This document shows positions 1 through 64,000 of a stretch of 64,000 nucleotides of DNA, piece after piece. Positions within the stretch are counted from its first letter, which is position 1. Each line of letters starts with the position of its first letter. The position numbers and the translations under genes are program-made. The notes below the pieces were generated by a model. The model saw only the letters and a list, made by a program, of their open reading frames with translations. It ran no database searches and was not told the DNA's origin. The stretch is from Candidatus Colivivens caballi (GTDB lineage Bacteria; Bacteroidota; Bacteroidia; Bacteroidales; Bacteroidaceae): NCBI GenBank assembly GCA_018065565.1, contig JAGHSZ010000060.1, positions 1 to 64,000 on the forward strand, read 5' to 3'.

Positions 1-228
1 GTGCGGTGGATAATTGCATCACGAGCGCTCGTAAATGCTCACGCGAGCGGTGGATAATTGAAAAAGGTGTACACCTTCCTGCGAAAAGGTGTACAGCAAA
101 CCTGGAAAAGGTGTACACGAAAATTCAAGAAGGTGTACACCTTTTTTAATTTATGAGCGCTCGTGAAGGAAAACATGAGCGCTCGTGAGAGAAAACACGA
201 GCGGTCGTGAGGGAAAACATGAGTGGAC
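1..228. repeat. 22-bp grid palindrome array 1
   Basis: Core units with the palindrome GGTGTACACC, or a near match, start at 66, 88, 110 and 132, exactly 22 bp apart. Units centred on GAGCGCTC or variants start at 23 and 45 on the left and at 155, 177, 199 and 221 on the right. Their centres continue the same 22-bp grid (48.5, 70.5 ... 136.5, 158.5). A degenerate unit may lie at 1-8. The second core unit reads GGTGTACAGC and the third GGTGTACACG; the two outer ones are perfect. The array may extend left of the window. Confidence 0.9.
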
Positions 229-448
229 CTTCTCCCAACTGTACCCTCCCAATCCCTCCCTTTTCAGAGTGGTGGAATGAAAACATCCAGCGACCCAAGG
301 CGCCGCGTTGCTTGCTATTGGGCTATGGGCACTGCGTGGCTGCCCTTTCAGGGCGAAATATATAAACTTTCTTGCGTCCGTGTTCCTCCAAACACACCCT
401 TCGACTCACTTTTCCTTATTATTATTAATGAGTTTGAGAATAAATGCT

Positions 449-456
449 TAACTTTG
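449..456 (+). promoter_or_regulatory. possible -7 element for nadB
   Basis: TAACTTTG matches the Bacteroidetes -7 consensus TAnnTTTG and lies 36 bp before the chosen nadB start. No clear TTTG -33 box is seen at the expected 19-20 bp spacing, so this is a weak call. The remaining sequence from 229 to 448 shows no gene or structure I can name. Confidence 0.3.
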
Positions 457-492
457 TGCCGTAATTTCACTATAGAACCCACCTGTAGAGTC

Positions 493-2082
493 ATGACAAG
501 GAAATTCGACTTTCTCATTATCGGCAGCGGAGTTGCCGGAATGAGTTACGCTCTCAAGGTAGCGAGAGCCAAGAAAGGCAAGATTGCCATCGTATGTAAG
601 ACTACCCTTGAAGAGGCAAATACAGCCAAGGCACAAGGCGGTATTGCCTCAGTGACAAACCTCTTAGTTGACAACTTCGAAAAACACATTGAGGACACCA
701 TGATTGCCGGTGACTTCATCAGCGACCGCGAAGCAGTGGAACAAGTGGTGAGGAACGCCCCCGACGGCATCCGTGAACTGGTGCAGTGGGGTGTAAACTT
801 CGACAAGAACGACGACGGAAAGTTTGACCTCCACAAGGAAGGTGGCCACAGCGAGTTCCGCATCCTTCACCATGCCGACGACACTGGTGCTGAAATTCAG
901 CGCGGGCTGATGGCAGCCGTACGCAGCAATCCCGACATCGAAGTGCTCGAACATCATTTCGCAGTGGAAATCATCACCCAGCATCACCTCGGAGTGCGCG
1001 TCACACGCCGCACCCCCGACATCGAATGCTATGGTGCATACATACTCAACCCCGAGACGGGTAAGGTCGATACCTACCTCTCGCGCGTGACCATCATGGC
1101 AACAGGCGGCACCGGAGCCATCTATGCCACTACTTCCAACCCTAACATTGCCACTGGCGACGGCATAGCGATGGTTTATCGCGCCAAGGGCAAGGTGCAG
1201 GACATGGAGTTTGTGCAGTTCCACCCGACTGTGCTGTTCAATCCGAAGGAGACTCACCCTGCCTACCTCATCACTGAGGCAATGCGCGGCTACGGAGGCA
1301 TTCTCCGTCTGCCAAACGGCGAGGAGTTCATGCAGAAGTACGACGAGCGTCTGTCGCTGGCACCACGCGACATCGTGGCACGCGCCATCGACAAGGAGAT
1401 GAAGATTCACGGACTCGACCATGTCTGCCTCGATGTCACACACAAGGACCCGGAGGAGACCAAGCACCACTTCCCTAACATCTACGCCAAGTGCCTGTCC
1501 ATCGGCATCGACATCACCAAGGAGTACATACCTGTCTGCCCTTCTGCACACTACATGTGCGGCGGCATCAAGGTCAACCTCGACGGTCAGTCGTCCATCC
1601 GCCGACTCTATGCACTGGGCGAATGCTCATGCACCGGACTGCACGGAGGCAACCGCCTGGCAAGCAACTCGCTCATCGAGGCTGTGGTCTATGCCGATGC
1701 AGCAGCCAAGCACTCAATCGAGGAGGTTGACCAGTACGAGTTCAACGAGGATGTACCTGAGTGGAACGATGAAGGCACCATGACAAACGAGGAGAAAGTG
1801 CTCATCGCACAGGATGTGAAGGAAGTAGGGCAGATCATGAGCACCTATGTGGGCATCGTCCGTTCCGACCTCCGACTCCACCGTGCCTGGGAGCGCCTCG
1901 ACCTGCTGTATGAAGAGACCGAGCACCTGTTCAAGCGTGTGAAACCAACCCGCGACATCTGCGAACTCCGCAACATGATCAATGTGGGCTACCTCATCAC
2001 CCGTCAGGCACTCGAACGCAAGGAAAGCCGTGGACTCCACTTCACTGTCGATTACGCACCACATGCCCTCGACAAGAAATAA
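493..2082 (+). CDS. nadB: L-aspartate oxidase
   Basis: This FAD enzyme oxidises L-aspartate to iminoaspartate, the first step of de novo NAD synthesis, and would hand its product to quinolinate synthase (NadA, not in this window). The 529-residue product opens with a dinucleotide-binding loop GSGVAG (residues 11-16). It carries the family blocks AQGGIA, HADDTG, MEFVQFHPT, SLAPRDIVARA and HGGNRLASNSL, typical of NadB rather than of succinate dehydrogenase flavoprotein. The reading frame stays open to 223, but the added 90 residues resemble no NadB and begin in the repeat array. The ATG at 493, directly before the FAD-binding strand, is therefore preferred. It stands alone, about 110 bp before the next gene. 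Membership is certain; the exact start is likely. Confidence 0.93.
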   Translation: MTRKFDFLIIGSGVAGMSYALKVARAKKGKIAIVCKTTLEEANTAKAQGGIASVTNLLVDNFEKHIEDTMIAGDFISDREAVEQVVRNAPDGIRELVQWGVNFDKNDDGKFDLHKEGGHSEFRILHHADDTGAEIQRGLMAAVRSNPDIEVLEHHFAVEIITQHHLGVRVTRRTPDIECYGAYILNPETGKVDTYLSRVTIMATGGTGAIYATTSNPNIATGDGIAMVYRAKGKVQDMEFVQFHPTVLFNPKETHPAYLITEAMRGYGGILRLPNGEEFMQKYDERLSLAPRDIVARAIDKEMKIHGLDHVCLDVTHKDPEETKHHFPNIYAKCLSIGIDITKEYIPVCPSAHYMCGGIKVNLDGQSSIRRLYALGECSCTGLHGGNRLASNSLIEAVVYADAAAKHSIEEVDQYEFNEDVPEWNDEGTMTNEEKVLIAQDVKEVGQIMSTYVGIVRSDLRLHRAWERLDLLYEETEHLFKRVKPTRDICELRNMINVGYLITRQALERKESRGLHFTVDYAPHALDKK

Positions 2083-2191
2083 GGGATTCTTAAAAAAACT
2101 TCAATTTTATTGTAGTTATTTCATCATCATTGCGTCTAACTGATAAAAGACTAAACAAAATCAAGTTCAAAATAAGTATTAATTAGTAACA

Positions 2192-5002
2192 ATGAAAAGA
2201 TTTCTTTCACTTGTAGCCCTGGCAATAGTTGCCATCGGTGCAACTGCTCAGATGGAGCAGAAAATTCCGCTCGACCCAGCCGTACGCATGGGCAAACTCG
2301 ACAACGGACTCACTTATTACATTCGTCATAACCAGTGGCCTGAACAGCGTGCCGACTTCTACATCGCACAGAAGGTGGGCAGTATGCAGGAAGAGGACGA
2401 CCAGCGCGGTCTGGCTCACTTCCTCGAGCACATGTGCTTCAACGGTACAACACACTTCCCTGGCGACAAACTCAAGTCGTACCTCGAAAGCATCGGTGTG
2501 AAGTTTGGTGAAAACCTCAATGCCTACACATCAACCGACGAGACAGTCTATAATGTAAACAATGTGCCAGTCATTGCACACCCAGGAGCCATCGACTCAT
2601 GTCTGCTCATCTTGCACGACTGGAGCCACGACCTCCTGCTCGAAGACAAGGAAATCGACAAGGAGCGCGGTGTCATCAACGAAGAGTGGCGCTACCGCCA
2701 GCAGGCATCAATGCGTATGTACGACCAGGTGTTCCCGATCATCTATGAAGGCAGCAAGTATGCTTACCGCCTCCCAATCGGAACAATGGATGTAGTGATG
2801 AACTTCAAGTACAAGACTCTGCGCGACTACTACAAGAAGTGGTATCGTCCTGACCTCCAGGCTATCGTCGTTGTCGGCGACATTGATGTTGACCAGGTGG
2901 AACAGAAAATCAAGACCATCTTTGCCGACATCAAGCCAGTGGAGAATCCTGCTGAGCGCATCTACTTCCCAGTGCCTGACAACGCTGAACCAGTGTTTGC
3001 CGTAGGTAAGGACAAGGAAATGACTGCTTCCGAGGCAATCATCATGTGGAAGGAAGATGTGGTGCCAGCAGAGATGAAGCAGGGCATGCAGTACATCGTC
3101 ATCGACTATGTAAAGGGTGCCATCGAGTCAATGCTCAACACCCGTATGGCAGAACTCACACAGAAGCCAAACCCTCCATTCATCCAGGGTCAGGCAGGCT
3201 TCGGCGAATACCTCATCTCAAAGACAAAGGATGCCTTCCAGGGTATTACCGTATTCAAGGACAACGAGTACGAATCTGCCATCAAGGCACTCTATCGTGA
3301 AATTCTCCGTGCAAAGCGATTCGGTTTCACCGAGAGCGAATACATCCGTTATATCGAAAACCTCAAATCGAACCTCGACAACGCATACGAGCGCCGCGAC
3401 AAGATCAGCAACACCAGCTTCTGTGAAGAGTATTACAGAAACTTCCTTGATGCAGAACCTGCAATGGGCATCGAACTCGAGCACCAGCTGATTCCTGCCA
3501 TCGCTGACCAGATTCCAGTTGATGTCATCAATCAGGCTATGGCTCAGGAGGCTGACAGCAACCTCGTAGTGCTCTTCCTCCTCCCTGACAAGGAAGGTGT
3601 GAACATGCCTGAAAAGGACCAGATTCTCCGCTACATGGAGGAGGTTCGTGCCGAGAACATCGAAGCATATAAGGAAGAGGTGAGCGACGAACCACTCGTT
3701 GACGAGTCTGCACTCAAGGGCAGCCCTGTCAAGAAGCAGCAGCCAAGCGTGTTCGACTCACAGCTCATCACACTCAAGAACGGCATCAAGATTTATGTCA
3801 AGAAGACCGACTTCACACCAAACAACATTTCAGTCCGCGCTGTAAGCTGGGGTGGTACATCACTCTTCAGCAACGACGAATGGCTCAATGCTGATGAGAT
3901 CGACATGGCTCAGCAGGGCGGTTTCGGCAATTTCTCTGCCATCGACCTCCGCAAGAAACTCGCTGGCAAGAAGGTCAGCATGACTCCATCAGTAGGTGCA
4001 AGGACTGAGACCATCGGCGGTTCATGTGTGACTAAGGACCTCGAAACTGAACTCCAGCTCATCTACCTCGCATTCACTTCAATCCGCCGCGACGACGATG
4101 TATTTGCATCAACCATCCAGCGTGCAAAGGCAAGTCTCGAAAACGCAGAACTTCAGCCAACCACTGCACTTCAGGACTCTATCGCCAGCGTCATCTACAA
4201 CAACAATGTACGTGCTCTCCGCACAAAGGCTTCCGACCTCGACAAACTCTCTTACGACCGCATTCTCGAAATGTACAAGGAGCGTTTCGCTGACGGCGAC
4301 GACTTCGACTTCTACTTCGTGGGCGACATCGACATCGAGACAGCTCTTCCACTCTTCGAGAAGTATCTCGGAAGCATTCCAGTGAAGAAGGGTGCTGAGA
4401 AGTTCAAGAAGATTGACATGAAGATGGCAGACGGCGAAATCACCAATGTCTTCCAGAAGAAGCAGGAGACTCCAGCTGCAACAGTCCTCTTCGTATATCA
4501 CACACACGACTTCAAGGAAGACCTCCGCAGCATTCTCACTCTCGACATGCTCGATCAGGTGATGAACATGAAATACACTGAGACTGTCCGTGAGGACGAA
4601 GGTGGTGCTTACAGCGTAGGCGTACAGTCAGGTAGCACCGACTATCCAGAGACTCAGGCACAGATGATTTTCCAACTCCCAACATCTCCTGACAAGCGTC
4701 AGCACATGACTGAAATCATCTATAACGGCGTTGAGGACATCGTCAACAATGGTCCTTCTGCTGAAATGCTCGACAAGGCAAAGCAGTATCTCCACCGCAG
4801 CCACGACGAGAACATCAAGGGCAACGGTTACTGGCTCAGCCAGCTTATCAACATGACTCGCGAGAACAAGGACTATGTCACTGACTACGACAAGGTTGTT
4901 GACTCCATCACACCAGCCGATGTTCAGGCACTCGCAAAGAAACTGTTCAAGTCAGGCAACCGCATCGAAGTCGGCATGACTGACGACAGCCAGAGCAAAT
5001 AA
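2192..5002 (+). CDS. M16 family zinc metallopeptidase, exported
   Basis: The 936-residue protein begins with a signal peptide (hydrophobic residues 4-16, likely cut after ATAQ near residue 20), so it acts in the periplasm or at the outer membrane. Residues 76-80 form the inverted zinc motif HFLEH of M16 (insulinase/pitrilysin) peptidases. The third ligand is expected in the ERGVINEEW region near residue 150. A second M16-like half follows (about residues 510-930) without an HxxEH motif, the usual non-catalytic partner domain in large single-chain M16 enzymes. The length fits the PqqL/zinc protease group common in Bacteroidales. The substrate is unknown. A strong terminator follows at 5061. 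Confidence 0.9.
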   Translation: MKRFLSLVALAIVAIGATAQMEQKIPLDPAVRMGKLDNGLTYYIRHNQWPEQRADFYIAQKVGSMQEEDDQRGLAHFLEHMCFNGTTHFPGDKLKSYLESIGVKFGENLNAYTSTDETVYNVNNVPVIAHPGAIDSCLLILHDWSHDLLLEDKEIDKERGVINEEWRYRQQASMRMYDQVFPIIYEGSKYAYRLPIGTMDVVMNFKYKTLRDYYKKWYRPDLQAIVVVGDIDVDQVEQKIKTIFADIKPVENPAERIYFPVPDNAEPVFAVGKDKEMTASEAIIMWKEDVVPAEMKQGMQYIVIDYVKGAIESMLNTRMAELTQKPNPPFIQGQAGFGEYLISKTKDAFQGITVFKDNEYESAIKALYREILRAKRFGFTESEYIRYIENLKSNLDNAYERRDKISNTSFCEEYYRNFLDAEPAMGIELEHQLIPAIADQIPVDVINQAMAQEADSNLVVLFLLPDKEGVNMPEKDQILRYMEEVRAENIEAYKEEVSDEPLVDESALKGSPVKKQQPSVFDSQLITLKNGIKIYVKKTDFTPNNISVRAVSWGGTSLFSNDEWLNADEIDMAQQGGFGNFSAIDLRKKLAGKKVSMTPSVGARTETIGGSCVTKDLETELQLIYLAFTSIRRDDDVFASTIQRAKASLENAELQPTTALQDSIASVIYNNNVRALRTKASDLDKLSYDRILEMYKERFADGDDFDFYFVGDIDIETALPLFEKYLGSIPVKKGAEKFKKIDMKMADGEITNVFQKKQETPAATVLFVYHTHDFKEDLRSILTLDMLDQVMNMKYTETVREDEGGAYSVGVQSGSTDYPETQAQMIFQLPTSPDKRQHMTEIIYNGVEDIVNNGPSAEMLDKAKQYLHRSHDENIKGNGYWLSQLINMTRENKDYVTDYDKVVDSITPADVQALAKKLFKSGNRIEVGMTDDSQSK

Positions 5003-5060
5003 CACGACAAACCATCGTCGAGCGTGCCAGGCGCACGCTTGGCGGATTGGGAAAAAACGA

Positions 5061-5097
5061 AAAAAGCCATGCGGCCGGTCGGCCGCATGGCTTTTTT
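5061..5097 (+). terminator. rho-independent terminator after the M16 gene
   Basis: A perfect stem of GCCATGCGGCC and its complement closes a 4-base GGTC loop. It is preceded by an A-run and followed by a T-run (CTTTTTT), so it could work on both strands. It ends the M16 transcript and may also stop readthrough from groEL. Confidence 0.88.
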
Positions 5098-5100
5098 AAT

Positions 5101-5146
5101 CCAAATCGTTCATTAGCGTGTAACAGCCTAATGACCGATTTTGGTT
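5101..5146. repeat. imperfect palindrome, intact copy flanking groESL
   Basis: CCAAATCGTTCATTAGC at 5101 pairs with CCTAATGACCGATTTTGG at 5127-5144 around a loop of about 10 bases. The same two arms recur on the other side of groES-groEL (7205-7223 and 7395-7412), separated there by about 170 bp. Function unknown. Confidence 0.65.
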
Positions 5147-5156
5147 CAATTGTTCA

Positions 5157-5195
5157 TAAAAAATACACGGTGAGCAACAGACTTGCCCACCGTGC
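5157..5195 (-). terminator. rho-independent terminator of groESL
   Basis: Read on the minus strand, GCACGGTGGGCA and TGCTCACCGTGT form a stem with one mismatch around a short loop. A T-rich run (ATTTTTTAT) follows. It lies about 25-60 bp past the groEL stop codon. Confidence 0.7.
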
Positions 5196-5220
5196 ATAAT
5201 ATTCGTATTGCGTATCGTTA

Positions 5221-6861
<1,641 letters not shown>

Positions 6862-6875
6862 TTAATAATTAAATG

Positions 6876-7154
6876 TTATGAATTTTTAAGCACCGCGAGA
6901 ATGTCGTTCTGACGCATAATGAGATACTTGACACCTTCGTATTCCAGTTCTGTGCCTGAGTATTTGCCGTAGAGCACCTGGTCGCCCACTTTGAGGACCA
7001 TTTCCTCGTCCTTTGTACCGTTGCCAACAGCAACAACTTCACCCTTCAGAGGTTTCTCCTTTGCAGTGTCAGGGATGATGATACCGCCGATAGTTTTTTC
7101 TTCAGCCGGTGCAGGAAGTACGAGCACGCGGTCAGCTAATGGTTGAATGTTCAT
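6876..7154 (-). CDS. groES: co-chaperonin GroES (Hsp10)
   Basis: This 92-residue lid protein of the GroEL chamber starts [12 protein letters not shown], as usual for the family. The mobile-loop region [18 protein letters not shown], which contacts GroEL, is intact. The C-terminal half [20 protein letters not shown] is canonical. It is the first gene of the groES-groEL operon. The 750 bp upstream, up to the divergent methyltransferase gene, hold no other gene, only the split palindrome and repeat array 2. I did not find a convincing promoter motif for groES. Confidence 0.97.
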
Positions 7155-7204
7155 AAATTTTGATTGTTTAGTTATTTGGTAGTTTTTGTTATTGAGTCAT
7201 TTAA

Positions 7205-7223
7205 CCCAAATCGTTCATTAGCG
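7205..7223. repeat. left arm of split groESL-flanking palindrome
   Basis: CCCAAATCGTTCATTAGCG matches the left arm of the intact element at 5101. Its partner arm lies at 7395-7412, so about 170 bp separate arms that are 10 bp apart in the intact copy. Confidence 0.6.
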
Positions 7224-7382
7224 TTATGATGACCGAATGACTGAATGTCATGAGGTTTGCGACGACTCGGCGTTTATGCCGACAAAGGAGTTTTTTAGCA
7301 GATGTATTGCCGGTTTGAGGGCGCAATGGGGTTCCATTGTAACCGAGAAGCGACATTACAGATGACGAAAAGAAGGCTTGTC

Positions 7383-7416
7383 AGCGCGTAACAGCCTAAT
7401 GACCGATTTGGGTTTA
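7383..7416. repeat. right arm of split groESL-flanking palindrome
   Basis: AGCGCGTAACAGCCTAATG followed by ACCGATTTGGG matches the loop and right arm of the element at 5101-5146. AGCG stands on both sides of the extra 7225-7382 segment (7220-7223 and 7383-7386), as a target duplication might, but four bases can match by chance. Confidence 0.6.
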
Positions 7417-7454
7417 ATGCCCAGCAAGGGGAAATTTGTTGTCTTTCCCTTAAC

Positions 7455-7705
7455 GAGCATTGATGTTTCCCTTAACGAGCATTGATGTTTTCCCTCGCGA
7501 GCGCTGATGTTTTCCTTCGCGAGCGCTGATGTTTTCCTTCGCGAGCGCTCATAAATAATAAAAAGGTGTACACCTTCTTGACATTTGGTGTACACCTTTT
7601 TCTGGAATGCTGTACACCTTTTTTCGGTAAGGTGTACACCTTTTTGTATTATCGTCCGCTCGATAGACCATTTACGAGCGCTCGAAAAGACATTTGTCTC
7701 CGCTC
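7455..7705. repeat. 22-bp grid palindrome array 2
   Basis: Left GAGCGCTC-type units start at 7455, 7477, 7499, 7521 and 7543. Core GGTGTACACC-type units start at 7565, 7587, 7609 and 7631. Right units start at 7654, 7676 and 7698. All steps are 22 bp between centres except the left-to-core junction, which is 23. The array lies in the divergent gap between groES and the RsmF-like gene. Its core reads as the reverse complement of the core of array 1: the third unit, GCTGTACACC, corresponds to the second unit of array 1. Confidence 0.9.
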
Positions 7706-7797
7706 GTGAGAGAAAATAGTTGTTGGAGGTAGGCACTGCTGTGCAGCGGTGTAGTTAGCGGTGACATATGCCGACAACCCGATTTATTCTGTAACTC

Positions 7798-7828
7798 TTT
7801 GCTATGTCGTGTAAAAGTGTTACCTTTG
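7798..7828 (+). promoter_or_regulatory. Bacteroidetes-type promoter of the RsmF-like gene
   Basis: TTTG at 7798-7801, a 19-bp spacer and TACCTTTG at 7821-7828 match the primary sigma consensus of the phylum. Transcription would start near 7835, giving a leader of about 70 nt. Confidence 0.6.
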
Positions 7829-7903
7829 CATCAGTTATCATTCCCCTGTAATTGTGGCATGAATGCCACTCCTACACACAGATATATAATACATAAGTAA
7901 AGA

Positions 7904-9283
7904 ATGCAGTTACCTGAAGATTTTATACAGCAGATGCGTGACACATTGCCCGAAGGTGAGTTTGAGCCGTTTATGAAAGCAATGGACGAACCTTGTCCGG
8001 TGAGTGTGAGATGGAGAAATGCAGATGTCATTGCTGCCGCAAAGCGGTGTGACGGTACGCCATGGGCAGAAATGGCTGCTGCGGATGAGCAGGTTGTGCC
8101 ATGGTGCCCGCTTGGCAGGTATCTTCGTCTGCGACCGTCGTTTACGATGGATCCGCTGCTTCATGCCGGTGCATACTATGTGCAAGAGGCTTCGTCGATG
8201 TTTATCTGGCATTTGTGCCAGTGGTTGAAGGCGGAAGGAGAGTGGGGTGGTGCTGTCCGTGCTCTTGACCTCTGTGCTGCTCCCGGTGGTAAATCAACAT
8301 TGTTGCAGACTGCGTTGCCTGCAGGGTCGCGCCTGATTGCTAACGAGATAATGCCGAAGCGTGCTCAGGTGCTGCGCGAGAATGTGAGCAAGTGGACTCG
8401 TCGCCCGGTTGATGCTGATGTGGATGCCTCAGCTGTGAGTGTGCTGGTGACCAACAACTCGCCTGCTGATGTCAGCCGTATGGGCAGTGGCGTGTTTGAC
8501 TTCATCCTCTGCGATGTGCCATGCTCGGGCGAGGGTATGTTCCGTAAGGATGAAAAGGCTGTGGAGGACTGGAGCCTGGCAAATGTGACTATGTGCCAGG
8601 AGCGTCAGCGCGACATCGTTTCGACCATCTGGAAAACTCTTCGTGAAGGCGGTTACATGATTTACAGCACTTGCACATATAACCGTCGGGAGGATGAGGA
8701 CAATGTCAGATGGATTGCCGACGAACTTGGTGCCGACATTGTCAGTGTGCCAGTTCCTGCGGAATGGAATGTGACGAATGCTCCGTTCTATCATTTTTAC
8801 CCTCACAGGGTGAGTGGCGAGGGCTTCTTCTGCGCTTTGCTGAAAAAACATGGTGCGACTGCTGATGATGTGGAACCGGTGTGTGCAGCAGATGACTCTG
8901 AGCAGGACTGTGCTGTGGATGAATGGAGGCAGAATGGCAAGTCAAACGGTAAGGAAATGGTCTCGGCTAATGATAAAAAGTTGCGCAAGGGACATAAGGT
9001 GAAGAACAAAAAGGGTGGGGCGGCTCCCGACTCGGCAGATGCCATGCCTGGCGGTCTGAAAGTGTTGCCACTTGAAAACAAATACGAGCCGCCATTCGTC
9101 GATGTCGGCTCGCACATTGCTTTGAAGTATTTGCATGGAGAGGCTATACAACTTCCAGCCGATGCTCCACGGGGCTTGGTTACAGTCACTTTTTGCGGAA
9201 TGCCACTGGGACTGGCAAAGAACATTGGTGCGCGTGCCAATAATCTTTACCTAAAAGAATGGCGAATAAGGAAACAAGTGTGA
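7904..9283 (+). CDS. RsmF/NOL1-NOP2-Sun family rRNA cytosine-C5 methyltransferase
   Basis: The 459-residue product is an S-adenosylmethionine-dependent enzyme predicted to methylate cytosine C5 in rRNA. The SAM site LDLCAAPGGKST sits near residue 125. The two family cysteines are present in DVPCSGEGM (structural/release) and STCTYN (nucleophile). An N-terminal PUA-like/RsmF lead-in (PCPVSVRWRN) and a C-terminal RNA-binding tail (GLAKNIGARANNLYLKEWR) match the RsmF-like subgroup. Between them, at about residues 325-385, lies a Lys/Glu-rich, poorly conserved linker. The target base is inferred from the family only, so no symbol is given. It has its own promoter and lies tail-to-tail with the next gene. 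Confidence 0.88.
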   Translation: MQLPEDFIQQMRDTLPEGEFEPFMKAMDEPCPVSVRWRNADVIAAAKRCDGTPWAEMAAADEQVVPWCPLGRYLRLRPSFTMDPLLHAGAYYVQEASSMFIWHLCQWLKAEGEWGGAVRALDLCAAPGGKSTLLQTALPAGSRLIANEIMPKRAQVLRENVSKWTRRPVDADVDASAVSVLVTNNSPADVSRMGSGVFDFILCDVPCSGEGMFRKDEKAVEDWSLANVTMCQERQRDIVSTIWKTLREGGYMIYSTCTYNRREDEDNVRWIADELGADIVSVPVPAEWNVTNAPFYHFYPHRVSGEGFFCALLKKHGATADDVEPVCAADDSEQDCAVDEWRQNGKSNGKEMVSANDKKLRKGHKVKNKKGGAAPDSADAMPGGLKVLPLENKYEPPFVDVGSHIALKYLHGEAIQLPADAPRGLVTVTFCGMPLGLAKNIGARANNLYLKEWRIRKQV

Positions 9284-9284
9284 C

Positions 9285-9860
9285 TTAGTTGTCTGAGTTC
9301 TCTTCTTGGTTTTCGTCGAGGAACTGGTAGATAAAGTTGTTGCTCTTGGCAGAAGGGAACTGGCTGCGTGAATCGACATCCTGACGGTTGCGCAGATGGT
9401 TGACGACGCGGTTGTAGCAGTCCATTGGACTTGATGCTTTCAGTTTTGCACGGAACCGTGTGTCGCGATACTGGAACTTGTTTGTTTCAGGAATTAGAAT
9501 AACTCGTTTGAAGAGAAGGGTTGCTTCGTACCAGCCTTCCAATGGTTCGTTGAGCTTGTCCAGCACCGATTTTTTCTTTTCTGCAATGTAGGTGCCATCG
9601 GCTTTCTGCTGGTTGCGGATGCGTTCGAGTTCCTTGAATTCCTCAAGTGTGTTTGCCTCTGTCTTGAGAAATAAAACATAATTAGTGTAGCCAACCTTCA
9701 AGCGATAAGGGTAGAGATTGCTTGAGTTTTGAAAACTGATAATCTTGTTGATTACCGAATCATCAACTTTTACTTCTTTCAATGATTCCAAAAACGCAAC
9801 AACCTCTTCCATGTTGGTTGCCAGCGTGTCATGCTCAAAATAGCGTACATATAAATTCAT
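9285..9860 (-). CDS. conserved protein of unknown function
   Basis: This 191-residue soluble protein has no signal peptide or membrane segment. It is rich in charged residues, with a likely helical middle (LEEFKELERIRNQQKADG) and an acidic tail ending NQEENSDN. The architecture looks like a small Bacteroidales-specific protein, but I do not recognise a named family and assign no function. It ends one base from the stop of the methyltransferase gene (convergent) and is transcribed alone. A possible -7 element, TAACTTTG, lies at 9924-9931. The coding frame is clean and its codon use matches its neighbours, so I think the gene is real. Confidence 0.75.
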   Translation of the reverse strand: MNLYVRYFEHDTLATNMEEVVAFLESLKEVKVDDSVINKIISFQNSSNLYPYRLKVGYTNYVLFLKTEANTLEEFKELERIRNQQKADGTYIAEKKKSVLDKLNEPLEGWYEATLLFKRVILIPETNKFQYRDTRFRAKLKASSPMDCYNRVVNHLRNRQDVDSRSQFPSAKSNNFIYQFLDENQEENSDN

Positions 9861-9923
9861 AATCTAAAAACAACTTGTGAATTAAGGAGCCGCGCACTCT
9901 TTAATTCTGTTAAAAAATCAATG

Positions 9924-9931
9924 CAAAGTTA
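9924..9931 (-). promoter_or_regulatory. possible -7 element for the gene at 9860
   Basis: TAACTTTG on the minus strand matches TAnnTTTG and lies about 64 bp upstream of the start codon. No good -33 box was found at 19-20 bp. Confidence 0.35.
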
Positions 9932-10043
9932 GGAAAATTAATGTAATATAGTGTTATGTAAGTGCGTTTTTTTGTGGATGATGTGGCTAAAATGCAGGCT
10001 GAATGATGCGTTTTTGAAAGTGAAGTGTGCAAATGCGGCAATT

Positions 10044-12326
10044 TTAGTTCTTGTCAGGTGCGACGGCATCATTGCTGTCATCCGCCTTTTTCAGCGACTT
10101 GCCAGCGATGGATTTTCTTATGGAGGTTTTCTTCTCCTCTTTCAAGGCGTTTGTCTCATTTGTGGCGTCTTCGGTCCTTGCGTCTCCTTTGAGCTCTTCT
10201 CTATCCAGTGGCTTTTCTTCTTTTAATGCTGACGCTCTGTTTGTTGACTCTTCATTTATTGCCTCTTCATCTGATGAATCATCGGTAGAAGCAGCACTGC
10301 CGTCCTTTTCGTACTCTTGGATGGTCATGCCGTAGGTGGTGCGGAGTACACGGAATTCGGTGCGGCGGTTGAGTGCATTACAGATGTCTTGCTCTTCTTC
10401 TTTCAGTTTCTGGATGTAGGCTTCGCTGAGTGTATCGCCTTCGTTCAGGAACTTGTGTGTTTCAGCCAGTCGGCGGCGAATAATCTTTGGCTGGTTCTCA
10501 CCGTATCCGCGAGCAACGAGGCGGTCGCTCTTGATGCCGTGGTCGATAAGGTAGCGGACGACAGACTCTGAACGCCGCTGTGACAGACGGAGGTTGTAGT
10601 CGTCATTGCCTCGGTAGTCGCAGTGAGCCGATAACTCGATGGTGATGTTCGGGTTTTCATTGAGCAGTACCACAAGTTTGTCGAGCGCTTCGGTCGATTC
10701 GGGTGTGAGTGTAGCCTTGTCGAATTCGTAGAAGATGTTGTCAATCAGCACTGGAATGTTGACTGGTGGCAATGCAAACTGGAGTGTGTATTCTTCGCTT
10801 TGTTCTGACTGCTGCACACATATCTCCTGCTTCACATTGAGGTACCCCTTGCACTGTCCAAGCATCACATAGCTGACACCGGGTTTCAGCACCATTTGGA
10901 ACGAACCGTCGCCACGCACACTCATCTTCTCGTTTGTACCGTCGTTGCCAACTACATGTACCAGTCCTTCGGGCAGTTCGTATCCGTCCTTCTCATACAC
11001 CCAGCCAGTGACCGACTGGATGATTTCGGGAAGTTCGAAACTGTATATGTTTTCCCATCCACGGGCGTTGTCGCCTCGGCTTGATGAGAAGAAACCTCGG
11101 TTGTGAATGCCTTCGAATGTCATGCCGAAGTCGTCGGCAGAGGAGTTGAGCGGGTATTGCTGATTCTCTACAATCCACCCACAGACGGAGTCGGGGGTGG
11201 CTTTCAGTATGTCGAGTCCTCCCATGCCAGGGTGTCCGTCTGACGAGAAGTAGAGGTCGCCGTTCGGACGGAACGATGGGAACATCTCGTCACCAGGGGT
11301 GTTGATTGGGCGTCCTACATTTTCCATTCCACCGAATCCTGCCGAAGTGATGCGGGTCTTCCATATGTCCAGTCCGCCTTCGCCTCCAGGGAAGTCGCTG
11401 ACGAAATAGAGCCATTCGCCGTCGGGCGACACGGCAGGGTGGGCAAATGATGATAGTGTGTCCTTGGAAATCATGCACTTGGATGGTTTTCCCCATGCGG
11501 CATCCGAACGAGTTGATTGCCAGATTTCGGCATAACGGGGATAGTCTGGGTCGGTGGAGCAGCGTGTGAAGTACATGGTCTTGCCATCGGGCGATATACA
11601 GCTTGCGCCTTCATCGTATTCGCTGTTGACGGCATCTTCGATTTCTTCAACCTCTTTCCACTTTTTGTTTTCGTCTTTGCGAACAATAAACATGTCGGCA
11701 CTCTTCACACCTGTGATGCCGTTGAGGTCATCGCCCTGTGCGTTTTTGCGTGTTGATGTGATGAGCATCTGGTCGGACTCGTCGCCAAACAGCATTGGAG
11801 AATAGTCGGAACGAGTGGAATTGAAGTTTGGTTCTTTCTTTATTATATAAAGGTTTGGGTTGGCTTTCCATTGCGGACCAAGTTCGCATGAGAGCAAACC
11901 AGAGCGTGCCAGTTCGTTGCCCGGGTCAATGGCAAGATACTGCTCAAATGCCTCACGGGCAGCCTTGTAGCTCGCCAATTTCAGGTTTTGCTGACCTAAA
12001 TAAATCAGTGCGGTGGAGTCGGGATGTCCATAGCGTACTGCATTCTGGAATGCCTGCATTGCCTTCTGGGGATTGTTGATGCGACGGTAACAGTCGCCCA
12101 TGCGGAAGGCACGGTCAGCACGCTTTGGCTTGTCCTTTGTTGAAATTCCTTGATATGACTTGCGATAGAACTGGGCTGCACGGTAGTATTCGCCCATGGC
12201 ATAGGCCTGTTCGCCTTTCTTGAAATTGATGGCTTCGTTGCTGCATGAAACCATTGTCCCAAGAACTGTTAACAGTGTCAGTGCCGAAAAAACATGTATG
12301 TATGTATGTCTATCGTTTGTCTTCAT
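10044..12326 (-). CDS. PorE-like T9SS lipoprotein (TPR, beta-propeller, CRD, OmpA)
   Basis: The 760-residue protein has a lipoprotein signal peptide (lipobox near GTMVSC). TPR repeats follow (about residues 32-140). Then come PD40/WD40-like propeller blades (about 165-430, with SPDGKTMYFT, SPDGEWLYFV and RPNGDLYFSS), a carboxypeptidase-regulatory-like fold (about 435-505) and an OmpA C-terminal peptidoglycan-binding domain (about 525-650, AHCDYRGNDDYNLRLSQRR). This domain order is that of PorE, which links the type IX secretion machinery to peptidoglycan. The extra 95-residue tail is hydrophilic and contains two copies of an ALKEEK motif. It is last in the meaB-porQ-cmk-ispH-topB run, in the same stretch as porQ. 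PorE orthology rests on domain order only; another OmpA/PD40 protein is the alternative. Confidence 0.78.
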   Translation of the reverse strand: MKTNDRHTYIHVFSALTLLTVLGTMVSCSNEAINFKKGEQAYAMGEYYRAAQFYRKSYQGISTKDKPKRADRAFRMGDCYRRINNPQKAMQAFQNAVRYGHPDSTALIYLGQQNLKLASYKAAREAFEQYLAIDPGNELARSGLLSCELGPQWKANPNLYIIKKEPNFNSTRSDYSPMLFGDESDQMLITSTRKNAQGDDLNGITGVKSADMFIVRKDENKKWKEVEEIEDAVNSEYDEGASCISPDGKTMYFTRCSTDPDYPRYAEIWQSTRSDAAWGKPSKCMISKDTLSSFAHPAVSPDGEWLYFVSDFPGGEGGLDIWKTRITSAGFGGMENVGRPINTPGDEMFPSFRPNGDLYFSSDGHPGMGGLDILKATPDSVCGWIVENQQYPLNSSADDFGMTFEGIHNRGFFSSSRGDNARGWENIYSFELPEIIQSVTGWVYEKDGYELPEGLVHVVGNDGTNEKMSVRGDGSFQMVLKPGVSYVMLGQCKGYLNVKQEICVQQSEQSEEYTLQFALPPVNIPVLIDNIFYEFDKATLTPESTEALDKLVVLLNENPNITIELSAHCDYRGNDDYNLRLSQRRSESVVRYLIDHGIKSDRLVARGYGENQPKIIRRRLAETHKFLNEGDTLSEAYIQKLKEEEQDICNALNRRTEFRVLRTTYGMTIQEYEKDGSAASTDDSSDEEAINEESTNRASALKEEKPLDREELKGDARTEDATNETNALKEEKKTSIRKSIAGKSLKKADDSNDAVAPDKN

Positions 12327-12366
12327 TATTATTTAATAACGCAGAAACCGTGCATTTATTGTGCCG

Positions 12367-14487
12367 TTACTTGTCGGATGTGTCGAACGGACGACGGAAT
12401 GAACATCCTTCTTTCCAACGGCTGCATCCGTATGCCGTCTTGCCTTTGATGATTGTGCCTTCGTGGCAGACAGGGCATCGCAGACCGACCCACTCGTCAG
12501 TGCTTGCTGTGTTGCTTGGTGTTGGGGGCGTTGCCTGGGGTGGCGTTGCTGCTGTTGCCTGGGTTTTAGCAGCGGCGGTCTTCTTTCTTGGAGTTTTTGC
12601 CTTAGGCTGAAAACCTGCTGGTGCATTGGTGGCTTTTGCCTGTGTCTGCGACTTGTCTTTGGTTGCCTTTTGCTTTGGCGCAGGAGCTTCTGTCACTTCG
12701 ACATGCCGGTTGCTGTGGTCAGCCCGTACGGTCTGGATGAGGTCGATGACCATTTGTTTTAGTTCGTCAATGAACTGTGCAGCAGAATAGTCGTGGCGTT
12801 CAATCTGGCGCAGTTTCTTTTCCCACAGTCCTGTGAGTTCAGCACTTTTCAGTAGTTCTTCGTGAATGATGCCTATGAGCTGTACGCCAGTAGGGGTGGC
12901 AATGAGGTTCTTGCGTTCCTTGCGAATGTAATTGCGCTTAAACAGGGTCTCGATGATGGCAGCACGGGTTGATGGACGACCGATGCCGTTCTCTTTCAGA
13001 GCATCGCGCAACTCTTCATCGTCAACGAGTTTGCCTGCGGTCTCCATTGCTCGCAGCAGAGTGGCTTCGGTGTATGGTTTTGGTGGGGTGGTCCACTTTT
13101 CCATCAGCGATGGTTCGTGAGGACCGCTTTCCCCAACGGTAAATGCAGGGAGTGTCTTGTCTTGATCCTGTCCTTCCTGACCTTCTTGTGATTCTTGTTG
13201 CTGATGTGCATAAATCACCTTCCATCCAGGGTCCGTAATCTGTTTGCCTGTGGCCTTGAACTCCACATCGTCAACCTTTCCGAGGACTGTTGACGACAAG
13301 AATTTGCAGTCGGGATAGAACACTGCAATGAATGCACGGGCAACTAAGTCATAGACCTTTCGTTCGAAGTCGGAGAGGTTCTGTGCTGCTTGTCCGGTCG
13401 GTATGATAGCGTGGTGGTCGGTCACTTTGGATGTGTCGAACACCTTTTTTGATTTCGGTAGTTTCTTGCCTTGAAGTGGCTGTGTAAATTGCTCGTAACC
13501 TCGGATGCCTTGCAGGATGGTCGGGCATTTCGGATAGATGTCGTCGCTGAGGAATGTGGTGTCAACGCGAGGGTAGGTGGTGAGTTTCTTTTCGTAGAGG
13601 CTCTGTATGGTCTGCAATGTCTGCTCGGCAGAAAACCCAAACTTCTTGTTGCAGTCAACCTGTAAACTTGTGAGGTCGTAGAGGCGCGGGGGTGCTTCTG
13701 TACCCTTCTTCGACTCAGTGCTTGTGATGGTGAACGGCAGTCCTTTCACCTTGTTGAGGAATGCCTCGCCTTCTTCCTGTGATGTAAACTTGCCTTTTGT
13801 TGCCTGAAATGTGGTGTCGCGGTAAATGGTCGAGAGAATCCAGTACTGCTCTGGCACGAAATTCTCTATCTCCTGCTGACGGCGTACGATGAGTGCAAGG
13901 GTAGGGGTCTGCACTCGTCCGATGCTCAGCACCTGGCGGTTCTGACCATATTTCATGGTGTAGAGCCGGGTGGCATTCATGCCGAGAGTCCAGTCGCCGA
14001 TGGCACGGCTGAGACCGGCTTCGTAGAGTGACTGGTATTCACTTTGGTCTTTCAGGTTTTGAAAACCTTCGCGGATGGCTTCTTCCGTCAGCGAACTGAT
14101 CCAAAGACGCTTCACCGGACATTTGGCTCCTGCCTTCTGCATCACCCATCGCTGAATGAGTTCACCCTCCTGACCAGCATCGCCGCAGTTGATGATTTCA
14201 TCTGCGCTTTTCATCAGTTTCTCGATGATGGCAAACTGGTTTTGGATGCCTTTGTCGTCTTTGAGCTTGATGCCGAAACGGGGTGGAATCATCGGTAGGT
14301 CCCAGATGTCCCAGTGTTTCCAACGGTCGGTGTATTCACCCGGTGCTTTCAGTTCACACAGATGACCGACTGTCCATGTCACTTGGTAACCATTGCCTTC
14401 GATGAAACCTTGCCGTGGCTGGGTGGCTCCCAGCACATTGGCAATGTCGCGTGCTACACTTGGTTTTTCGGCTATACAGACTATCAT
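12367..14487 (-). CDS. topB: DNA topoisomerase III
   Basis: This 706-residue type IA topoisomerase relaxes and decatenates DNA through a transient 5'-phosphotyrosine. The N-terminal Toprim domain starts MIVCIAEKPSVARD (catalytic Glu7) and continues with the acidic GDAGQEGELIQR motif. LSIGRVQTPTLAL and the active-site segment LTTYPRVDT (nucleophilic Tyr) follow. After the core comes an Ala/Pro/Lys/Thr-rich linker of about 65 residues, then a single four-cysteine zinc ribbon (RCPVCHEGTI ... GCSRWKEGC). Length and layout match chromosomal Bacteroidales TopB, not the shorter conjugative-element type. It lies 66 bp after ispH and 40 bp before the porE-like gene, probably in one transcript. Confidence 0.95.
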   Translation of the reverse strand: MIVCIAEKPSVARDIANVLGATQPRQGFIEGNGYQVTWTVGHLCELKAPGEYTDRWKHWDIWDLPMIPPRFGIKLKDDKGIQNQFAIIEKLMKSADEIINCGDAGQEGELIQRWVMQKAGAKCPVKRLWISSLTEEAIREGFQNLKDQSEYQSLYEAGLSRAIGDWTLGMNATRLYTMKYGQNRQVLSIGRVQTPTLALIVRRQQEIENFVPEQYWILSTIYRDTTFQATKGKFTSQEEGEAFLNKVKGLPFTITSTESKKGTEAPPRLYDLTSLQVDCNKKFGFSAEQTLQTIQSLYEKKLTTYPRVDTTFLSDDIYPKCPTILQGIRGYEQFTQPLQGKKLPKSKKVFDTSKVTDHHAIIPTGQAAQNLSDFERKVYDLVARAFIAVFYPDCKFLSSTVLGKVDDVEFKATGKQITDPGWKVIYAHQQQESQEGQEGQDQDKTLPAFTVGESGPHEPSLMEKWTTPPKPYTEATLLRAMETAGKLVDDEELRDALKENGIGRPSTRAAIIETLFKRNYIRKERKNLIATPTGVQLIGIIHEELLKSAELTGLWEKKLRQIERHDYSAAQFIDELKQMVIDLIQTVRADHSNRHVEVTEAPAPKQKATKDKSQTQAKATNAPAGFQPKAKTPRKKTAAAKTQATAATPPQATPPTPSNTASTDEWVGLRCPVCHEGTIIKGKTAYGCSRWKEGCSFRRPFDTSDK

Positions 14488-14553
14488 TGGTGGTGATGAT
14501 GTTTCTGAATTTTAGTTGTTATGTGCATTTAATTGAAGAAGGGAGGTGCATGC

Positions 14554-15414
14554 TTATGGGTGCGCAATGATGGCATTGCGGCAGTCCTCCATAAGCCATT
14601 TAGGTGTGCTTGTTGCTCCGCAGATGCCTACTGACTGTGCTTCATTGAACCATGAGAAATCGATTTCGTCCACGCTGTCGATCATGTGCGAACGCTGGTT
14701 GACTGCAAGGCATTCGCTGAACAGCACTTTGCCGTTCGAACTTTTTTTGCCCGAAACGAACAGGATGACATCGTGATGCTCGGCAAATTCGCGGATGCGT
14801 GGCATTCGGTTGGCTACCTGTCGGCAGATGGTATCGAAATAGTTGAATACCGCACCATTCTGCATGTGACTTTCGATGTAACTGACTATTTCGCGGAAAC
14901 CTTCGAGCGACTTTGTGGTTTGTGAGTAGAGCTGGATGTCTTTGGAAAAATCGAGTTGCTGTGCGTCTTCGAGTGTCTCGATGACAATGGCTGTACCCTC
15001 GGTCTGACCAACCAGACCAACTACTTCTGCATGTCCGTTCTTGCCATAGATGACAATTTGTTTCTTGTGAAGGTTGTCGGCATCGTAGTCGGCTTTGATG
15101 CGCTTCTGCAAATGCAGCACAACGGGACATGTGGCATCGATGATTTCGATGTTCTGCTTTGCTGCCTGTATATATGTCGAAGGCGGTTCACCGTGGGCAC
15201 GGAGCAGGAGTTTCGTGTCGTGAACTCGACTGAGGTTTTCCTTGTCAACAGTGATGAGCCCCAGTTCGTGCAAGCGTTCACATTCGCGTCCGTTGTGTAC
15301 GATGTCGCCGAGGCAATAGAGGGGCTGTGCCTGTGCCAGTTCCTCTTCGGCTGCCTTGATGGCGCGTGTCACTCCGTTGCAGAATCCGCTTCCGCTGTCA
15401 ATCTCGATTAGCAT
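14554..15414 (-). CDS. ispH: 4-hydroxy-3-methylbut-2-enyl diphosphate reductase
   Basis: This is the last enzyme of the MEP isoprenoid pathway. It reduces HMBPP to IPP and DMAPP with a [4Fe-4S] cluster. The three cluster cysteines are visible: Cys12 in GSGFCNGV, one in DATCPVV near residue 95, and one in GICGATSTP near residue 262. The histidines in LLRAHGEPPS and GKNGHAEVVG, typical of the substrate pocket, are present. The 286-residue length is normal. It follows cmk and porQ in the same direction; an 89-bp heptad-repeat gap separates it from cmk. Confidence 0.96.
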   Translation of the reverse strand: MLIEIDSGSGFCNGVTRAIKAAEEELAQAQPLYCLGDIVHNGRECERLHELGLITVDKENLSRVHDTKLLLRAHGEPPSTYIQAAKQNIEIIDATCPVVLHLQKRIKADYDADNLHKKQIVIYGKNGHAEVVGLVGQTEGTAIVIETLEDAQQLDFSKDIQLYSQTTKSLEGFREIVSYIESHMQNGAVFNYFDTICRQVANRMPRIREFAEHHDVILFVSGKKSSNGKVLFSECLAVNQRSHMIDSVDEIDFSWFNEAQSVGICGATSTPKWLMEDCRNAIIAHP

Positions 15415-15426
15415 GGGGGTATTGGC

Positions 15427-15517
15427 TTAGGGTTTAGAGATTAAAGCTTAGGGTTTAGAGATTAAAGCTTAGAGTTTAGAGTATAGGGCTTAGAGTATAG
15501 GGTTTAGAGGTTAGAGA
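15427..15517. repeat. heptad simple repeat TTAGRGN
   Basis: Thirteen consecutive 7-bp units (TTAGGGT, TTAGAGA, TTAAAGC and variants) also show a 21-bp higher-order period in the first half. The tract fills the gap between cmk and ispH and runs into the 3' end of cmk, so the cmk stop codon (15504-15506) and its last two or three codons lie inside the repeat. Confidence 0.9.
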
Positions 15518-16250
15518 CCTCTCCACTCTCCACTATAAGCTCTTCACTATTCTGTATTGTCTCGTTGAACATTTTCAGTAGCAACTGGTTCTGCTCGTCG
15601 ATGGTGAGGTCGCTGTTGTCGAGTACACGTGCATCGTCGGCTTGACGCAGAGGATTCATCTCGCGGTGGGAGTCGATGTAGTCGCGTTCCTGTACATTTT
15701 TGAGAATCTCGTCAAAGTCGAGGTTCTGTTCGCCTTTCTCTTGCAGTTCGAGGAAACGGCGGCGGGCACGGACTTCTGCCGATGCAGTGACGAATACTTT
15801 GAGTTCTGCCTGTGGAAATACTGCGGTACCGATGTCGCGTCCGTCCATGACGATACCTTTCTTTTCACCCATTGCTTTCTGCTGTACCGTCAGTTTTTCG
15901 CGGACAAACGGCAATGCTGCAATTGGACTGACAAGGCTCGACACCTCCATACCGCGTATTTCTTTCTCGACGACTTCTCCGTTAAGGCATGCCAATGGCA
16001 GGTTGGTGTCGGGGTCGAGAGTGAAACTGATTTCTGCTTTGTCGAGTGCTTCTTTCAGACCGTCTTGGTCGATCTTTGCATCGGAGGTGATAAGGCCGTT
16101 GCGCATTGCAAACAGCGTGATGGTGCGGTACATGGCACCTGTATCTACATAGATGTAGCCAACTTGTCGAGCCAGCCATTTTGCCATAGTGCTTTTGCCG
16201 CAAGATGAATGACCGTCGATGGCTACGATTATTTTGCCTTGATTGCTCAT
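15504..16250 (-). CDS. cmk: cytidylate kinase
   Basis: The 248-residue NMP kinase phosphorylates CMP and dCMP for nucleotide synthesis. The P-loop GHSSCGKST spans residues 13-21. YVDTGAMYR, the CMP-binding insert region and DGRDIGTAVFP are all canonical, as is the lid segment with paired arginines (RARRRFLEL). The C-terminus runs about 15-20 residues past the usual end and terminates inside a heptad repeat. The stop codon and last residues (SNL) are thus repeat-derived, while the catalytic domain is intact. It lies 24 bp downstream of porQ. The grouping of porQ, cmk and ispH suggests a shared transcript. Confidence 0.96.
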   Translation of the reverse strand: MSNQGKIIVAIDGHSSCGKSTMAKWLARQVGYIYVDTGAMYRTITLFAMRNGLITSDAKIDQDGLKEALDKAEISFTLDPDTNLPLACLNGEVVEKEIRGMEVSSLVSPIAALPFVREKLTVQQKAMGEKKGIVMDGRDIGTAVFPQAELKVFVTASAEVRARRRFLELQEKGEQNLDFDEILKNVQERDYIDSHREMNPLRQADDARVLDNSDLTIDEQNQLLLKMFNETIQNSEELIVESGEVSNL

Positions 16251-16274
16251 CGTTATGTTCTTTCTGTTAAACTG

Positions 16275-17219
16275 TTAAAGTGAATAACTTGCATTGATGG
16301 TGAGTGACGAACTTGCTACATGGTATTTGCCATAAGCCAGTCCAATCTTGAATTTCTTGATGCCGAGACCTGCACCGAGCGACAGTCCTGCCCACTTGCT
16401 GCTGTCTGCTACTTTCATTTCGTTGGCACGGCGTGGATTGTAACCGAGTGCCACCCAGGTTGCACTTGATGGGAAGAACTCCACACCGAAGGCAAGATGG
16501 TCAATCGGTTTTTCGACATCCCAGTCGGTTAGTTCGTCGAATGTGAACGACAGGCGGAGTGGAGCATTTGCCAGTTCCTTGCTGACTCCGAGAACCACAT
16601 CGCATGGCAGCGATTCGTGTTTCTCATAGAGCGCATCGACCTGACCACCGAGGTTTTGCGCCACAAGACTGAGCGACCAACCGCGGTCGGCATCGTAGTA
16701 GTTGATACCGAGGTCAACTCCGAGTGCCACGGACGAGAACTCTCCGTAGTTTGACATCAGCACTTTTCCCTGTACACCACCTGACCATTCGTCGTTGAAC
16801 ATATAAGAGTAGCCCCCTTGTATGTTGATGTCGCTGGCTGAGAATTTTCCAAGTTCCTCAAAGTTCTCGTTAGTCTCGATGAGGTCGCCATAACTCAGCA
16901 CCATGGCACCAGCAGCCCACGAACCGCGCTCGCCAGCTTTTTTAGTGAATGCTGCACTGAGTTTGCTGGTACTTGCGATGTAGGATGTGTAGTTCAGACT
17001 GAGCGTCTTGTCCGACACATTGACCAACAGGGCTGGGTTAGTGAACAGCAGTGTGGCATCGTCTTCGATGATGCTGACATTGTTGCCACCCAAAGCTGCG
17101 GAGTGTGCAGATGTAGGCACATTGAGAAACTGATAGCCAGTGTCACCAGCCTGTGCTGATGCTGCGATGCTGACTGTCAGGCATGTTGCCATTGATAGGA
17201 GTTTGATGTTCATAGACAT
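16275..17219 (-). CDS. porQ: type IX secretion system protein PorQ
   Basis: The 314-residue outer-membrane protein starts with a signal peptide (cut near AQAG, about residue 24). The mature start GYQFLNVPTSAHSAALGG and the following NPALL segment are characteristic of PorQ, which belongs to the T9SS attachment complex that handles cargo with the PorUVZ proteins. The rest alternates polar and aromatic residues as in a beta-barrel of the OmpP1/FadL/PorV type and ends in a beta-strand (TINASYSL). It lies 24 bp upstream of cmk, while a 132-bp gap with a heptad repeat separates it from meaB. With the porE-like gene and sprA it makes three T9SS genes within 20 kb. Confidence 0.9.
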   Translation of the reverse strand: MSMNIKLLSMATCLTVSIAASAQAGDTGYQFLNVPTSAHSAALGGNNVSIIEDDATLLFTNPALLVNVSDKTLSLNYTSYIASTSKLSAAFTKKAGERGSWAAGAMVLSYGDLIETNENFEELGKFSASDINIQGGYSYMFNDEWSGGVQGKVLMSNYGEFSSVALGVDLGINYYDADRGWSLSLVAQNLGGQVDALYEKHESLPCDVVLGVSKELANAPLRLSFTFDELTDWDVEKPIDHLAFGVEFFPSSATWVALGYNPRRANEMKVADSSKWAGLSLGAGLGIKKFKIGLAYGKYHVASSSLTINASYSL

Positions 17220-17244
17220 ATGTAATGGACTTGGAGTTTATGGG

Positions 17245-17307
17245 TTAGAGCTTGGAGGTTAGGGTTTAGAGGTTAGAGCTTAGAGGTTAGAGTTTAGAGT
17301 TTAGAGT
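17245..17307. repeat. heptad simple repeat TTAGAGN
   Basis: Nine perfectly phased 7-bp units (TTAGAGC, TTGGAGG, TTAGGGT, TTAGAGG, then mostly TTAGAGT) lie in the gap between porQ and meaB. The same unit makes up the tract at 15427-15517, on the other side of porQ-cmk. Confidence 0.9.
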
Positions 17308-17351
17308 TCTCTTCACTCTCATCTCTCATCAATCAAGCCAAAATGGCCCTA

Positions 17352-18461
17352 TTAATCCTTATTACTCAATTCATGGAAGTAGGTGTTGAGCAGGTCTTGC
17401 GCAGCGATGAATGAAGTCTTCTGACCACCGAGCACCTGGTTTTCTGCATCGGTGAGCATTGCCTTGATGGTTTCGTTGTAGTAGAAGTTGTTGCGCAACT
17501 GCTCGTTGATGCTTTCGTACATCCAGTATTTTGATTGCTCGTTGCGTCGGTACTGGAAGTAGCCAGTCTCCTTGACACGGTCGATGAAGTCGAAGATGGT
17601 CTTCATCACTTTATCGACATTGAGGTTGTAGAATCCTGAATAACACTGTACTTCGGGTATGATCCCGCTGTCGGGCATTGGGAACAGATGCAGGGCATTG
17701 CGATAATGGCTTGCTGCCAGTTCTGCTTTGTCCACATTGTTTCCGTCGGCCTTGTTGATGGCGATGCCGTCGGCTATCTCCATGATGCCTCGCTTGATGC
17801 CTTGGAGTTCATCGCCTGTACCTGCTAACTGGATGAGCAGGAAGTAGTCAACCATGGAGTGACATGCCGTCTCGCTCTGACCGACACCGACTGTCTCTAC
17901 GAATATCTTGTCGTAGCCAGCTGCTTCGCACAGAATGATGGTTTCGCGGGTCTTGCGTGCCACACCACCGAGTGAACCTGCTGACGGTGAAGGGCGTATG
18001 AACGACTTTGGGTGAACTGACAGACGCTCCATGCGGGTCTTGTCACCGAGTATGCTGCCTTTCGTCTTTTCCGAACTTGGGTCGATGGCGAGTACTGCCA
18101 GTTTGCCCCCATAGCGTTCGAGCACTTCTATGCCGAACGCATCGATGCTGGTGCTCTTGCCTGCACCTGGCACACCGCTGATGCCGATGCGAACTGAGTT
18201 GCCGCTGAATGGCAGACATTTCTCGATGACTTGCTGGGCAAGCTTCTGGTGCTCGGGCAGTGTGCTCTCAACAAGTGTCACTGCCTGACTGAGCATGGTC
18301 ACATCGCCTTTCAGGATGCCATCGACATATTCGTCGGGGGTGAACAGGCGCTGACGGCGTTTGCGCATCTTGCTGAGGTAGGGGTTTACGATGTCCTGAT
18401 GGTCAACACCTGCGTTAACCACCAGTCCTTCATATTCGCTGCTATTTTCTGGATGTTCCAT
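17352..18461 (-). CDS. meaB: MeaB/ArgK-type G3E GTPase, methylmalonyl-CoA mutase chaperone
   Basis: The P-loop GTPase of about 369 residues (GVPGAGKST Walker A, DPSSEKTKGSILGDKTRM switch region, ETVGVGQSE Walker B/switch II, NKADGNN base-recognition motif) matches MeaB. MeaB protects and reactivates adenosylcobalamin-dependent methylmalonyl-CoA mutase in the succinate-propionate route. The frame is open upstream to an ATG at 18528-18530, but that 23-residue lead is basic and unlike the family. The ATG at 18459-18461 (MEHPENSS) fits better. No mutase gene is in the window. It heads the minus-strand run towards porQ, and a possible -7 element lies at 18579. Confidence 0.9.
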   Translation of the reverse strand: MEHPENSSEYEGLVVNAGVDHQDIVNPYLSKMRKRRQRLFTPDEYVDGILKGDVTMLSQAVTLVESTLPEHQKLAQQVIEKCLPFSGNSVRIGISGVPGAGKSTSIDAFGIEVLERYGGKLAVLAIDPSSEKTKGSILGDKTRMERLSVHPKSFIRPSPSAGSLGGVARKTRETIILCEAAGYDKIFVETVGVGQSETACHSMVDYFLLIQLAGTGDELQGIKRGIMEIADGIAINKADGNNVDKAELAASHYRNALHLFPMPDSGIIPEVQCYSGFYNLNVDKVMKTIFDFIDRVKETGYFQYRRNEQSKYWMYESINEQLRNNFYYNETIKAMLTDAENQVLGGQKTSFIAAQDLLNTYFHELSNKD

Positions 18462-18578
18462 TTGATTGTATTGATTTTTGCCTCCACATTTTGCCCTTGG
18501 GCGGGATGATGTCCATCTGATGTCTGCCACTTCCTGCGGAGGAGAGGAACGGCAGTGGAATTACTATATATGAGAGTA

Positions 18579-18586
18579 CAAAGGTA
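18579..18586 (-). promoter_or_regulatory. possible -7 element for meaB
   Basis: TACCTTTG on the minus strand matches TAnnTTTG. It faces the divergent element at 18672. No clear -33 box was found. Confidence 0.35.
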
Positions 18587-18671
18587 AGAAAAAAAAGTGA
18601 AGTGTGACTACCTCTGTGGCGAGATTTATTAAATAATGTGGGAATATAACTGTAAACTGCAAAAAAGTTGT

Positions 18672-18679
18672 TAACTTTG
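18672..18679 (+). promoter_or_regulatory. possible -7 element for the MFS gene
   Basis: TAACTTTG lies just 8 bp before the ATG at 18688. If used, the transcript would be almost leaderless. No convincing -33 box was found at 19-20 bp. Confidence 0.4.
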
Positions 18680-18687
18680 CACCGTTT

Positions 18688-19881
18688 ATGGACAGCATAC
18701 CACCTTATCTCTGGCGAAATGCCAACTACATAAAGATACTTGCAGCCAATTTCCTGCTGTATTTCTCTTTTATGCTCCTGACACCACTATTACCTCTCTA
18801 TTTGCGCGACACATTCGGTGCCGACAAAGAACTGACTGGCTTTGTGTTGTCGGGCTATACCTTGATGTGCCTCGTTGTCCGCCCGTTCAGCGGCTACATT
18901 GTCGATAGTTTCCCACGCAAGATGGTGCTGCTGGTTTGCAACTTCCTGTTCTGCTTGCTCTTTGCCGGTTATCTTGTGGCTGGGAGCGTCACGCTGTTTG
19001 CCATCTTTCGCACACTCCATGGCGGCCCGTTTGGAGCGACAACTGTCGCTGCCAGTACCGTTGCCATTGATGTGCTGCATCCGTCGCGCCGTGGTGAGGG
19101 CATAGGCTACTATGGACTGAGCAACAACCTCGCAACAGCCATAGGTCCGACCGTGGCAATCTATCTGTTGCAGGCATCCGACAGTTACACCCTTTTGTTC
19201 TGGATATGCCTTGTGTGTTCGCTGCTTGGCGTGTTGCTCGAGGTGAGCATCAAACTGCCAGCCACTGCCGTCACGGGCATCATGCCGCAACGCCATTTCC
19301 GTCTTGGTCGTCTGTTCTTGGCTCGTGCATGGAGCGAGGGACTGGCAATGGCTTGCTTTGCATTCTCCTATGGCGTGATTTCAACCTATTTAGCAATTTA
19401 TGCCAAGGAAGAACTGGGCATCATGAGTGGCTCCGGACTGTTTTTCACACTGCTGGCATGTGGTCTGATGCTTTCACGCCTGACCGGTGCGAGAGGTCTG
19501 CGCCGTGGTGAAGTGGCGAAGAATGCCACCGAAGGCATCTGTGTCTCTTTCTTTGGATATCTGCTGTTTGCTGCTCTTCACAACGAGTGGGGATTCTATG
19601 GCGCAGCACTCATCATAGGTCTGGGCAACGGACATATGTATCCTGCCATACAGACCATGTTCATCAACCTTGCCCCATCCTCTCAACGAGGTACAGCCAA
19701 TTCGTCGGTGCTCACATCGTGGGATGTCGGCTTTGGCATCGGCGTACTGATTGGTGGCCTGTTTGCCGAAAATGTTGGCTATCATTCCGCCTTCTGGTCT
19801 GCATGGATTGTCAATGCCGTAGGAGCCGTATTCTTTATGACATACACGAAACGGCATTATGTGACACATGCAAGGGAGTGA
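18688..19881 (+). CDS. major facilitator superfamily transporter
   Basis: This 397-residue integral membrane protein has about 12 hydrophobic segments in two halves. The MFS loop 2-3 signature appears as SGYIVDSFPRKMVLL after the second segment, and a related pattern recurs after the midpoint (LSRLTGARGLRRGE). It resembles the sugar/drug efflux branch (YhhS/YfcJ-like), but the substrate cannot be read from the sequence. The start ATG at 18688 follows a -7 element closely. It is followed by simple repeats and then the M24 aminopeptidase gene in the same direction. Confidence 0.85.
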   Translation: MDSIPPYLWRNANYIKILAANFLLYFSFMLLTPLLPLYLRDTFGADKELTGFVLSGYTLMCLVVRPFSGYIVDSFPRKMVLLVCNFLFCLLFAGYLVAGSVTLFAIFRTLHGGPFGATTVAASTVAIDVLHPSRRGEGIGYYGLSNNLATAIGPTVAIYLLQASDSYTLLFWICLVCSLLGVLLEVSIKLPATAVTGIMPQRHFRLGRLFLARAWSEGLAMACFAFSYGVISTYLAIYAKEELGIMSGSGLFFTLLACGLMLSRLTGARGLRRGEVAKNATEGICVSFFGYLLFAALHNEWGFYGAALIIGLGNGHMYPAIQTMFINLAPSSQRGTANSSVLTSWDVGFGIGVLIGGLFAENVGYHSAFWSAWIVNAVGAVFFMTYTKRHYVTHARE

Positions 19882-19893
19882 TATGGGGAAATT

Positions 19894-19921
19894 GGCCATT
19901 GGCCATTGGCCATTAGCCATT
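19894..19921. repeat. short GGCCATT tandem repeat
   Basis: Three GGCCATT units followed by AGCCATT lie just after the MFS stop codon. The GGCC-centred repeat is partly self-complementary (TGGCCA). Confidence 0.8.
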
Positions 19922-19932
19922 AGCGCAACTCC

Positions 19933-20012
19933 CTAAACCACCAACCCACTAAACCACCAACCCACTAAACTACCAAACAACTAAACCACCAAACCACTAA
20001 ACCACCAAACAA
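19933..20012. repeat. octad simple repeat forming the pepP leader
   Basis: Ten phased 8-bp units alternate CTAAACCA and CCAAACCA types, giving a 16-bp double unit. The tract ends one base before the ATG of the aminopeptidase gene, so the whole translation initiation region is a C/A-rich repeat without secondary structure or Shine-Dalgarno sequence. Confidence 0.9.
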
Positions 20013-20013
20013 T

Positions 20014-21390
20014 ATGTTTACCAAACAAACTTACATCAATCGTCGCCAGACCCTCAAAGAGAAGGTCGGCAGTGGCATCATCCTGATATTCGGACATAAT
20101 GATGCTCCGGCAAACTATCCTGCTAATGCCTATAAGTTCCGTCAGGACTCGTCGTTCCTCTATTATTTCGGACAGCAACGCGATGGGCTCGTTGGAGTCG
20201 TTGATATCGACAACGACTGTGAATACCTCATCGGTGATGACATCGACATCGAGGACATCATCTGGACGGGTTTTGTACCTTCAGTTCACGACCTTGCCGA
20301 AGAGGTTGGAGTTGCTCATTCTGCACCAATGGCTCAGTTGGCTAAGCTCATCGAAGGCCGCCCAGAAGTACACTATCTGCCACCATGTCGCCATGACCTT
20401 ATGATTCAGATTGGCGACCTGCTTGGCATTCATCCGCTTCAGGTACGCGACAAGGCATCACTCCGTCTGATAAAGGCTGTGGTCGATATGCGTGCCGTGA
20501 AGACGACTGAGGAAATCGAAGAAATCGAGCGTGCCATGGCTATTGGCTACAAGATGCACACTACTGCCATGAAGGCTTGTCGTCCAGGAGTGACAGAGAA
20601 ATATATTGGAGGTCTGCTTGCCGGCATCGCTGAAAGTTACGGTTGCAAGGAGTCATTCCTCACCATTCTCACAATGCATGGCGAAATCTTCCATGGCGAT
20701 CCTTCGCTCCGTCCGCTCGAAGCCGGACGCCTGATGTTGTGTGATGCAGGTGCCGAGACTGTCAATAACTATTGCTCTGACAACACTCGTGTCACCCCAA
20801 TCAGTGGAAAGTTCTCTCCGCGTCAGCGCGACATATATAGCATTGTCGAAGCATGTCACGACCTTGTCATCGACCGTGCCTGCCCTGGCAAGAAGTGGAT
20901 GGATATGCACCTCGATGTGTGCCGATTGATGACTGACCGTTTGAAGGACCTCGGACTGATGAAGGGCAACACTGACGATGCAGTCGAGGCTGGTGCACAT
21001 GCCATGTTCCTCCAGCACGGACTTGGACATATGATGGGAATGGATGTACACGACATGGAAGGACTCGGACAGGTGTATGTCGGTTTCGATGATGAAGTCC
21101 GTCCTTCTACACAGTTCGGAACCAACTGCCTTCGTTGTGGCCGTCGCCTGCAACCAGGATTTGTTATGACCGATGAACCTGGCATCTATTTCATTCCTGC
21201 ACTCATCGACAAGTGGAAGGCAGAAGGTATGCACCGCGACTTCCTCTGCTACGACAAGATTGAGGAATACCGTGACTTTGGTGGTATTCGCCTTGAAGAC
21301 GATATACTCATCACTGACAACGGATGCCGTGTGCTTGGCGAACAAATCATTCCTTACCACATCGACGATGTAGAGGCATTCATCAGCTGA
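20014..21390 (+). CDS. Xaa-Pro aminopeptidase (M24B)
   Basis: The 458-residue dimetal peptidase removes the N-terminal residue from peptides with proline in second position. An N-terminal aminopeptidase P domain (about residues 1-140, with the FRQDSSFLYYFG block) precedes the pita-bread catalytic domain. The five metal ligands are visible: Asp and Asp in LCDAGAETVNNYCSDNTRV, His in HGLGHMMGMDVHD, Glu in MTDEPGIY and Glu in GIRLEDDILIT. It has no signal peptide, so it is cytosolic. The gene starts directly after an octad repeat, and no separate promoter was found. It may be cotranscribed with the MFS gene. Confidence 0.93.
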   Translation: MFTKQTYINRRQTLKEKVGSGIILIFGHNDAPANYPANAYKFRQDSSFLYYFGQQRDGLVGVVDIDNDCEYLIGDDIDIEDIIWTGFVPSVHDLAEEVGVAHSAPMAQLAKLIEGRPEVHYLPPCRHDLMIQIGDLLGIHPLQVRDKASLRLIKAVVDMRAVKTTEEIEEIERAMAIGYKMHTTAMKACRPGVTEKYIGGLLAGIAESYGCKESFLTILTMHGEIFHGDPSLRPLEAGRLMLCDAGAETVNNYCSDNTRVTPISGKFSPRQRDIYSIVEACHDLVIDRACPGKKWMDMHLDVCRLMTDRLKDLGLMKGNTDDAVEAGAHAMFLQHGLGHMMGMDVHDMEGLGQVYVGFDDEVRPSTQFGTNCLRCGRRLQPGFVMTDEPGIYFIPALIDKWKAEGMHRDFLCYDKIEEYRDFGGIRLEDDILITDNGCRVLGEQIIPYHIDDVEAFIS

Positions 21391-21445
21391 TAGATGTGGC
21401 ACTGTGGAAATGTAATGTATGACCACAAAACATAAATGCTTCATC

Positions 21446-21651
21446 GTGCGCTGATAAATGCTTTCACGAGCGCTCATGTTTTGTCTCACGAGCGCAGGAT
21501 ATTATAAAAAGGTGTACACCTTATTGGGAAAAGGTGTACAGCAAACGCCAGAAAGGTGTACACCAAAATTCAGAAAGGTGTACACCTTTTTATATTGTCC
21601 ACCGCACGATTGGCAATTTACGTATGCACGCGAGACAAAACATGAGCGCTC
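21446..21651. repeat. 22-bp grid palindrome array 3 (core flipped)
   Basis: Left GAGCGCTC-type units start at 21446, 21468 and 21490. Core units start at 21511, 21533, 21555 and 21577. Right units start at about 21600 (CACCGCAC), 21622 (degenerate) and 21644. All centres are 22 bp apart. The flanks run in the same direction as those of array 4, with the ACCGCACG arm on the right. The core reads in the opposite direction: its GGTGTACAGCAAACG second unit matches the reverse complement of array 4. Confidence 0.9.
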
Positions 21652-21738
21652 GTGCGGCAATCTTTGTAACGGTGCCTGAGTTAGTATGAAGTCCAGAAGA
21701 CATCGGCGTGTGGAGTGTAGGCCGGCTGAAAATACAAT

Positions 21739-21777
21739 GAACCCCGAGAGTTGGTGTGTGTCCAACTTCCGGGGTTC
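21739..21777 (-). terminator. strong hairpin downstream of sprA
   Basis: GAACCCCG pairs with CGGGGTTC and, inside it, AGTTGG with CCAACT around a 7-base loop. On the minus strand a T-rich stretch (ATTGTATTTT) follows, so it may end the sprA transcript about 150 nt past its stop codon. The T-run is imperfect. Confidence 0.45.
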
Positions 21778-21926
21778 GTTGTCAAAATTCCTTCATCGTT
21801 CCGCCAAGACAACTTCTTTGTTTTGCCAAAATGCCGTTTGCATTTCGTCAAGATACCTGTCGTGTGTTCTTGTAGAGATGTGCGTTCTGTACTTGGCTTC
21901 TGGGTTTTCTATTCCTTTCTACACCA

Positions 21927-24900
21927 TTATCGGGTCAACTGGAACTTCATGTTGATGCCGAAGTCAGCGTTTGTAGTAGGGTAGGATGATGAAGAAACGA
22001 GTGGCACATTCTTCTGCCAGTCGAGGAAACCGCTGACTGTGAGCAGACGGCTGAACTTGTAGTCGGCTGTGAGTTTCAGACTGTATGCCGTGCTTCCTGA
22101 TGTGGCTGTCGTAATGCCTGTCTGTATGTTGCGGTTGAGGGCGTTCTGCATACGATATGAGAAATCGACACGGAGGTTGAGGTCGTGGCTGACATCGCCT
22201 ACTTTCTTCGATTTCGAGTTGGTTGATGATGTTGATTTCTTCGACTCGGCATCACTGCTTTCGCTTGTGCCCTTCTTGTTTGATTTCTTTTTCGACTTCT
22301 TCTCTCCGCTCTGAATCTGCTTTGCTCCGAAGAGGTTGAGGTCGGTGATTTTGTATCCGAATCCGAGGACGATGTCGTCGGAATAGTTTTCGGTGAGTGC
22401 TACGCTTGTCATACTGAGGTTGAGTGCGCGGGTCTTGCGGAACTCAACTTTCGATGTGAGTCCGTTGAGGAAGGTGAGGTCGAGTCCGATGAGTGGTGAG
22501 AACGACTCGTTGATGCTGACGGTCGAAACATTGTACATCGAACTTGGTATTGGGTTGCCGTTGGTGACATCGAGGATGAAGCCCATGTCGCCCATGTATG
22601 ACATGTAGTTGGTGAATGAGTTGTAGGCTCCGACTGCATAGACACTCTTATATGAGTGGCGCAGGTTGACGCTCTTGAAATGGTTGGCAAACCATGGCAA
22701 CTTGCTCAGACCGCTGTAAGTGAGGCTCCAGTTTGGCAATATCTTGAGCAGTGACGGGAATATGCTTAAATCGACGCTGCTGGCATTGCCACCACAGTAG
22801 GCAGCGAGGAATGCCGGCACGAGCACATCGGCTGAGTACTGGTCAACACTTCCGTTTGCTGGGTCGTAAGGCTTGCCTTCAAACTGTCCGCCTGTGCCGA
22901 CAGGGTAGGTGGATGAGGCATACTTCTGTTCGAGTCTGCCCTGAACGGTGTGGATGTTTTTGAGGAACTGGTTGAACGGTTCGGAGTTGTAGTTGTTGTT
23001 GATGTCGCCACCTGACGCAAATGCACTCTTTATGGATATTGTGGTCATGTTGAAACTACCGCTTTCGGTGGTAGGCATTCCTACATACATGAACTGCATC
23101 TGACGTGAGCGGTTGAGCGTGCGGCTGGCGTTGAGGTCAATTTTGAAGTCGCGGATTGGCTCGAGTGTGGCACGGAGTTGGAGGTCCTCAGACGCATTGG
23201 TGCTGACTGGAGTGGTGATGTTGGAGTCGTTGTCCATGAGCCAACCGTTGCGCAGTGCCTTGTCAACATAGCTGTCGCCGATGGCACCGAATGCAAAGTC
23301 GAGTCCTGGCGAGAGCAGGCCGTTGACTGAACGCTGACCGAAGGCGTCACCGATTTCGGTACGGAAACCTGGCAGCGTCATGGCATAGGTGTTGCGGTAG
23401 GAGATGCTGGCGTTGCGTAAAAGCATCAGTCCACGGGCGATGACCTGTGCTGTGCGGTAGAGTGGGTTGTCGTCGAGCGGTTCCTTGGCTGTGACTGTCA
23501 CCTTGATTGGAATGGTGTCCTGGTTCTTGATGCGTATGGTGTTGGCATCGACCTTCTTGTAGCGGAGTTTGTATTCCTTCTTGCCGTCGCCGCTTGTAGC
23601 CTTGACGATGAGGCGCTTGGAGTTCTGTCCGTGCTTCACCTCAGTATAGGTGGAGTCGTTGAGCGTGATTTCCTTTGAATAGTTCTTCGACTTTGACTTG
23701 TTGAGCTTGTCTTTCTGTCGTCCTTTGGCTTCTTCTTCCTTTGCCTTGTCATCGGCATCCTTGCCGCCGGCTTTCTCCTTGTCGTCGGCTTCTTGAGGCA
23801 GTGTTGTGCCGTTCTTCAAAGCTTCTTTTTCAGCCTTCTTCTTGGCTTCTGCCTCAGCTTTTTCTTTCTTCTTTGCCTCGCGCTCGGCCTTGCGCTCTTC
23901 CTCCTTCTTCTTGGCTGCTGCGCTCTTGCTGCCGCTGCCTGAGAAACGCTTGTTGGCGTTGTCGAGGAACGGAATCTTCTTGTAGAGTGTCTCGAAGTTG
24001 ATGCGGCCATTGATGTTGAGCGAACGCTGAGTGTGGGCGGTGTGTCCGAGGGTGCGTCCGTCTTCCAGTTCGGTTCCACGATTCCATCCGTATGATGAGT
24101 TGTAACTGCCGTCGGCTGTTATCCAGTCGAGCAATGGTATCTTCTGGAACGGAACTGTGTAAGAGCCCTGGAATGTAGATGCGTAGGCGAGTGGACGGCC
24201 AAAGTGAAGCAGACTGTGCTTCACCGAGTCCTTCCATGCTTCGTACTCATCAGGATAGAGATCCTTGTTGATAACGGTGTATGGTTCTTCAATTTCGGCA
24301 TTGGTGGCTGAGTTGTAAGAAAGGCGGAGCGACTTAAAGATGTCCCATTGTAGATTGAGCTGGCGGTTCCACAGGAACTGTTCGGAGAAGACCACTGGCA
24401 ACTGTGTGCCTGCGTCGATGTCGCGTTCCTGGAATTCGTAGTAACTGCGTGTGATATCGGTGTTGAACGACAACGACTGTGGCAGGTAGTTGAGGTTCTG
24501 CGCCTTGATGATGTCGAGCCATTTCGACTTGCCTTTCAGGTTCTTGAATGGTTCCCATGTCTCGTACTTTGGTGCATACTTATATGCGAAGTTTGCCTTC
24601 CAGTTCTCGTCGTTCTCATAGACGGTTGTCTCGCCCTGGCGATAGCGCTGGCTATAAGAGTAACTGAGTGAGAAGTTTGCTGGGTCGAAAGGCATAGGTG
24701 TGCGGCTGGCATAGTTGGAGCGCCAGTTGCTGAGCGAGAAGTTCTTGTTCTTTGTGAGTGTTTCGGTCAGACTGCTGAGTGAGTCGCGTTCGGACTGGGT
24801 TTCACATTCGTCAAGAGCGTCCTTTAAGAGCATGTCGGTGTCGAATGGATTGTACTTTGGCGAAATCTTCTGCCATGAATATGAGTAATAGACTGGCAGG

Positions 24901-27900
24901 TTGAGTTTCATCTTGTCAGAGAACAGACGGCCGAGGTCGAAGTTGGTGGTGATGCCCCACTCATAGAGGTTGTCGTCGCGGCGTGATGACACTCCTTCTT
25001 CGAGTCCTCCGTAACCCGCAGTTTCGATGTGTCCCTTCAAATTGACGCTTCCGAGGTCGGATAGGTGCAGGCTGAAGTTTCCCTGTGCAGCATAGCCGCC
25101 TTCGTTGTTGTAGTCCTTGAGGCGCAGCTCGTTGACCCACACTTCGACCGAGTTGGTCTTGCGTCCGTTGTTTCTCACACCGATCATCATGGTCTTGACT
25201 TCTCCGAGTGAAGGGTTACCCATGACACTCACCTTGTTGCTTGGACGGTCGGGGTCGTAGTCGTAGAACAACTGTGTGTAACTTGCTGCTCCCATAGCCT
25301 TCTGCTTGTTGCGCTCGTGCTTCAGACGAGTGAATATGTCGAAGTCGATGTCGAGCATATTCTCCTCTGGCCATACTGCTTCACAACCACTTGATGTGTA
25401 TGTGTCGTAGTGACCTTCTGGGGTGAGTTTCAGTGGTATTTCGTATTCGTAGTAGTTGCTCTTGTAGTCGCTACCAATACGGATGAACACGCTCATCTGG
25501 TTGTCCTGCAATTCATAGTCACCTTGAAGGGCATTTGCGTGGATAAACATCTGGATGTGGCGGTACTTGCGAAGGTCTTCGTTGAGTGTCTGATAGACGG
25601 CACGGGCATCACCAGTTGCCAAATCCTCAACTGTGATGGAGAGTGCCTGCTCGTTGCTCTGTGTGAGTTGTGGCTGGTTAGGGTCAACGATTCGTGAAAT
25701 GCCTGGAGGCAGTACATAGTTGACAGGAGTCTTGTCGTTGTTTTCCTCGATGTTGACGGCTGCAGTGTGTACCTTGCCACTGACACTTGGTTTGTCGCCG
25801 GTGTAGAGCATCTGGTTGTAGTTGCGCCATTCTCCGTGGACGAGGTCGAGCGATGCAAATCGCAGCACGACTGGCTGCTCAAACTCTGTGAGATACATAC
25901 GCATGAAGCGGATGCTGCTGAAGTCGTTGATGTCGCCGACCTTCTTGTCGAATTCATCTATTGGAATGCGGAACTGATACCATGTGGCTTCCTCTGTTTG
26001 CCCATTGCGCAGTTTCACGCTTGTACGGCGTTCATCGACGATGTGGTTGTGACCAATCTGGAGGTCTTCTGGACGAATACTGATTGCGTAGTCGAAGAAG
26101 TTCTCGTACTCGTTCATTGTGTAGTCCTGGTTGACATCTTCGACATCAGGTGTTGTCTTGTATGCAGTGCTGTAAGTCTCACCGCTTTCGTCAGAGTTTG
26201 GTGAGTTGCCTTCAGGGTTGTTGATGTACTTGTAACGGTCGAGTATGGACTTTTCTTCCCTGTCGTAGTCGGAACCACGGAAGTAGTGGTAGTTGTCGGA
26301 TGCAGGGTCGCGTGCAATGGAGTCGTAGGATGCTGTGTTCAGGTTTTTCGATTTCATGGCTTCAAGGAACTCGGCATAGGCACCATATGTCTTTTCGTCT
26401 GCACTTGACAGACCGTTGAGACCGAGGTCCTGCTTTGGTCGTGCACCACCTTCGTTGCTGAATGAATATACCACACTCTTTTCCGATGGCACTCGTCCCC
26501 ATACGGTTTCAGCATAGGTTGAAGCGTTGTTGACTGGCATTCCACTTTCGTAGTATTTCTTTCCGTCCTTGAGCACATCTTCACTGATGTCGCCGAGGTT
26601 GAAGTGCAATGTACCTCCATAGCGCTTGCCGTCGTTCTTCTGACGGTCGTAGATGAATGGGTCGAGCAGCCAGAATTCGATGTACTGCACATTTGATGTC
26701 TCGAAGTCGCTGGTCTCAATCTTTCGCGTCATACCGCCCCATCGCTTTTCTGGGTGACTGAGGTGACCGTATTCGTCATTGATATCAGGGTCGAGGTTGT
26801 AAGGACCACGCTCGTTTGGATAGTATGCTACATTGAGGATTGGCAGTGTGTTGCTTTCTCCAGAATTGTAGTCGCGGTTTGGATAGACTTCACGCACATA
26901 GACCTCACGCACATAGTGGTTTGACAACTGGTCGAGGTCGCCTTTCAAGTGACCAGGTGTGAGTGAAGAACTGCGACGGGTGAACAGTGGATCGATGTTG
27001 TACCATGCGAGTCGTGCTCGGTTGTAACCATTGCGGATGTCGTTGGTGGCATCTCCGAATTCAAGATTGTAAGGGGTGGAACTGAGTGTCCATGCACTTG
27101 GAGTGCTGACATCGACTCCGCTCTTAACATTCTCAAAGTCGTCGAGGTAGGAGGCATTGCCCTGTACGCCCTTGGCATTGCCTGCAATGAGTTGTGCAAA
27201 TTCGGCACTGAAGTTGATGCTTGAAGGTTGGGTGACATTAATGAGTGGTAACTTGTCGATGAGGTTGGTGAGCCACTGGCTCTGTGCCTTCCAGTTGATG
27301 TTAAGTCCCCAGATGGTGTTGTTGAGAGGTTCCTCGCCCTTGCGTACTTTTGTGGTGAGTGGCTGTTCGCTCAGTCGCATGTAGGTACCGCCAAACTGGA
27401 GGTTCTTTGAGAAATCGTAATCCCAGTTGACACCTAACATGGTCTTTCGCATCATAGAGTAGTTGGTCTGATCCTCGGTGCTGACATTGATGTTGGTGCC
27501 TGCATCGATGATGCTCTGATTGATGATTTTCACAATACCTTCACGGTAGTTGACGGTATAGTCGGAACCTTCTTGCAGAGTCACGCCACCAGCTGTCACA
27601 ACAACAGATGTGGCATAAGGTGGAATCTCAATCTCATTTCCTGATGTGGCTTTGACCTCTCCGGTCAATGTGAACTTGTTCTTCTCTGCCACTTGCTTTG
27701 CGACGGTCTTTGTTGAATCGTAGAGCTCATCATAGCAGTATTTGTCAGCCCATGCATCGTTGCCGAGTTTCTGACGCATCCAGTCGCCGAATGGTTCAAC
27801 AACAGGGAATATGATGCGTGCCGACGAGGCGTCAGCAGTGTAACCTTCGATGTAGTCGAACTTTCCGTTCGGATTAGTTTTCTGGTTGTCGTCCAGACGG

Positions 27901-29666
27901 TCGAGATTCATCATCTTCAGGATGGTGGTCTGCTTGAATGGTTCTTCTGGGATGTAAGAGAGGTTGACACCTGTTGTGTCGCTGAGGTACTTGATGTCAA
28001 GCTTGAATTTCTCGCGTTGCAGCGATGACACATTCAGTGCATAGACATTCTTCATCATGAGGTCCCAGTTGCCGAGGTGTGGCGAGTTGCTGGTGTTTTT
28101 CAGAAGCTTCACGATGAGGGTTTGGTCGTTGTCCTTGATGTCGGACGAGAATTCACCTACTTGATAGGTCTGTCCGCCGTAGGTGTATTCAAATGCGATG
28201 GCGAGTACGCTGTTTGTCTGAAGCGTACTGCTTAATGATACATAGCCGAGGTGCTTGTTTAACTTGTATTCGCTGGAACTGAGCAGACGGGCATTCTCGA
28301 CCTTCTCATAGTCAACACCACCAGTGAGGAATCCGTCGAGCACATTGCTGACCTGGTCAATGCTGCGGACATCTGGATATGTATTTATGATGGTGGAGTA
28401 GAGTGTGTTTGCATTGTTGCGTGGGGTGGCGTCGCCAGTGCCCTGCCACATTGAATTGCTGATTTTGCGTCGTTCAGCCAGGTCAACAAAACCAACGATA
28501 TCGCGCGTGTTTTCAGTTGCACCCGATGTGTTGGTCACCCAGATTTCAACACGGTTGATAGTTACACCTGTTGTTACATTTGGCAGGGTGGAACATGCTC
28601 TGTCGTACTGGTCGCGGAAGAACTGAGCAAGGAAGAAATGTCGGTTTTCATCGTAGTCGTAGGCTTCGATTTCGAATGGCGTAAGTTGTGCACCACCGCG
28701 TGAACTTGTGGCTTGTGCCTGTGACTTCTTTTGACTGATAACGGTTTGAAGGTTTAGTTTTCCAAACTGCAAGTCAGTACGCAGACCGAACAGGGACTGT
28801 GCACCACGGACAAGTGAGTTGTTAGATGGGAAACTTACATTGCCGGCTTCGAGCAGACGGACTATTTCGTCCTCTTTGCCTTCGTAACTGAGTTTTATGT
28901 TCTTTGTGTCGAAGTCGTATGTGGCTTCGGTGTTGTAACCAATGTTGAAGTTCATCTTATCGCCCACATTGGCTTTGATGTTGACATTGATTTTCTCGTC
29001 GAAGTCAAAATTGCGTATTGTACGGTTGCGCTCGGTGAGCGATGGGTTGTCGGTGAACTTGTAACTGTAACCGAACTTGAGTTCTGCACTTCCGTTTGTC
29101 TGGATTCTCACACCGCCTGGGCCGAATATCTTCTCGGCAGGACCTAGGTCGAAGTGCATATCTGTAAAGTCGAACTTTTCCTTGCCCTTATGTACGAATA
29201 GTGAGTCGTTGCGCTCACGGAAGTATTTGTCAATAGACTTGCGCTCAGTCCATTTAATGTATTCTTGTGGCGTGAGCATATAAGGCGTGCTGAGGAAATT
29301 GTCACCGAGGCGTGTGCCAACACGGTAAAGACCTGACTTCACATCGTAGATAGCTGTATCGGGTTTGAGGTTGTCAGGGTCGGCAAGGTCGAGTGAGGTT
29401 TCCACAGGACGCTCGTCGTTGGTGTAGTCGGTCTTCTTTACATGGACATGGGTGGTGGTGTCAATCGGTGCTGCGTTTTCGTTGATAAATGTTGCTTCGC
29501 TTGACTCTGCCTCTTTCTCTTCATTTGCTTCTGTATTAAGAAGCGGATTGACAGCCTCAAACAATGATGATTTCAGTCCTGTTGTATAAGTACCAGATAC
29601 GACAGCACTTGCCACAACCGTAGTTATGACAAGCAAAAATATGATGATGTATCTGAGTCGTTTCAT
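21927..29666 (-). CDS. sprA: T9SS outer-membrane translocon SprA/Sov
   Basis: At 2579 residues this is the largest gene here. It has an N-terminal hydrophobic signal segment (residues 4-25). The long body is rich in beta-strands, aromatic residues and Asn/Asp, as in SprA (Sov), the giant 36-strand barrel through which the type IX system exports proteins. Family blocks such as GNVSFPSNNSLVRGAQSLFG, the repeated YWQFRIP-like segments and the C-terminal strand (FGINMKFQLTR) support this. Two low-complexity inserts are unusual: a Lys/Glu/Ala-rich stretch at about residues 1905-1990 and a Lys/Ser-rich one near 2453-2490. The gene follows ruvA by 38 bp. It is not truncated. Confidence 0.93.
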   Translation of the reverse strand: MKRLRYIIIFLLVITTVVASAVVSGTYTTGLKSSLFEAVNPLLNTEANEEKEAESSEATFINENAAPIDTTTHVHVKKTDYTNDERPVETSLDLADPDNLKPDTAIYDVKSGLYRVGTRLGDNFLSTPYMLTPQEYIKWTERKSIDKYFRERNDSLFVHKGKEKFDFTDMHFDLGPAEKIFGPGGVRIQTNGSAELKFGYSYKFTDNPSLTERNRTIRNFDFDEKINVNIKANVGDKMNFNIGYNTEATYDFDTKNIKLSYEGKEDEIVRLLEAGNVSFPSNNSLVRGAQSLFGLRTDLQFGKLNLQTVISQKKSQAQATSSRGGAQLTPFEIEAYDYDENRHFFLAQFFRDQYDRACSTLPNVTTGVTINRVEIWVTNTSGATENTRDIVGFVDLAERRKISNSMWQGTGDATPRNNANTLYSTIINTYPDVRSIDQVSNVLDGFLTGGVDYEKVENARLLSSSEYKLNKHLGYVSLSSTLQTNSVLAIAFEYTYGGQTYQVGEFSSDIKDNDQTLIVKLLKNTSNSPHLGNWDLMMKNVYALNVSSLQREKFKLDIKYLSDTTGVNLSYIPEEPFKQTTILKMMNLDRLDDNQKTNPNGKFDYIEGYTADASSARIIFPVVEPFGDWMRQKLGNDAWADKYCYDELYDSTKTVAKQVAEKNKFTLTGEVKATSGNEIEIPPYATSVVVTAGGVTLQEGSDYTVNYREGIVKIINQSIIDAGTNINVSTEDQTNYSMMRKTMLGVNWDYDFSKNLQFGGTYMRLSEQPLTTKVRKGEEPLNNTIWGLNINWKAQSQWLTNLIDKLPLINVTQPSSINFSAEFAQLIAGNAKGVQGNASYLDDFENVKSGVDVSTPSAWTLSSTPYNLEFGDATNDIRNGYNRARLAWYNIDPLFTRRSSSLTPGHLKGDLDQLSNHYVREVYVREVYPNRDYNSGESNTLPILNVAYYPNERGPYNLDPDINDEYGHLSHPEKRWGGMTRKIETSDFETSNVQYIEFWLLDPFIYDRQKNDGKRYGGTLHFNLGDISEDVLKDGKKYYESGMPVNNASTYAETVWGRVPSEKSVVYSFSNEGGARPKQDLGLNGLSSADEKTYGAYAEFLEAMKSKNLNTASYDSIARDPASDNYHYFRGSDYDREEKSILDRYKYINNPEGNSPNSDESGETYSTAYKTTPDVEDVNQDYTMNEYENFFDYAISIRPEDLQIGHNHIVDERRTSVKLRNGQTEEATWYQFRIPIDEFDKKVGDINDFSSIRFMRMYLTEFEQPVVLRFASLDLVHGEWRNYNQMLYTGDKPSVSGKVHTAAVNIEENNDKTPVNYVLPPGISRIVDPNQPQLTQSNEQALSITVEDLATGDARAVYQTLNEDLRKYRHIQMFIHANALQGDYELQDNQMSVFIRIGSDYKSNYYEYEIPLKLTPEGHYDTYTSSGCEAVWPEENMLDIDFDIFTRLKHERNKQKAMGAASYTQLFYDYDPDRPSNKVSVMGNPSLGEVKTMMIGVRNNGRKTNSVEVWVNELRLKDYNNEGGYAAQGNFSLHLSDLGSVNLKGHIETAGYGGLEEGVSSRRDDNLYEWGITTNFDLGRLFSDKMKLNLPVYYSYSWQKISPKYNPFDTDMLLKDALDECETQSERDSLSSLTETLTKNKNFSLSNWRSNYASRTPMPFDPANFSLSYSYSQRYRQGETTVYENDENWKANFAYKYAPKYETWEPFKNLKGKSKWLDIIKAQNLNYLPQSLSFNTDITRSYYEFQERDIDAGTQLPVVFSEQFLWNRQLNLQWDIFKSLRLSYNSATNAEIEEPYTVINKDLYPDEYEAWKDSVKHSLLHFGRPLAYASTFQGSYTVPFQKIPLLDWITADGSYNSSYGWNRGTELEDGRTLGHTAHTQRSLNINGRINFETLYKKIPFLDNANKRFSGSGSKSAAAKKKEEERKAEREAKKKEKAEAEAKKKAEKEALKNGTTLPQEADDKEKAGGKDADDKAKEEEAKGRQKDKLNKSKSKNYSKEITLNDSTYTEVKHGQNSKRLIVKATSGDGKKEYKLRYKKVDANTIRIKNQDTIPIKVTVTAKEPLDDNPLYRTAQVIARGLMLLRNASISYRNTYAMTLPGFRTEIGDAFGQRSVNGLLSPGLDFAFGAIGDSYVDKALRNGWLMDNDSNITTPVSTNASEDLQLRATLEPIRDFKIDLNASRTLNRSRQMQFMYVGMPTTESGSFNMTTISIKSAFASGGDINNNYNSEPFNQFLKNIHTVQGRLEQKYASSTYPVGTGGQFEGKPYDPANGSVDQYSADVLVPAFLAAYCGGNASSVDLSIFPSLLKILPNWSLTYSGLSKLPWFANHFKSVNLRHSYKSVYAVGAYNSFTNYMSYMGDMGFILDVTNGNPIPSSMYNVSTVSINESFSPLIGLDLTFLNGLTSKVEFRKTRALNLSMTSVALTENYSDDIVLGFGYKITDLNLFGAKQIQSGEKKSKKKSNKKGTSESSDAESKKSTSSTNSKSKKVGDVSHDLNLRVDFSYRMQNALNRNIQTGITTATSGSTAYSLKLTADYKFSRLLTVSGFLDWQKNVPLVSSSSYPTTNADFGINMKFQLTR

Positions 29667-29704
29667 TAAGTTATTCAGTGCATGCAGTTCGTTGACAAAC
29701 CTTT

Positions 29705-30310
29705 TTACAACATTTTGAGTGCCTTCTTGATGACTTTTTCCACAGGGAGGTCAGGCTCGTCGGTGAGAATGGTACGCACCACCTTTGCCGTAGGTGCAGG
29801 AGGGAACCCTAACATCTTGAGGGCTTCCACTGCTTCGTCGTACACTTCCTTATTGATTGCAACGGATGGTGTGTTGTCGGCTGTCTGTACTTCTGTGCCT
29901 TCGATTCCGAGTGCAGCCACCTTGTCCTTGAGTTCAAGTATGATTTTCTGTGCAGTCTTCTTGCCAAGTCCCTTTACAGTCGATAGCAGTCGGTCGTTTC
30001 CTTCGTACATGATGTTGCAGAGCTCTGCCGGCGAGAAGGATGAGAGTATGGTGCGAGCTGTGTTGCCTCCAATGCCCGAAATGCTGATGAGCAGCAGAAA
30101 CAGTGAACGCTCCTGTTTGGTGGCAAAGCCAAACAGCACCCACGCATCCTCGCGTATGGCTTCGTGGATGTATAACTTTGCCGATGGCTTGCCCTGAATT
30201 GCAGAGAATGTGTTGAGAGAGATGTTTGCAAGATAACCTACACCGCCACAGTCGATTGTCGCTGTGGCAGGAGTCAGCTCGTCAATAGCACCTTTTATAT
30301 ATTCTATCAT
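29705..30310 (-). CDS. ruvA: Holliday junction branch migration protein RuvA
   Basis: The 201-residue DNA-binding subunit holds the four-way junction for the RuvB motor. The N-terminal OB fold begins [12 protein letters not shown] and includes [11 protein letters not shown]. The tandem helix-hairpin-helix region contains [13 protein letters not shown] and [19 protein letters not shown]. The C-terminal domain III, which contacts RuvB ([15 protein letters not shown]), is present. The gene lies 38 bp upstream of sprA, probably in one transcript. The 247 bp on its other side (30311-30557) contain no gene that I can see. Confidence 0.97.
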
Positions 30311-30540
30311 GTCCTTGGTCTCTTGTTATCATTGGTTTTGTTGAAATAGGTATGCCAGTTGCCGTTGCCGGCTTTGTGCTGTTTTGAAGCCGAATTTTAG
30401 CATCTGGCATGCTTTTGTCGCGTCATTGCATAGTTGTCCTATACATGAACCTATAATAATGTTTAACGCAGAAACTCCGAATATATTGCTATGATTCTTG
30501 TTATTTATGAAAAAATGAATAGGAGTACTTGCTTACAGAC

Positions 30541-30577
30541 TTGGTGTCCGTGCCTGTTTAATAGACACGGAAACCAA
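30541..30577 (-). other. hairpin spanning the trpS stop codon
   Basis: TTGGTGTCCGTG (30541-30552) pairs with CACGGAAACCAA (30566-30577) at 11 of 12 positions. The loop contains the trpS stop codon (30558-30560 on the minus strand). No T-run follows, so it is not a standard terminator. The pairing lies partly in coding sequence and may be chance. Confidence 0.4.
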
Positions 30578-31547
30578 TGATTTTGCGGACATCGCGGAGT
30601 GTCTTTGCTGCATTCTCGCGTGCCTTCTCTGCTCCAATCTGTGCGATGCGGTCGAGTCGTGCAGAATCGGACGAAATCTCGATGATGCGCTCGCGGATTG
30701 GCGCGATGGTCTTTACGATGTCTTCTGCAAGTTGCTTTTTAAGGTCACCATAGCGTATGCTGCAATCGTTCCACTTTTCGTCGAAGTAGTTGTATGTCTC
30801 TTTGTCGGATGCAATGTCCATCAGTGTGAACAGGTTCTGGATGACTTCTGGCTTTGGACTGTTTGGTTCGGTTGGACCTGAGTCTGTCACCGCCTTCATC
30901 ACTTTCTTGCGTATGGTCTTCTCGTCTTCGAAGAGGTAGATGCAGTTGCCTTCGCTCTTTCCCATCTTGCCTGATCCGTCAAGACCTGGCACCTTGATGG
31001 CTTCGGACCCAAAGTAGAAGTTTTGTGGCTCTGGGAAGTAATCAACTCCGTAGATGTAGTTGAATCGGCGGGCACATTTGCGTGCCATTTCCATGTTCTG
31101 TTCCTGGTCTTTGCCCACTGGCACTTTTGCAGCACGGTGCTGAAGGATGTCGGCAGCCATGAGTGTAGGGTAGGTGAGGAGTCCTGCATTGACATTTTCT
31201 GGTTGCTTGCGTGCCTTTTCCTTGAATGTTGTTACGCGTTCGAGTTCACCGAGATAGCAGTTCATGTTGAGGTAGAGATAGAGTTCCAGTGTTTCGTGTA
31301 CATCACTCTGGATGTAGATTGTGGCCTTCTCTGGGTCAATTCCACATGCAATGTATTCTGCAAGGATGGTGCGTGCTGAGCGCTGGATGTCTTCTGGTTT
31401 TGGGTGTGTGGTGAGTGAATGCCAGTCTGCAATGAAGAAATAGCAGTTGTACTCTTCTTGCATCTTGACAAAACTGCGGACTGCTCCGTAGTAGTTTCCT
31501 AAGTGTAGGTTTCCTGTTGGGCGTATGCCACTTAATACTGTTTCCAT
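30558..31547 (-). CDS. trpS: tryptophanyl-tRNA synthetase
   Basis: This class I aminoacyl-tRNA synthetase of 329 residues charges tRNA-Trp. The opening SGIRPTGNLHLGNYYGAV carries the HIGH-type motif as HLGN. The KMSKS loop reads GKMGKSEGN near residue 197. The tryptophan pocket segment VPVGKDQEQNMEMARKCARRFN is typical of bacterial TrpRS. It lies 58 bp downstream of the DAHP synthase-chorismate mutase gene. An aromatic amino acid enzyme and the tRNA-Trp synthetase are thus adjacent, though no trp operon is here. Confidence 0.97.
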   Translation of the reverse strand: METVLSGIRPTGNLHLGNYYGAVRSFVKMQEEYNCYFFIADWHSLTTHPKPEDIQRSARTILAEYIACGIDPEKATIYIQSDVHETLELYLYLNMNCYLGELERVTTFKEKARKQPENVNAGLLTYPTLMAADILQHRAAKVPVGKDQEQNMEMARKCARRFNYIYGVDYFPEPQNFYFGSEAIKVPGLDGSGKMGKSEGNCIYLFEDEKTIRKKVMKAVTDSGPTEPNSPKPEVIQNLFTLMDIASDKETYNYFDEKWNDCSIRYGDLKKQLAEDIVKTIAPIRERIIEISSDSARLDRIAQIGAEKARENAAKTLRDVRKIIGFRVY

Positions 31548-31605
31548 TTATGTTTAGTTGTTTGGTTTTTTGCTGTTTGGTGATTGGGTTGTTTTAGGGG
31601 CGCGT

Positions 31606-32670
31606 TTATTCGTTGCGTTGTTCTATCTGTTCGCGGACAGATTCGTGATGAATAATGCTGAATATTTCCCTGATGAAGTCTTTGTCAACTCCGAGCGTGT
31701 CGCCTTGCTGTTCGTGCCTCTCTATCATCTCGCTGTATCGCTGTGGATGGAAAATGGTCATGTCGTGTTCGAGTTTGTACTGACCGATTTCACGGCAGAT
31801 GCGCATGCGGCGGGCAATGATTTCGATGATCTGATTGTCGATGTCGTCAATCTGTCGGCGAAGCAGTGCGATGAGGTCGGTAGATTGTGTCTCGTTTCGG
31901 ATGATGAGTGAACCGAGCATTGCGCTGAGATCGGACGGTGTCAGTTGCTGTGCAGCATCGCTCCATGCGTTGTCGGGGTCGCAGTGACTTTCGATGATGA
32001 GTCCGTCCATACCTAAATCCATGGCCTGCTGGCTGAGTGGCGCAATGAGGTCGCGTCGGCCTCCCATGTGACTTGGGTCGCAGATGATTGGAATGTCGGG
32101 GATTCGGCGGCGAAGTTCAATCGGAATTTGCCACATTGGCTGGTATCGGTAGAGCTTGCGGTCGTAACTTGAAAAACCACGGTGAATCACTCCCAGTCGC
32201 TGAATGCCTGCGCGATTGAGGCGTTCGATGGCACCAATCCATAGTTCGAGGTCGGGGTTGATTGGATTTTTGATGAGAATGGGGATGTCGGTGCCACGCA
32301 GTGAGTCGGCAAGTTCCTGTACGGCAAATGGGTTGACAGTGGTTCGGGCGCCAATCCACAGAATGTCGATGCCTGCTTTGAGTGCTGCTTCCACATGTTG
32401 AGGTGTGGCTACCTCTGTGGCAACCTTCATGCCAGTCTCTGCTTTGACTTGTTGCATCCATGGCAGTGCCTTCTCTCCGTGTCCTTCGAAGCAACCTGGC
32501 TTGGTGCGAGGTTTCCATACTCCGGCACGGAATATGTTGATGCCACTGTCGCTGAGCATGTGTGCTGTGGTGAGCACCTGTTCTTCGCTTTCGGCACTGC
32601 ACGGTCCTGAAATGAGTAGGGGACGGCGGTCGGTGGCGGTCAGGTTGAGTGGCTTGAGTTGTAGTTGCAT
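31606..32670 (-). CDS. bifunctional DAHP synthase / chorismate mutase
   Basis: The 354-residue fusion catalyses the first shikimate step (PEP plus erythrose 4-phosphate to DAHP) and rearrangement of chorismate to prephenate. The N-terminal domain (about residues 1-255) is the KDO8P-synthase-like short DAHP synthase type: GPCSAES at 22-28, FRAGVWKPRTKPG, WIGARTTVNPF and CDPSHMGGRRDL. The C-terminal 90 residues are an AroQ-class all-helical chorismate mutase (LLRRQIDDIDNQIIEIIARR ... REIGQYK). This arrangement is common in Bacteroidetes and may let prephenate or related products feed back on the synthase. It lies between the TPR gene (40 bp) and trpS. Confidence 0.93.
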   Translation of the reverse strand: MQLQLKPLNLTATDRRPLLISGPCSAESEEQVLTTAHMLSDSGINIFRAGVWKPRTKPGCFEGHGEKALPWMQQVKAETGMKVATEVATPQHVEAALKAGIDILWIGARTTVNPFAVQELADSLRGTDIPILIKNPINPDLELWIGAIERLNRAGIQRLGVIHRGFSSYDRKLYRYQPMWQIPIELRRRIPDIPIICDPSHMGGRRDLIAPLSQQAMDLGMDGLIIESHCDPDNAWSDAAQQLTPSDLSAMLGSLIIRNETQSTDLIALLRRQIDDIDNQIIEIIARRMRICREIGQYKLEHDMTIFHPQRYSEMIERHEQQGDTLGVDKDFIREIFSIIHHESVREQIEQRNE

Positions 32671-32710
32671 TGTCTATTTTTACTGGTTTTGTAACAGTGT
32701 AGCAGGTTGG

Positions 32711-33607
32711 TTATAGATTGACTCCTAACTGATAAGGGTTAAGGGCATTGTAGGCTTCGCGCATTTTGTCCTCGAAGTTGTTGTATTGCCCAGTGATGTT
32801 CTGCATCTCTTCAGGAGCGAGTTTCAGTCCTTCTTCCACCATTGCTGCAGCTTCCTTGGTCTTGCCTTCCTTGTGAAGGATGTTGCCTAATTGCATGTAT
32901 GCCTTGGTGGCATAAGGGTTGATGGCGATGACCTGCTGATAGAAGTCCTTTGCCTCGTCGGTCTTGCCCGATGCTTCACATATTTCAGCCTTGAGCATCA
33001 GTACATCGTCGTCGGGCTCGCTGTCGTCGGGCTGATGAGCCAGCACGAAGTCAGCATCCTTTTCTGCATCGGCAAACTGCTGCATCTTGAACAGCACCTT
33101 TGCGCGGAGAAGGTATGGGTCGTTGAAATCTTCGCGCTTACTGATGGCTTTTGTGGCAGATGCAACGGCGTTGATAAGGTCGTTTTGTGCATTCTGCTTC
33201 TTTGCCATAATATAATAAGGTGTGGCAAGGGAGTCGTTGAGTTGTATGGCTTCCTGGCATGCTTCGTCCATCTGGTCGTAGCGCTCCAACTGGAAATAGA
33301 GTTCAGCAAGCGTGAGCACGGTCTGGATGTCATCGGGGTGCTTGGCATGTATCTGCTCGAGGACTTCACTTGCCTCTTCAATGTCACCCTTGTGGAGTAG
33401 CACATTGGAGTAGTATTGCATGGTCTCGTCGTCATCTTGTATGTCGAGTGCGTGTTCGAAACAAGCAATGGCATAGTCAATCTGACCCATGCGCATGGCT
33501 TGTATGCCGTCGTACTTGAAGATGTCGAACTGCGACTGTGCTTCGTGTTCCTGCTTTTCGTCTTCCGTCTCTTCGTGTCCTGTGAAGAGTGTTTTTAGAA
33601 ATCCCAT
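32711..33607 (-). CDS. tetratricopeptide repeat protein
   Basis: This 298-residue soluble protein is made of about six 34-residue TPR helix pairs, for example QAMRMGQIDYAIACFEHALD, ASEVLEQIHAKHPDDIQTVL and AKDFYQQVIAINPYATKAYM. It starts MGFLKTLFTGHEETEDEKQE, a charged lead without a signal peptide. TPR arrays bind other proteins, but the partner is unknown. It lies 91 bp after recQ and 40 bp before the DAHP synthase gene, in the same direction. Its conserved place in that run is the only functional hint. Confidence 0.85.
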   Translation of the reverse strand: MGFLKTLFTGHEETEDEKQEHEAQSQFDIFKYDGIQAMRMGQIDYAIACFEHALDIQDDDETMQYYSNVLLHKGDIEEASEVLEQIHAKHPDDIQTVLTLAELYFQLERYDQMDEACQEAIQLNDSLATPYYIMAKKQNAQNDLINAVASATKAISKREDFNDPYLLRAKVLFKMQQFADAEKDADFVLAHQPDDSEPDDDVLMLKAEICEASGKTDEAKDFYQQVIAINPYATKAYMQLGNILHKEGKTKEAAAMVEEGLKLAPEEMQNITGQYNNFEDKMREAYNALNPYQLGVNL

Positions 33608-33698
33608 ATTGATGTGATATTATGTATTTTTTTGTTTAGTTTTGTTCTGATGTCAGTGGTGCTGCCGACATATGGCACATAGGTAGCATCAGGATGTG

Positions 33699-35630
33699 TC
33701 AAGGATGAAGGTTCAGCCGGATGTAGAGTCCGTCGGGAATCAGTTCCTCTTCGTCGGTCATTATCCGGATTACCTCTTGCATCAGCTCCCTTGGTGCTGT
33801 GATGGAATTCAGCTCAGATAACTGATGCCGTTGTCCGTCGTTCAGCAGACTGATGATTTGCTGATGGATGTCTTCGGCGTTTGCCTGATGCCTTGCTTTG
33901 TCCTTCTTGCTCTGTTTCTTGTGCTTGATGCACACATCGCACTGTCCGCAGTCGGTGGTTTGTTTCTCTCCGAAATAGTCGAGTAGCATCCTGCTTCGGC
34001 AGATGTCGTCGGTCTCGGCATATTGCAGAATCTTTTCGATGCGCTGTGAGTACTCGCGCCGCCGGATGTCATAGACCATTGGTGTGAGTATGACGCGGTG
34101 AGTCTCGATTCGTCGCACCGTGAATGTGATGGTCGGTGTGTTGCGATGTGGAATGTAATCGACGACTCTGCGGCTGCTGAGTTCGACCAACATGTCATAG
34201 ATGTGGTCGGGGGTGAGTCCTGTTTCGTGCGACAGGTACATCTCGTCGATATAGACGAAGTCGGCAAACAACCCCGTGTATGTGCGGAGTATGGTGCGGA
34301 TGAGGCGGTCCATGTCGGGACGGTTGTTGTCGAGCATGTAGAGTTCCTCTTTGTGGAGGATGAACATCAGCCGTGACTTGAAGTCGTTGTCCATGCAGAA
34401 GTCGATGTATCCCGCGGCACTCAGTATGTTGAGGGCACTGTTGGCGAGCACTGGGAAGTGCTTGAAGAATACGCAGAACTTTTGCAGTGAGAAATCGAAT
34501 GTGCGTCCTTCGGCTTCTCCCATTCCCACATTGAGAAAGCAGCATACATCCTCATACACCTGGCGGATGTAGTCGGGTTCGGGATATGTCTCGGGCACTC
34601 GCTTGTGGAGTGTCGTGCTGTCGTGCTTGTCGTAGAGCATCACAGCATATGCTTTCTTGCCGTCGCGTCCGGCTCGTCCGGCTTCCTGAAAATATGCCTC
34701 GAGCGAGTCGGGTAGGTTGTAGTGGATGACAATCCGCACATCGGGCTTGTCGATGCCCATGCCGAATGCGTTGGTCGCTACCATCACTCTGTTGCGCCCC
34801 TTTGTCCAGTTGACTTGTCGGAAGTCCTTTTCTGCATCGGTCAGCCCTGCATGGTAGTTGTCGGCACTGATGCCTTCGCTGTTGAGCATTCTGGCAATTT
34901 CGCTCGTGAGTTTGCGGCTGCGTGTGTAAACGATGGCACCGCCGTCAGGGACGCTTTTCAGGATGTTGATCATCTCGAGGTCCTTGTTGTCGGTGTGACG
35001 GACCACATATGCGAGGTTCTTGCGCTCGAAACTCATTGAGAACACATTCGTCTCACGGAATTGCAGCTGCTTCTGTATGTCGTCAACGACAGCTGGTGTT
35101 GCCGTGGCTGTCAGTGCAAGGATGGGCACAGGGTAGGGGATGATGGACCTGACCTCGGCAATCCGCAGATATGGAGGACGGAAGTCGTAGCCCCATTGTG
35201 ACACGCAGTGTGCCTCATCGACTGTAATCATGCAGATGCGCTTCATCTGCGAGAGTTTTGTCCGGAACTGTTCTGTGGCAAGTCGCTCGGGTGATATATA
35301 GAGGAACTTGTAATTGCCATACAGACAGTTGTCATAGACACGGTCGATGTCCTGCGACATCATGCCCGAGTAGATGGCCTCAGCCTTGATGCCCATCTGT
35401 TTTAGGTGGCTGACCTGGTCTTTCATCAGGGCAATCAGTGGAGTGACCACGATGTTGATGCCGTCGAGCATCATTGTCGGAACCTGGAAACATATTGATT
35501 TGCCGCCTCCTGTCGGCATCAGCCCGAGTGTGTCGCGCCCGGCAAGGACGCTGTCGATGATGTCGCTCTGAATGCCTCGGAAGGAGTCGTAGCCCCAGTA
35601 TTGTTTCAGTATGTCCGTTGCGGTGGTCAT
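33699..35630 (-). CDS. recQ: ATP-dependent DNA helicase RecQ
   Basis: The 643-residue superfamily 2 3'-5' helicase acts in recombination repair. Walker A PTGGGKS lies at residues 40-46. The aromatic-rich loop follows the DEAH box (VDEAHCVSQWGYDFRPPYLRI), a hallmark of RecQ. Motif VI reads QEAGRAGRDGK. The zinc-binding region has paired cysteines (RSRMLLDYFGE ... DCGQCDVC), and a winged-helix-like tail follows. No HRDC domain is recognisable at the C-terminus, as in other short Bacteroidales RecQ proteins. It starts 24 bp after recJ, so helicase and nuclease of the RecF-type pathway are made together. Confidence 0.95.
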   Translation of the reverse strand: MTTATDILKQYWGYDSFRGIQSDIIDSVLAGRDTLGLMPTGGGKSICFQVPTMMLDGINIVVTPLIALMKDQVSHLKQMGIKAEAIYSGMMSQDIDRVYDNCLYGNYKFLYISPERLATEQFRTKLSQMKRICMITVDEAHCVSQWGYDFRPPYLRIAEVRSIIPYPVPILALTATATPAVVDDIQKQLQFRETNVFSMSFERKNLAYVVRHTDNKDLEMINILKSVPDGGAIVYTRSRKLTSEIARMLNSEGISADNYHAGLTDAEKDFRQVNWTKGRNRVMVATNAFGMGIDKPDVRIVIHYNLPDSLEAYFQEAGRAGRDGKKAYAVMLYDKHDSTTLHKRVPETYPEPDYIRQVYEDVCCFLNVGMGEAEGRTFDFSLQKFCVFFKHFPVLANSALNILSAAGYIDFCMDNDFKSRLMFILHKEELYMLDNNRPDMDRLIRTILRTYTGLFADFVYIDEMYLSHETGLTPDHIYDMLVELSSRRVVDYIPHRNTPTITFTVRRIETHRVILTPMVYDIRRREYSQRIEKILQYAETDDICRSRMLLDYFGEKQTTDCGQCDVCIKHKKQSKKDKARHQANAEDIHQQIISLLNDGQRHQLSELNSITAPRELMQEVIRIMTDEEELIPDGLYIRLNLHP

Positions 35631-35654
35631 GTTGCTGTGCCGATGGTGATGTTA

Positions 35655-37463
35655 TTACGGTTGGTCAGCCGTGTCGGCCGAAGCCGGTGCGTTGTTGGTT
35701 GCTTTGGTTGAGTCAACAGGAGGTGCCACTGCGCTGGTGGCAGTCTGTTTGATGTCGGCAATCTGCAACTGAACTTCGCCGCGCTTGTAGATGTTTTCTT
35801 CGATTGTATAGACAATGTCGAACGACTGTTTTGTCTTGATGTATCGTGCCTGTGAACTTTGTCCGAATGCAATGCCGTTCATCACATTGCTTGAATTGGA
35901 ATCGACCAGTTCGAGTTTTATGTGTTCCTGTTCACGGCCGACCACCTTGCTGGTTCCGTAGTCATAGACCTGACGGGTGCAGAACACCGGCTTCGGGTTG
36001 TCAGGACCGAATGGGCGCATGCGTTTCAGGTCGTTGTGGAACTTATTGGTGATGTCACGGAAGTGGATTTCTGCATCGATGTCGAGGGTTGGAAGGGTTG
36101 TCTCGTGATTGATGTTGTTTGCTACATATTCCGTGAAGCGGCTGGTGAATTTGTCGATGTTTTCCACCTTCATTGACAAGCCGGCAGCGTAGGTGTGACC
36201 GCCAAAGTTGTCGAGCAGGTCGCGGCACTGTTCGATGGCTTTATAGACATCAAAACCTGTGACGCTGCGAGCAGAACCCGTCACTTCGTCGCCAGTGCGT
36301 GTAAGTACTACTGCTGGGCGATAGTAGAGTTCGGTGAGGCGTGATGCCACGATTCCGATGACGCCTTTATGCCATGACTCGTTGTAGATGACGATAGCGC
36401 TGCTTTCCTTTTTGTCGTCGAGTTCGTAGATGGTCTTGACCAGCTGGCTTGCCTCTTCGGTCATCTTCTTGTCGAGTTCCTTTCGCTCGTCGTTGTACTG
36501 GTCGATCTGCTGTGCCATGAGCATTGCTGTGTCTTCGTCGTGCTCAATGAGCAGCGACACCGACTCCTTGCCGTTCTGCACACGGCCCGAGGCATTGATG
36601 CGTGGACCAATTTTGAAGATGATGTCGTTCATGTGGATGTCCTTGTCGGAGAGTCCACACACATTGATGATGGCCTTGACACCAGTTGACGGATTGTTGT
36701 TGAGCTGCTTGATGCCGTGGAATGCCAGGATGCGGTTTTCCCCGATGATTGGCACAATGTCGCTGGCGATGCTGATGACCACAAGGTCGAGCAGCGGAAT
36801 GAGTTTGCTGAATGCAATGCCATTGCTGAGGGCAAAAGCCTGCATCAACTTGAATCCGACACCGCATCCCGAAAGGTTCTTGTCGGGGTATGTCGCATCT
36901 TCGCGCTTGGCGTTGAGGATGGCGACGGCTGGTGGGAGGACTTTGTCGGGCACATGGTGGTCGCAGATGATGAAGTCGATGCCGAGTGTCTTGGCATATG
37001 CGATTTCATCATTGGCCTTGATGCCACAGTCGAGAATGATGATGAGTTTGACTCCTGATTCGGCTGCATACTCTATTCCTTTTCTTGACACTCCGTAGCC
37101 TTCGTCGTTGCGGTCGGGAATGTAGTAGTCGATGTTGGAATAGAACTGTTGCAGGAAACGATAGACCAGTGCCACTGCCGTACATCCATCAACATCGTAG
37201 TCTCCGTAGATGAGTATTCGCTCCTTCTTGCCCATTGCTTCGTTCAGACGCTCCACTGCCAGATCCATGTCGGTCATCAGGAACGGGTCGTGAAGGTCGT
37301 GAAGTTGTGGTCGGAAGAACCGTCGTGCCTCGTCTTCGGTGGTGATGCCTCTGCGGATGAGCATACGGGCCAGCACAGGACTGATGTTCACACCCTCAGC
37401 CAGATGCTGGGCTGCTGTCTGTTCCTGTTCGGTCGGAGCCACATAGTTCCATTTGTAATTCAT
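35655..37463 (-). CDS. recJ: single-stranded-DNA-specific exonuclease RecJ
   Basis: The 602-residue DHH-family 5'-3' exonuclease trims single strands in recombination and mismatch repair. Motif I GDYDVDG (residues 87-93), motif III CDHH near 165 and the downstream DHHA1 domain with GGHTYAAGLS supply the metal site. A C-terminal OB-fold region contacts DNA. The last 30 residues are Ala/Pro/Thr-rich and probably disordered. It is the first gene of the run recJ-recQ-TPR-DAHP synthase-trpS. A possible -7 element (TAACTTTG) lies at 37552-37559. Repeat array 4 lies further upstream. Confidence 0.96.
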   Translation of the reverse strand: MNYKWNYVAPTEQEQTAAQHLAEGVNISPVLARMLIRRGITTEDEARRFFRPQLHDLHDPFLMTDMDLAVERLNEAMGKKERILIYGDYDVDGCTAVALVYRFLQQFYSNIDYYIPDRNDEGYGVSRKGIEYAAESGVKLIIILDCGIKANDEIAYAKTLGIDFIICDHHVPDKVLPPAVAILNAKREDATYPDKNLSGCGVGFKLMQAFALSNGIAFSKLIPLLDLVVISIASDIVPIIGENRILAFHGIKQLNNNPSTGVKAIINVCGLSDKDIHMNDIIFKIGPRINASGRVQNGKESVSLLIEHDEDTAMLMAQQIDQYNDERKELDKKMTEEASQLVKTIYELDDKKESSAIVIYNESWHKGVIGIVASRLTELYYRPAVVLTRTGDEVTGSARSVTGFDVYKAIEQCRDLLDNFGGHTYAAGLSMKVENIDKFTSRFTEYVANNINHETTLPTLDIDAEIHFRDITNKFHNDLKRMRPFGPDNPKPVFCTRQVYDYGTSKVVGREQEHIKLELVDSNSSNVMNGIAFGQSSQARYIKTKQSFDIVYTIEENIYKRGEVQLQIADIKQTATSAVAPPVDSTKATNNAPASADTADQP

Positions 37464-37551
37464 TGTATGATGTCATTTTTTTAATATCTTTTATAGTTGA
37501 AATCGCCTTCTCTGTCTGCTGGTTTGGAGACGATGCGCATAAATCGGCAAA

Positions 37552-37559
37552 CAAAGTTA
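37552..37559 (-). promoter_or_regulatory. possible -7 element for recJ
   Basis: TAACTTTG on the minus strand lies about 90 bp before the recJ start. No good -33 box was found. The remaining sequence from 37560 to 37824 shows no gene that I can support. Confidence 0.35.
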
Positions 37560-37824
37560 CGCATTTTTTGTGAAATGGTAACTATCGCGAGGGCTAAAAC
37601 TGCATTTTTTATCTATGATAAAGCATGAAAGAATGCATATTGCCGTTTTGAGGGTCTGTTTTTTGTGGGCGGTGAAATGCACCGCATGGTTGAGGACTGC
37701 CTGTGAGGAACTGTGCCGGCAGCATTCCGACACCCTCTTTTCATGCTGCAAAGTGCATGTGAAGGGGTGTATGCCATCGGTCTGTACATTCTTGCGGCAT
37801 ATCCCAAAAAACAAATGTCTTTAC

Positions 37825-38030
37825 GAGCGCTCGTAAATGCCTTGACGAACGCTCATGTTTTCCCTCACGAGCGCTCGAAGATTGAAAAAGGTGTACACCT
37901 TACGAAATTTTGGTGTACACCTTTCTGTCGTTTGGTGTACACCTTTTTTCAGGAAGGTGTACACCTTTTTCAATTATCGACCGCACGATTTACAATTTAT
38001 GAGCGCTCGTGAGATAAAACATGAGCGTTG
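37825..38030. repeat. 22-bp grid palindrome array 4
   Basis: Left GAGCGCTC-type units start at 37825, 37847 (GAACGCTC) and 37869. Core GGTGTACACC units start at 37890, 37912, 37934 and 37956, and all four palindromes are perfect. Right units start at 37979 (GACCGCAC), 38001 and 38023 (GAGCGTTG). Every centre-to-centre step is 22 bp. This is the cleanest copy and a good reference for orientation: the whole array reads as the reverse complement of array 1. It lies between recJ and the DUF2807 gene. Confidence 0.93.
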
Positions 38031-38054
38031 GTGTGGCAATCCTGATGTATAACA

Positions 38055-38091
38055 CAAAAGTGCCGCAAGCAGGAAACTTGCGACACTTTTG
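38055..38091 (-). terminator. hairpin after the DUF2807 gene
   Basis: CAAAAGTG pairs with CACTTTTG and, inside, CGCAAG with CTTGCG around a CAGGAAA loop, with one mismatch between the two stems. It lies about 50-90 nt past the stop codon. It has no proper T-run outside the stem, so termination is only probable. Confidence 0.4.
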
Positions 38092-38141
38092 TTGGGTGAT
38101 TCTGGAAGGCACACTCTTCTTGTTGGAAGGGGCTGCTCTTC

Positions 38142-39014
38142 TTAGATAACTTTCTTTGCGTGGAGATGCTTGGTGGTGATAAGTCCCAGTGCGCTTTTGC
38201 CACGGATGAGCTGGTCGGCATTGCCTTCGATTTCGATTTCTCCGCTGCCTGTTGATTCGACGGAAATCTGCTTGCAGTCCACTTCGAGGTCGATGTCGCC
38301 AGCACCTTGTGACATTGCCTTGATGGTGTCGGCCTGTATGTCGCAGTCGATGTCGCCTGCGCTGGTAGCTGAGAAGTCAGCATATTTCACGCCTGACACT
38401 TTGCGAAGGTCAATGTCGCCTGCGCCTGATGTTTCAGCCCACAGGTTGCTGGCTGTGAGCCGGCGCACCTTGACATCGCCTGCACCCGTGCATGAGATGT
38501 TGATGTTTCCGCATGTGATGTCGTTGAGGTCGATGTCACCGGCTCCCATGCTCAATATCTTGATGTCGCCGAATGTGGTGCCGTTGTGAGTGTCGAAGTC
38601 GCCTGCACCAGAGATGCTGATGAACGAGAGTGTTGGTGCATAGACATAAAGGCGTATGCTTGGCACTTCCCTCAGACCTTTCGATTCGTTGCCTGTCGCC
38701 ACGAGTGTCGGTTTCTTGTCGAACTCCATTGGATTCTCAATGTTGAAACTATATTCATCGATGGCTTTCTCGTTGCCCTTTGCTACCACTTTGAAAGTGT
38801 CGCTCTGTATGTAAACGATGTTGACATTTGCGTCCGACTCAATGTTCACAAAGTCCTTCATGTCGTACTCTTTTGTAGTGACTTCACCCCAGTACTTTGA
38901 GTTGCGGTATTCGTCGTCGAGGTCCTCTCGTCTGTCGCATGCTATGCACGAACTGACGATAATCGATAGCAATGTAGATGCTGCTATTGCTTGTACAGTC
39001 ATTGATCTTTTCAT
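38142..39014 (-). CDS. DUF2807 (head-GIN) envelope protein
   Basis: The 290-residue exported protein has a signal peptide ending in a Cys-containing segment (SSCIACD), so it may be a lipoprotein. From about residue 130 a G-A-G-D-I/F/V motif recurs every 21-22 residues (GAGDFD, GAGDID, GAGDVK, GAGDID, SAGDID, GAGDID, GSGEIE), each with short strands between. This is the DUF2807 fold, a right-handed beta-helix-like stack often annotated as 'auto-transporter adhesin head GIN'. Its role is unknown. It lies 66 bp after the GntR gene at the end of the ABC operon, which suggests envelope-stress or transporter-linked expression. Confidence 0.85.
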   Translation of the reverse strand: MKRSMTVQAIAASTLLSIIVSSCIACDRREDLDDEYRNSKYWGEVTTKEYDMKDFVNIESDANVNIVYIQSDTFKVVAKGNEKAIDEYSFNIENPMEFDKKPTLVATGNESKGLREVPSIRLYVYAPTLSFISISGAGDFDTHNGTTFGDIKILSMGAGDIDLNDITCGNINISCTGAGDVKVRRLTASNLWAETSGAGDIDLRKVSGVKYADFSATSAGDIDCDIQADTIKAMSQGAGDIDLEVDCKQISVESTGSGEIEIEGNADQLIRGKSALGLITTKHLHAKKVI

Positions 39015-39080
39015 AAATGGTTGATGGTTTTAGAATTTGGTTATGCGGTTCAATTGACAACCAGCAGTTATGCAATTGAC

Positions 39081-39434
39081 TTACGCATCTCTCAGCAGTT
39101 CGAGAAGTTCCTTCTTCGTGATGCCGAGTGTCTTCATTGTCTGAAGCAGGTTCGGTATCACTTCGTCGATAAACTCCTTGCGGCGTTCTTCGCGGATGTT
39201 GTCCTTCGCCCCGTTGCATACAAAGTATCCAAGTCCTCGGCGCGTGTAGATGATATCGTGCGATTGCAGCCAGTCGAATGTCCTCATCACGGTGTTGCTG
39301 TTCACTTCAACCATTCCCGCCACTTCTCGTACGGAAGGGATGCGTTCGTCATCGGCATACTTGCCGGCAAGTATCTCTTCGCAAATATAGTCAGCAATTT
39401 GTAAATAAATGGCTTTGTTTCCTGTGAAATTCAT
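39081..39434 (-). CDS. GntR-family (YtrA-type) transcriptional regulator
   Basis: The 117-residue regulator has an N-terminal winged helix-turn-helix (about residues 1-75, with IPSVREVAGMVEVNSNTVMR, the typical GntR signature) and only a short helical tail. It has no ligand domain, which defines the YtrA subgroup. Such regulators usually repress the ABC transporter operon that contains them. Here it is third, directly after the permease: the permease stop ends at 39436 and the GntR ATG begins at 39434. Autoregulation of the operon is likely but inferred. Confidence 0.9.
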   Translation of the reverse strand: MNFTGNKAIYLQIADYICEEILAGKYADDERIPSVREVAGMVEVNSNTVMRTFDWLQSHDIIYTRRGLGYFVCNGAKDNIREERRKEFIDEVIPNLLQTMKTLGITKKELLELLRDA

Positions 39435-39435
39435 T

Positions 39436-40383
39436 TTATTTGTTGAATTTAGTGGTTAATTGACCTTTTTTGTAAAGTAGATATGCACCAATCCACATTG
39501 CAATACCGCATACGATTGACAGTATGTTGATTCCAACCATCCATGCATTCATCCCTTCGAAGAATCGGAGTACATCATCGTCTGACATGTTACTATGCTG
39601 GTCAACATGCATTCCTATGATGATTACAACTGCGATAATTACTACGGCGATTATGATTTCTGCAATTTGTTGGAGTATATAGGTGATAGGGATGTTGTAC
39701 TTGTAAATGATGGAGTTGAAGATGGCGTACAGTCCTGTCTGGAATATCAATGAGCAGAAGAATGTCCATCCGAATTGCAGGAAAACTTGTGAAAATGCAG
39801 TAAATGCATTGCTGTTGCTTGCCATTGCGAACTCATCTTGTGCCTCATGATTGTCAACGGGAATTGTGGCTGTGGCAACATTCTGGATGGAGAAGAAATC
39901 GCTGCGGAACATCTCGCCCAGCAAACTTCCCGTATATTCTGGTCCGAAAGTAAAGTAAGATGCCAATGCATTCAGTCCATCGCAAATTGCTGTAGCAGCT
40001 AAGAATGCAACGATTGTGCCGAAGATGCAGATTGTGAAGTGCCAAGCATATTTTTCCAGGGTTGTGGCTGGCAGCGTGAAGTGGGTGGTTCGTCCCTGCT
40101 TGTTGCGAAGTGGGTGGAGCAGACATGCCGACATGATTATGACTGCATTTACTCCCACAATAAGGATGTAAAGGGTAGTGCGCCACAGACGGTTGTCGAG
40201 CATCAAACCTGTTGCTCCTTGCTTCGAAATCTCGAATGTGCCCCAGCGAAGCATGAATGAAATGAGTACGATTGACAGTATAGCTGCTGCGAGTACGATG
40301 AACATGTTGGTGTAGAACTTGCGGTTGATGGTCAAGTCCCATTTTGCATAGTTTAGATAACGACTGCTATTGAAATTATTCAT
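39436..40383 (-). CDS. ABC transporter permease, GntR-linked
   Basis: This 315-residue membrane protein has about six hydrophobic segments (for example around residues 30-50, 75-95, 115-135, 200-225, 235-255 and 285-305). A large, probably extracytoplasmic, loop lies between the third and fourth (about 140-195). It has no match to known import permeases, but the position between an ABC ATPase and a YtrA-type GntR regulator identifies it as the membrane partner, probably an exporter. It lies 19 bp after the ATPase gene. The substrate is unknown. Confidence 0.78.
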   Translation of the reverse strand: MNNFNSSRYLNYAKWDLTINRKFYTNMFIVLAAAILSIVLISFMLRWGTFEISKQGATGLMLDNRLWRTTLYILIVGVNAVIIMSACLLHPLRNKQGRTTHFTLPATTLEKYAWHFTICIFGTIVAFLAATAICDGLNALASYFTFGPEYTGSLLGEMFRSDFFSIQNVATATIPVDNHEAQDEFAMASNSNAFTAFSQVFLQFGWTFFCSLIFQTGLYAIFNSIIYKYNIPITYILQQIAEIIIAVVIIAVVIIIGMHVDQHSNMSDDDVLRFFEGMNAWMVGINILSIVCGIAMWIGAYLLYKKGQLTTKFNK

Positions 40384-40402
40384 ATATTTGTCCTCCTTCG
40401 GT

Positions 40403-41128
40403 TTATTTTGTTGTTACTTGGTTCTTGCTTCCTTCCAGTATGTTGTTAAATGCACTTTCGAGATTGATTGGCTCGTTGTCGCCGAAGAGTTCGTCCATTC
40501 GGCAGTTGAGCAGCAACTGGTTCTGGTCGATCATTGTCACATGGTCAAGCAGCAGTTCGACATCGCGCACCTGGTGAGTTGAGATGATGAGGGTCTGGTC
40601 TTCGCGGAGGCTGCTTGCTACGATTTTGCGGAACTGACTCTTCGATGGGATGTCGAGTCCGTTGGTTGGTTCGTCCATGAGCAGGAGAGGAGCCTGGGTT
40701 GCAAGTGCGATGCACATATATACTTTCTTCTTCTGACCCATTGACAACGCTCCGAGGTTGATGTCGCTTGGCATTTCGAACGCTTCAAGACATTTTTGCA
40801 GGAGCGTTTCGTCAAATCGAGGATAGAACGGACGGATGCGTGCCACGAACTTGCTGAGCATGATAGATGGCATGTTGTACTCTTCTGGTACGATAAACAT
40901 CTCTTCGAGCACTTCTGGACGGCGCTCGATTGTTGAAATTCCGTTGTAGGTGACTGTGCCATGTTGAGCACGCAAAAGTCCTACCATAAGATAGAGCAGT
41001 GTGCTCTTTCCTGTACCGTTCTTGCCGAGGAGTCCATAGATGCCGGGCTCGTTGTAACTTAGGGAGAAGTTTTCCAGTACATTCATGCCTTTTTTGTAGC
41101 CGAATGTGATGTTGCTAATTTCTAACAT
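40403..41128 (-). CDS. ABC transporter ATP-binding protein
   Basis: The 241-residue ATPase has Walker A GKNGTGKST (residues 35-43), signature LSMGQ (128-132) and Walker B LLLMDEPTNGLD with catalytic Glu153. The signature has SMGQ instead of SGGQ, common in exporter-type ATPases of this class. It is first in an operon with a permease, a YtrA-type GntR regulator and a DUF2807 protein. A good promoter (TTTG, 20 bp, TACCTTTG) lies at 41243-41274. The transported substance is not apparent; antibiotics or envelope lipids are usual for related systems. Confidence 0.92.
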   Translation of the reverse strand: MLEISNITFGYKKGMNVLENFSLSYNEPGIYGLLGKNGTGKSTLLYLMVGLLRAQHGTVTYNGISTIERRPEVLEEMFIVPEEYNMPSIMLSKFVARIRPFYPRFDETLLQKCLEAFEMPSDINLGALSMGQKKKVYMCIALATQAPLLLMDEPTNGLDIPSKSQFRKIVASSLREDQTLIISTHQVRDVELLLDHVTMIDQNQLLLNCRMDELFGDNEPINLESAFNNILEGSKNQVTTK

Positions 41129-41242
41129 GATGTTTCCTTATTTATTTATTAAATGTGTTGATTTGTTTGTTAATGAATTTTGTTGCGTCTTGTCGTTCAG
41201 ATTTTTACTACTGTTGGGGTGTACTACCTTACTATGACACTG

Positions 41243-41274
41243 CAAAGGTATGGCACTTTTTCGAAACTGCCAAA
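41243..41274 (-). promoter_or_regulatory. promoter of the ABC-GntR-DUF2807 operon
   Basis: On the minus strand, TTTG (41271-41274), a 20-bp spacer and TACCTTTG (41243-41250) fit the phylum consensus. A perfect 16-bp palindrome, TTTTTTCGCGAAAAAA, lies just upstream at 41295-41310 and could be a regulator site. The rest of the 534-bp gap contains no gene that I can see. Confidence 0.55.
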
Positions 41275-41522
41275 TGTTTTTGCAACTTTTTTTGTTTTTT
41301 CGCGAAAAAAATCGCTTTTTCGTTCTTTTTTGTGCTTGTTCGTCGTTTTGTGTTGCCAAAAATGACAGTTTAGGTGGCAGAAGGTGGCATATACCAGTGG
41401 TTTATGCAGGATGATGTGTCACATGAAGATGATTGTGCCAGCTGATGGCACTTTCAGCAACATCAGTTGCCGTTGCTCTGACTGGCAAACAAAATGAAGC
41501 GTAGATGCCTTTTTATAAGGTG

Positions 41523-41541
41523 TATTGATAAAATATCAATA
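41523..41541. promoter_or_regulatory. palindrome upstream of tamB
   Basis: TATTGATA, a 3-base AAA centre and TATCAATA form a perfect inverted repeat, 30 bp before a possible -7 element. It resembles an operator, but no regulator can be assigned. Confidence 0.35.
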
Positions 41542-41570
41542 AAAGCGATGGCGAATTCGGATTTTTTGAG

Positions 41571-41578
41571 TAATTTTG
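41571..41578 (+). promoter_or_regulatory. possible -7 element for tamB
   Basis: TAATTTTG matches TAnnTTTG and lies 85 bp before the tamB ATG. No -33 box is visible at the expected spacing. Confidence 0.35.
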
Positions 41579-41662
41579 TGCCGAATTATGTATTGAAGCC
41601 ATTGATGGCGCAGTTGATGCTACGGCTGATGCATTGATGACTTGCCCCATAGCACATCATAG

Positions 41663-44600
41663 ATGAGCACGAAGAAATTGATAAAGCGAACAGGAATGAC
41701 CCTTATGTGGGTGGTGCTGGCACCGGTGGTACTGGTGCTTTTGCTGTTTGTTGCGCTTTACATTCCTCCTGTTCAGAAATGGGCAGTCGATAAAGCAGCC
41801 GAAACCCTGTCTGAAGAGATGGGATGGAAGGTCAGCGTGGAGCGTGTTCTGCTGAAATTTCCTCTCGACCTAAGTATTGGTGGAGTGAAAGCCATTGAGG
41901 ACGAAGAAGGCAATGCGCACCGTGGTGAATACATCCTTGACAGTGAAGAACTAACACTCACTGTGAGTATATTGCCGCTGTTTCATGGTGAGGTGGCGAT
42001 TGACGAAGTGCGCCTGACCAACACTGACCTCAACACATTCGACTTGATTCCTTCGGTTGTTGTCAGTGGGCATGTGGGGGAACTCAGTACACGCCAAGTG
42101 TCGATGCTGTTGGAAACTGGAGGCGCAGTCGTACCTGAACTCAACCTGAAACATTCCGACCTGCAAGTCGTCATTCCCGACTCAGTGCCAGAGGACACCA
42201 CAGAGGAAAGCGAAGAACCTCCGTTCTTAAAGAGCATTGATGTGAAAAACATAAACATCAATGATGTGGCTTTCCGCCTTGTCCTACCTCCAAGTGCAGC
42301 GCCAACCACGATGAACACCTTGCTTGGCAATGCCCATGTCACTTGTCAGCTTGACCTTGAAAACGGCAATTATTATGTAAACGACCTCAACATTCTCGAC
42401 AGTCGTCTCAATTACGACACCAGTCTTCCCAAGGCTTCAATAACTTCTGCTTTGTTTGATGCAAACCACATCGGTCTCGACAGTATCTCCATCAGTGTCG
42501 ATTCCGCTGCCTATCTGGCAACTGGTGACATCTATGCGCACATCAAGCATATTTCAGCTAACGAACAGTGTGGCTTGTCTGTCAACGAACTCAACGGTAC
42601 ATTCCGCATGAATGACAAGCAGATGACCCTCGACCAGTTCACTGTTTCTACTCCAAACTCATCAGTGAAGGCTGACATGCAAATGGACCTCAATGCATTC
42701 GACGAAGTTGATCCGGGTAGTTTCACAGTCAATGCTTCCGGCAATGTCGGACTGAACGACATCATGCCTTTCGCACAAGATTATGCCAGTGTGATAGGCA
42801 AGTCGCTTGGAGGTCGTTCGCTCACATTCGACATAAATGCCGATGGCAATTTGCAGTCGCTCAATGTCGAACATCTGTCTGCTGTATTGCCTGGGGCACT
42901 GACCATCAAAGCATCGGGAACCTTGACCGACTTGCTGAACCCTGATGGCAATATCGGAGCCGATATGATGATGAATGTCAAGGGCGGCAATATGCGTTTC
43001 ATCAAGGATTTTCTCCCAGCAGATGTCCGCAACAGTTTCAACATACCAAATGGCACCAGTCTCGATGGCAGCGTGTCAATGCTGAATGGACTGTTGAAGG
43101 CAAATGTCAAGCTGGGGGCAGGCAAGTCGCTGGCTCGGCTGATTGCTGATTACAACATCAACACCTCGGCCTATCGGGTTGACCTTGATGCCCGTCAGTT
43201 CCGTATCGACCACTTTGTACCTCTTGCAGAACCAGCAATGGTTACAGGCCGTGTACGTGCCAAGGGACAGGGTTTCGACTTTGATTCACCTCGCACTTAT
43301 ACTGATGCCGATGCCAATATCAAGTTTGCCCAGTATGGTGACTATTATCTGACAAATGCTGCCGCAGTTGGCAGTTTGAAACGACATACTCTTGGAGTGA
43401 ACATCGACACCGATGATCCTCGTCTGCAATCACACATCACACTCGACGGAACAATGACGGGCAAGGGCGTGGATGCCGACCTCGTGCTTGATCTCCCGTT
43501 TGCTGATGCCAAAGCACTCGGGCTGAGTGCCGATCCGCTCACTGCCACTGCTACTCATGGAACGATGAAGGCTTCGAGCAACTTCGGCGATTTGTTCCTT
43601 GTTGATATGACAGTACAGGGAGTGCAGGTGGCTATCAACGAAAAGGACAGTCTGGTGACTGACCTATTCGATGTCTATGCTCAGAGCACTGCCGACTCCA
43701 CGGCAATCACTGCCAAGACTGGCGACTTCTACTTCGATTTGCATTCACCGAACAACCTGTTCCGACTGATTGAACAGTATCAGAAAGTGGGAACGGCTGC
43801 AACTGAACAGATGAAGAACCGTGCACTCAGTCTTGATAAACTGAAAGAAATCATGCCTGTTGCTGAACTGCATGCTAACATCGGTTCGGACAATCCAATA
43901 AGCAAGTTCCTTGCATTGCAGGGCTATCGCTACGGCGAGGTTGTGGCAGACCTCCGTACATCAAAAGAGTATGGATTGCAGGGTGGGGCACATGCCTATA
44001 ACTTCTATTCCGATTCAATCAAGATTGACACCGTGTATTTCGACATTCAGCAGGATTCGACCCATTTGGCTCTGCGCTCGGGAGTGGCTTGCAGCGAGCA
44101 GGAGGCTCTGCCTGCTTTCACCGCACATGTCAACGGAAATATGTCGCCTCGTGATGCCGACCTGCGCCTTGACTTTTTCGATGGCAACGGCAAACAGGGA
44201 CTTGACCTCGGACTGCTGGGTGTGATTGGCGAAGACAGCGTGCTTCACATGAGGATGTATCCTGAGCAGCCAATCATAGGCTTTACTAAATTCAATGTCA
44301 ATCCCGACAATTATATAGATGTACATAAACATAACCGCGTGTTTGCCGATGTGTTCCTTCAGTCGGCAAGCGACAGTTGTAATGTGTCCATCAAGGCCAA
44401 TCCCGATGATGAGCAGATGCAGAATGTCATGGCGGTCATCAAAAACCTCAATTTGGAACAGTTGCTCACCATCATGCCGTTCGCACCTAAGATGGCGGGT
44501 AACATCGGACTGACGGCAAATTATGTGCAGACAACTGAGAACTACAGCGTGGAAGGTATGGTGTCCGCCGACAACTTTACATATGAATCCGTATGGCTTG

Positions 44601-46321
44601 GAAACCTTTTGTCTTCGTTCCATTATCAGCCTACTGGTGAAGCCGGACACAACATCAGTGCTCAGGTTTATCAGAACTCCAATCTTGTGGCTGTTGTTGG
44701 TGGTACCTACAATGCCGAGGGTGACAACCATGTGAATGCCAGCGTCATGCTGATGCAACTGCCTGCTGCCAGTGCCAATGCATTTATTCCAGACCAGTTA
44801 TGTGGACTCTCAGGCGTGATTGATGGTCAGATCAATGTGAATGGACCGGTTGATTCGCTGCGCTTCAATGGCAACATCTACCCAACCGACCTGCATGTGT
44901 TCAGTGATATCTATTCGTTTGACCTGAGAGTCGGAAACGAACCAATTGTATTTACAAACAGCCATCTTACATTCAACGGCATCAAGATATTTGGTGCCCA
45001 CGACAATCCACTGACCATTACTGGCTATGTCGATTTTGCCGATTTCGACAACATTCAGGTGAACCTCAGTCTTTACGGCAACGACTTTGCCGTGTTTGAT
45101 GCACCTCGTACTCGTAAGTCGGCTCTGTTCGGCACACTCTATGGAAACTTCTTTGCTCATGTGACGGGTTCTACTGACGACTTGAAGATTAGAGGAATGG
45201 TCAATGTGCTCAAATCGACTGACATAACCTACATCATGACTAACACCCCATTGTCCGTGGGTTATCGACTCGACGATATTGTGACATTTGTTGATTTCTC
45301 GGCACCACAAGAGGAAACCCAAAGGGTTCCGAAGAAGTTTACTGGCGTTGACATGCAGATGTCGCTCGAAATTGAGGATGGTGCCCGTGTCAACTGCGAG
45401 TTTAGTGCCGACAAGCAGAGTTATGTCAATGTGCAGGGCGGAGGTACTATCCGCATGACCTATACTCCAGAGGGTGTGCTCAGCCTTGTTGGCCGTTATA
45501 CTGTGAACGAAGGTGAAATGAAATACACCCTCCCTGTCATTCCACTGAAAACCTTTACCATCAAGAAGGGCAGTTACATCGAATTTGCTGGTGAGGCAAT
45601 GAACCCAATACTCAATATCGAGGCGACGGAAGAGACCAAGGCTGGTGTGAGCAATGACGACGGTTCGAGCCGTTCTGTACTGTTCAATACTGGATTGAGA
45701 ATCACCAACACACTCAGCAACATGGGACTGGAGTTCACGATTGATGCCCCTGAGGACATCGCCGTTCAAAATGAACTGGCAGGTATGACGGCAGAGGAAA
45801 AGAACAAACTTGCGGTCGCACTGTTGGCTACTGGCATGTATCTCTCAACTAATAACGAGACCGGTTTCAGTGCATCGAATGCCCTCAACCAGTTCTTGCA
45901 GTCGGAAATAAACAACATCGCTGGCCGTGCCTTGAGTTCTGCAATCGATGTCGATATGACAGTTGGACTTGAACAGTCGAAACGCGACGATGGAACCACA
46001 CGCACCGACTATTCGTTCAAGTTTACGAAACGATTTTTCAGTGACCGACTGAATGTGGTGCTGGGTGGCAAGGTGAGCACTGGCGACAATTCTGATAACT
46101 CTGGCTCTGCGGCATATATTGACGACATCAGTCTTGAATGGCGACTTGATGATGGTGGCACACAGTACATCCGACTATTCCACGACAAGAACTATAACAA
46201 CCTTGTCGAGGGTGAACTGACAGAGAACGGCGCTGGTGTTGTGCTGAGAAAGAAAGTTGACAAGTTCTCTGACCTTCTCATATGGAAACGAGACAGCAAC
46301 AAACGCAAAAACAACCGTTGA
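41663..46321 (+). CDS. tamB: TamB-like inner membrane/periplasm translocation protein
   Basis: The 1552-residue protein has a single N-terminal membrane anchor (about residues 13-34). It continues as AsmA/TamB-type beta-rich repeats, the long hydrophobic groove that bridges inner and outer membranes. The C-terminal 400 residues (around VQGGGTIRMTYTPEGVLSLV, then LPVIPLKTFTIKKGSYIEF) are the DUF490/TamB_C domain. TamB-family proteins help insert outer-membrane proteins and move lipids between membranes. The next gene, an Omp85 barrel, begins 5 bases after the stop codon. This is the usual TamB-TamA partnership, although TamA is smaller in Proteobacteria. Confidence 0.92.
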   Translation: MSTKKLIKRTGMTLMWVVLAPVVLVLLLFVALYIPPVQKWAVDKAAETLSEEMGWKVSVERVLLKFPLDLSIGGVKAIEDEEGNAHRGEYILDSEELTLTVSILPLFHGEVAIDEVRLTNTDLNTFDLIPSVVVSGHVGELSTRQVSMLLETGGAVVPELNLKHSDLQVVIPDSVPEDTTEESEEPPFLKSIDVKNININDVAFRLVLPPSAAPTTMNTLLGNAHVTCQLDLENGNYYVNDLNILDSRLNYDTSLPKASITSALFDANHIGLDSISISVDSAAYLATGDIYAHIKHISANEQCGLSVNELNGTFRMNDKQMTLDQFTVSTPNSSVKADMQMDLNAFDEVDPGSFTVNASGNVGLNDIMPFAQDYASVIGKSLGGRSLTFDINADGNLQSLNVEHLSAVLPGALTIKASGTLTDLLNPDGNIGADMMMNVKGGNMRFIKDFLPADVRNSFNIPNGTSLDGSVSMLNGLLKANVKLGAGKSLARLIADYNINTSAYRVDLDARQFRIDHFVPLAEPAMVTGRVRAKGQGFDFDSPRTYTDADANIKFAQYGDYYLTNAAAVGSLKRHTLGVNIDTDDPRLQSHITLDGTMTGKGVDADLVLDLPFADAKALGLSADPLTATATHGTMKASSNFGDLFLVDMTVQGVQVAINEKDSLVTDLFDVYAQSTADSTAITAKTGDFYFDLHSPNNLFRLIEQYQKVGTAATEQMKNRALSLDKLKEIMPVAELHANIGSDNPISKFLALQGYRYGEVVADLRTSKEYGLQGGAHAYNFYSDSIKIDTVYFDIQQDSTHLALRSGVACSEQEALPAFTAHVNGNMSPRDADLRLDFFDGNGKQGLDLGLLGVIGEDSVLHMRMYPEQPIIGFTKFNVNPDNYIDVHKHNRVFADVFLQSASDSCNVSIKANPDDEQMQNVMAVIKNLNLEQLLTIMPFAPKMAGNIGLTANYVQTTENYSVEGMVSADNFTYESVWLGNLLSSFHYQPTGEAGHNISAQVYQNSNLVAVVGGTYNAEGDNHVNASVMLMQLPAASANAFIPDQLCGLSGVIDGQINVNGPVDSLRFNGNIYPTDLHVFSDIYSFDLRVGNEPIVFTNSHLTFNGIKIFGAHDNPLTITGYVDFADFDNIQVNLSLYGNDFAVFDAPRTRKSALFGTLYGNFFAHVTGSTDDLKIRGMVNVLKSTDITYIMTNTPLSVGYRLDDIVTFVDFSAPQEETQRVPKKFTGVDMQMSLEIEDGARVNCEFSADKQSYVNVQGGGTIRMTYTPEGVLSLVGRYTVNEGEMKYTLPVIPLKTFTIKKGSYIEFAGEAMNPILNIEATEETKAGVSNDDGSSRSVLFNTGLRITNTLSNMGLEFTIDAPEDIAVQNELAGMTAEEKNKLAVALLATGMYLSTNNETGFSASNALNQFLQSEINNIAGRALSSAIDVDMTVGLEQSKRDDGTTRTDYSFKFTKRFFSDRLNVVLGGKVSTGDNSDNSGSAAYIDDISLEWRLDDGGTQYIRLFHDKNYNNLVEGELTENGAGVVLRKKVDKFSDLLIWKRDSNKRKNNR

Positions 46322-46326
46322 TACGA

Positions 46327-48696
46327 ATGAAGCGAATCATATACATACTTACTCTGGTGAGCATTCTTGCCTCATGCAGCACTACCAGTGGACTGCTTGA
46401 CGACGAGGTGCTTTATACCGGTATCAAATCGACTGACATAGAAGGGAAGAAGGGTACTTACGAGGAAAGTGTTGCGCTGACCGAAGTCGAGGCAGCACTT
46501 GCTTATGCTCCCAACAACTCGTTTATGGGCAGTTCTTCCGTCCGTACTCCTTTGCCAATAGGACTGTGGATTTATAACGGATTGGTCAACAAGCAGAAGT
46601 CGGGCTTGTCGAAATGGATGTTCGATACCTTTGCCACCCAACCAGTGACTCTCACCGCAGTCAATCCAAAGACACGAGTGCAGGTCGCATCGAACACTCT
46701 ACAAAACTATGGCTATTTCCAGGGAAAGGTCGATTATGAAATTGTCCCGCAGAAGAACCCGAAGAAGGCAAAGATAAACTACACCATCAATCTCGGTGAA
46801 CCTTATCTCATTGATTCCATCGAATACATGTTTCCCGCACTTGAAGACAGTATCATCCGTTCCTCAATGTCTGACACTTTCTTAAAGAAGGGCGGGCAGT
46901 TCAGTGTCGCTGACCTTCAGGCTGAGAAGGATCGTATAACCAATGTGCTGCGCAATAAGGGCTACTATTACTATCGCCCAGACTATATCAACTATCTTGC
47001 CGATTCAGTGGCAGTTCCGCAGAAAGTCCGCTTGCGTGTGATTCAAGACCAAGATACACCTGAACGCGCCAAACATCAGTGGTATATTGGCAATGTCACA
47101 GTAGGCATCAAGGGCTCGGATGCCCAGCGTGCATCGGGTGCTCGGGGCGGTAACCAGTGGAAGGACAGCCTGACCATTGCCCCACGCATCAGCCAACGCA
47201 CATCCAGACGGATGGGTGGTGCCCTTTATCGGTGGACTGGCGAGGAACGGCCTATTGACGAAAAGGTCCTGATGCGTAACCTTCGTTTCTTCCATGGACA
47301 ACTGTATTCGCAGGATCGTGTGCAGGAGAGCCTGACAAACCTGACCAACATGCAGATGTTCCGCAACATTCAGTTCACATATACTCCTCGTGACACCACT
47401 GACCAGTGCGATACAGTCGATGTCATTGCCGATATGACAATGGACAAACTGATTGATGCAGAATTTGAATTCAACATCACACAGAAAAGCAACTCGCAGG
47501 TCGGCCCGAATGCTGCATTGATTCTTTCCAAACGCAATGCTTTCGGACATGGTGAAACCTTGTCGATGAAGTTGAAAGGCTCGTATGAGTGGCAGACAAA
47601 GTCGTCGCAGCATTCAAGCGATGCCGACCAGATAAACTCTTATGAGGCAGGTCTGGAGACTTCGCTCTCATATCCATGGCTTGTGTTCCCAGGACTGAAC
47701 ACCCGTAGGTTCCGATATGCTTCACAGACCGAGTTCAAGTTCGACATCGACCATCTGAACCGTTCGGGCTATTACCGTCTGCTTTCGTTCAATGTCGAGG
47801 CTGACTACACCTTCCAGACTTCAAAGTCGTGGAGCCATCGCTTCACTCCGCTTGCCTTGACCTACAACCGTCTGGAACACACTACGGCTCGCTTTGATTC
47901 CATCGCTTTGAAAAATCCAGCCTTGCTGTCGAGTCTGCAAAATCAGTTCATCCCAGCAATGCAATATGCCATAACATACGATAATTCGTGGAATCAGCAT
48001 CTTCGCAACACTACTTGGCTTGAACTTTCGGTCAAGGAATCAGGCAATCTGACCAGTCTCGGCATGATGCTCGCTGGCAAACAATGGGACGAACAGGGCA
48101 AGAACCTCTTCAACTGCCCTTATTCACAGTTTCTGAAAGTTACTGCTGATCTCCGCAACACATTCCCGCTCACTGACCGTTCACTCATTGCTACTCGCCT
48201 CTATGCCGGTGTCTTGTGGAGTTTCGGCAACAGCAGCATTGCTCCTTACAGTGAACTGTTTTATGTGGGTGGAGCCAACGACATCCGTGCGTTTGCAGCG
48301 CATGGCATAGGTCCTGGAGGATATTATGACTACGAGGGTAGGGGAACATATCTTGATCAGGCTGCCGATTTCAAACTGGAAGCAAACATTGAATACCGTT
48401 TCCCGATAGTCAGCAACCTCTATGGCGCCTTGTTCCTTGATGCTGGAAATGTGTGGCTGCTCAATAAGCAAGATTCCCATCCCAATGGCGATGTGGAACT
48501 CTCTTCAATTCTTGACCGTACAGCCCTCGGCACAGGATTTGGCTTCCGTTACGACTTGGAGTTTCTTATCCTTAGATTAGATGTTGGAGTGGGCATCCAT
48601 GCGCCATACGACACTGGCAAGAGTGGCTATTACAACATCCAGAAGTTCTGGAAGGATGGCATCGGACTACACTTCGCAGTCGGTTATCCGTTCTGA
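46327..48696 (+). CDS. tamA: TamA/BamA-family outer-membrane protein (Omp85)
   Basis: The product of about 789 residues has a lipoprotein-like signal (ILASCSTT, possible lipobox), POTRA-like domains (residues about 90-330) and a C-terminal 16-strand barrel with the family segments GGANDIRAFAAHGIGPG and YRFPIVSNLYGALFLDAGNVW. It ends in aromatic YPF, as outer-membrane barrels do. Translation could start at 46282 inside tamB, but the ATG at 46327 directly precedes the signal peptide. A lipidated Omp85 protein next to TamB is the usual Bacteroidetes version of the TAM complex; the symbol is used by analogy. A nonamer repeat follows the stop codon. Confidence 0.88.
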   Translation: MKRIIYILTLVSILASCSTTSGLLDDEVLYTGIKSTDIEGKKGTYEESVALTEVEAALAYAPNNSFMGSSSVRTPLPIGLWIYNGLVNKQKSGLSKWMFDTFATQPVTLTAVNPKTRVQVASNTLQNYGYFQGKVDYEIVPQKNPKKAKINYTINLGEPYLIDSIEYMFPALEDSIIRSSMSDTFLKKGGQFSVADLQAEKDRITNVLRNKGYYYYRPDYINYLADSVAVPQKVRLRVIQDQDTPERAKHQWYIGNVTVGIKGSDAQRASGARGGNQWKDSLTIAPRISQRTSRRMGGALYRWTGEERPIDEKVLMRNLRFFHGQLYSQDRVQESLTNLTNMQMFRNIQFTYTPRDTTDQCDTVDVIADMTMDKLIDAEFEFNITQKSNSQVGPNAALILSKRNAFGHGETLSMKLKGSYEWQTKSSQHSSDADQINSYEAGLETSLSYPWLVFPGLNTRRFRYASQTEFKFDIDHLNRSGYYRLLSFNVEADYTFQTSKSWSHRFTPLALTYNRLEHTTARFDSIALKNPALLSSLQNQFIPAMQYAITYDNSWNQHLRNTTWLELSVKESGNLTSLGMMLAGKQWDEQGKNLFNCPYSQFLKVTADLRNTFPLTDRSLIATRLYAGVLWSFGNSSIAPYSELFYVGGANDIRAFAAHGIGPGGYYDYEGRGTYLDQAADFKLEANIEYRFPIVSNLYGALFLDAGNVWLLNKQDSHPNGDVELSSILDRTALGTGFGFRYDLEFLILRLDVGVGIHAPYDTGKSGYYNIQKFWKDGIGLHFAVGYPF

Positions 48697-48700
48697 TAGG

Positions 48701-48789
48701 TCGTATGGGGGTATGGGCTTTATGGGCCTTATGAGTCTTATGGGTCTTATGGGACTTATGAGTCCTATTAGCCCTATAAGTCTCATTAG
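48701..48789. repeat. nonamer simple repeat YCTTATGRG
   Basis: Eight phased 9-bp units (CTTTATGGG, CCTTATGAG, TCTTATGGG, ACTTATGAG, TCCTATTAG and variants) lie at 48718-48789, with two less regular leading units from 48701. The tract begins 5 bp after the tamA stop codon. Confidence 0.88.
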
Positions 48790-48854
48790 CACCATCCTCC
48801 CCATTTCATTGCCGAATTATCAATTATTAATTATAAATATAAATTGTTTACACC

Positions 48855-49763
48855 GTGTGGTTGTTTTTAGCTTTTATGTCAGCCTTCTTTTTAGGCTTCT
48901 ATGATGTGTTCAAGAAACGTGCTTTGAAGGATAATGCGGTCATACCCGTGTTGTTGCTCAACGTGACATTTTCCAGCATCATTTTCCTTCCGTTCATCAT
49001 TTCCTCAGCCAATGGATGGCTCTGCGAGGACAGCATCTTCTATACTCACTCCTATGGGTGGGAAGGTCATCGCTACATCATTCTGAAATCGTTCATCGTG
49101 CTGACTTCTTGGATATTCGGCTATTTAGGTATTAAGAATCTGCCTATCACTGTTGTAGGACCAATCAATGCCATGCGTCCAGTGATGGTGCTGATTGGTG
49201 CGTTGACACTGCTTGGTGAACGCTTGAATGTGTGGCAGTGGATAGGTGTGTCGATTGCCATACTGTCGTTCTATCTGATGAGCCGCAGTGGTAAAAAGGA
49301 GGGCATCGATTTCCGTCACAACAGATGGATTATTTTTGTGCTGCTCGCCAATGTGTTTGGAGCATTGAGCGCACTGTATGACAGGTACTTGCTCGATCCG
49401 AATGGCGTAGGGCTTGACAAGATGGCTGTCCAGTCGTGGTTTAACATCTATCAAGTGGGGATGATGCTGCTTGTGCTACTCTTACTATGGTATCCACAGC
49501 GCAAGAAGTCCACACCATTCCATTGGTCGTGGTGCATCCCGTTCATCTCTATCGCCCTTTCCATTGCCGACTTCGTCTATTTTTATGCATTGAGTCAGGA
49601 CGATGCCATGATCAGCATTGTCAGCATGATTCGCCGAGGCAGTGTCATCGTGTCGTTCCTTTTCGGTGCATTGATGTTCAAGGAGAAGAATCTCCGTGCA
49701 AAGATATTTGACCTGTTGTTGGTGTTATTGTCAATGCTTTTCTTGTTCATTGGGTCAAAATAG
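48855..49763 (+). CDS. EamA-family (DMT) membrane transporter
   Basis: The 302-residue protein has about ten hydrophobic segments in two homologous halves, the drug/metabolite transporter fold. The first half includes YLGIKNLPITVVGPINAMRPV and the second ALSQDDAMISIVSMIRRGSVIVSF, matching positions of the repeated EamA motif. It begins with GTG at 48855; no ATG fits before the first membrane segment. The substrate is unknown; EamA proteins move amino acids, nucleotides or sugars. The region between it and tamA is mostly a nonamer repeat. Confidence 0.85.
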   Translation: MWLFLAFMSAFFLGFYDVFKKRALKDNAVIPVLLLNVTFSSIIFLPFIISSANGWLCEDSIFYTHSYGWEGHRYIILKSFIVLTSWIFGYLGIKNLPITVVGPINAMRPVMVLIGALTLLGERLNVWQWIGVSIAILSFYLMSRSGKKEGIDFRHNRWIIFVLLANVFGALSALYDRYLLDPNGVGLDKMAVQSWFNIYQVGMMLLVLLLLWYPQRKKSTPFHWSWCIPFISIALSIADFVYFYALSQDDAMISIVSMIRRGSVIVSFLFGALMFKEKNLRAKIFDLLLVLLSMLFLFIGSK

Positions 49764-49803
49764 ACGAAAAAGTGCTTGTATGTGAGAATAAAACGCTTAA
49801 AAT

Positions 49804-49834
49804 TTTGTCAATACATTAAAATGTTGTAATTTCG
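49804..49834 (+). promoter_or_regulatory. promoter-like motif upstream of tRNA-Ser
   Basis: TTTG (49804-49807), a 19-bp spacer and TAATTTCG (49827-49834) come close to the Bacteroidetes consensus, with one mismatch in the -7 box. Transcription would start about 130 nt before the tRNA. Confidence 0.5.
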
Positions 49835-49971
49835 CACCCGAAAACCAGTTTTGTGGCTTGACAGCATAGCCGCTTGGTCGTTTGGACAGTTGTACCGATT
49901 ACCAGTGGCAAACAAATTAGATAGGAGTTGTCGTTGAAAGCATTTTGCTTGCAATTCATGACTTCTGCAAA

Positions 49972-50058
49972 GGAAGGATGGCAGAGTGGTCGATAGCGCT
50001 GGTCTCGAAAACCGGTAAACGGGTAACTGTTTCGGGGGTTCGAATCCCCCTCCTTCCG
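49972..50058 (+). tRNA. tRNA-Ser (anticodon CGA)
   Basis: The acceptor arm GGAAGGA pairs with TCCTTCC. The anticodon stem CTGGT/ACCGG holds loop CTCGAAA with anticodon CGA, which reads UCG. A long variable arm (AAAC...GTTT), typical of serine tRNAs, and a T-arm GGGGG-TTCGAAT-CCCCC follow. Its 3' end is duplicated directly downstream. Confidence 0.95.
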
Positions 50059-50160
50059 CAGACTGCGAGTCGAAGGAACAGGGGATAGATGAAATCAATC
50101 CCCCTCCTTCCGCAGACTGCGAGTCGAAGGAACAGGATAGATGAAATCAATCCCCCTCCG
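50043..50160 (+). repeat. tandem duplication of the tRNA-Ser 3' end
   Basis: A unit of about 52-54 bp starts inside the tRNA (AATCCCCCTCCTTCCG), runs through GCAGACTGCGAGTCGAAGG and ends before the next AATCCCCCTCC. It occurs at 50043 and 50097, with a partial third copy at 50149. The first copy has two extra G residues. Only the first copy belongs to a complete tRNA. Confidence 0.92.
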
Positions 50161-50230
50161 TTGTTATTAAAGAACTAAAAAACATGAACAATAATTCAAA
50201 TAAATAATAACCCTAAAAACTAAGAAAACT

Positions 50231-50656
50231 ATGAGTAAGTTTATTGAAGAATTCAAAGCCTTTGCTGTTAAGGGAAATGCAATTGACATGGCAGTCGGTG
50301 TAATCGTTGGTGGTGCATTCGGCGGTATTGTAAATTCAATCGTTAATGATATCATCATGCCTCCTATCGGCTGGCTTATCGGTGGTGTAAACTTCACAGA
50401 CCTGAAGATTGAACTTCCTGCACAGAAGATTGCAGAAGGCATCGAAATGGCACCTGCAACAATTGCTTATGGCAATTTCATTCAGACTGTCATCAACTTC
50501 CTCATCGTCGCATTCTGTGTATTCTTGATGGTCAAGGGCATCAACAAGCTCTCAAAGAAGAAAGAAGAAGAACCAGCACCTGCTCCAGATCCAGAGCCAA
50601 CAGCAGAAGAAAAACTTCTTTCTGAAATCCGTGACCTCTTGAAGGAAAAGAAATAA
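50231..50656 (+). CDS. mscL: large-conductance mechanosensitive channel MscL
   Basis: This 141-residue channel opens under membrane tension to release solutes during osmotic downshock. The N-terminal helix and first membrane segment ([20 protein letters not shown], about residues 8-45) contain the constriction glycines and valine. A periplasmic loop follows (about 50-78), then the second membrane segment (residues about 80-102) and the cytoplasmic helix at the end ([13 protein letters not shown]). The linker before it is Glu/Pro-rich ([12 protein letters not shown]). Length and layout are standard. It has its own hairpin terminator. Confidence 0.97.
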
Positions 50657-50687
50657 TAAATCAGTAGTTTTATAGCAAAGTAGTTGA

Positions 50688-50727
50688 GGAGTTAAGTAGG
50701 AGGGATGCTTTCTACTTAACTCCCTTT
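50688..50727 (+). terminator. hairpin after mscL
   Basis: GGAGTTAAGTAG pairs perfectly with CTACTTAACTCC around a 12-base loop and is followed by CTTTGAC. The stem is strong, but the T-run is only three bases. A transcription end between mscL and panC is plausible. Confidence 0.5.
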
Positions 50728-50787
50728 GACTACATTTACCATAACTCCTAAACTGCTTAATAAATTTTTTAAACTCACTCGAAATAA

Positions 50788-51651
50788 ATGAAAGTCGTAC
50801 ATACGGTAAACGACCTGAAGCAGACATTACAGGCCTATCGTAATGAAGGAAAGACCATCGGACTGGTGCCAACCATGGGGGCGCTCCACCGTGGCCATGC
50901 ATCACTGGTCAGTCGCTCTCTTCGTGAAAACGATGTGACCACAGTCAGCATCTTTGTCAATCCGACACAGTTTAACGACAAGAACGACCTTGCCAAGTAT
51001 CCTCGTACATTGGATCAGGACTGCCAGCTTTTGCAGTCACTGCTCACAGACGACAGCCAACTCGTGGTCTTTGCGCCTTCTGTTGACGAAGTCTATCCTG
51101 AACCCGACACTCGCACCTTCTCATATCCTCCAACCGACGAGGTGATGGAGGGCGGTTTCCGTCCTGGACACTTCAACGGAGTGTGTCAGGTGGTAAGCAA
51201 ACTGTTCATGTTTGTCGAACCCGACCGTGCATATTTCGGTGAAAAGGACTTCCAGCAGATAGCAGTCATCCGTCGGATGGTAGAAGATCAGAAGTTCCCA
51301 CTGCAACTCTGCCCATGTCCAATTGTCCGTGAAGACGACGGGCTGGCACTTTCAAGCCGAAACACCTTGCTGTCTGATGCCGAACGCAAGATTGCGCTCA
51401 ATATATCAAAGAACCTTTTTGCCAGTCTTGACTATGCCAAGCAACACACCTTGGCTGAAACTCGTCAGTGGGTCATTGATCAGATCAATGCCGTTGAAGG
51501 CCTTGAAGTACAGTACTACGAGATTGTTGATGGCAATTCATTGTTGAGTCTTAATGACTGGAACGACAGCAACTACATTGTCGGTTGCATCACAGTCTTC
51601 TGTGGAGCCATCCCAGTTCGCCTCATTGATAACATTAAGTATAAGGAATAA
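50788..51651 (+). CDS. panC: pantothenate synthetase
   Basis: The 287-residue ligase joins pantoate and beta-alanine with ATP, the last step to vitamin B5. The HIGH-type nucleotide motif lies in [10 protein letters not shown] (residues 28-37). [32 protein letters not shown] and the KMSKS-like ALSSRNTLL are intact. Its stop codon TAA overlaps the ATG of panD by one base, so the two are translationally coupled. PanD supplies the beta-alanine that this enzyme uses. Confidence 0.97.
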
Positions 51652-51995
51652 TGCAAATTGAAGTATTAAAGTCGAAACTACACTGTGTCCATGTCACCGA
51701 GGCAAACCTCAACTACATGGGAAGCATCACCATCGATGAAGACCTTATGGATGCGGCCAATCTGATTGCTGGCGAGAAGGTGCAGGTGGTCGATAACAAC
51801 AATGGTGAACGATTCGAGACATATATAATAAAAGGTGAACGCGGATCGGGATGCATCTGCCTCAATGGTGCTGCTGCCCGAAAAGTCCAGGTGGGCGATG
51901 TTTGCATCATCATCTCCTATGCCTTGATGGACTTCGAGGAGGCGAAACAGTTCAAACCATCTGTCGTGTTCCCTGATGCAGAAAATCATCTTTAA
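51651..51995 (+). CDS. panD: aspartate 1-decarboxylase (pyruvoyl)
   Basis: The 114-residue proenzyme makes beta-alanine from aspartate. Self-cleavage between Gly24 and Ser25 (NYMGSITID) creates the pyruvoyl cofactor. The surrounding residues and the later [18 protein letters not shown] block match the family. It overlaps panC by one base. Bacteroidetes lack PanZ, so cleavage is presumably spontaneous here; this is an inference. Confidence 0.96.
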
Positions 51996-52171
51996 GACAA
52001 TATGAAATGAACCATCGGTCAAATGCAGTGTGCCTGCAGACGACTGATGGTTTTTTGTTTTTTGCAGTCAAAGGTGCGCAAGCGCTTTTCTCTGGACATT
52101 ACTACCAGCGTGTGGTGTCAACCGTACACTTACAAGATTGTTTGTGCAGTTCTAATCAAACAAATTACTTC

Positions 52172-53851
52172 ATGAAGAAAACCATTCTTTTTATTGTGGC
52201 TTTTGTTGTGTTGACCCTTAATGCTCAATCACAGCAACCACGCTCGTTCCGTTTTTTTGCCGATCCAACCAATCCCGATGCTCACGACCCAGTGATGGCA
52301 CGCTGCGATGGTCGTTACTATCTTTTCACTACTGGCATTGGTTGCCTCACATCCACCGACTTGCTCAATTGGCAGCAGGGACCGCGGGTAATGCCTGTTG
52401 CGCCCCAGTGGACATCGGATGCCGTTCCCGGATTTCGTGGCGACTGCTGGGCACCAGATATCCTGTATCACGAAGGTCTGTGGTATATGTATTACAGTTG
52501 CTCTACATTCGGCAAAAATGGATCAGCCATTGGATTGATGACTAACCGGACTTTGAACCCAGAATCGCCAGACTATAAGTGGGAAGACCAGGGCATGGTG
52601 GTACGGAGTGAACAGGGCAAGACCAACTGGAACGCTATCGACCCCAATGTTGCTGTTGACGAAAAAGGTCGCCCGTGGCTGGTTTGGGGCTCGTTCTGGG
52701 ATGGCATACAGATGGTTCAGCTTGACAAAAAAGACTTTCGCACCCTGAAAGGGCATCCGAAGACTGTGGCACGCCGATACATGCGTAACAGCAAATCGCA
52801 ACTTGTATCGGAGGAGGACCTGAAACGCGCCAGTGAAGCGCCTGATGCCGGTGCAAATGCCATCGAGGCTCCGTTCATCATTCATGAAGGTGGTTACTAT
52901 TACCTTTTTGCATCGTGGGATTATTGCTGCAAGGGCGTGAACAGCAACTACAAGACTGTGGTTGGCCGCTCGCGACGCATCCAGGGCCCGTATCTCGACC
53001 GTGAAGGCAAAGACATGGCTGAGGGTGGGGGAGGAATCGTTGCCCAGCGTGATGAACAGTTCTATGGAATTGGTCACAATGCGGCATATAAGTTCGATGG
53101 CAACTGGATTTTCATAGCTCATGGTTACAGCCGTATGGACAATGGCGCTTCAAAGTTGGTCGTCCGCCGTATGACTTTCGATGCCGATGGATGGCCGGTG
53201 CTTGGTGAACGCATCCAACGCGACCCACTGGCAGGTAAGACCTTCAATGTCATAGGTGACAGTTATGTGGCAAACCACCGTCGGGACAAGGCGGAGACAT
53301 GGCACGCAAAACTTGCTGCACATCATGCCATGCCATACAACAATTACGGCAGAAATGGTGGCTGTGTGGCATTCGACCGTACAAGCGAACGCTTCGGCCC
53401 ATCGCTTGTTGACCGCTATGCGGCAATGGACTCATCTGCTGATATAGTGCTGATTGTTGCAGGACATAATGATGCCGTCAAGATTGGCAACAGTGCCGAC
53501 TCTCTCCTCATATTTGAACGACAACTCGATTCCCTTCTCGTCGGTATCAGCCGGCATTGCCCTAAGGCGCAGATAGGATATGTCACACCATGGTACATTG
53601 ACATACCTGGTTTTGCCTCTGTCGTTGCCAGCATCCATAAGGTGTGCGACCGCCATGGTGTGCCCGTTCTTGACAACTATTCCGACCGCTCCGTAATTAA
53701 GGTCCGTGACGATGACTTCCGTCGTCGCTATTTCCAGTCGGCTAACGACAATGCCCATCTCAATGCCGCAGGGCACGACCTTTTCCTCGCAACTGGTGAA
53801 ACATTTGTGCGCAGGCTGGCAGTGATGACCGAGATGAAGGCACATCAGTAG
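52172..53851 (+). CDS. exported GH43 arabinosidase-like enzyme fused to an SGNH hydrolase
   Basis: The 559-residue protein has a signal peptide (residues 1-20, cut near NAQS). A five-bladed GH43 glycosidase domain (about 25-350) follows, with the general-base Asp39 in AHDPVM, Asp158 in IDPNV and acid Glu232 in IEAPF. GH43 enzymes of this type act on arabinan or xylan side chains. After a short hinge, residues about 356-550 form an SGNH/GDSL esterase domain: GDSY (Ser364), GRNGG, GHND (431-434) and a C-terminal DNAH with Asp526 and His529. The frame opens upstream to 52007, but the ATG at 52172 precedes the signal peptide. There is no SusC/D pair nearby. A combined sugar-chain and acyl-ester cutter is inferred. 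Confidence 0.87.
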   Translation: MKKTILFIVAFVVLTLNAQSQQPRSFRFFADPTNPDAHDPVMARCDGRYYLFTTGIGCLTSTDLLNWQQGPRVMPVAPQWTSDAVPGFRGDCWAPDILYHEGLWYMYYSCSTFGKNGSAIGLMTNRTLNPESPDYKWEDQGMVVRSEQGKTNWNAIDPNVAVDEKGRPWLVWGSFWDGIQMVQLDKKDFRTLKGHPKTVARRYMRNSKSQLVSEEDLKRASEAPDAGANAIEAPFIIHEGGYYYLFASWDYCCKGVNSNYKTVVGRSRRIQGPYLDREGKDMAEGGGGIVAQRDEQFYGIGHNAAYKFDGNWIFIAHGYSRMDNGASKLVVRRMTFDADGWPVLGERIQRDPLAGKTFNVIGDSYVANHRRDKAETWHAKLAAHHAMPYNNYGRNGGCVAFDRTSERFGPSLVDRYAAMDSSADIVLIVAGHNDAVKIGNSADSLLIFERQLDSLLVGISRHCPKAQIGYVTPWYIDIPGFASVVASIHKVCDRHGVPVLDNYSDRSVIKVRDDDFRRRYFQSANDNAHLNAAGHDLFLATGETFVRRLAVMTEMKAHQ

Positions 53852-53879
53852 GGCAGCATTCTGACCACTTTGTCTTCGT

Positions 53880-54261
53880 GACCGCACATAAATCCTCAAA
53901 CGACCGCATGTATTTCCCTTATCCTGCGGAGGATAATATGAAAAGGTGTACATGTTGACTTCGTTTTTTGTACACATAGATATAAAAAGGTGTAGGAGTG
54001 TTTTCCGTTTGGTGTACACCTTTCTGAAAATAGGTGTACACCTTTCTGTGATTTGCTGTACAGCTTTTCAAGAAAAGGTGTACACCTTTTTATAAACATC
54101 ACCGTACGAAAAGGAAAATACGAGCGCTCGTGAGAGGATTCTCGTGCGCTCATGAGGGAATTCCTGTATGCTCGTTATGGATTTCTTGTGCGTTTGTTAT
54201 GGATTTCTTGTGCGTTTGTTATGGAATATTCCTGCGCTTATGAGAGAATTCTTGTACGCTC
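53880..54261. repeat. 22-bp grid palindrome array 5 (expanded)
   Basis: Seven core units start at 53945, 53967, 53989, 54011, 54033, 54055 and 54077, all exactly 22 bp apart. The first three are decayed (for example TTTGTACACA at 53967); the last four match the cores of the other arrays. Left GACCGCAC-type units lie at 53880 and 53902, and a degenerate one at about 53924. Right GAGCGCTC-type units at 54100, 54122, 54144, 54166, 54188, 54210, 54232 and 54254 keep the grid and become more degenerate outwards. It lies between the GH43 gene and the ilv operon. Confidence 0.9.
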
Positions 54262-54451
54262 GTTATGGGCTTTTTTATGTAAGCGTGCAAGATTTTGCCT
54301 ATGTCAGTATGTGTGTTTTCCCATTCGCCCCTTACCATAGTGCGTTCGCTCATTTTTTCAAACGGCATTGCATATTTGACTCAACGACATTGCAAATGCA
54401 TGAAAAAGTGACAAAAAGTAAGCAATAATGATATGTTTTCTATTAAAAAGA

Positions 54452-54482
54452 TTGGAATATACGGCGAAATGTTGTACTTTTG
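54452..54482 (+). promoter_or_regulatory. promoter of the ilv operon
   Basis: TTG (54452-54454), a 20-bp spacer and TACTTTTG (54475-54482) fit the Bacteroidetes consensus. Transcription would start near 54489, leaving a leader of about 147 nt before ilvD that contains a short open reading frame. Confidence 0.55.
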
Positions 54483-54504
54483 TAGCGATTTTTGAAACGA
54501 GAGC

Positions 54505-54585
54505 ATGACAGCGAGTGCGTCTTTGCTGCAAAAACAACATTACAATGCCATCACCCTGCCACTCGTGGGGATTTGGTGTTCGTGA
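54505..54585 (+). CDS. possible ilv leader peptide (26 aa)
   Basis: A 27-codon frame begins with ATG about 16 nt after the predicted transcription start and ends 50 nt before ilvD. Its second half reads [13 protein letters not shown], so seven of 26 residues are Ile, Leu or Val, the products of the operon it precedes. That fits an attenuation leader peptide. I could not find a terminator hairpin with a T-run between it and ilvD, so classical attenuation is not shown. It could also be chance. Confidence 0.35.
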
Positions 54586-54635
54586 CGAAAATCACAAAAC
54601 AACAAAATCAACAACGCCTCAAACCTCCAAACGAT

Positions 54636-56435
54636 ATGAAACATCAGTTACGCAGTGCGGTTTGCACCGAAGGCCGCAGAATGGCAGGAGCCCGTGCTCT
54701 GTGGGTTGCCAATGGTATGAAACGCCATCAGTTCGGCAAACCAATCATTGCCATCGTCAATTCGTTCACACAGTTTGTTCCCGGACATACACACCTGCAC
54801 GAAGCAGGCCAGATTGTAAAGGCTGAAATCGAGAGCATGGGATGCTATGCTGCTGAGTTCAACACAATCGCCATTGACGACGGTATCGCAATGGGGCACG
54901 ACGGAATGCTCTATTCACTGCCTTCACGCGACATCATTGCCGACTCAGTCGAGTATATGGTTAATGCACACAAGGCTGATGCCATGATTTGTATCTCCAA
55001 CTGTGACAAGATTACCCCAGGAATGCTGATGGCTGCCATGCGACTCAACATCCCGGCAGTCTTTGTCAGTGGTGGACCAATGGAGGCAGGCAAGTACAAG
55101 GGCGAGAATCTTGACTTGATTGCAGCTATGGTGAAGGGTGCCGACACTACCGTCAGCGATGATGAACTGGCTGAGGTAGAAAACCGTGCATGCCCAGGAT
55201 GCGGATGCTGCTCGGGTATGTTTACTGCCAACTCAATGAACAACTTGACAGAAGCCATTGGTCTTTCACTTCCAGGCAATGGCACAATCCTTGCCACACA
55301 TGTCAACCGTAAGGAACTGATGAAGGCGGCTGCACGCCAGATTGTGAAGAATGCACTGGCTTATTATGAAGATGGTGACGAGAGCGTGTTGCCTCGTTCC
55401 ATTGCTACTCGCACCGCATTCCTCAATGCCATGACCATGGACATTGCTATGGGCGCATCGACCAACACAGTGCTCCATCTGTTAGCTGTGGCTCAGGAGG
55501 CAGGAGCCGACTTCACGATGAAGGACATCGACGCGCTGTCGCGCAAGACTCCTTTCCTCACGAAACTGGCACCAAACACACAGAAATACAGTGTACAGGA
55601 GTTCGGTCGTGCCGGAGGTGTGCTCAATCTCCTTGCCGAACTTGCCAAGGGTGGACTCATAGACACCAGCGTGAAGCGTGTCAATGGAGCAACCCTTGCC
55701 GAAGATATTGAAAAATACAACATCCTCAGAGATGACGTCGATGCCGAGGCTCGACGCATATATACCAGTGCCCCAGCCAATGTGTTCTGCAACCAGTTGG
55801 GCGTACAGAACTCAACTTACGATTCGTTCGATACCGACCGTGTCAATGGTTGCATACGCGACATTGAGCATGCCTACACGAAGGACGGCGGTATGGCAAT
55901 CCTGTTTGGCAACATCGCACAGGATGGCTGCGTGGTCAAGACTGCCGGTGTGGACGAGAGCATCTGGAAATTTGCTGGTCCAGCCGTGGTGTTCGACAGC
56001 CAGGAAGATGCTTGCGAAGGCATCCTCGGCGGAAAGGTGAAGAAGGGCGATGTAGTTGTCATCACTCACGAAGGTCCAAAGGGTGGACCAGGTATGCAGG
56101 AGATGCTTTACCCTACATCCTACATCAAGTCGATGCATATGGGTAAGGAGTGTGCGCTCATCACCGACGGACGATTCTCGGGTGGCACAAGCGGCCTGAG
56201 CATCGGACACATCAGTCCAGAGGCAGCATCGGGTGGCAACATCGGTAAGATTGTTGATGGTGACATCATCGAAATTGACATACCAAACCGTTCAATCAAT
56301 GTGCGTCTCTCCGATGAAGAACTGGCTGCACGCCCACAACAGCCTCTCAAACGCAACCGTGTGGTCAGCAAGGCCCTCCGTGCTTATGCACAGAGCGTGG
56401 CAAGTGCCGACAAGGGTGGGGTGAGAATTATTTAG
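54636..56435 (+). CDS. ilvD: dihydroxy-acid dehydratase
   Basis: The 599-residue iron-sulfur enzyme makes the 2-keto acid precursors of valine, leucine and isoleucine. The cluster cysteines lie in [12 protein letters not shown] and [17 protein letters not shown]. The C-terminal block [22 protein letters not shown] is characteristic of IlvD rather than of phosphogluconate dehydratase. The open frame reaches 54492, but the ATG at 54636 ([10 protein letters not shown]) matches the family start. It is first in ilvD-ilvB-ilvN-ilvC with its own promoter; 97 bp separate it from ilvB. Confidence 0.96.
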
Positions 56436-56532
56436 GCAGTTATGGCTGTCCGTAGTTTCGTAGCCCATAGCTAAGTAGAAGAGAACAGTAGAGAGGGACT
56501 TTCCCAATAGAAAAACAGAAACCAGAAATATA

Positions 56533-58233
56533 ATGAATGATGAACTGATAACCGGTGCCGAGGCACTTATGCGATCACTGGAACTGCAAGGGGTGACAAC
56601 ACTCTTTGGCTATCCTGGTGGCCAAATCATGCCTACATACGATGCACTGTTCGACCACAAACAGACACTCAACCACATACTTGTACGCCATGAGCAGGCT
56701 GCCATTCACGCTGCCCAGGGATATGCACGAGTGAGCGGAAAGGTGGGTGTGGCCCTTGTGACATCAGGCCCGGGTGCCATGAACACCATCACAGGTATTG
56801 CTGATGCAAAGATTGACTCCACTCCACTGGTGGTAATCTGTGGACAGGTGGGTGCTGCACAACTGGGAACCGATGCTTTCCAGGAGGTAGATGTCATCGG
56901 TGTGACTCAGCCTATCACAAAGTGGAACTATCAGATACGCCGTGCCGAGGACATACCATGGGCTGTGGCACGCGCTTTCTTTATCGCCAACAGCGGTCGT
57001 CCAGGACCAGTAGTCCTTGACTTCACGAAAAATGCCCAGACCTCCCGAATAAACTTCAAACCGCAGAAGGTCGATTTCATCCGCTCTTATGTCCCTGTGC
57101 CAAAACCCGATGCCAATGCCATCAAGCTGGCTGCACAGATGATTAACGAAAGCCGGAAACCTTTTATGCTCGTAGGTCAGGGCGTGGAACTGGCTGGAGC
57201 ACGCAGCGAACTGCTTGCACTGTGCGAGAAGGCACAGATCCCATTTGGCCAGACACTGCTCGGACTGTCTGCCACTCCAACCGACCACCCGCTCAATATG
57301 GGTATGCTTGGTATGCACGGCAATCTCGGACCAAATGTCATGACCAACCAGTGCGACTTGCTCATTGCTGTGGGTATGCGCTTTGACGACCGTGTCACAG
57401 GTAATCTGCACACATATGCCAAGCAGGCAAAAATCATACATTTCGACATCGACCCTTCTGAAATCGATAAGAATGTGAAGGTCAACCTTGCCGTTATTGG
57501 CGACTGCAAGCAGACACTGACAGCGGTGACCGAACTTGTCGAAGATGCTCAGCACGAGGAATGGGTCAATGACTTCCGCCCGTATGCCGAGACTGAATAC
57601 GAAAAGGTAATAAAGCCTGCGCTCGAACCAACCGACGGCCCGCTGCTCATGGGCGAAATCGTTCGCAAGGTCAGTCAGGCTACCAACAACGAGGCTGTGC
57701 TTGTGACTGATGTCGGTCAGAATCAGATGTTCAGTTGCCGTTATTTCCAGTTCACAAAGCCACGCTCGGTCGTCACTTCTGGTGGCTGTGGCACCATGGG
57801 ATTTGCCATCCCTGCTGCTATCGGTGCAACATTCGGCGCTCCCGACCGCACCGTCTGTATGTTTGCCGGCGACGGCGGTTTCCAGATGACCATTCAGGAA
57901 CTGGGAACCATCATGGAGCAGCAGTGCCCAGTGAAACTCATCATGCTCAACAATAGTTTCCTCGGCAATGTGCGCCAGTGGCAATATCTGTTCTTCAACA
58001 AGCGCTATTCATTCACCCCGATGGTGAACCCCGACTACGAACTCATTGCCAAGGCTTACGGCATTCCTTGCCGGACAGTCGTAGAGCGTAAGGACCTGGA
58101 TGACGCAATCCGCGAAATGCTCGACACAGACGGACCTTTCATCCTGCAATGTGCGGTCAAGGAGGAAGACAATGTACTGCCGATGACTCCTCCGGGTGCC
58201 AATGTTGATGACATGATGCTCGAAGTGGAATAA
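56533..58233 (+). CDS. ilvB: acetolactate synthase large subunit
   Basis: The 566-residue thiamine-diphosphate enzyme condenses pyruvate with pyruvate or 2-ketobutyrate. Catalytic Glu54 lies in RHEQAAIHAAQGYAR. The FAD/central domain follows, and the ThDP-magnesium motif GDGGFQMTIQEL is near residue 440, with the usual NNSFLGNVRQWQ downstream. Length and motifs are those of the anabolic, valine-sensitive form. It pairs with IlvN, 204 bp downstream. The gap holds a 19-bp stem-loop but no gene. Confidence 0.96.
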   Translation: MNDELITGAEALMRSLELQGVTTLFGYPGGQIMPTYDALFDHKQTLNHILVRHEQAAIHAAQGYARVSGKVGVALVTSGPGAMNTITGIADAKIDSTPLVVICGQVGAAQLGTDAFQEVDVIGVTQPITKWNYQIRRAEDIPWAVARAFFIANSGRPGPVVLDFTKNAQTSRINFKPQKVDFIRSYVPVPKPDANAIKLAAQMINESRKPFMLVGQGVELAGARSELLALCEKAQIPFGQTLLGLSATPTDHPLNMGMLGMHGNLGPNVMTNQCDLLIAVGMRFDDRVTGNLHTYAKQAKIIHFDIDPSEIDKNVKVNLAVIGDCKQTLTAVTELVEDAQHEEWVNDFRPYAETEYEKVIKPALEPTDGPLLMGEIVRKVSQATNNEAVLVTDVGQNQMFSCRYFQFTKPRSVVTSGGCGTMGFAIPAAIGATFGAPDRTVCMFAGDGGFQMTIQELGTIMEQQCPVKLIMLNNSFLGNVRQWQYLFFNKRYSFTPMVNPDYELIAKAYGIPCRTVVERKDLDDAIREMLDTDGPFILQCAVKEEDNVLPMTPPGANVDDMMLEVE

Positions 58234-58249
58234 GCAAATACACGGGAAG

Positions 58250-58323
58250 GCAAGACAATAAAGCGGTCGGAACAGACGATACTGTGATGATGAAGGAATA
58301 ATGACGACTGCTTTATTGCTTGC
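58250..58323 (+). other. long stem-loop between ilvB and ilvN
   Basis: The left arm at 58250-58269 pairs with the right arm at 58305-58323. Five outer pairs, a one-base bulge (A58255) and fourteen inner pairs with a single G-U give a 19-bp stem around a loop of about 35 nt. There is no T-run after it, so it is unlikely to be a simple terminator. It is the longest RNA stem that I found in the window. Confidence 0.75.
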
Positions 58324-58437
58324 TGACCGATGACATAAATACGATGATTCAAGTAATGTCAGTTCACTTGATTCACAAACCACACAGGTGCAGCAAACTT
58401 ATTATTTGCGAGACTTGTAAACGATTAGTAAATCAAT

Positions 58438-59250
58438 ATGGATAAAAACGATAATATAAAGAACCAGACCAACCCTGCATCGGAAGAATTGAATGGTGGC
58501 ATCACTGACTTTGATGCTGTCGTTCGTGCTGCTGCCCTGATTGACCGTGATTCATACGAGAAGAATCTCAGCCGTACGCGCAAGGCTACCGAACCGCAGA
58601 CTGATGGGTTGCCGGAACCAGTTCAGCGTGAGACATTCAAGCGTAATGCCGTTGCACGCCCTACGACTGCTGGTTTCGAAGGTGCACAGCTGAGTCATGA
58701 AGGCCTGACCCTCTACACACTGATTATCTATTCAGAGAACTATGCCGGTATCCTCAACCAAATCACGGCTGTGTTTACTTGCCGTCAGGTGAATATCGAG
58801 TCGCTCAATGTGTGCTCATCGTCAACTCCGGGTGTACACAAGTACACCATTACATGTTATTGTAAGCAGGAGATGGCTGAGATGCTCGTCAAGCAGATCG
58901 AGAAGAAGATTGATGTGCTGCAAGCCAACTGTTTCGTTGATGACGAGATATTCATCCTCGAGACATCGTTGCTGAAACTCTCCACACCGATGGTGCTTGC
59001 AAACCAGGAAATCAGCCGCATCGTGCGTCGTCACGGGGCTCGCATCGTCGAGGTCAATCCCACATACACCATTGTGGAAAAGACTGGTGTGACTGACGAG
59101 GTGCTTGACAACTTCAACCAACTCAACGAACTGGGTTGCGTGTTGCAGTTTGTTCGCTCAGGCCGCATCGCCATCACTCGTTCCAACATCGAACGCCTTG
59201 ACCAGTATCTCACAAAGCGAGCTGCCGAGGAACAGAACAATGGACTGTAA
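58438..59250 (+). CDS. ilvN: acetolactate synthase small (regulatory) subunit
   Basis: The 270-residue subunit contains the valine-sensing ACT domain (from about residue 88: LTLYTLIIYSENYAGILNQI, then TCRQVNIESLNV) and the C-terminal IlvN domain that activates IlvB. It begins with about 86 extra residues (ITDFDAVVRAAALIDRDSYE, then a Pro/Thr-rich stretch) that IlvN proteins of usual length (about 160-190 residues) lack. No later ATG precedes the ACT domain in frame, so the extension appears genuine. Its role is unknown. It lies 39 bp before ilvC. Confidence 0.92.
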   Translation: MDKNDNIKNQTNPASEELNGGITDFDAVVRAAALIDRDSYEKNLSRTRKATEPQTDGLPEPVQRETFKRNAVARPTTAGFEGAQLSHEGLTLYTLIIYSENYAGILNQITAVFTCRQVNIESLNVCSSSTPGVHKYTITCYCKQEMAEMLVKQIEKKIDVLQANCFVDDEIFILETSLLKLSTPMVLANQEISRIVRRHGARIVEVNPTYTIVEKTGVTDEVLDNFNQLNELGCVLQFVRSGRIAITRSNIERLDQYLTKRAAEEQNNGL

Positions 59251-59289
59251 AATCAATAAATACTCCAATATAATAAAACCAACACAATT

Positions 59290-60333
59290 ATGGCAAAAAT
59301 GAATTTTGGTGGTGTCATCGAAGAAGTAATGACACGCGAAGAGTTCCCACTCGAGAAAGCAAGAGAAGTATTGAAGGACGAAACCATTGCCGTTATCGGT
59401 TATGGTGTTCAGGGTCCTGGTCAGTCATGCAACCTCCGCGACAACGGTTTCAATGTGATCGTTGGTCAGCGTCAGGGCAAGACATTCGAGAAGGCAATTG
59501 CTGACGGTTGGGTACCAGGTGAGACTCTCTTCTCAATCGAAGAGGCTGCTCAGAAGGCAACCATCGTAATGTGTCTGCTTTCAGATGCTGCTGTGATGTC
59601 TGTTTGGCCAACACTCAAACAGTATCTCACTCCTGGCAAGGCACTCTACTTCTCTCATGGTTTCGCTATCACATGGAGCGACCGCACAGGCTGTGTTCCT
59701 GCAAAGGACATCGATGTCATCATGGTTGCACCAAAGGGTTCAGGTACATCACTCCGTACTATGTTCCTCGAAGGCCGCGGACTCAACAGTTCTTACGCAG
59801 TATATCAGGATGCAACAGGCCGTGCACTCGAGCGTACACTTGCTCTCGGCATCGGTATCGGTTCAGGTTACATGTTTGAAACTACATTCCAGCGCGAGGC
59901 AACATCTGACCTTACTGGTGAGCGTGGTTCACTCATGGGCGCTATCCAGGGACTTCTCCTTGCTCAGTACGAAGTGCTCCGTGAGAACGGTCACTCACCA
60001 TCAGAGGCATTCAACGAGACTGTTGAGGAACTCACTCAGTCACTCATGCCACTCTTTGCTGCAAAGGGTATGGACTGGATGTATGCAAACTGCTCAACTA
60101 CTGCACAGCGTGGTGCCCTCGACTGGATGGGTCCTTTCCACGATGCAATCAAGCCTGTTGTTGAGAAACTCTATGCATCTGTGAAGTGTGGTAACGAGGC
60201 TCAGATTTCAATCGACTCTAACAGCCAGCCTGACTACCGCGTTAAGTTGGAGGCAGAACTCAAATCTCTCCGTGAAAGCGAAATGTGGCGCACTGCCGAA
60301 GTGGTTCGTCAACTCCGCCCAGAGAACAACTAA
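59290..60333 (+). CDS. ilvC: ketol-acid reductoisomerase
   Basis: The 347-residue NADPH-dependent enzyme isomerises and reduces acetolactate to dihydroxy-isovalerate. The Rossmann loop GYGVQGPGQ lies at residues 37-45. The next loop, GQRQGKTF, carries Arg for the NADPH phosphate. The magnesium-binding knot is seen in FQREATSDLTGERGSLMGAI and the late helices. It is the short, class I form. It closes the ilv operon and is followed by a terminator. Confidence 0.97.
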   Translation: MAKMNFGGVIEEVMTREEFPLEKAREVLKDETIAVIGYGVQGPGQSCNLRDNGFNVIVGQRQGKTFEKAIADGWVPGETLFSIEEAAQKATIVMCLLSDAAVMSVWPTLKQYLTPGKALYFSHGFAITWSDRTGCVPAKDIDVIMVAPKGSGTSLRTMFLEGRGLNSSYAVYQDATGRALERTLALGIGIGSGYMFETTFQREATSDLTGERGSLMGAIQGLLLAQYEVLRENGHSPSEAFNETVEELTQSLMPLFAAKGMDWMYANCSTTAQRGALDWMGPFHDAIKPVVEKLYASVKCGNEAQISIDSNSQPDYRVKLEAELKSLRESEMWRTAEVVRQLRPENN

Positions 60334-60383
60334 CAGCATCTACATGACAACAACCCTCACGCTCATGTGAGGTATATGATAAC

Positions 60384-60430
60384 GAGAGAACGCACCTGAC
60401 GGTTTCGCCAGTGCGTTCTCTTGTTTGTTT
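60384..60430 (+). terminator. terminator of the ilv operon
   Basis: GAGAACGCAC pairs with GTGCGTTCTC. The stem continues inward (CTGACG with CGCCAG, one mismatch and a bulge) around a GTTT loop and is followed by T-rich TTGTTTGTTT. It lies about 50-95 nt past the ilvC stop. Confidence 0.68.
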
Positions 60431-60545
60431 CCTGCAAGTCGTGTGCCCTTTCGTTTTCCGTGCAAACTACTATGAAAAGTAATGACGATGGTGGTTATAG
60501 GTGAAAAAAGTGTGAATAAAAGCATCAAGTTATCTTTTTTTTGTT

Positions 60546-60553
60546 TATCTTTG
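60546..60553 (+). promoter_or_regulatory. possible -7 element of the kinase-alarmone cassette
   Basis: TATCTTTG matches TAnnTTTG and lies 106 bp before the kinase gene. There is no clear -33 box at 19-20 bp. Together with the ilvC terminator it separates this cassette from the ilv operon. Confidence 0.4.
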
Positions 60554-60658
60554 CAGAATCATGATAGTATATTGACTATATAATAGAACCAATCAAAGTA
60601 ATTAAACCCAGTCAAAGTAATTGATTCCTGATTAACAAAGAAGATAAACTAAAAGGCT

Positions 60659-61495
60659 ATGGAAGCAAAACTCGTGGACATGAATGACTATGTGCTTTCA
60701 GGTGAAGGCGCCAACGGACAAAGTTTTGACCACAAAACTGATTCGTCTGTCATGCTTAAACTCTATAACTTAAATGCTCCTTATGAGATTACAGAGAATG
60801 AACTGAACAAGGCACGCAAAGTCTATGATGCAGGTATCCCTACACCACGCCCGGGCGAATTTATCACGGACGGGAAGGGACGGTATGGAATCCGTTTCCA
60901 GCGTATTGTAGGCAAGAAATCGTTTGCCCGTGCGTTGAGTAATGATCCCGACAATGTGGAGGCTTATGCTCGCGCCTTTGCTGACATGTGCCGCCAGTTA
61001 CACAGCACTGAGGTCAACACCTCTGATTTCCCAAACATCAAGGATGTGGACAAGCAACTGCTTGACAGCAACCCATACTTTTCCGACGAAGAAAAGGTGC
61101 GTGTGCGTGCTTTCATCGACTCGGTGCCTGATGCATTTACTGCCATACACGGCGACTTGCAGTACGGCAATGCCATCATGGTGGGCGACGAACGCTATTT
61201 CATCGACCTTGGAGACTTCGCCTATGGTCACCCATATTTTGACCTTGGCATGGTGCTCCTAACCACACTCTATGAGGATGTGGACTTCCTCAAAGAGGCT
61301 TTCCACATCACCCCTGATGTGGCAGTTAAGTTCTGGCACTACTTTGTCAAGGGCTACTGGGGCGACGATGCTGATGAAAAAGCCATCGAGAAGATGCTGA
61401 TGCCGTATGTAGGACTGAAAGTGCTCATAATTGAACGAGATTCCAAGATGTTCTTCCCGAACTACCACGAAATTCTGCTTAACTCAATCGACTGA
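60659..61495 (+). CDS. APH-fold kinase (aminoglycoside phosphotransferase family)
   Basis: The 278-residue protein has the kinase core of the APH/choline kinase family. It has a Gly-rich segment (GEGANG, residues 15-20), a candidate ATP lysine in VMLKLY (Lys34), the catalytic loop HGDLQYGN (164-171) and the metal-binding FIDLGDF (181-187). Large APH subfamilies phosphorylate small molecules other than antibiotics, and nothing here shows drug resistance. Its closest visible relative is the C-terminal half of the gene at 62693: FQRI..K.SFARA.SN.P, HGDL..GN and IDL.DFAYG.P.FDLGM are shared. Its stop codon is one base from the next start. A role with the alarmone enzymes is inferred from that arrangement. 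Confidence 0.85.
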   Translation: MEAKLVDMNDYVLSGEGANGQSFDHKTDSSVMLKLYNLNAPYEITENELNKARKVYDAGIPTPRPGEFITDGKGRYGIRFQRIVGKKSFARALSNDPDNVEAYARAFADMCRQLHSTEVNTSDFPNIKDVDKQLLDSNPYFSDEEKVRVRAFIDSVPDAFTAIHGDLQYGNAIMVGDERYFIDLGDFAYGHPYFDLGMVLLTTLYEDVDFLKEAFHITPDVAVKFWHYFVKGYWGDDADEKAIEKMLMPYVGLKVLIIERDSKMFFPNYHEILLNSID

Positions 61496-61496
61496 C

Positions 61497-62600
61497 ATGG
61501 CTATGAACAGTGATAATTACTACGGATTAGATATGCATTGCTCCATGATTCTCGACCAATACAGGGAGCGTGTGCCTATCATGAACAAGATGGGCGAAAT
61601 CATTCTTGCACAGTTGAAGGAGTGCCTCGACAAAAGCGGCATGATGATTACTGCGGTTGAGGGACGACTCAAGGCTGAGGCAAGTCTTGCAGGCAAACTT
61701 GCCCTGAAGGGTGCGAAGTACAATTCGATTGATGACATTACTGACATCTATGGAGCCCGTGTCGTCACATTCTATACTGATGATGTGGACAAGATTGCTG
61801 CAATGATTGAGCAGGTGTTTGACATTGACCGCGAGAATTCGGTCGATAAGCGCAAGATGCACAGTTACAATAGTTTCGGATATAATTCACTGCACTATAT
61901 ATGCAGCATTCCGAAAAGTCTGTACTTCGATCCTGAAACTCCTGAAATCAATACCATCCGCTTTGAGGTTCAGATGCGTACTGCATTGCAGCATGTGTGG
62001 TCTTCGATGCAGCACGACATTGGCTATAAGTCGAATATGGAGATTCCGGCTGAACACATCCGTACGCTTAGTCGTCTGGCTGGTATGCTTGAACTGGCTG
62101 ATGACGAGTTCAGCCGCATCCGTACATCAATCAACGAATATCGCTACAAGGTGCAAAACCTGGTGCGTGACGGCAAGTTTGATGAAGTGGAACTGAACGG
62201 AGACTCTTTCCAGAATTATCTTCAACTCAAACCATTCGAGCGTCTGACCAAGAAGATTGCAGCCCTCAATCAGGCTGAAATCATAGAGGCTACATACATT
62301 CCGTTCCTTGCTGTCCTCAACCTTATGGGGTTCAAGACTCTGGGCGACATCCAACGCATGAAGAAAGAAGACAGTGACGATGCTTATCAGCTTGCAATGC
62401 ATCAACTGGGCAGCACTGACATCGACATCGTGGCTTCGACAGTAGGACTGCAAAACCTCTGTCTGGTTCATCTGCTGAAAGCCGGTGTAAGGGAAGAAGG
62501 GCTGACCAAAATCTTTGAAGCACTCAATGGTGAGTCTTCATACAACCGTGGCCGTGCTGAACGCCTGGTAGCAAAATACATGTCGTACAGCAATAAATGA
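61497..62600 (+). CDS. RelA/SpoT-type nucleotidyltransferase, small alarmone synthetase-like
   Basis: The product of about 367 residues contains a RelA/SpoT synthetase domain (about residues 20-185). ITDIYGARVV carries catalytic Asp83, GYNSLHY spans 128-134, and EVQMRTALQHVWSSMQHD carries Glu157 and the conserved Trp and His. It lacks the HD, TGS and ACT domains of long RelA/SpoT. The helical C-terminal half (about 190-367) is larger than in usual small alarmone synthetases and has no motif that I recognise. Such enzymes make (p)ppGpp-type alarmones or, as toxins, modify tRNA. It starts one base after the kinase gene; the alternative ATG is at 61503. The next gene encodes a predicted alarmone hydrolase. 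Confidence 0.85.
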   Translation: MAMNSDNYYGLDMHCSMILDQYRERVPIMNKMGEIILAQLKECLDKSGMMITAVEGRLKAEASLAGKLALKGAKYNSIDDITDIYGARVVTFYTDDVDKIAAMIEQVFDIDRENSVDKRKMHSYNSFGYNSLHYICSIPKSLYFDPETPEINTIRFEVQMRTALQHVWSSMQHDIGYKSNMEIPAEHIRTLSRLAGMLELADDEFSRIRTSINEYRYKVQNLVRDGKFDEVELNGDSFQNYLQLKPFERLTKKIAALNQAEIIEATYIPFLAVLNLMGFKTLGDIQRMKKEDSDDAYQLAMHQLGSTDIDIVASTVGLQNLCLVHLLKAGVREEGLTKIFEALNGESSYNRGRAERLVAKYMSYSNK

Positions 62601-62692
62601 GTTATGAATTGCGAAACGGCAGACTGCGGCGTATTTAAGAATGAATGAATGCACTTGTAAAGTGTAAAAGATAAGCAAATAATAACAGAACG

Positions 62693-64000
62693 ATGCCAAA
62701 CAATCCATTAGATACACAGTTGCTCGACCGCGCCATCATTACGGCGGTGAAGGCACATGCCAACACTGAACGACGCGGCAAGGGCTTCCCATATATTGTT
62801 CACCCGATGGAGGCTGTTGAGATTGTTGCCACAATGACTGCCGACCAGGAACTGCTGGCTGCTGCTGCTCTTCATGACGTGGTGGAGGATACCGACATGA
62901 CTGTCGAACAAATTCGCCAGGAGTTTGGCGACCGTGTGGCTTGCCTTGTTGCTGCGGAGAGCGACACTATGCCAGTTGGTATATCGGAAACAGACAGTTG
63001 GCGGATGCGTAAGCAGGCTGCCATCGACCGCCTGGCCGCTGCGAGCCATGATGCCAAGATTGTGGCTATGGGCGACAAACTGTCGAACATGCGTGCCATC
63101 TATCGCGACTACATGGTGAAAGGTGACGATTTGTGGAGCATCTTTCATGCGCCAAATGGCAAACCCGACCACGAATGGCACTACCGAGGACTGGCTCGCT
63201 CGCTTAATGAGCTTACCGGCACCTTCGCATATACTGAATTTGTGGAACTGCTGAACCGTGTGTTTGGTGATCCCGACTTCGAACAGATTGACCTCGCCGA
63301 CTACGAAGAGGTTGGCAGTGGATTTACTGCTGTGACATATATTCATAGGGACGGCAACACTATGATAAAAATGTATGGCGACTTTATCGCGCCAGAGGTA
63401 CCGCTGACGGAACTGATGACATCATGGAGGATAGCGAACCTTGGACTGAACATACCAAAGGCATACCGACTTGTGACTGATGGAAAGTATTTTGGTGTGG
63501 AATTTCAGCGCATTGACAACAAACAGTCGTTTGCTCGTGCCATAAGCAATTCTCCTGAACGCCTTGAAGAGTATGCCATCCAGTTTGCTCGTGAGACAAA
63601 GCGCTTGCATTCGCTTCGCTGCGACACCGCAGTTTTCCCTGATATCTGCAAACGGTTCATTGACATAGTTGACAGGGTGAAGATTTTCGATGAGGCACAG
63701 AAACAAAAGGTTCGCAACTTCATCGAATCGACTCCTAAAACACAGACTTGCTGCCATGGTGACCTCCATATTGGCAACCTTCTGGCGGCGGATGGACAAC
63801 ATTACTGGATTGACCTTGCTGACTTTGCTTATGGCAATCCACTGTTCGACCTCGGCATGATGTGTGTGACGGCAAACTTGCCGGATGGCTTGATACGCCA
63901 TCTTTACCACATCAGTAAGGCTCAGATGGGACGGGTGTGGTACATATTTATAAAGGAGTACTATGGCGTCACTACTGACGACGAAGTGGAGAAACACTCT
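62693..64000 (+). CDS. alarmone hydrolase (HD, Mesh1-like) fused to APH-fold kinase, partial
   Basis: The frame runs open from ATG 62693 to the window end (436 codons), so the C-terminus is missing. Residues 1 to about 190 are an HD domain like the small alarmone hydrolases SAH/Mesh1. His37 lies in YIVHPMEAV, HDVVEDT spans 61-67 with the Glu65-Asp66 pair, and Asp128 lies in VAMGDKLSNMR. Residues from about 205 form an APH-type kinase with catalytic HGDLHIGN (355-362) and IDLADF (373-378). This half is a paralogue of the kinase at 60659. All key residues of both halves are present. The pairing with a synthetase 92 bp upstream suggests one alarmone make-and-break unit; the kinase substrate is unknown. 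Confidence 0.85.
   Translation, partial: MPNNPLDTQLLDRAIITAVKAHANTERRGKGFPYIVHPMEAVEIVATMTADQELLAAAALHDVVEDTDMTVEQIRQEFGDRVACLVAAESDTMPVGISETDSWRMRKQAAIDRLAAASHDAKIVAMGDKLSNMRAIYRDYMVKGDDLWSIFHAPNGKPDHEWHYRGLARSLNELTGTFAYTEFVELLNRVFGDPDFEQIDLADYEEVGSGFTAVTYIHRDGNTMIKMYGDFIAPEVPLTELMTSWRIANLGLNIPKAYRLVTDGKYFGVEFQRIDNKQSFARAISNSPERLEEYAIQFARETKRLHSLRCDTAVFPDICKRFIDIVDRVKIFDEAQKQKVRNFIESTPKTQTCCHGDLHIGNLLAADGQHYWIDLADFAYGNPLFDLGMMCVTANLPDGLIRHLYHISKAQMGRVWYIFIKEYYGVTTDDEVEKHS

Follow-up and report, generated by a model that had tools for sequence, protein, structure and literature searches.

Five arrays of palindromic units in the 64-kb window

The analysed window, a stretch of 64,000 nucleotides from the draft genome of Candidatus Colivivens caballi (168 contigs), contains five arrays of short palindromic units, all located roughly where a first-pass annotation of the same DNA had placed them. 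The arrays are built from core units of GGTGTACACC type (A units) and flank units of GAGCGCTC type (B units). Array 1 (1..229, + strand) comprises two B units (22 and 44), four A units (66, 88, 110, and 132), three further B units (154, 176, and 198), and a decayed unit (220); its core (61..146, +) is formed by the four GGTGTACACC-type units, spaced at 22 bp. This array is truncated by the contig end, because the window begins at base 1 of the contig (C17). Array 2 (7455..7710, - strand; core 7560..7645, -) consists of five B units (three clear, two decayed), four A units, and three more B units, and its neighbours are groES (6876-7154, -; named from its place beside groEL) and rsmF (from 7904, +). 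The 22-bp steps that had been described, with a single 23-bp step in this array (7542 to 7565), were recovered. Array 3 (21437..21660, +; core 21506..21591, +) lies between the convergent genes for an M24 peptidase (20014-21390, +) and sprA (21927-29666, -), and array 4 (37816..38035, -) between the tandem genes recJ (35655-37463, -) and a DUF2807 gene (38142-38972, -), with four exact copies of GGTGTACACC at 22-bp steps in its core (37885..37970, -). Array 5 (53879..54262, -) is located between a GH43 gene (end at 53851) and ilvD (start at 54576, a gene-caller prediction). Starting at 53945 it holds seven A-like units, of which three are exact; its B flank is long and decayed, and the last four A units form its core (54006..54091, -). 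Arrays 1 and 3 are oriented forward, and arrays 2, 4, and 5 reverse. Throughout the window, all 15 exact occurrences of GGTGTACACC and all 11 of GAGCGCTC were found inside the arrays or at most 60 bp away, where approximately 0.06 and 1, respectively, were expected by base counting.

A ten-unit element and its copies

The first-pass annotation had proposed a functional family, and had named absence from the rest of the genome, or loss of the 22-bp spacing in other copies, as evidence against it. We found 83 exact pairs and, after merging of model matches, at least 84 arrays in the draft genome. Distances between neighbouring GGTGTACACC-like sites at most 120 bp apart in the fetched stretches (n = 239) were 22 bp in 229 cases, 44 bp in 9, and 66 bp in 1, and none was 21 or 23 bp. 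Arrays with decayed cores may have been missed by this census, as its model includes the core palindrome and 150 of 454 candidates were scored; the sole check came from the other motif, for which 36 of 36 exact GAGCGCTC pairs genome-wide sit at known arrays.

The usual form of the element, although not of every copy, is three GAGCGCTC units, four GGTGTACACC units, and three inverted GAGCGCTC units, that is, ten units on a 22-bp grid over approximately 230 bp with sharp ends. When flank units were tested at offsets from -6 to +6 in 81 copies, scores of at least 7 out of 10 were obtained solely at offset 0 or where a single base had been added (-1 on the left in 5, 5, and 5 copies; +1 on the right in 27, 28, and 25 of 81); the remaining flank units are weak or cut. 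The core is asymmetric, its unit 2 being GGTGTACAGC in 60 of 81 stacked copies, which gives each copy a direction, and the four core units have retained separate identities across copies (e.g., AGC in unit 2). Spacers in the stacked copies are 12 bp long and drawn from a recurring set. A CRISPR assignment was rejected on this ground, as CRISPR spacers would be unique between identical repeats.

The core palindromes are nearly invariant. Across 80 copies, they depart from the consensus at 42 of 3,200 bases, compared with 719 of 2,880 for the spacers between them, making them approximately 19 times less changed; 45 of the 80 copies have no departure, and the maximum in any copy is 3 of 40 bases. 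This contrast fits the suggestion that dimeric proteins bind on one face of the DNA. On the other hand, the description of two perfect palindromes holds for the core and fails for most flank units, many of which are degenerate (e.g., GAGCGGTC and GACCGCTC). It was overstated, since the flank palindrome is hardly more conserved than its own spacers (474 of 1,894 departures, or 25%, vs 709 of 2,212, or 32%, on the left side).

Genomic context, spacing, and relatives

The family is intergenic genome-wide: both neighbouring genes were called for 64 arrays, and in none of these does the core overlap a called gene. The called coding fraction was 0.77 for the window together with the array-centred stretches and 0.89 for the window alone. 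Transcription direction changes at 39 of the 64 arrays, whereas among the 38 gaps of the window it does so in 6 (Fisher P 1e-5), and gaps of this kind make up about a third of the window's intergenic length. Convergent genes surround 24 of the 64 arrays and divergent genes 15, an excess that was not significant (P 0.20). The promoter -7 motif TAnnTTTG was not enriched, with 0.37 per kb in arrays vs 0.97 in flanks. Arrays of other sequence are also situated upstream of rsmF in two relatives (G004 and G016), but a conserved position was dropped as a reading because the neighbours differ and the number was judged to be within chance.

Copies are over-dispersed along the chromosome. The recurrence every 7-16 kb reported at first is local to the window, whereas gaps between copies on one contig range from 7.5 to 29.9 kb genome-wide. 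Among 16 interior gaps, the smallest was 8.4 kb (P 0.00015) and the coefficient of variation was 0.33 (P 5e-5). In a complete relative genome with its own palindrome (G024), 1 of 76 gaps was below 9 kb where approximately 13 were expected, a result reached in none of 10,000 simulations. Both tests are weakened by the censuses behind them, which scored 150 of 454 and, for G024, 150 of 508 candidates. Recombinational loss of close copies or insertion exclusion could also cause such over-dispersion. Furthermore, 19 of the 84 arrays lie at most 700 bp from a contig end, so the arrays may break short-read assemblies.

The GGTGTACACC pair was absent from 40 relatives and was thus present in 1 of 41 genomes, its own. 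It was not found in viral contigs, and blastn of plasmid and phage records with array 4 gave no match. A genome collection contained nine stretches with the pair, in every case at 23 bp, and among these Isoptericola, Clostridiales, and Verrucomicrobia records contributed one each; single pairs of this kind carry little weight, as a pair of 10-base palindromes can occur by chance. Some of the relatives sampled nevertheless have arrays with a pitch of 21-23 bp built from other sequence. Among tandem arrays outside long ORFs, a period of 21-23 bp or about double was found for 20 of 24 in the family sample, 13 of 25 in the genus sample, and 13 of 13 in Prevotella sp. oral taxon 299. Among all the period-21 arrays counted, two or more are heptamer or low-complexity runs (L129 and L201). 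The pitch occurred in 1 of 3 arrays in the order-level sample and in no array in 50 kb of Phocaeicola massiliensis. In 250 kb of Escherichia coli, tandem arrays of this sort were absent whatever the period, and this control therefore informs abundance and not pitch.

By eye, palindromic symmetry is visible in the genome studied here, G024, G015, oral taxon 299, and Bacteroides loci. For arrays of this pitch, palindrome scores (of 8 pairs) were 6.35 vs 5.24 for shuffles in the family, 6.00 vs 5.25 in the genus, and 6.00 vs 5.01 in the window, and this modest excess does not prove symmetry for each array. A sequence-independent test of distances between palindromes gave 9 counts at 22 bp and 11 at 44 bp in the window. 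In genus relatives there was no clear peak at 22 bp (2 counts vs a mean of 0.88 per distance), a result at odds with a simple rule of "perfect palindromes".

A predicted docking grid, its rivals, and known systems

We tentatively propose, at somewhat less than even credence, that this intergenic element is a docking grid for a predicted sequence-specific dimeric DNA-binding protein and would mark boundaries along the chromosome. The protein would bind the arrays with one dimer per palindrome, neighbouring dimers would stand two helical turns apart and cooperate along one DNA face, and the outer GAGCGCTC units may be weaker sites or the sites of a second protein. The role would be architectural, as a domain or transcription-unit boundary or a centromere-like or BIME-like platform. 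Because the palindrome varies between species and the 21-23-bp pitch is constant, such a model requires either that binder and sites co-evolve or that the binder recognises shape more than sequence. In eukaryotes, satellite DNA and its binder turn over together. In a comparable way, Prevotella-like Bacteroidales might partition their chromosomes by a previously undescribed system of over-dispersed docking grids, dozens per genome, that conserve only the two-turn pitch and palindromic symmetry while the palindrome turns over with a fast-evolving binder; we regard this wider proposal as speculative and rather unlikely.

A non-autonomous mobile element (MITE-like, as BrickBuilt or PINSR), whose palindromes serve its own mobilisation without a host role, is somewhat unlikely but has several observations in its favour. 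The arrays L027/L028 and L024/L028, 2 of the 14 closest pairs listed, are approximately 90% identical, yet neither their left nor their right flanks are related. This indicates that whole copies of the element have reached new locations, which mobility predicts too. In pairs up to 95% identical, the right flanks differ and the left side ends at a contig end; some flank module is common to another array in 47 of 84 arrays. The arms are imperfect inverted repeats (on average 39.0 of 73 columns complementary), the copies are intergenic and number dozens, the GGTGTACACC pair is confined to one of the 41 genomes, and the G024 grid sits within longer dispersed repeats (matches up to approximately 580 bp, 10 copies compared). 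Against mobility, target duplications of 4-9 bp showed no excess in 80 copies (observed/expected 65/67.7, 31/35.8, 9/12.6, 5/3.8, 2/1.3, and 0/0.5), in the stacked copies the units are not bounded by any separate conserved terminus, and dead copies should decay evenly, whereas here the palindromes have been spared relative to the core spacers. Movement of a REP/BIME system by a RAYT transposase would account for clustered intergenic palindromes but is extremely improbable: no RAYT gene was found near an array, the three Y1_Tnp matches in the genome (21.6 to 29.7 bits, with two of the three exceeding the cut-off; frames of 357-506 aa) are all at least 8 kb from any listed array, and no GTAG or CGTC tag was evident on inspection of the stacked-consensus ends.

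The first-pass annotation had offered selection on RNA structure as another possibility, and this was not supported. Both strands of array 4 and one strand of array 3 fold far below shuffles (z -14.5, -14.1, and -11.5), but in 80 copies flank arms are less complementary within a copy than between copies (z -4.3; by third, outer -0.1, middle -3.1, and inner -5.1), as are spacers 1 and 3 (z -4.15), and we rejected hairpin selection for this reason despite the strong folds. In a four-way clustering of arms, an arm type is mostly partnered within a copy by another type, which may reflect either avoidance of long perfect palindromes (deletion or assembly loss) or element polarity. An RNA-level element whose paired units fold into hairpins where transcripts end, acting as a terminator, attenuator, or mRNA stabiliser, is quite improbable. 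The core terminates in AAAAA...TTTTT, resembling a bidirectional terminator, and the arrays between convergent genes would suit such a role; yet those between divergent genes would not, the excess of convergent over divergent settings is not significant, in 67 of the 81 copies unit 2 is imperfect as a palindrome, and Rfam at gathering scores returned tRNA alone in the 64-kb window. We also know of no role in RNA for a fixed two-turn DNA pitch. A functionless minisatellite grown by replication slippage, very improbable in our judgement, is suggested by the tandem 22-bp units, the varying number of flank units (array 5), and the tandem arrays of other periods that also occur in these genomes. 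However, slippage would blur the separate core-unit identities, which persist. Also against it are the lack of 21- or 23-bp distances between neighbouring A-like sites and a pitch that stays the same in arrays whose sequences are unrelated.

If the pitch is shared, a 21-23-bp palindrome-grid rule with changing sequence would unite dispersed intergenic repeats of Bacteroidales that, in the literature found, have been described lineage by lineage (BrickBuilt and PINSR) without a common plan. Such a rule would provide a direct bait with which to find the predicted binding protein, and would make the organisation of Bacteroidales chromosomes accessible to direct tests.

Among known systems, sopC-type plasmid centromeres consist of tandem, helically phased 43-bp units, each of which carries an inverted repeat bound by a dimeric protein; a plasmid has one such array, and the partition protein is known. 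They resemble the present element in their tandem, helically phased inverted repeats, but differ in having a single array of 43-bp units instead of dispersed arrays of 22-bp units. Some REP/BIME elements of enterobacteria bind gyrase or IHF, and to our knowledge they have no fixed 22-bp grid. They share clustered intergenic palindromes with the present element but are tied to RAYT transposases (PMC12306157), none of which was found near the arrays here. Among the matches listed from openly licensed literature (CC0, CC BY, CC BY-SA; including PMC5771137, PMC10969869, PMC12306157, PMC4755523, and PMC4596501), the accessible text mentions neither GGTGTACACC arrays nor a 22-bp palindrome grid.

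The closest described repeats are PINSR of Prevotella intermedia and BrickBuilt of Porphyromonas gingivalis, neither of which is mentioned with such a grid in the portions of the sources available. PINSR has a 188-bp consensus (approximately 8.5 units of 22 bp by our arithmetic) and is described as intergenic, non-coding, and without terminal inverted repeats, with 177 and 184 copies in two strains, approximately three quarters of the sites common to both, and a range limited to a small species group. The present element is likewise intergenic, high-copy, lineage-restricted, and without separate terminal inverted repeats, whereas for PINSR, compared here by description, the available account reports no 22-bp grid, palindromes, or spacing. 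BrickBuilt is intergenic and lineage-restricted, with 19 copies, tandem 23-nt units, and predicted stem-loops; its terminal inverted repeats are IS5-like, a single unit is directly repeated 1 to 22.8 times, and it carries a leader, a tail, and GAGACC-type ends (PMC4596501, including Table 2). The present element differs in its 22-bp two-palindrome plan and in lacking a separate terminal repeat, a target duplication, and, on inspection of the stack, GAGACC-type ends. A non-repetitive leader and tail, as described for BrickBuilt (PMC4596501), also occur in the longer elements of G024.

A genome-wide family of palindrome arrays

The five intergenic arrays named in the first-pass annotation were borne out on re-inspection of the window, which places them at 1..229, 7455..7710, 21437..21660, 37816..38035 and 53879..54262, as were their 22-bp steps, the sole exception being one 23-bp step in array 2. 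All 15 exact copies of the core palindrome GGTGTACACC (A unit) and all 11 of the flank palindrome GAGCGCTC (B unit) in the window lie inside arrays or at most 60 bp away. The host genome is a 2.55-Mb draft of 168 contigs (84.7% complete), with the window at the beginning of contig C17. A core model built from sequence only gave 153 matches on both strands of this genome, 150 of them among the matches listed (scoring covered the best 150 of 454 candidates). Merging these manually and adding one pattern hit (C24:3098) yielded at least 84 arrays, so that the family does recur elsewhere in the genome; the census rests on the core model and weaker arrays may be missed. A consensus scan re-found 84 arrays in the window and 79 fetched stretches (one per stretch). 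As a cross-check through the other motif, 36 of 36 exact GAGCGCTC pairs in the genome fell at listed arrays.

In an ungapped stack of the 84 arrays, information spanned roughly -75 to +157 relative to the core, with almost none outside, and the plan comprised three B units, four A units and three inverted B units. The element has a direction, because 60 of 81 copies have GGTGTACAGC as their unit 2. Here and in the flank-offset counts, three stretches with deviant cores (L100, L101 and L102) were omitted; arm pairing, arm clustering, column counts and identity comparison used 80 copies, L094, cut by a contig end, being omitted as well. The host is a member of the Bacteroidota, and probably of the order Bacteroidales: array 3 adjoins sprA (21927-29666), the gene for the type 9 secretion translocon SprA, ten SusC/RagA matches above cut-off were found in its own sequence, and its GroEL shares 87% identity with a Phocaeicola massiliensis record and 80% with a Prevotella.

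Constraint on the grid at the DNA or RNA level

Spacing was measured in 412 kb of own sequence (the window plus 79 array-centred stretches), taking sites with at most one mismatch as A-like. Consecutive distances within 120 bp were 22 bp in 229 cases, 44 bp in 9 and 66 bp in 1, so the 22-bp spacing is kept in other copies, and no one-base shift between neighbouring A sites occurred in this sample. Left flank units sat at offset 0 in 47, 62 and 62 of 81 copies and at -1 in 5, 5 and 5, while right flank units sat at offset 0 in 47, 46 and 42 and at +1 in 27, 28 and 25, the remaining units scoring weakly or being cut. Departures from consensus affected 1.3% of bases in A-unit palindromes versus 25% in the spacers between A units, and 25% of bases in left flank palindromes versus 32% in their spacers. 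The absence of one-base shifts between A sites despite many substitutions points to selection on their spacing.

Besides binding by dimeric proteins, the first-pass annotation had proposed selection on RNA structure, and the arrays could act at transcript ends as RNA elements. The tested array strands do fold strongly, as is expected from any set of palindromes. Selected pairing should make the arms of one copy fit each other better than the arms of other copies, but the fit within copies was worse (flanks, z -4.3; spacers 1 and 3, z -4.15; 80 copies), with no effect in the outer third of the flanks in the same copies. This poorer fit, which runs counter to the proposed selection on RNA structure, together with 15 arrays lying between divergent genes, speaks against a transcript-end role.

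Placement and copying along the chromosome

Genes were called on both sides of 64 arrays; the flanking pair was convergent in 24 cases, divergent in 15 and tandem in 25, and no core of these 64 overlapped a called gene; 20 arrays without a called gene on one side were left unclassed. Array-free gaps of at least 100 bp in the same stretches were 54 tandem, 21 divergent and 5 convergent, a comparison biased because the stretches are centred on arrays. Non-tandem placement characterized 39 of 64 arrays versus 6 of 38 window gaps, or about one third of the window's intergenic length. The difference between convergent and divergent sites was not significant (P 0.20), and element direction relative to tandem genes was 18:7 (P 0.04). 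Where listed arrays share a contig, the 21 gaps separating them measured 7.5 to 29.9 kb. Restricting the test to arrays located over 700 bp from contig ends gave 16 gaps, for which uniform placement was unlikely (smallest gap, P 0.00015; evenness, P 5e-5). Such even spacing could also have arisen through loss of close copies, through insertion exclusion, or because weak arrays were missed.

The closest array pairs are 90-95% identical. Among the 14 closest pairs listed, L027/L028 and L024/L028 (90%) had unrelated sequence past the array on both sides, and in the 95% pairs the right flanks differed and the left side was cut by contig ends. Similar arrays in unrelated flanks indicate that arrays have been copied to new places as whole units. 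Flanks matched another array's flank in 47 of 84 arrays, counting all orientations, and no target duplication was seen at 80 copies.

Other repeats were noted nearby. Between groES and array 2, 7202-7418 carries one of these shared flank modules, a dispersed repeat of about 217 bp with 51 whole and partial genome matches, many at contig ends; it is a separate repeat family, because it matches 14 contigs without a listed array. A dispersed intergenic module, AACACAGAGAAGGTTT...CACATGGAGAGGACACTGAGT, is common to the flanks in L062, L067, L073, L026 and L102, in either orientation. Heptamer-type repeats (TTTAGAG/CTCTAAA and similar, periods 14 and 21) occur at 15402-15523 and 17222-17320, in L130, L137, L138 and L140, and in the genus relatives G006, G013 and G011. 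Just after the tRNA-Ser gene (49972-50059), its 3' part recurs as a direct repeat with a 54-bp period (50019-50159).

Grids in relatives and comparison with known repeats

None of 40 relatives (16 from the genus, 8 further family members and 16 from the order) has the GGTGTACACC pair. In sampled stretches of these relatives, tandem arrays outside long ORFs had a period of 21-23 bp or about double in 13 of 25 cases in the genus (3.8 expected), 20 of 24 in the family (3.6 expected) and 1 of 3 in the order, where the expectations take periods of 8-60 as equally likely, at least two counted arrays are heptamer or low-complexity runs (L129 and L201), the genus stretches L127 and L143 were picked because an array was noticed there, and the G024, G021 and G018 stretches were taken, though at fixed intervals, after arrays were noticed in the family. 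The same test gave no tandem array of any period in 250 kb of E. coli, and 50 kb of Phocaeicola massiliensis held none of 21-23-bp pitch. In Prevotella sp. oral taxon 299, 13 of 13 tandem arrays in 200 kb had a period of 22 or 44, most of them, judged by eye, around GCANTGCTTTT-like units.

The relative G024 (a complete 3.7-Mb contig) has grid units AAACAATATTGTTT and CAAACACTTGTGTTTG. Its model, with which the best 150 of 508 candidates were scored, gave 172 matches, 150 of them among the matches listed, and these mark at least 76 places; a pair of copies separated by 138 bp and lying next to an N was taken as one. These arrays are over-dispersed, with one gap below 9 kb versus about 13 expected (0 of 10,000 simulations), and some of the 10 copies compared share matches as long as about 580 bp. 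The grids (L210-L219) are embedded in longer dispersed repeats; these include an outer module of about 105 bp, which from copy to copy occurs inverted at the opposite end. Grids of 23 bp occur in uncultured Bacteroides and Phocaeicola loci; at 767-960 of L019, from a Bacteroides MAG, four GGTATATACC-type units precede four GGTGTACACC units, a symmetric change in both palindrome halves. On a contig titled Verrucomicrobia MAG (L017, 1250-1330), four GGTGTACACC-like units follow 23-bp steps.

The arrays fit best as platforms for a predicted sequence-specific dimeric protein, because a constant two-turn pitch persists with changing sequence, the palindromes are near-invariant within the species, the sites are intergenic at turns of transcription direction, and the copies are over-dispersed. 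Such a protein would dock on the palindromes, may act cooperatively along the array and would have an architectural role. The chief rival reading is a mobile element of the kind represented by PINSR, a Prevotella intermedia repeat, or BrickBuilt, a Porphyromonas gingivalis MITE; this and the protein-platform reading overlap, because a mobile element may have been co-opted.

Among the papers listed by searches of openly licensed literature, no account of a 22-bp palindrome grid appeared. Compared by description only, in the portion available, PINSR resembles the arrays in where it lies, in how many copies it has, in being lineage-restricted and in lacking separate terminal repeats. BrickBuilt, in the sections of its account consulted (PMC4596501), has a similar 23-nt tandem plan but carries terminal repeats. 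We therefore file the arrays as a new variant among the dispersed Bacteroidales intergenic repeats.
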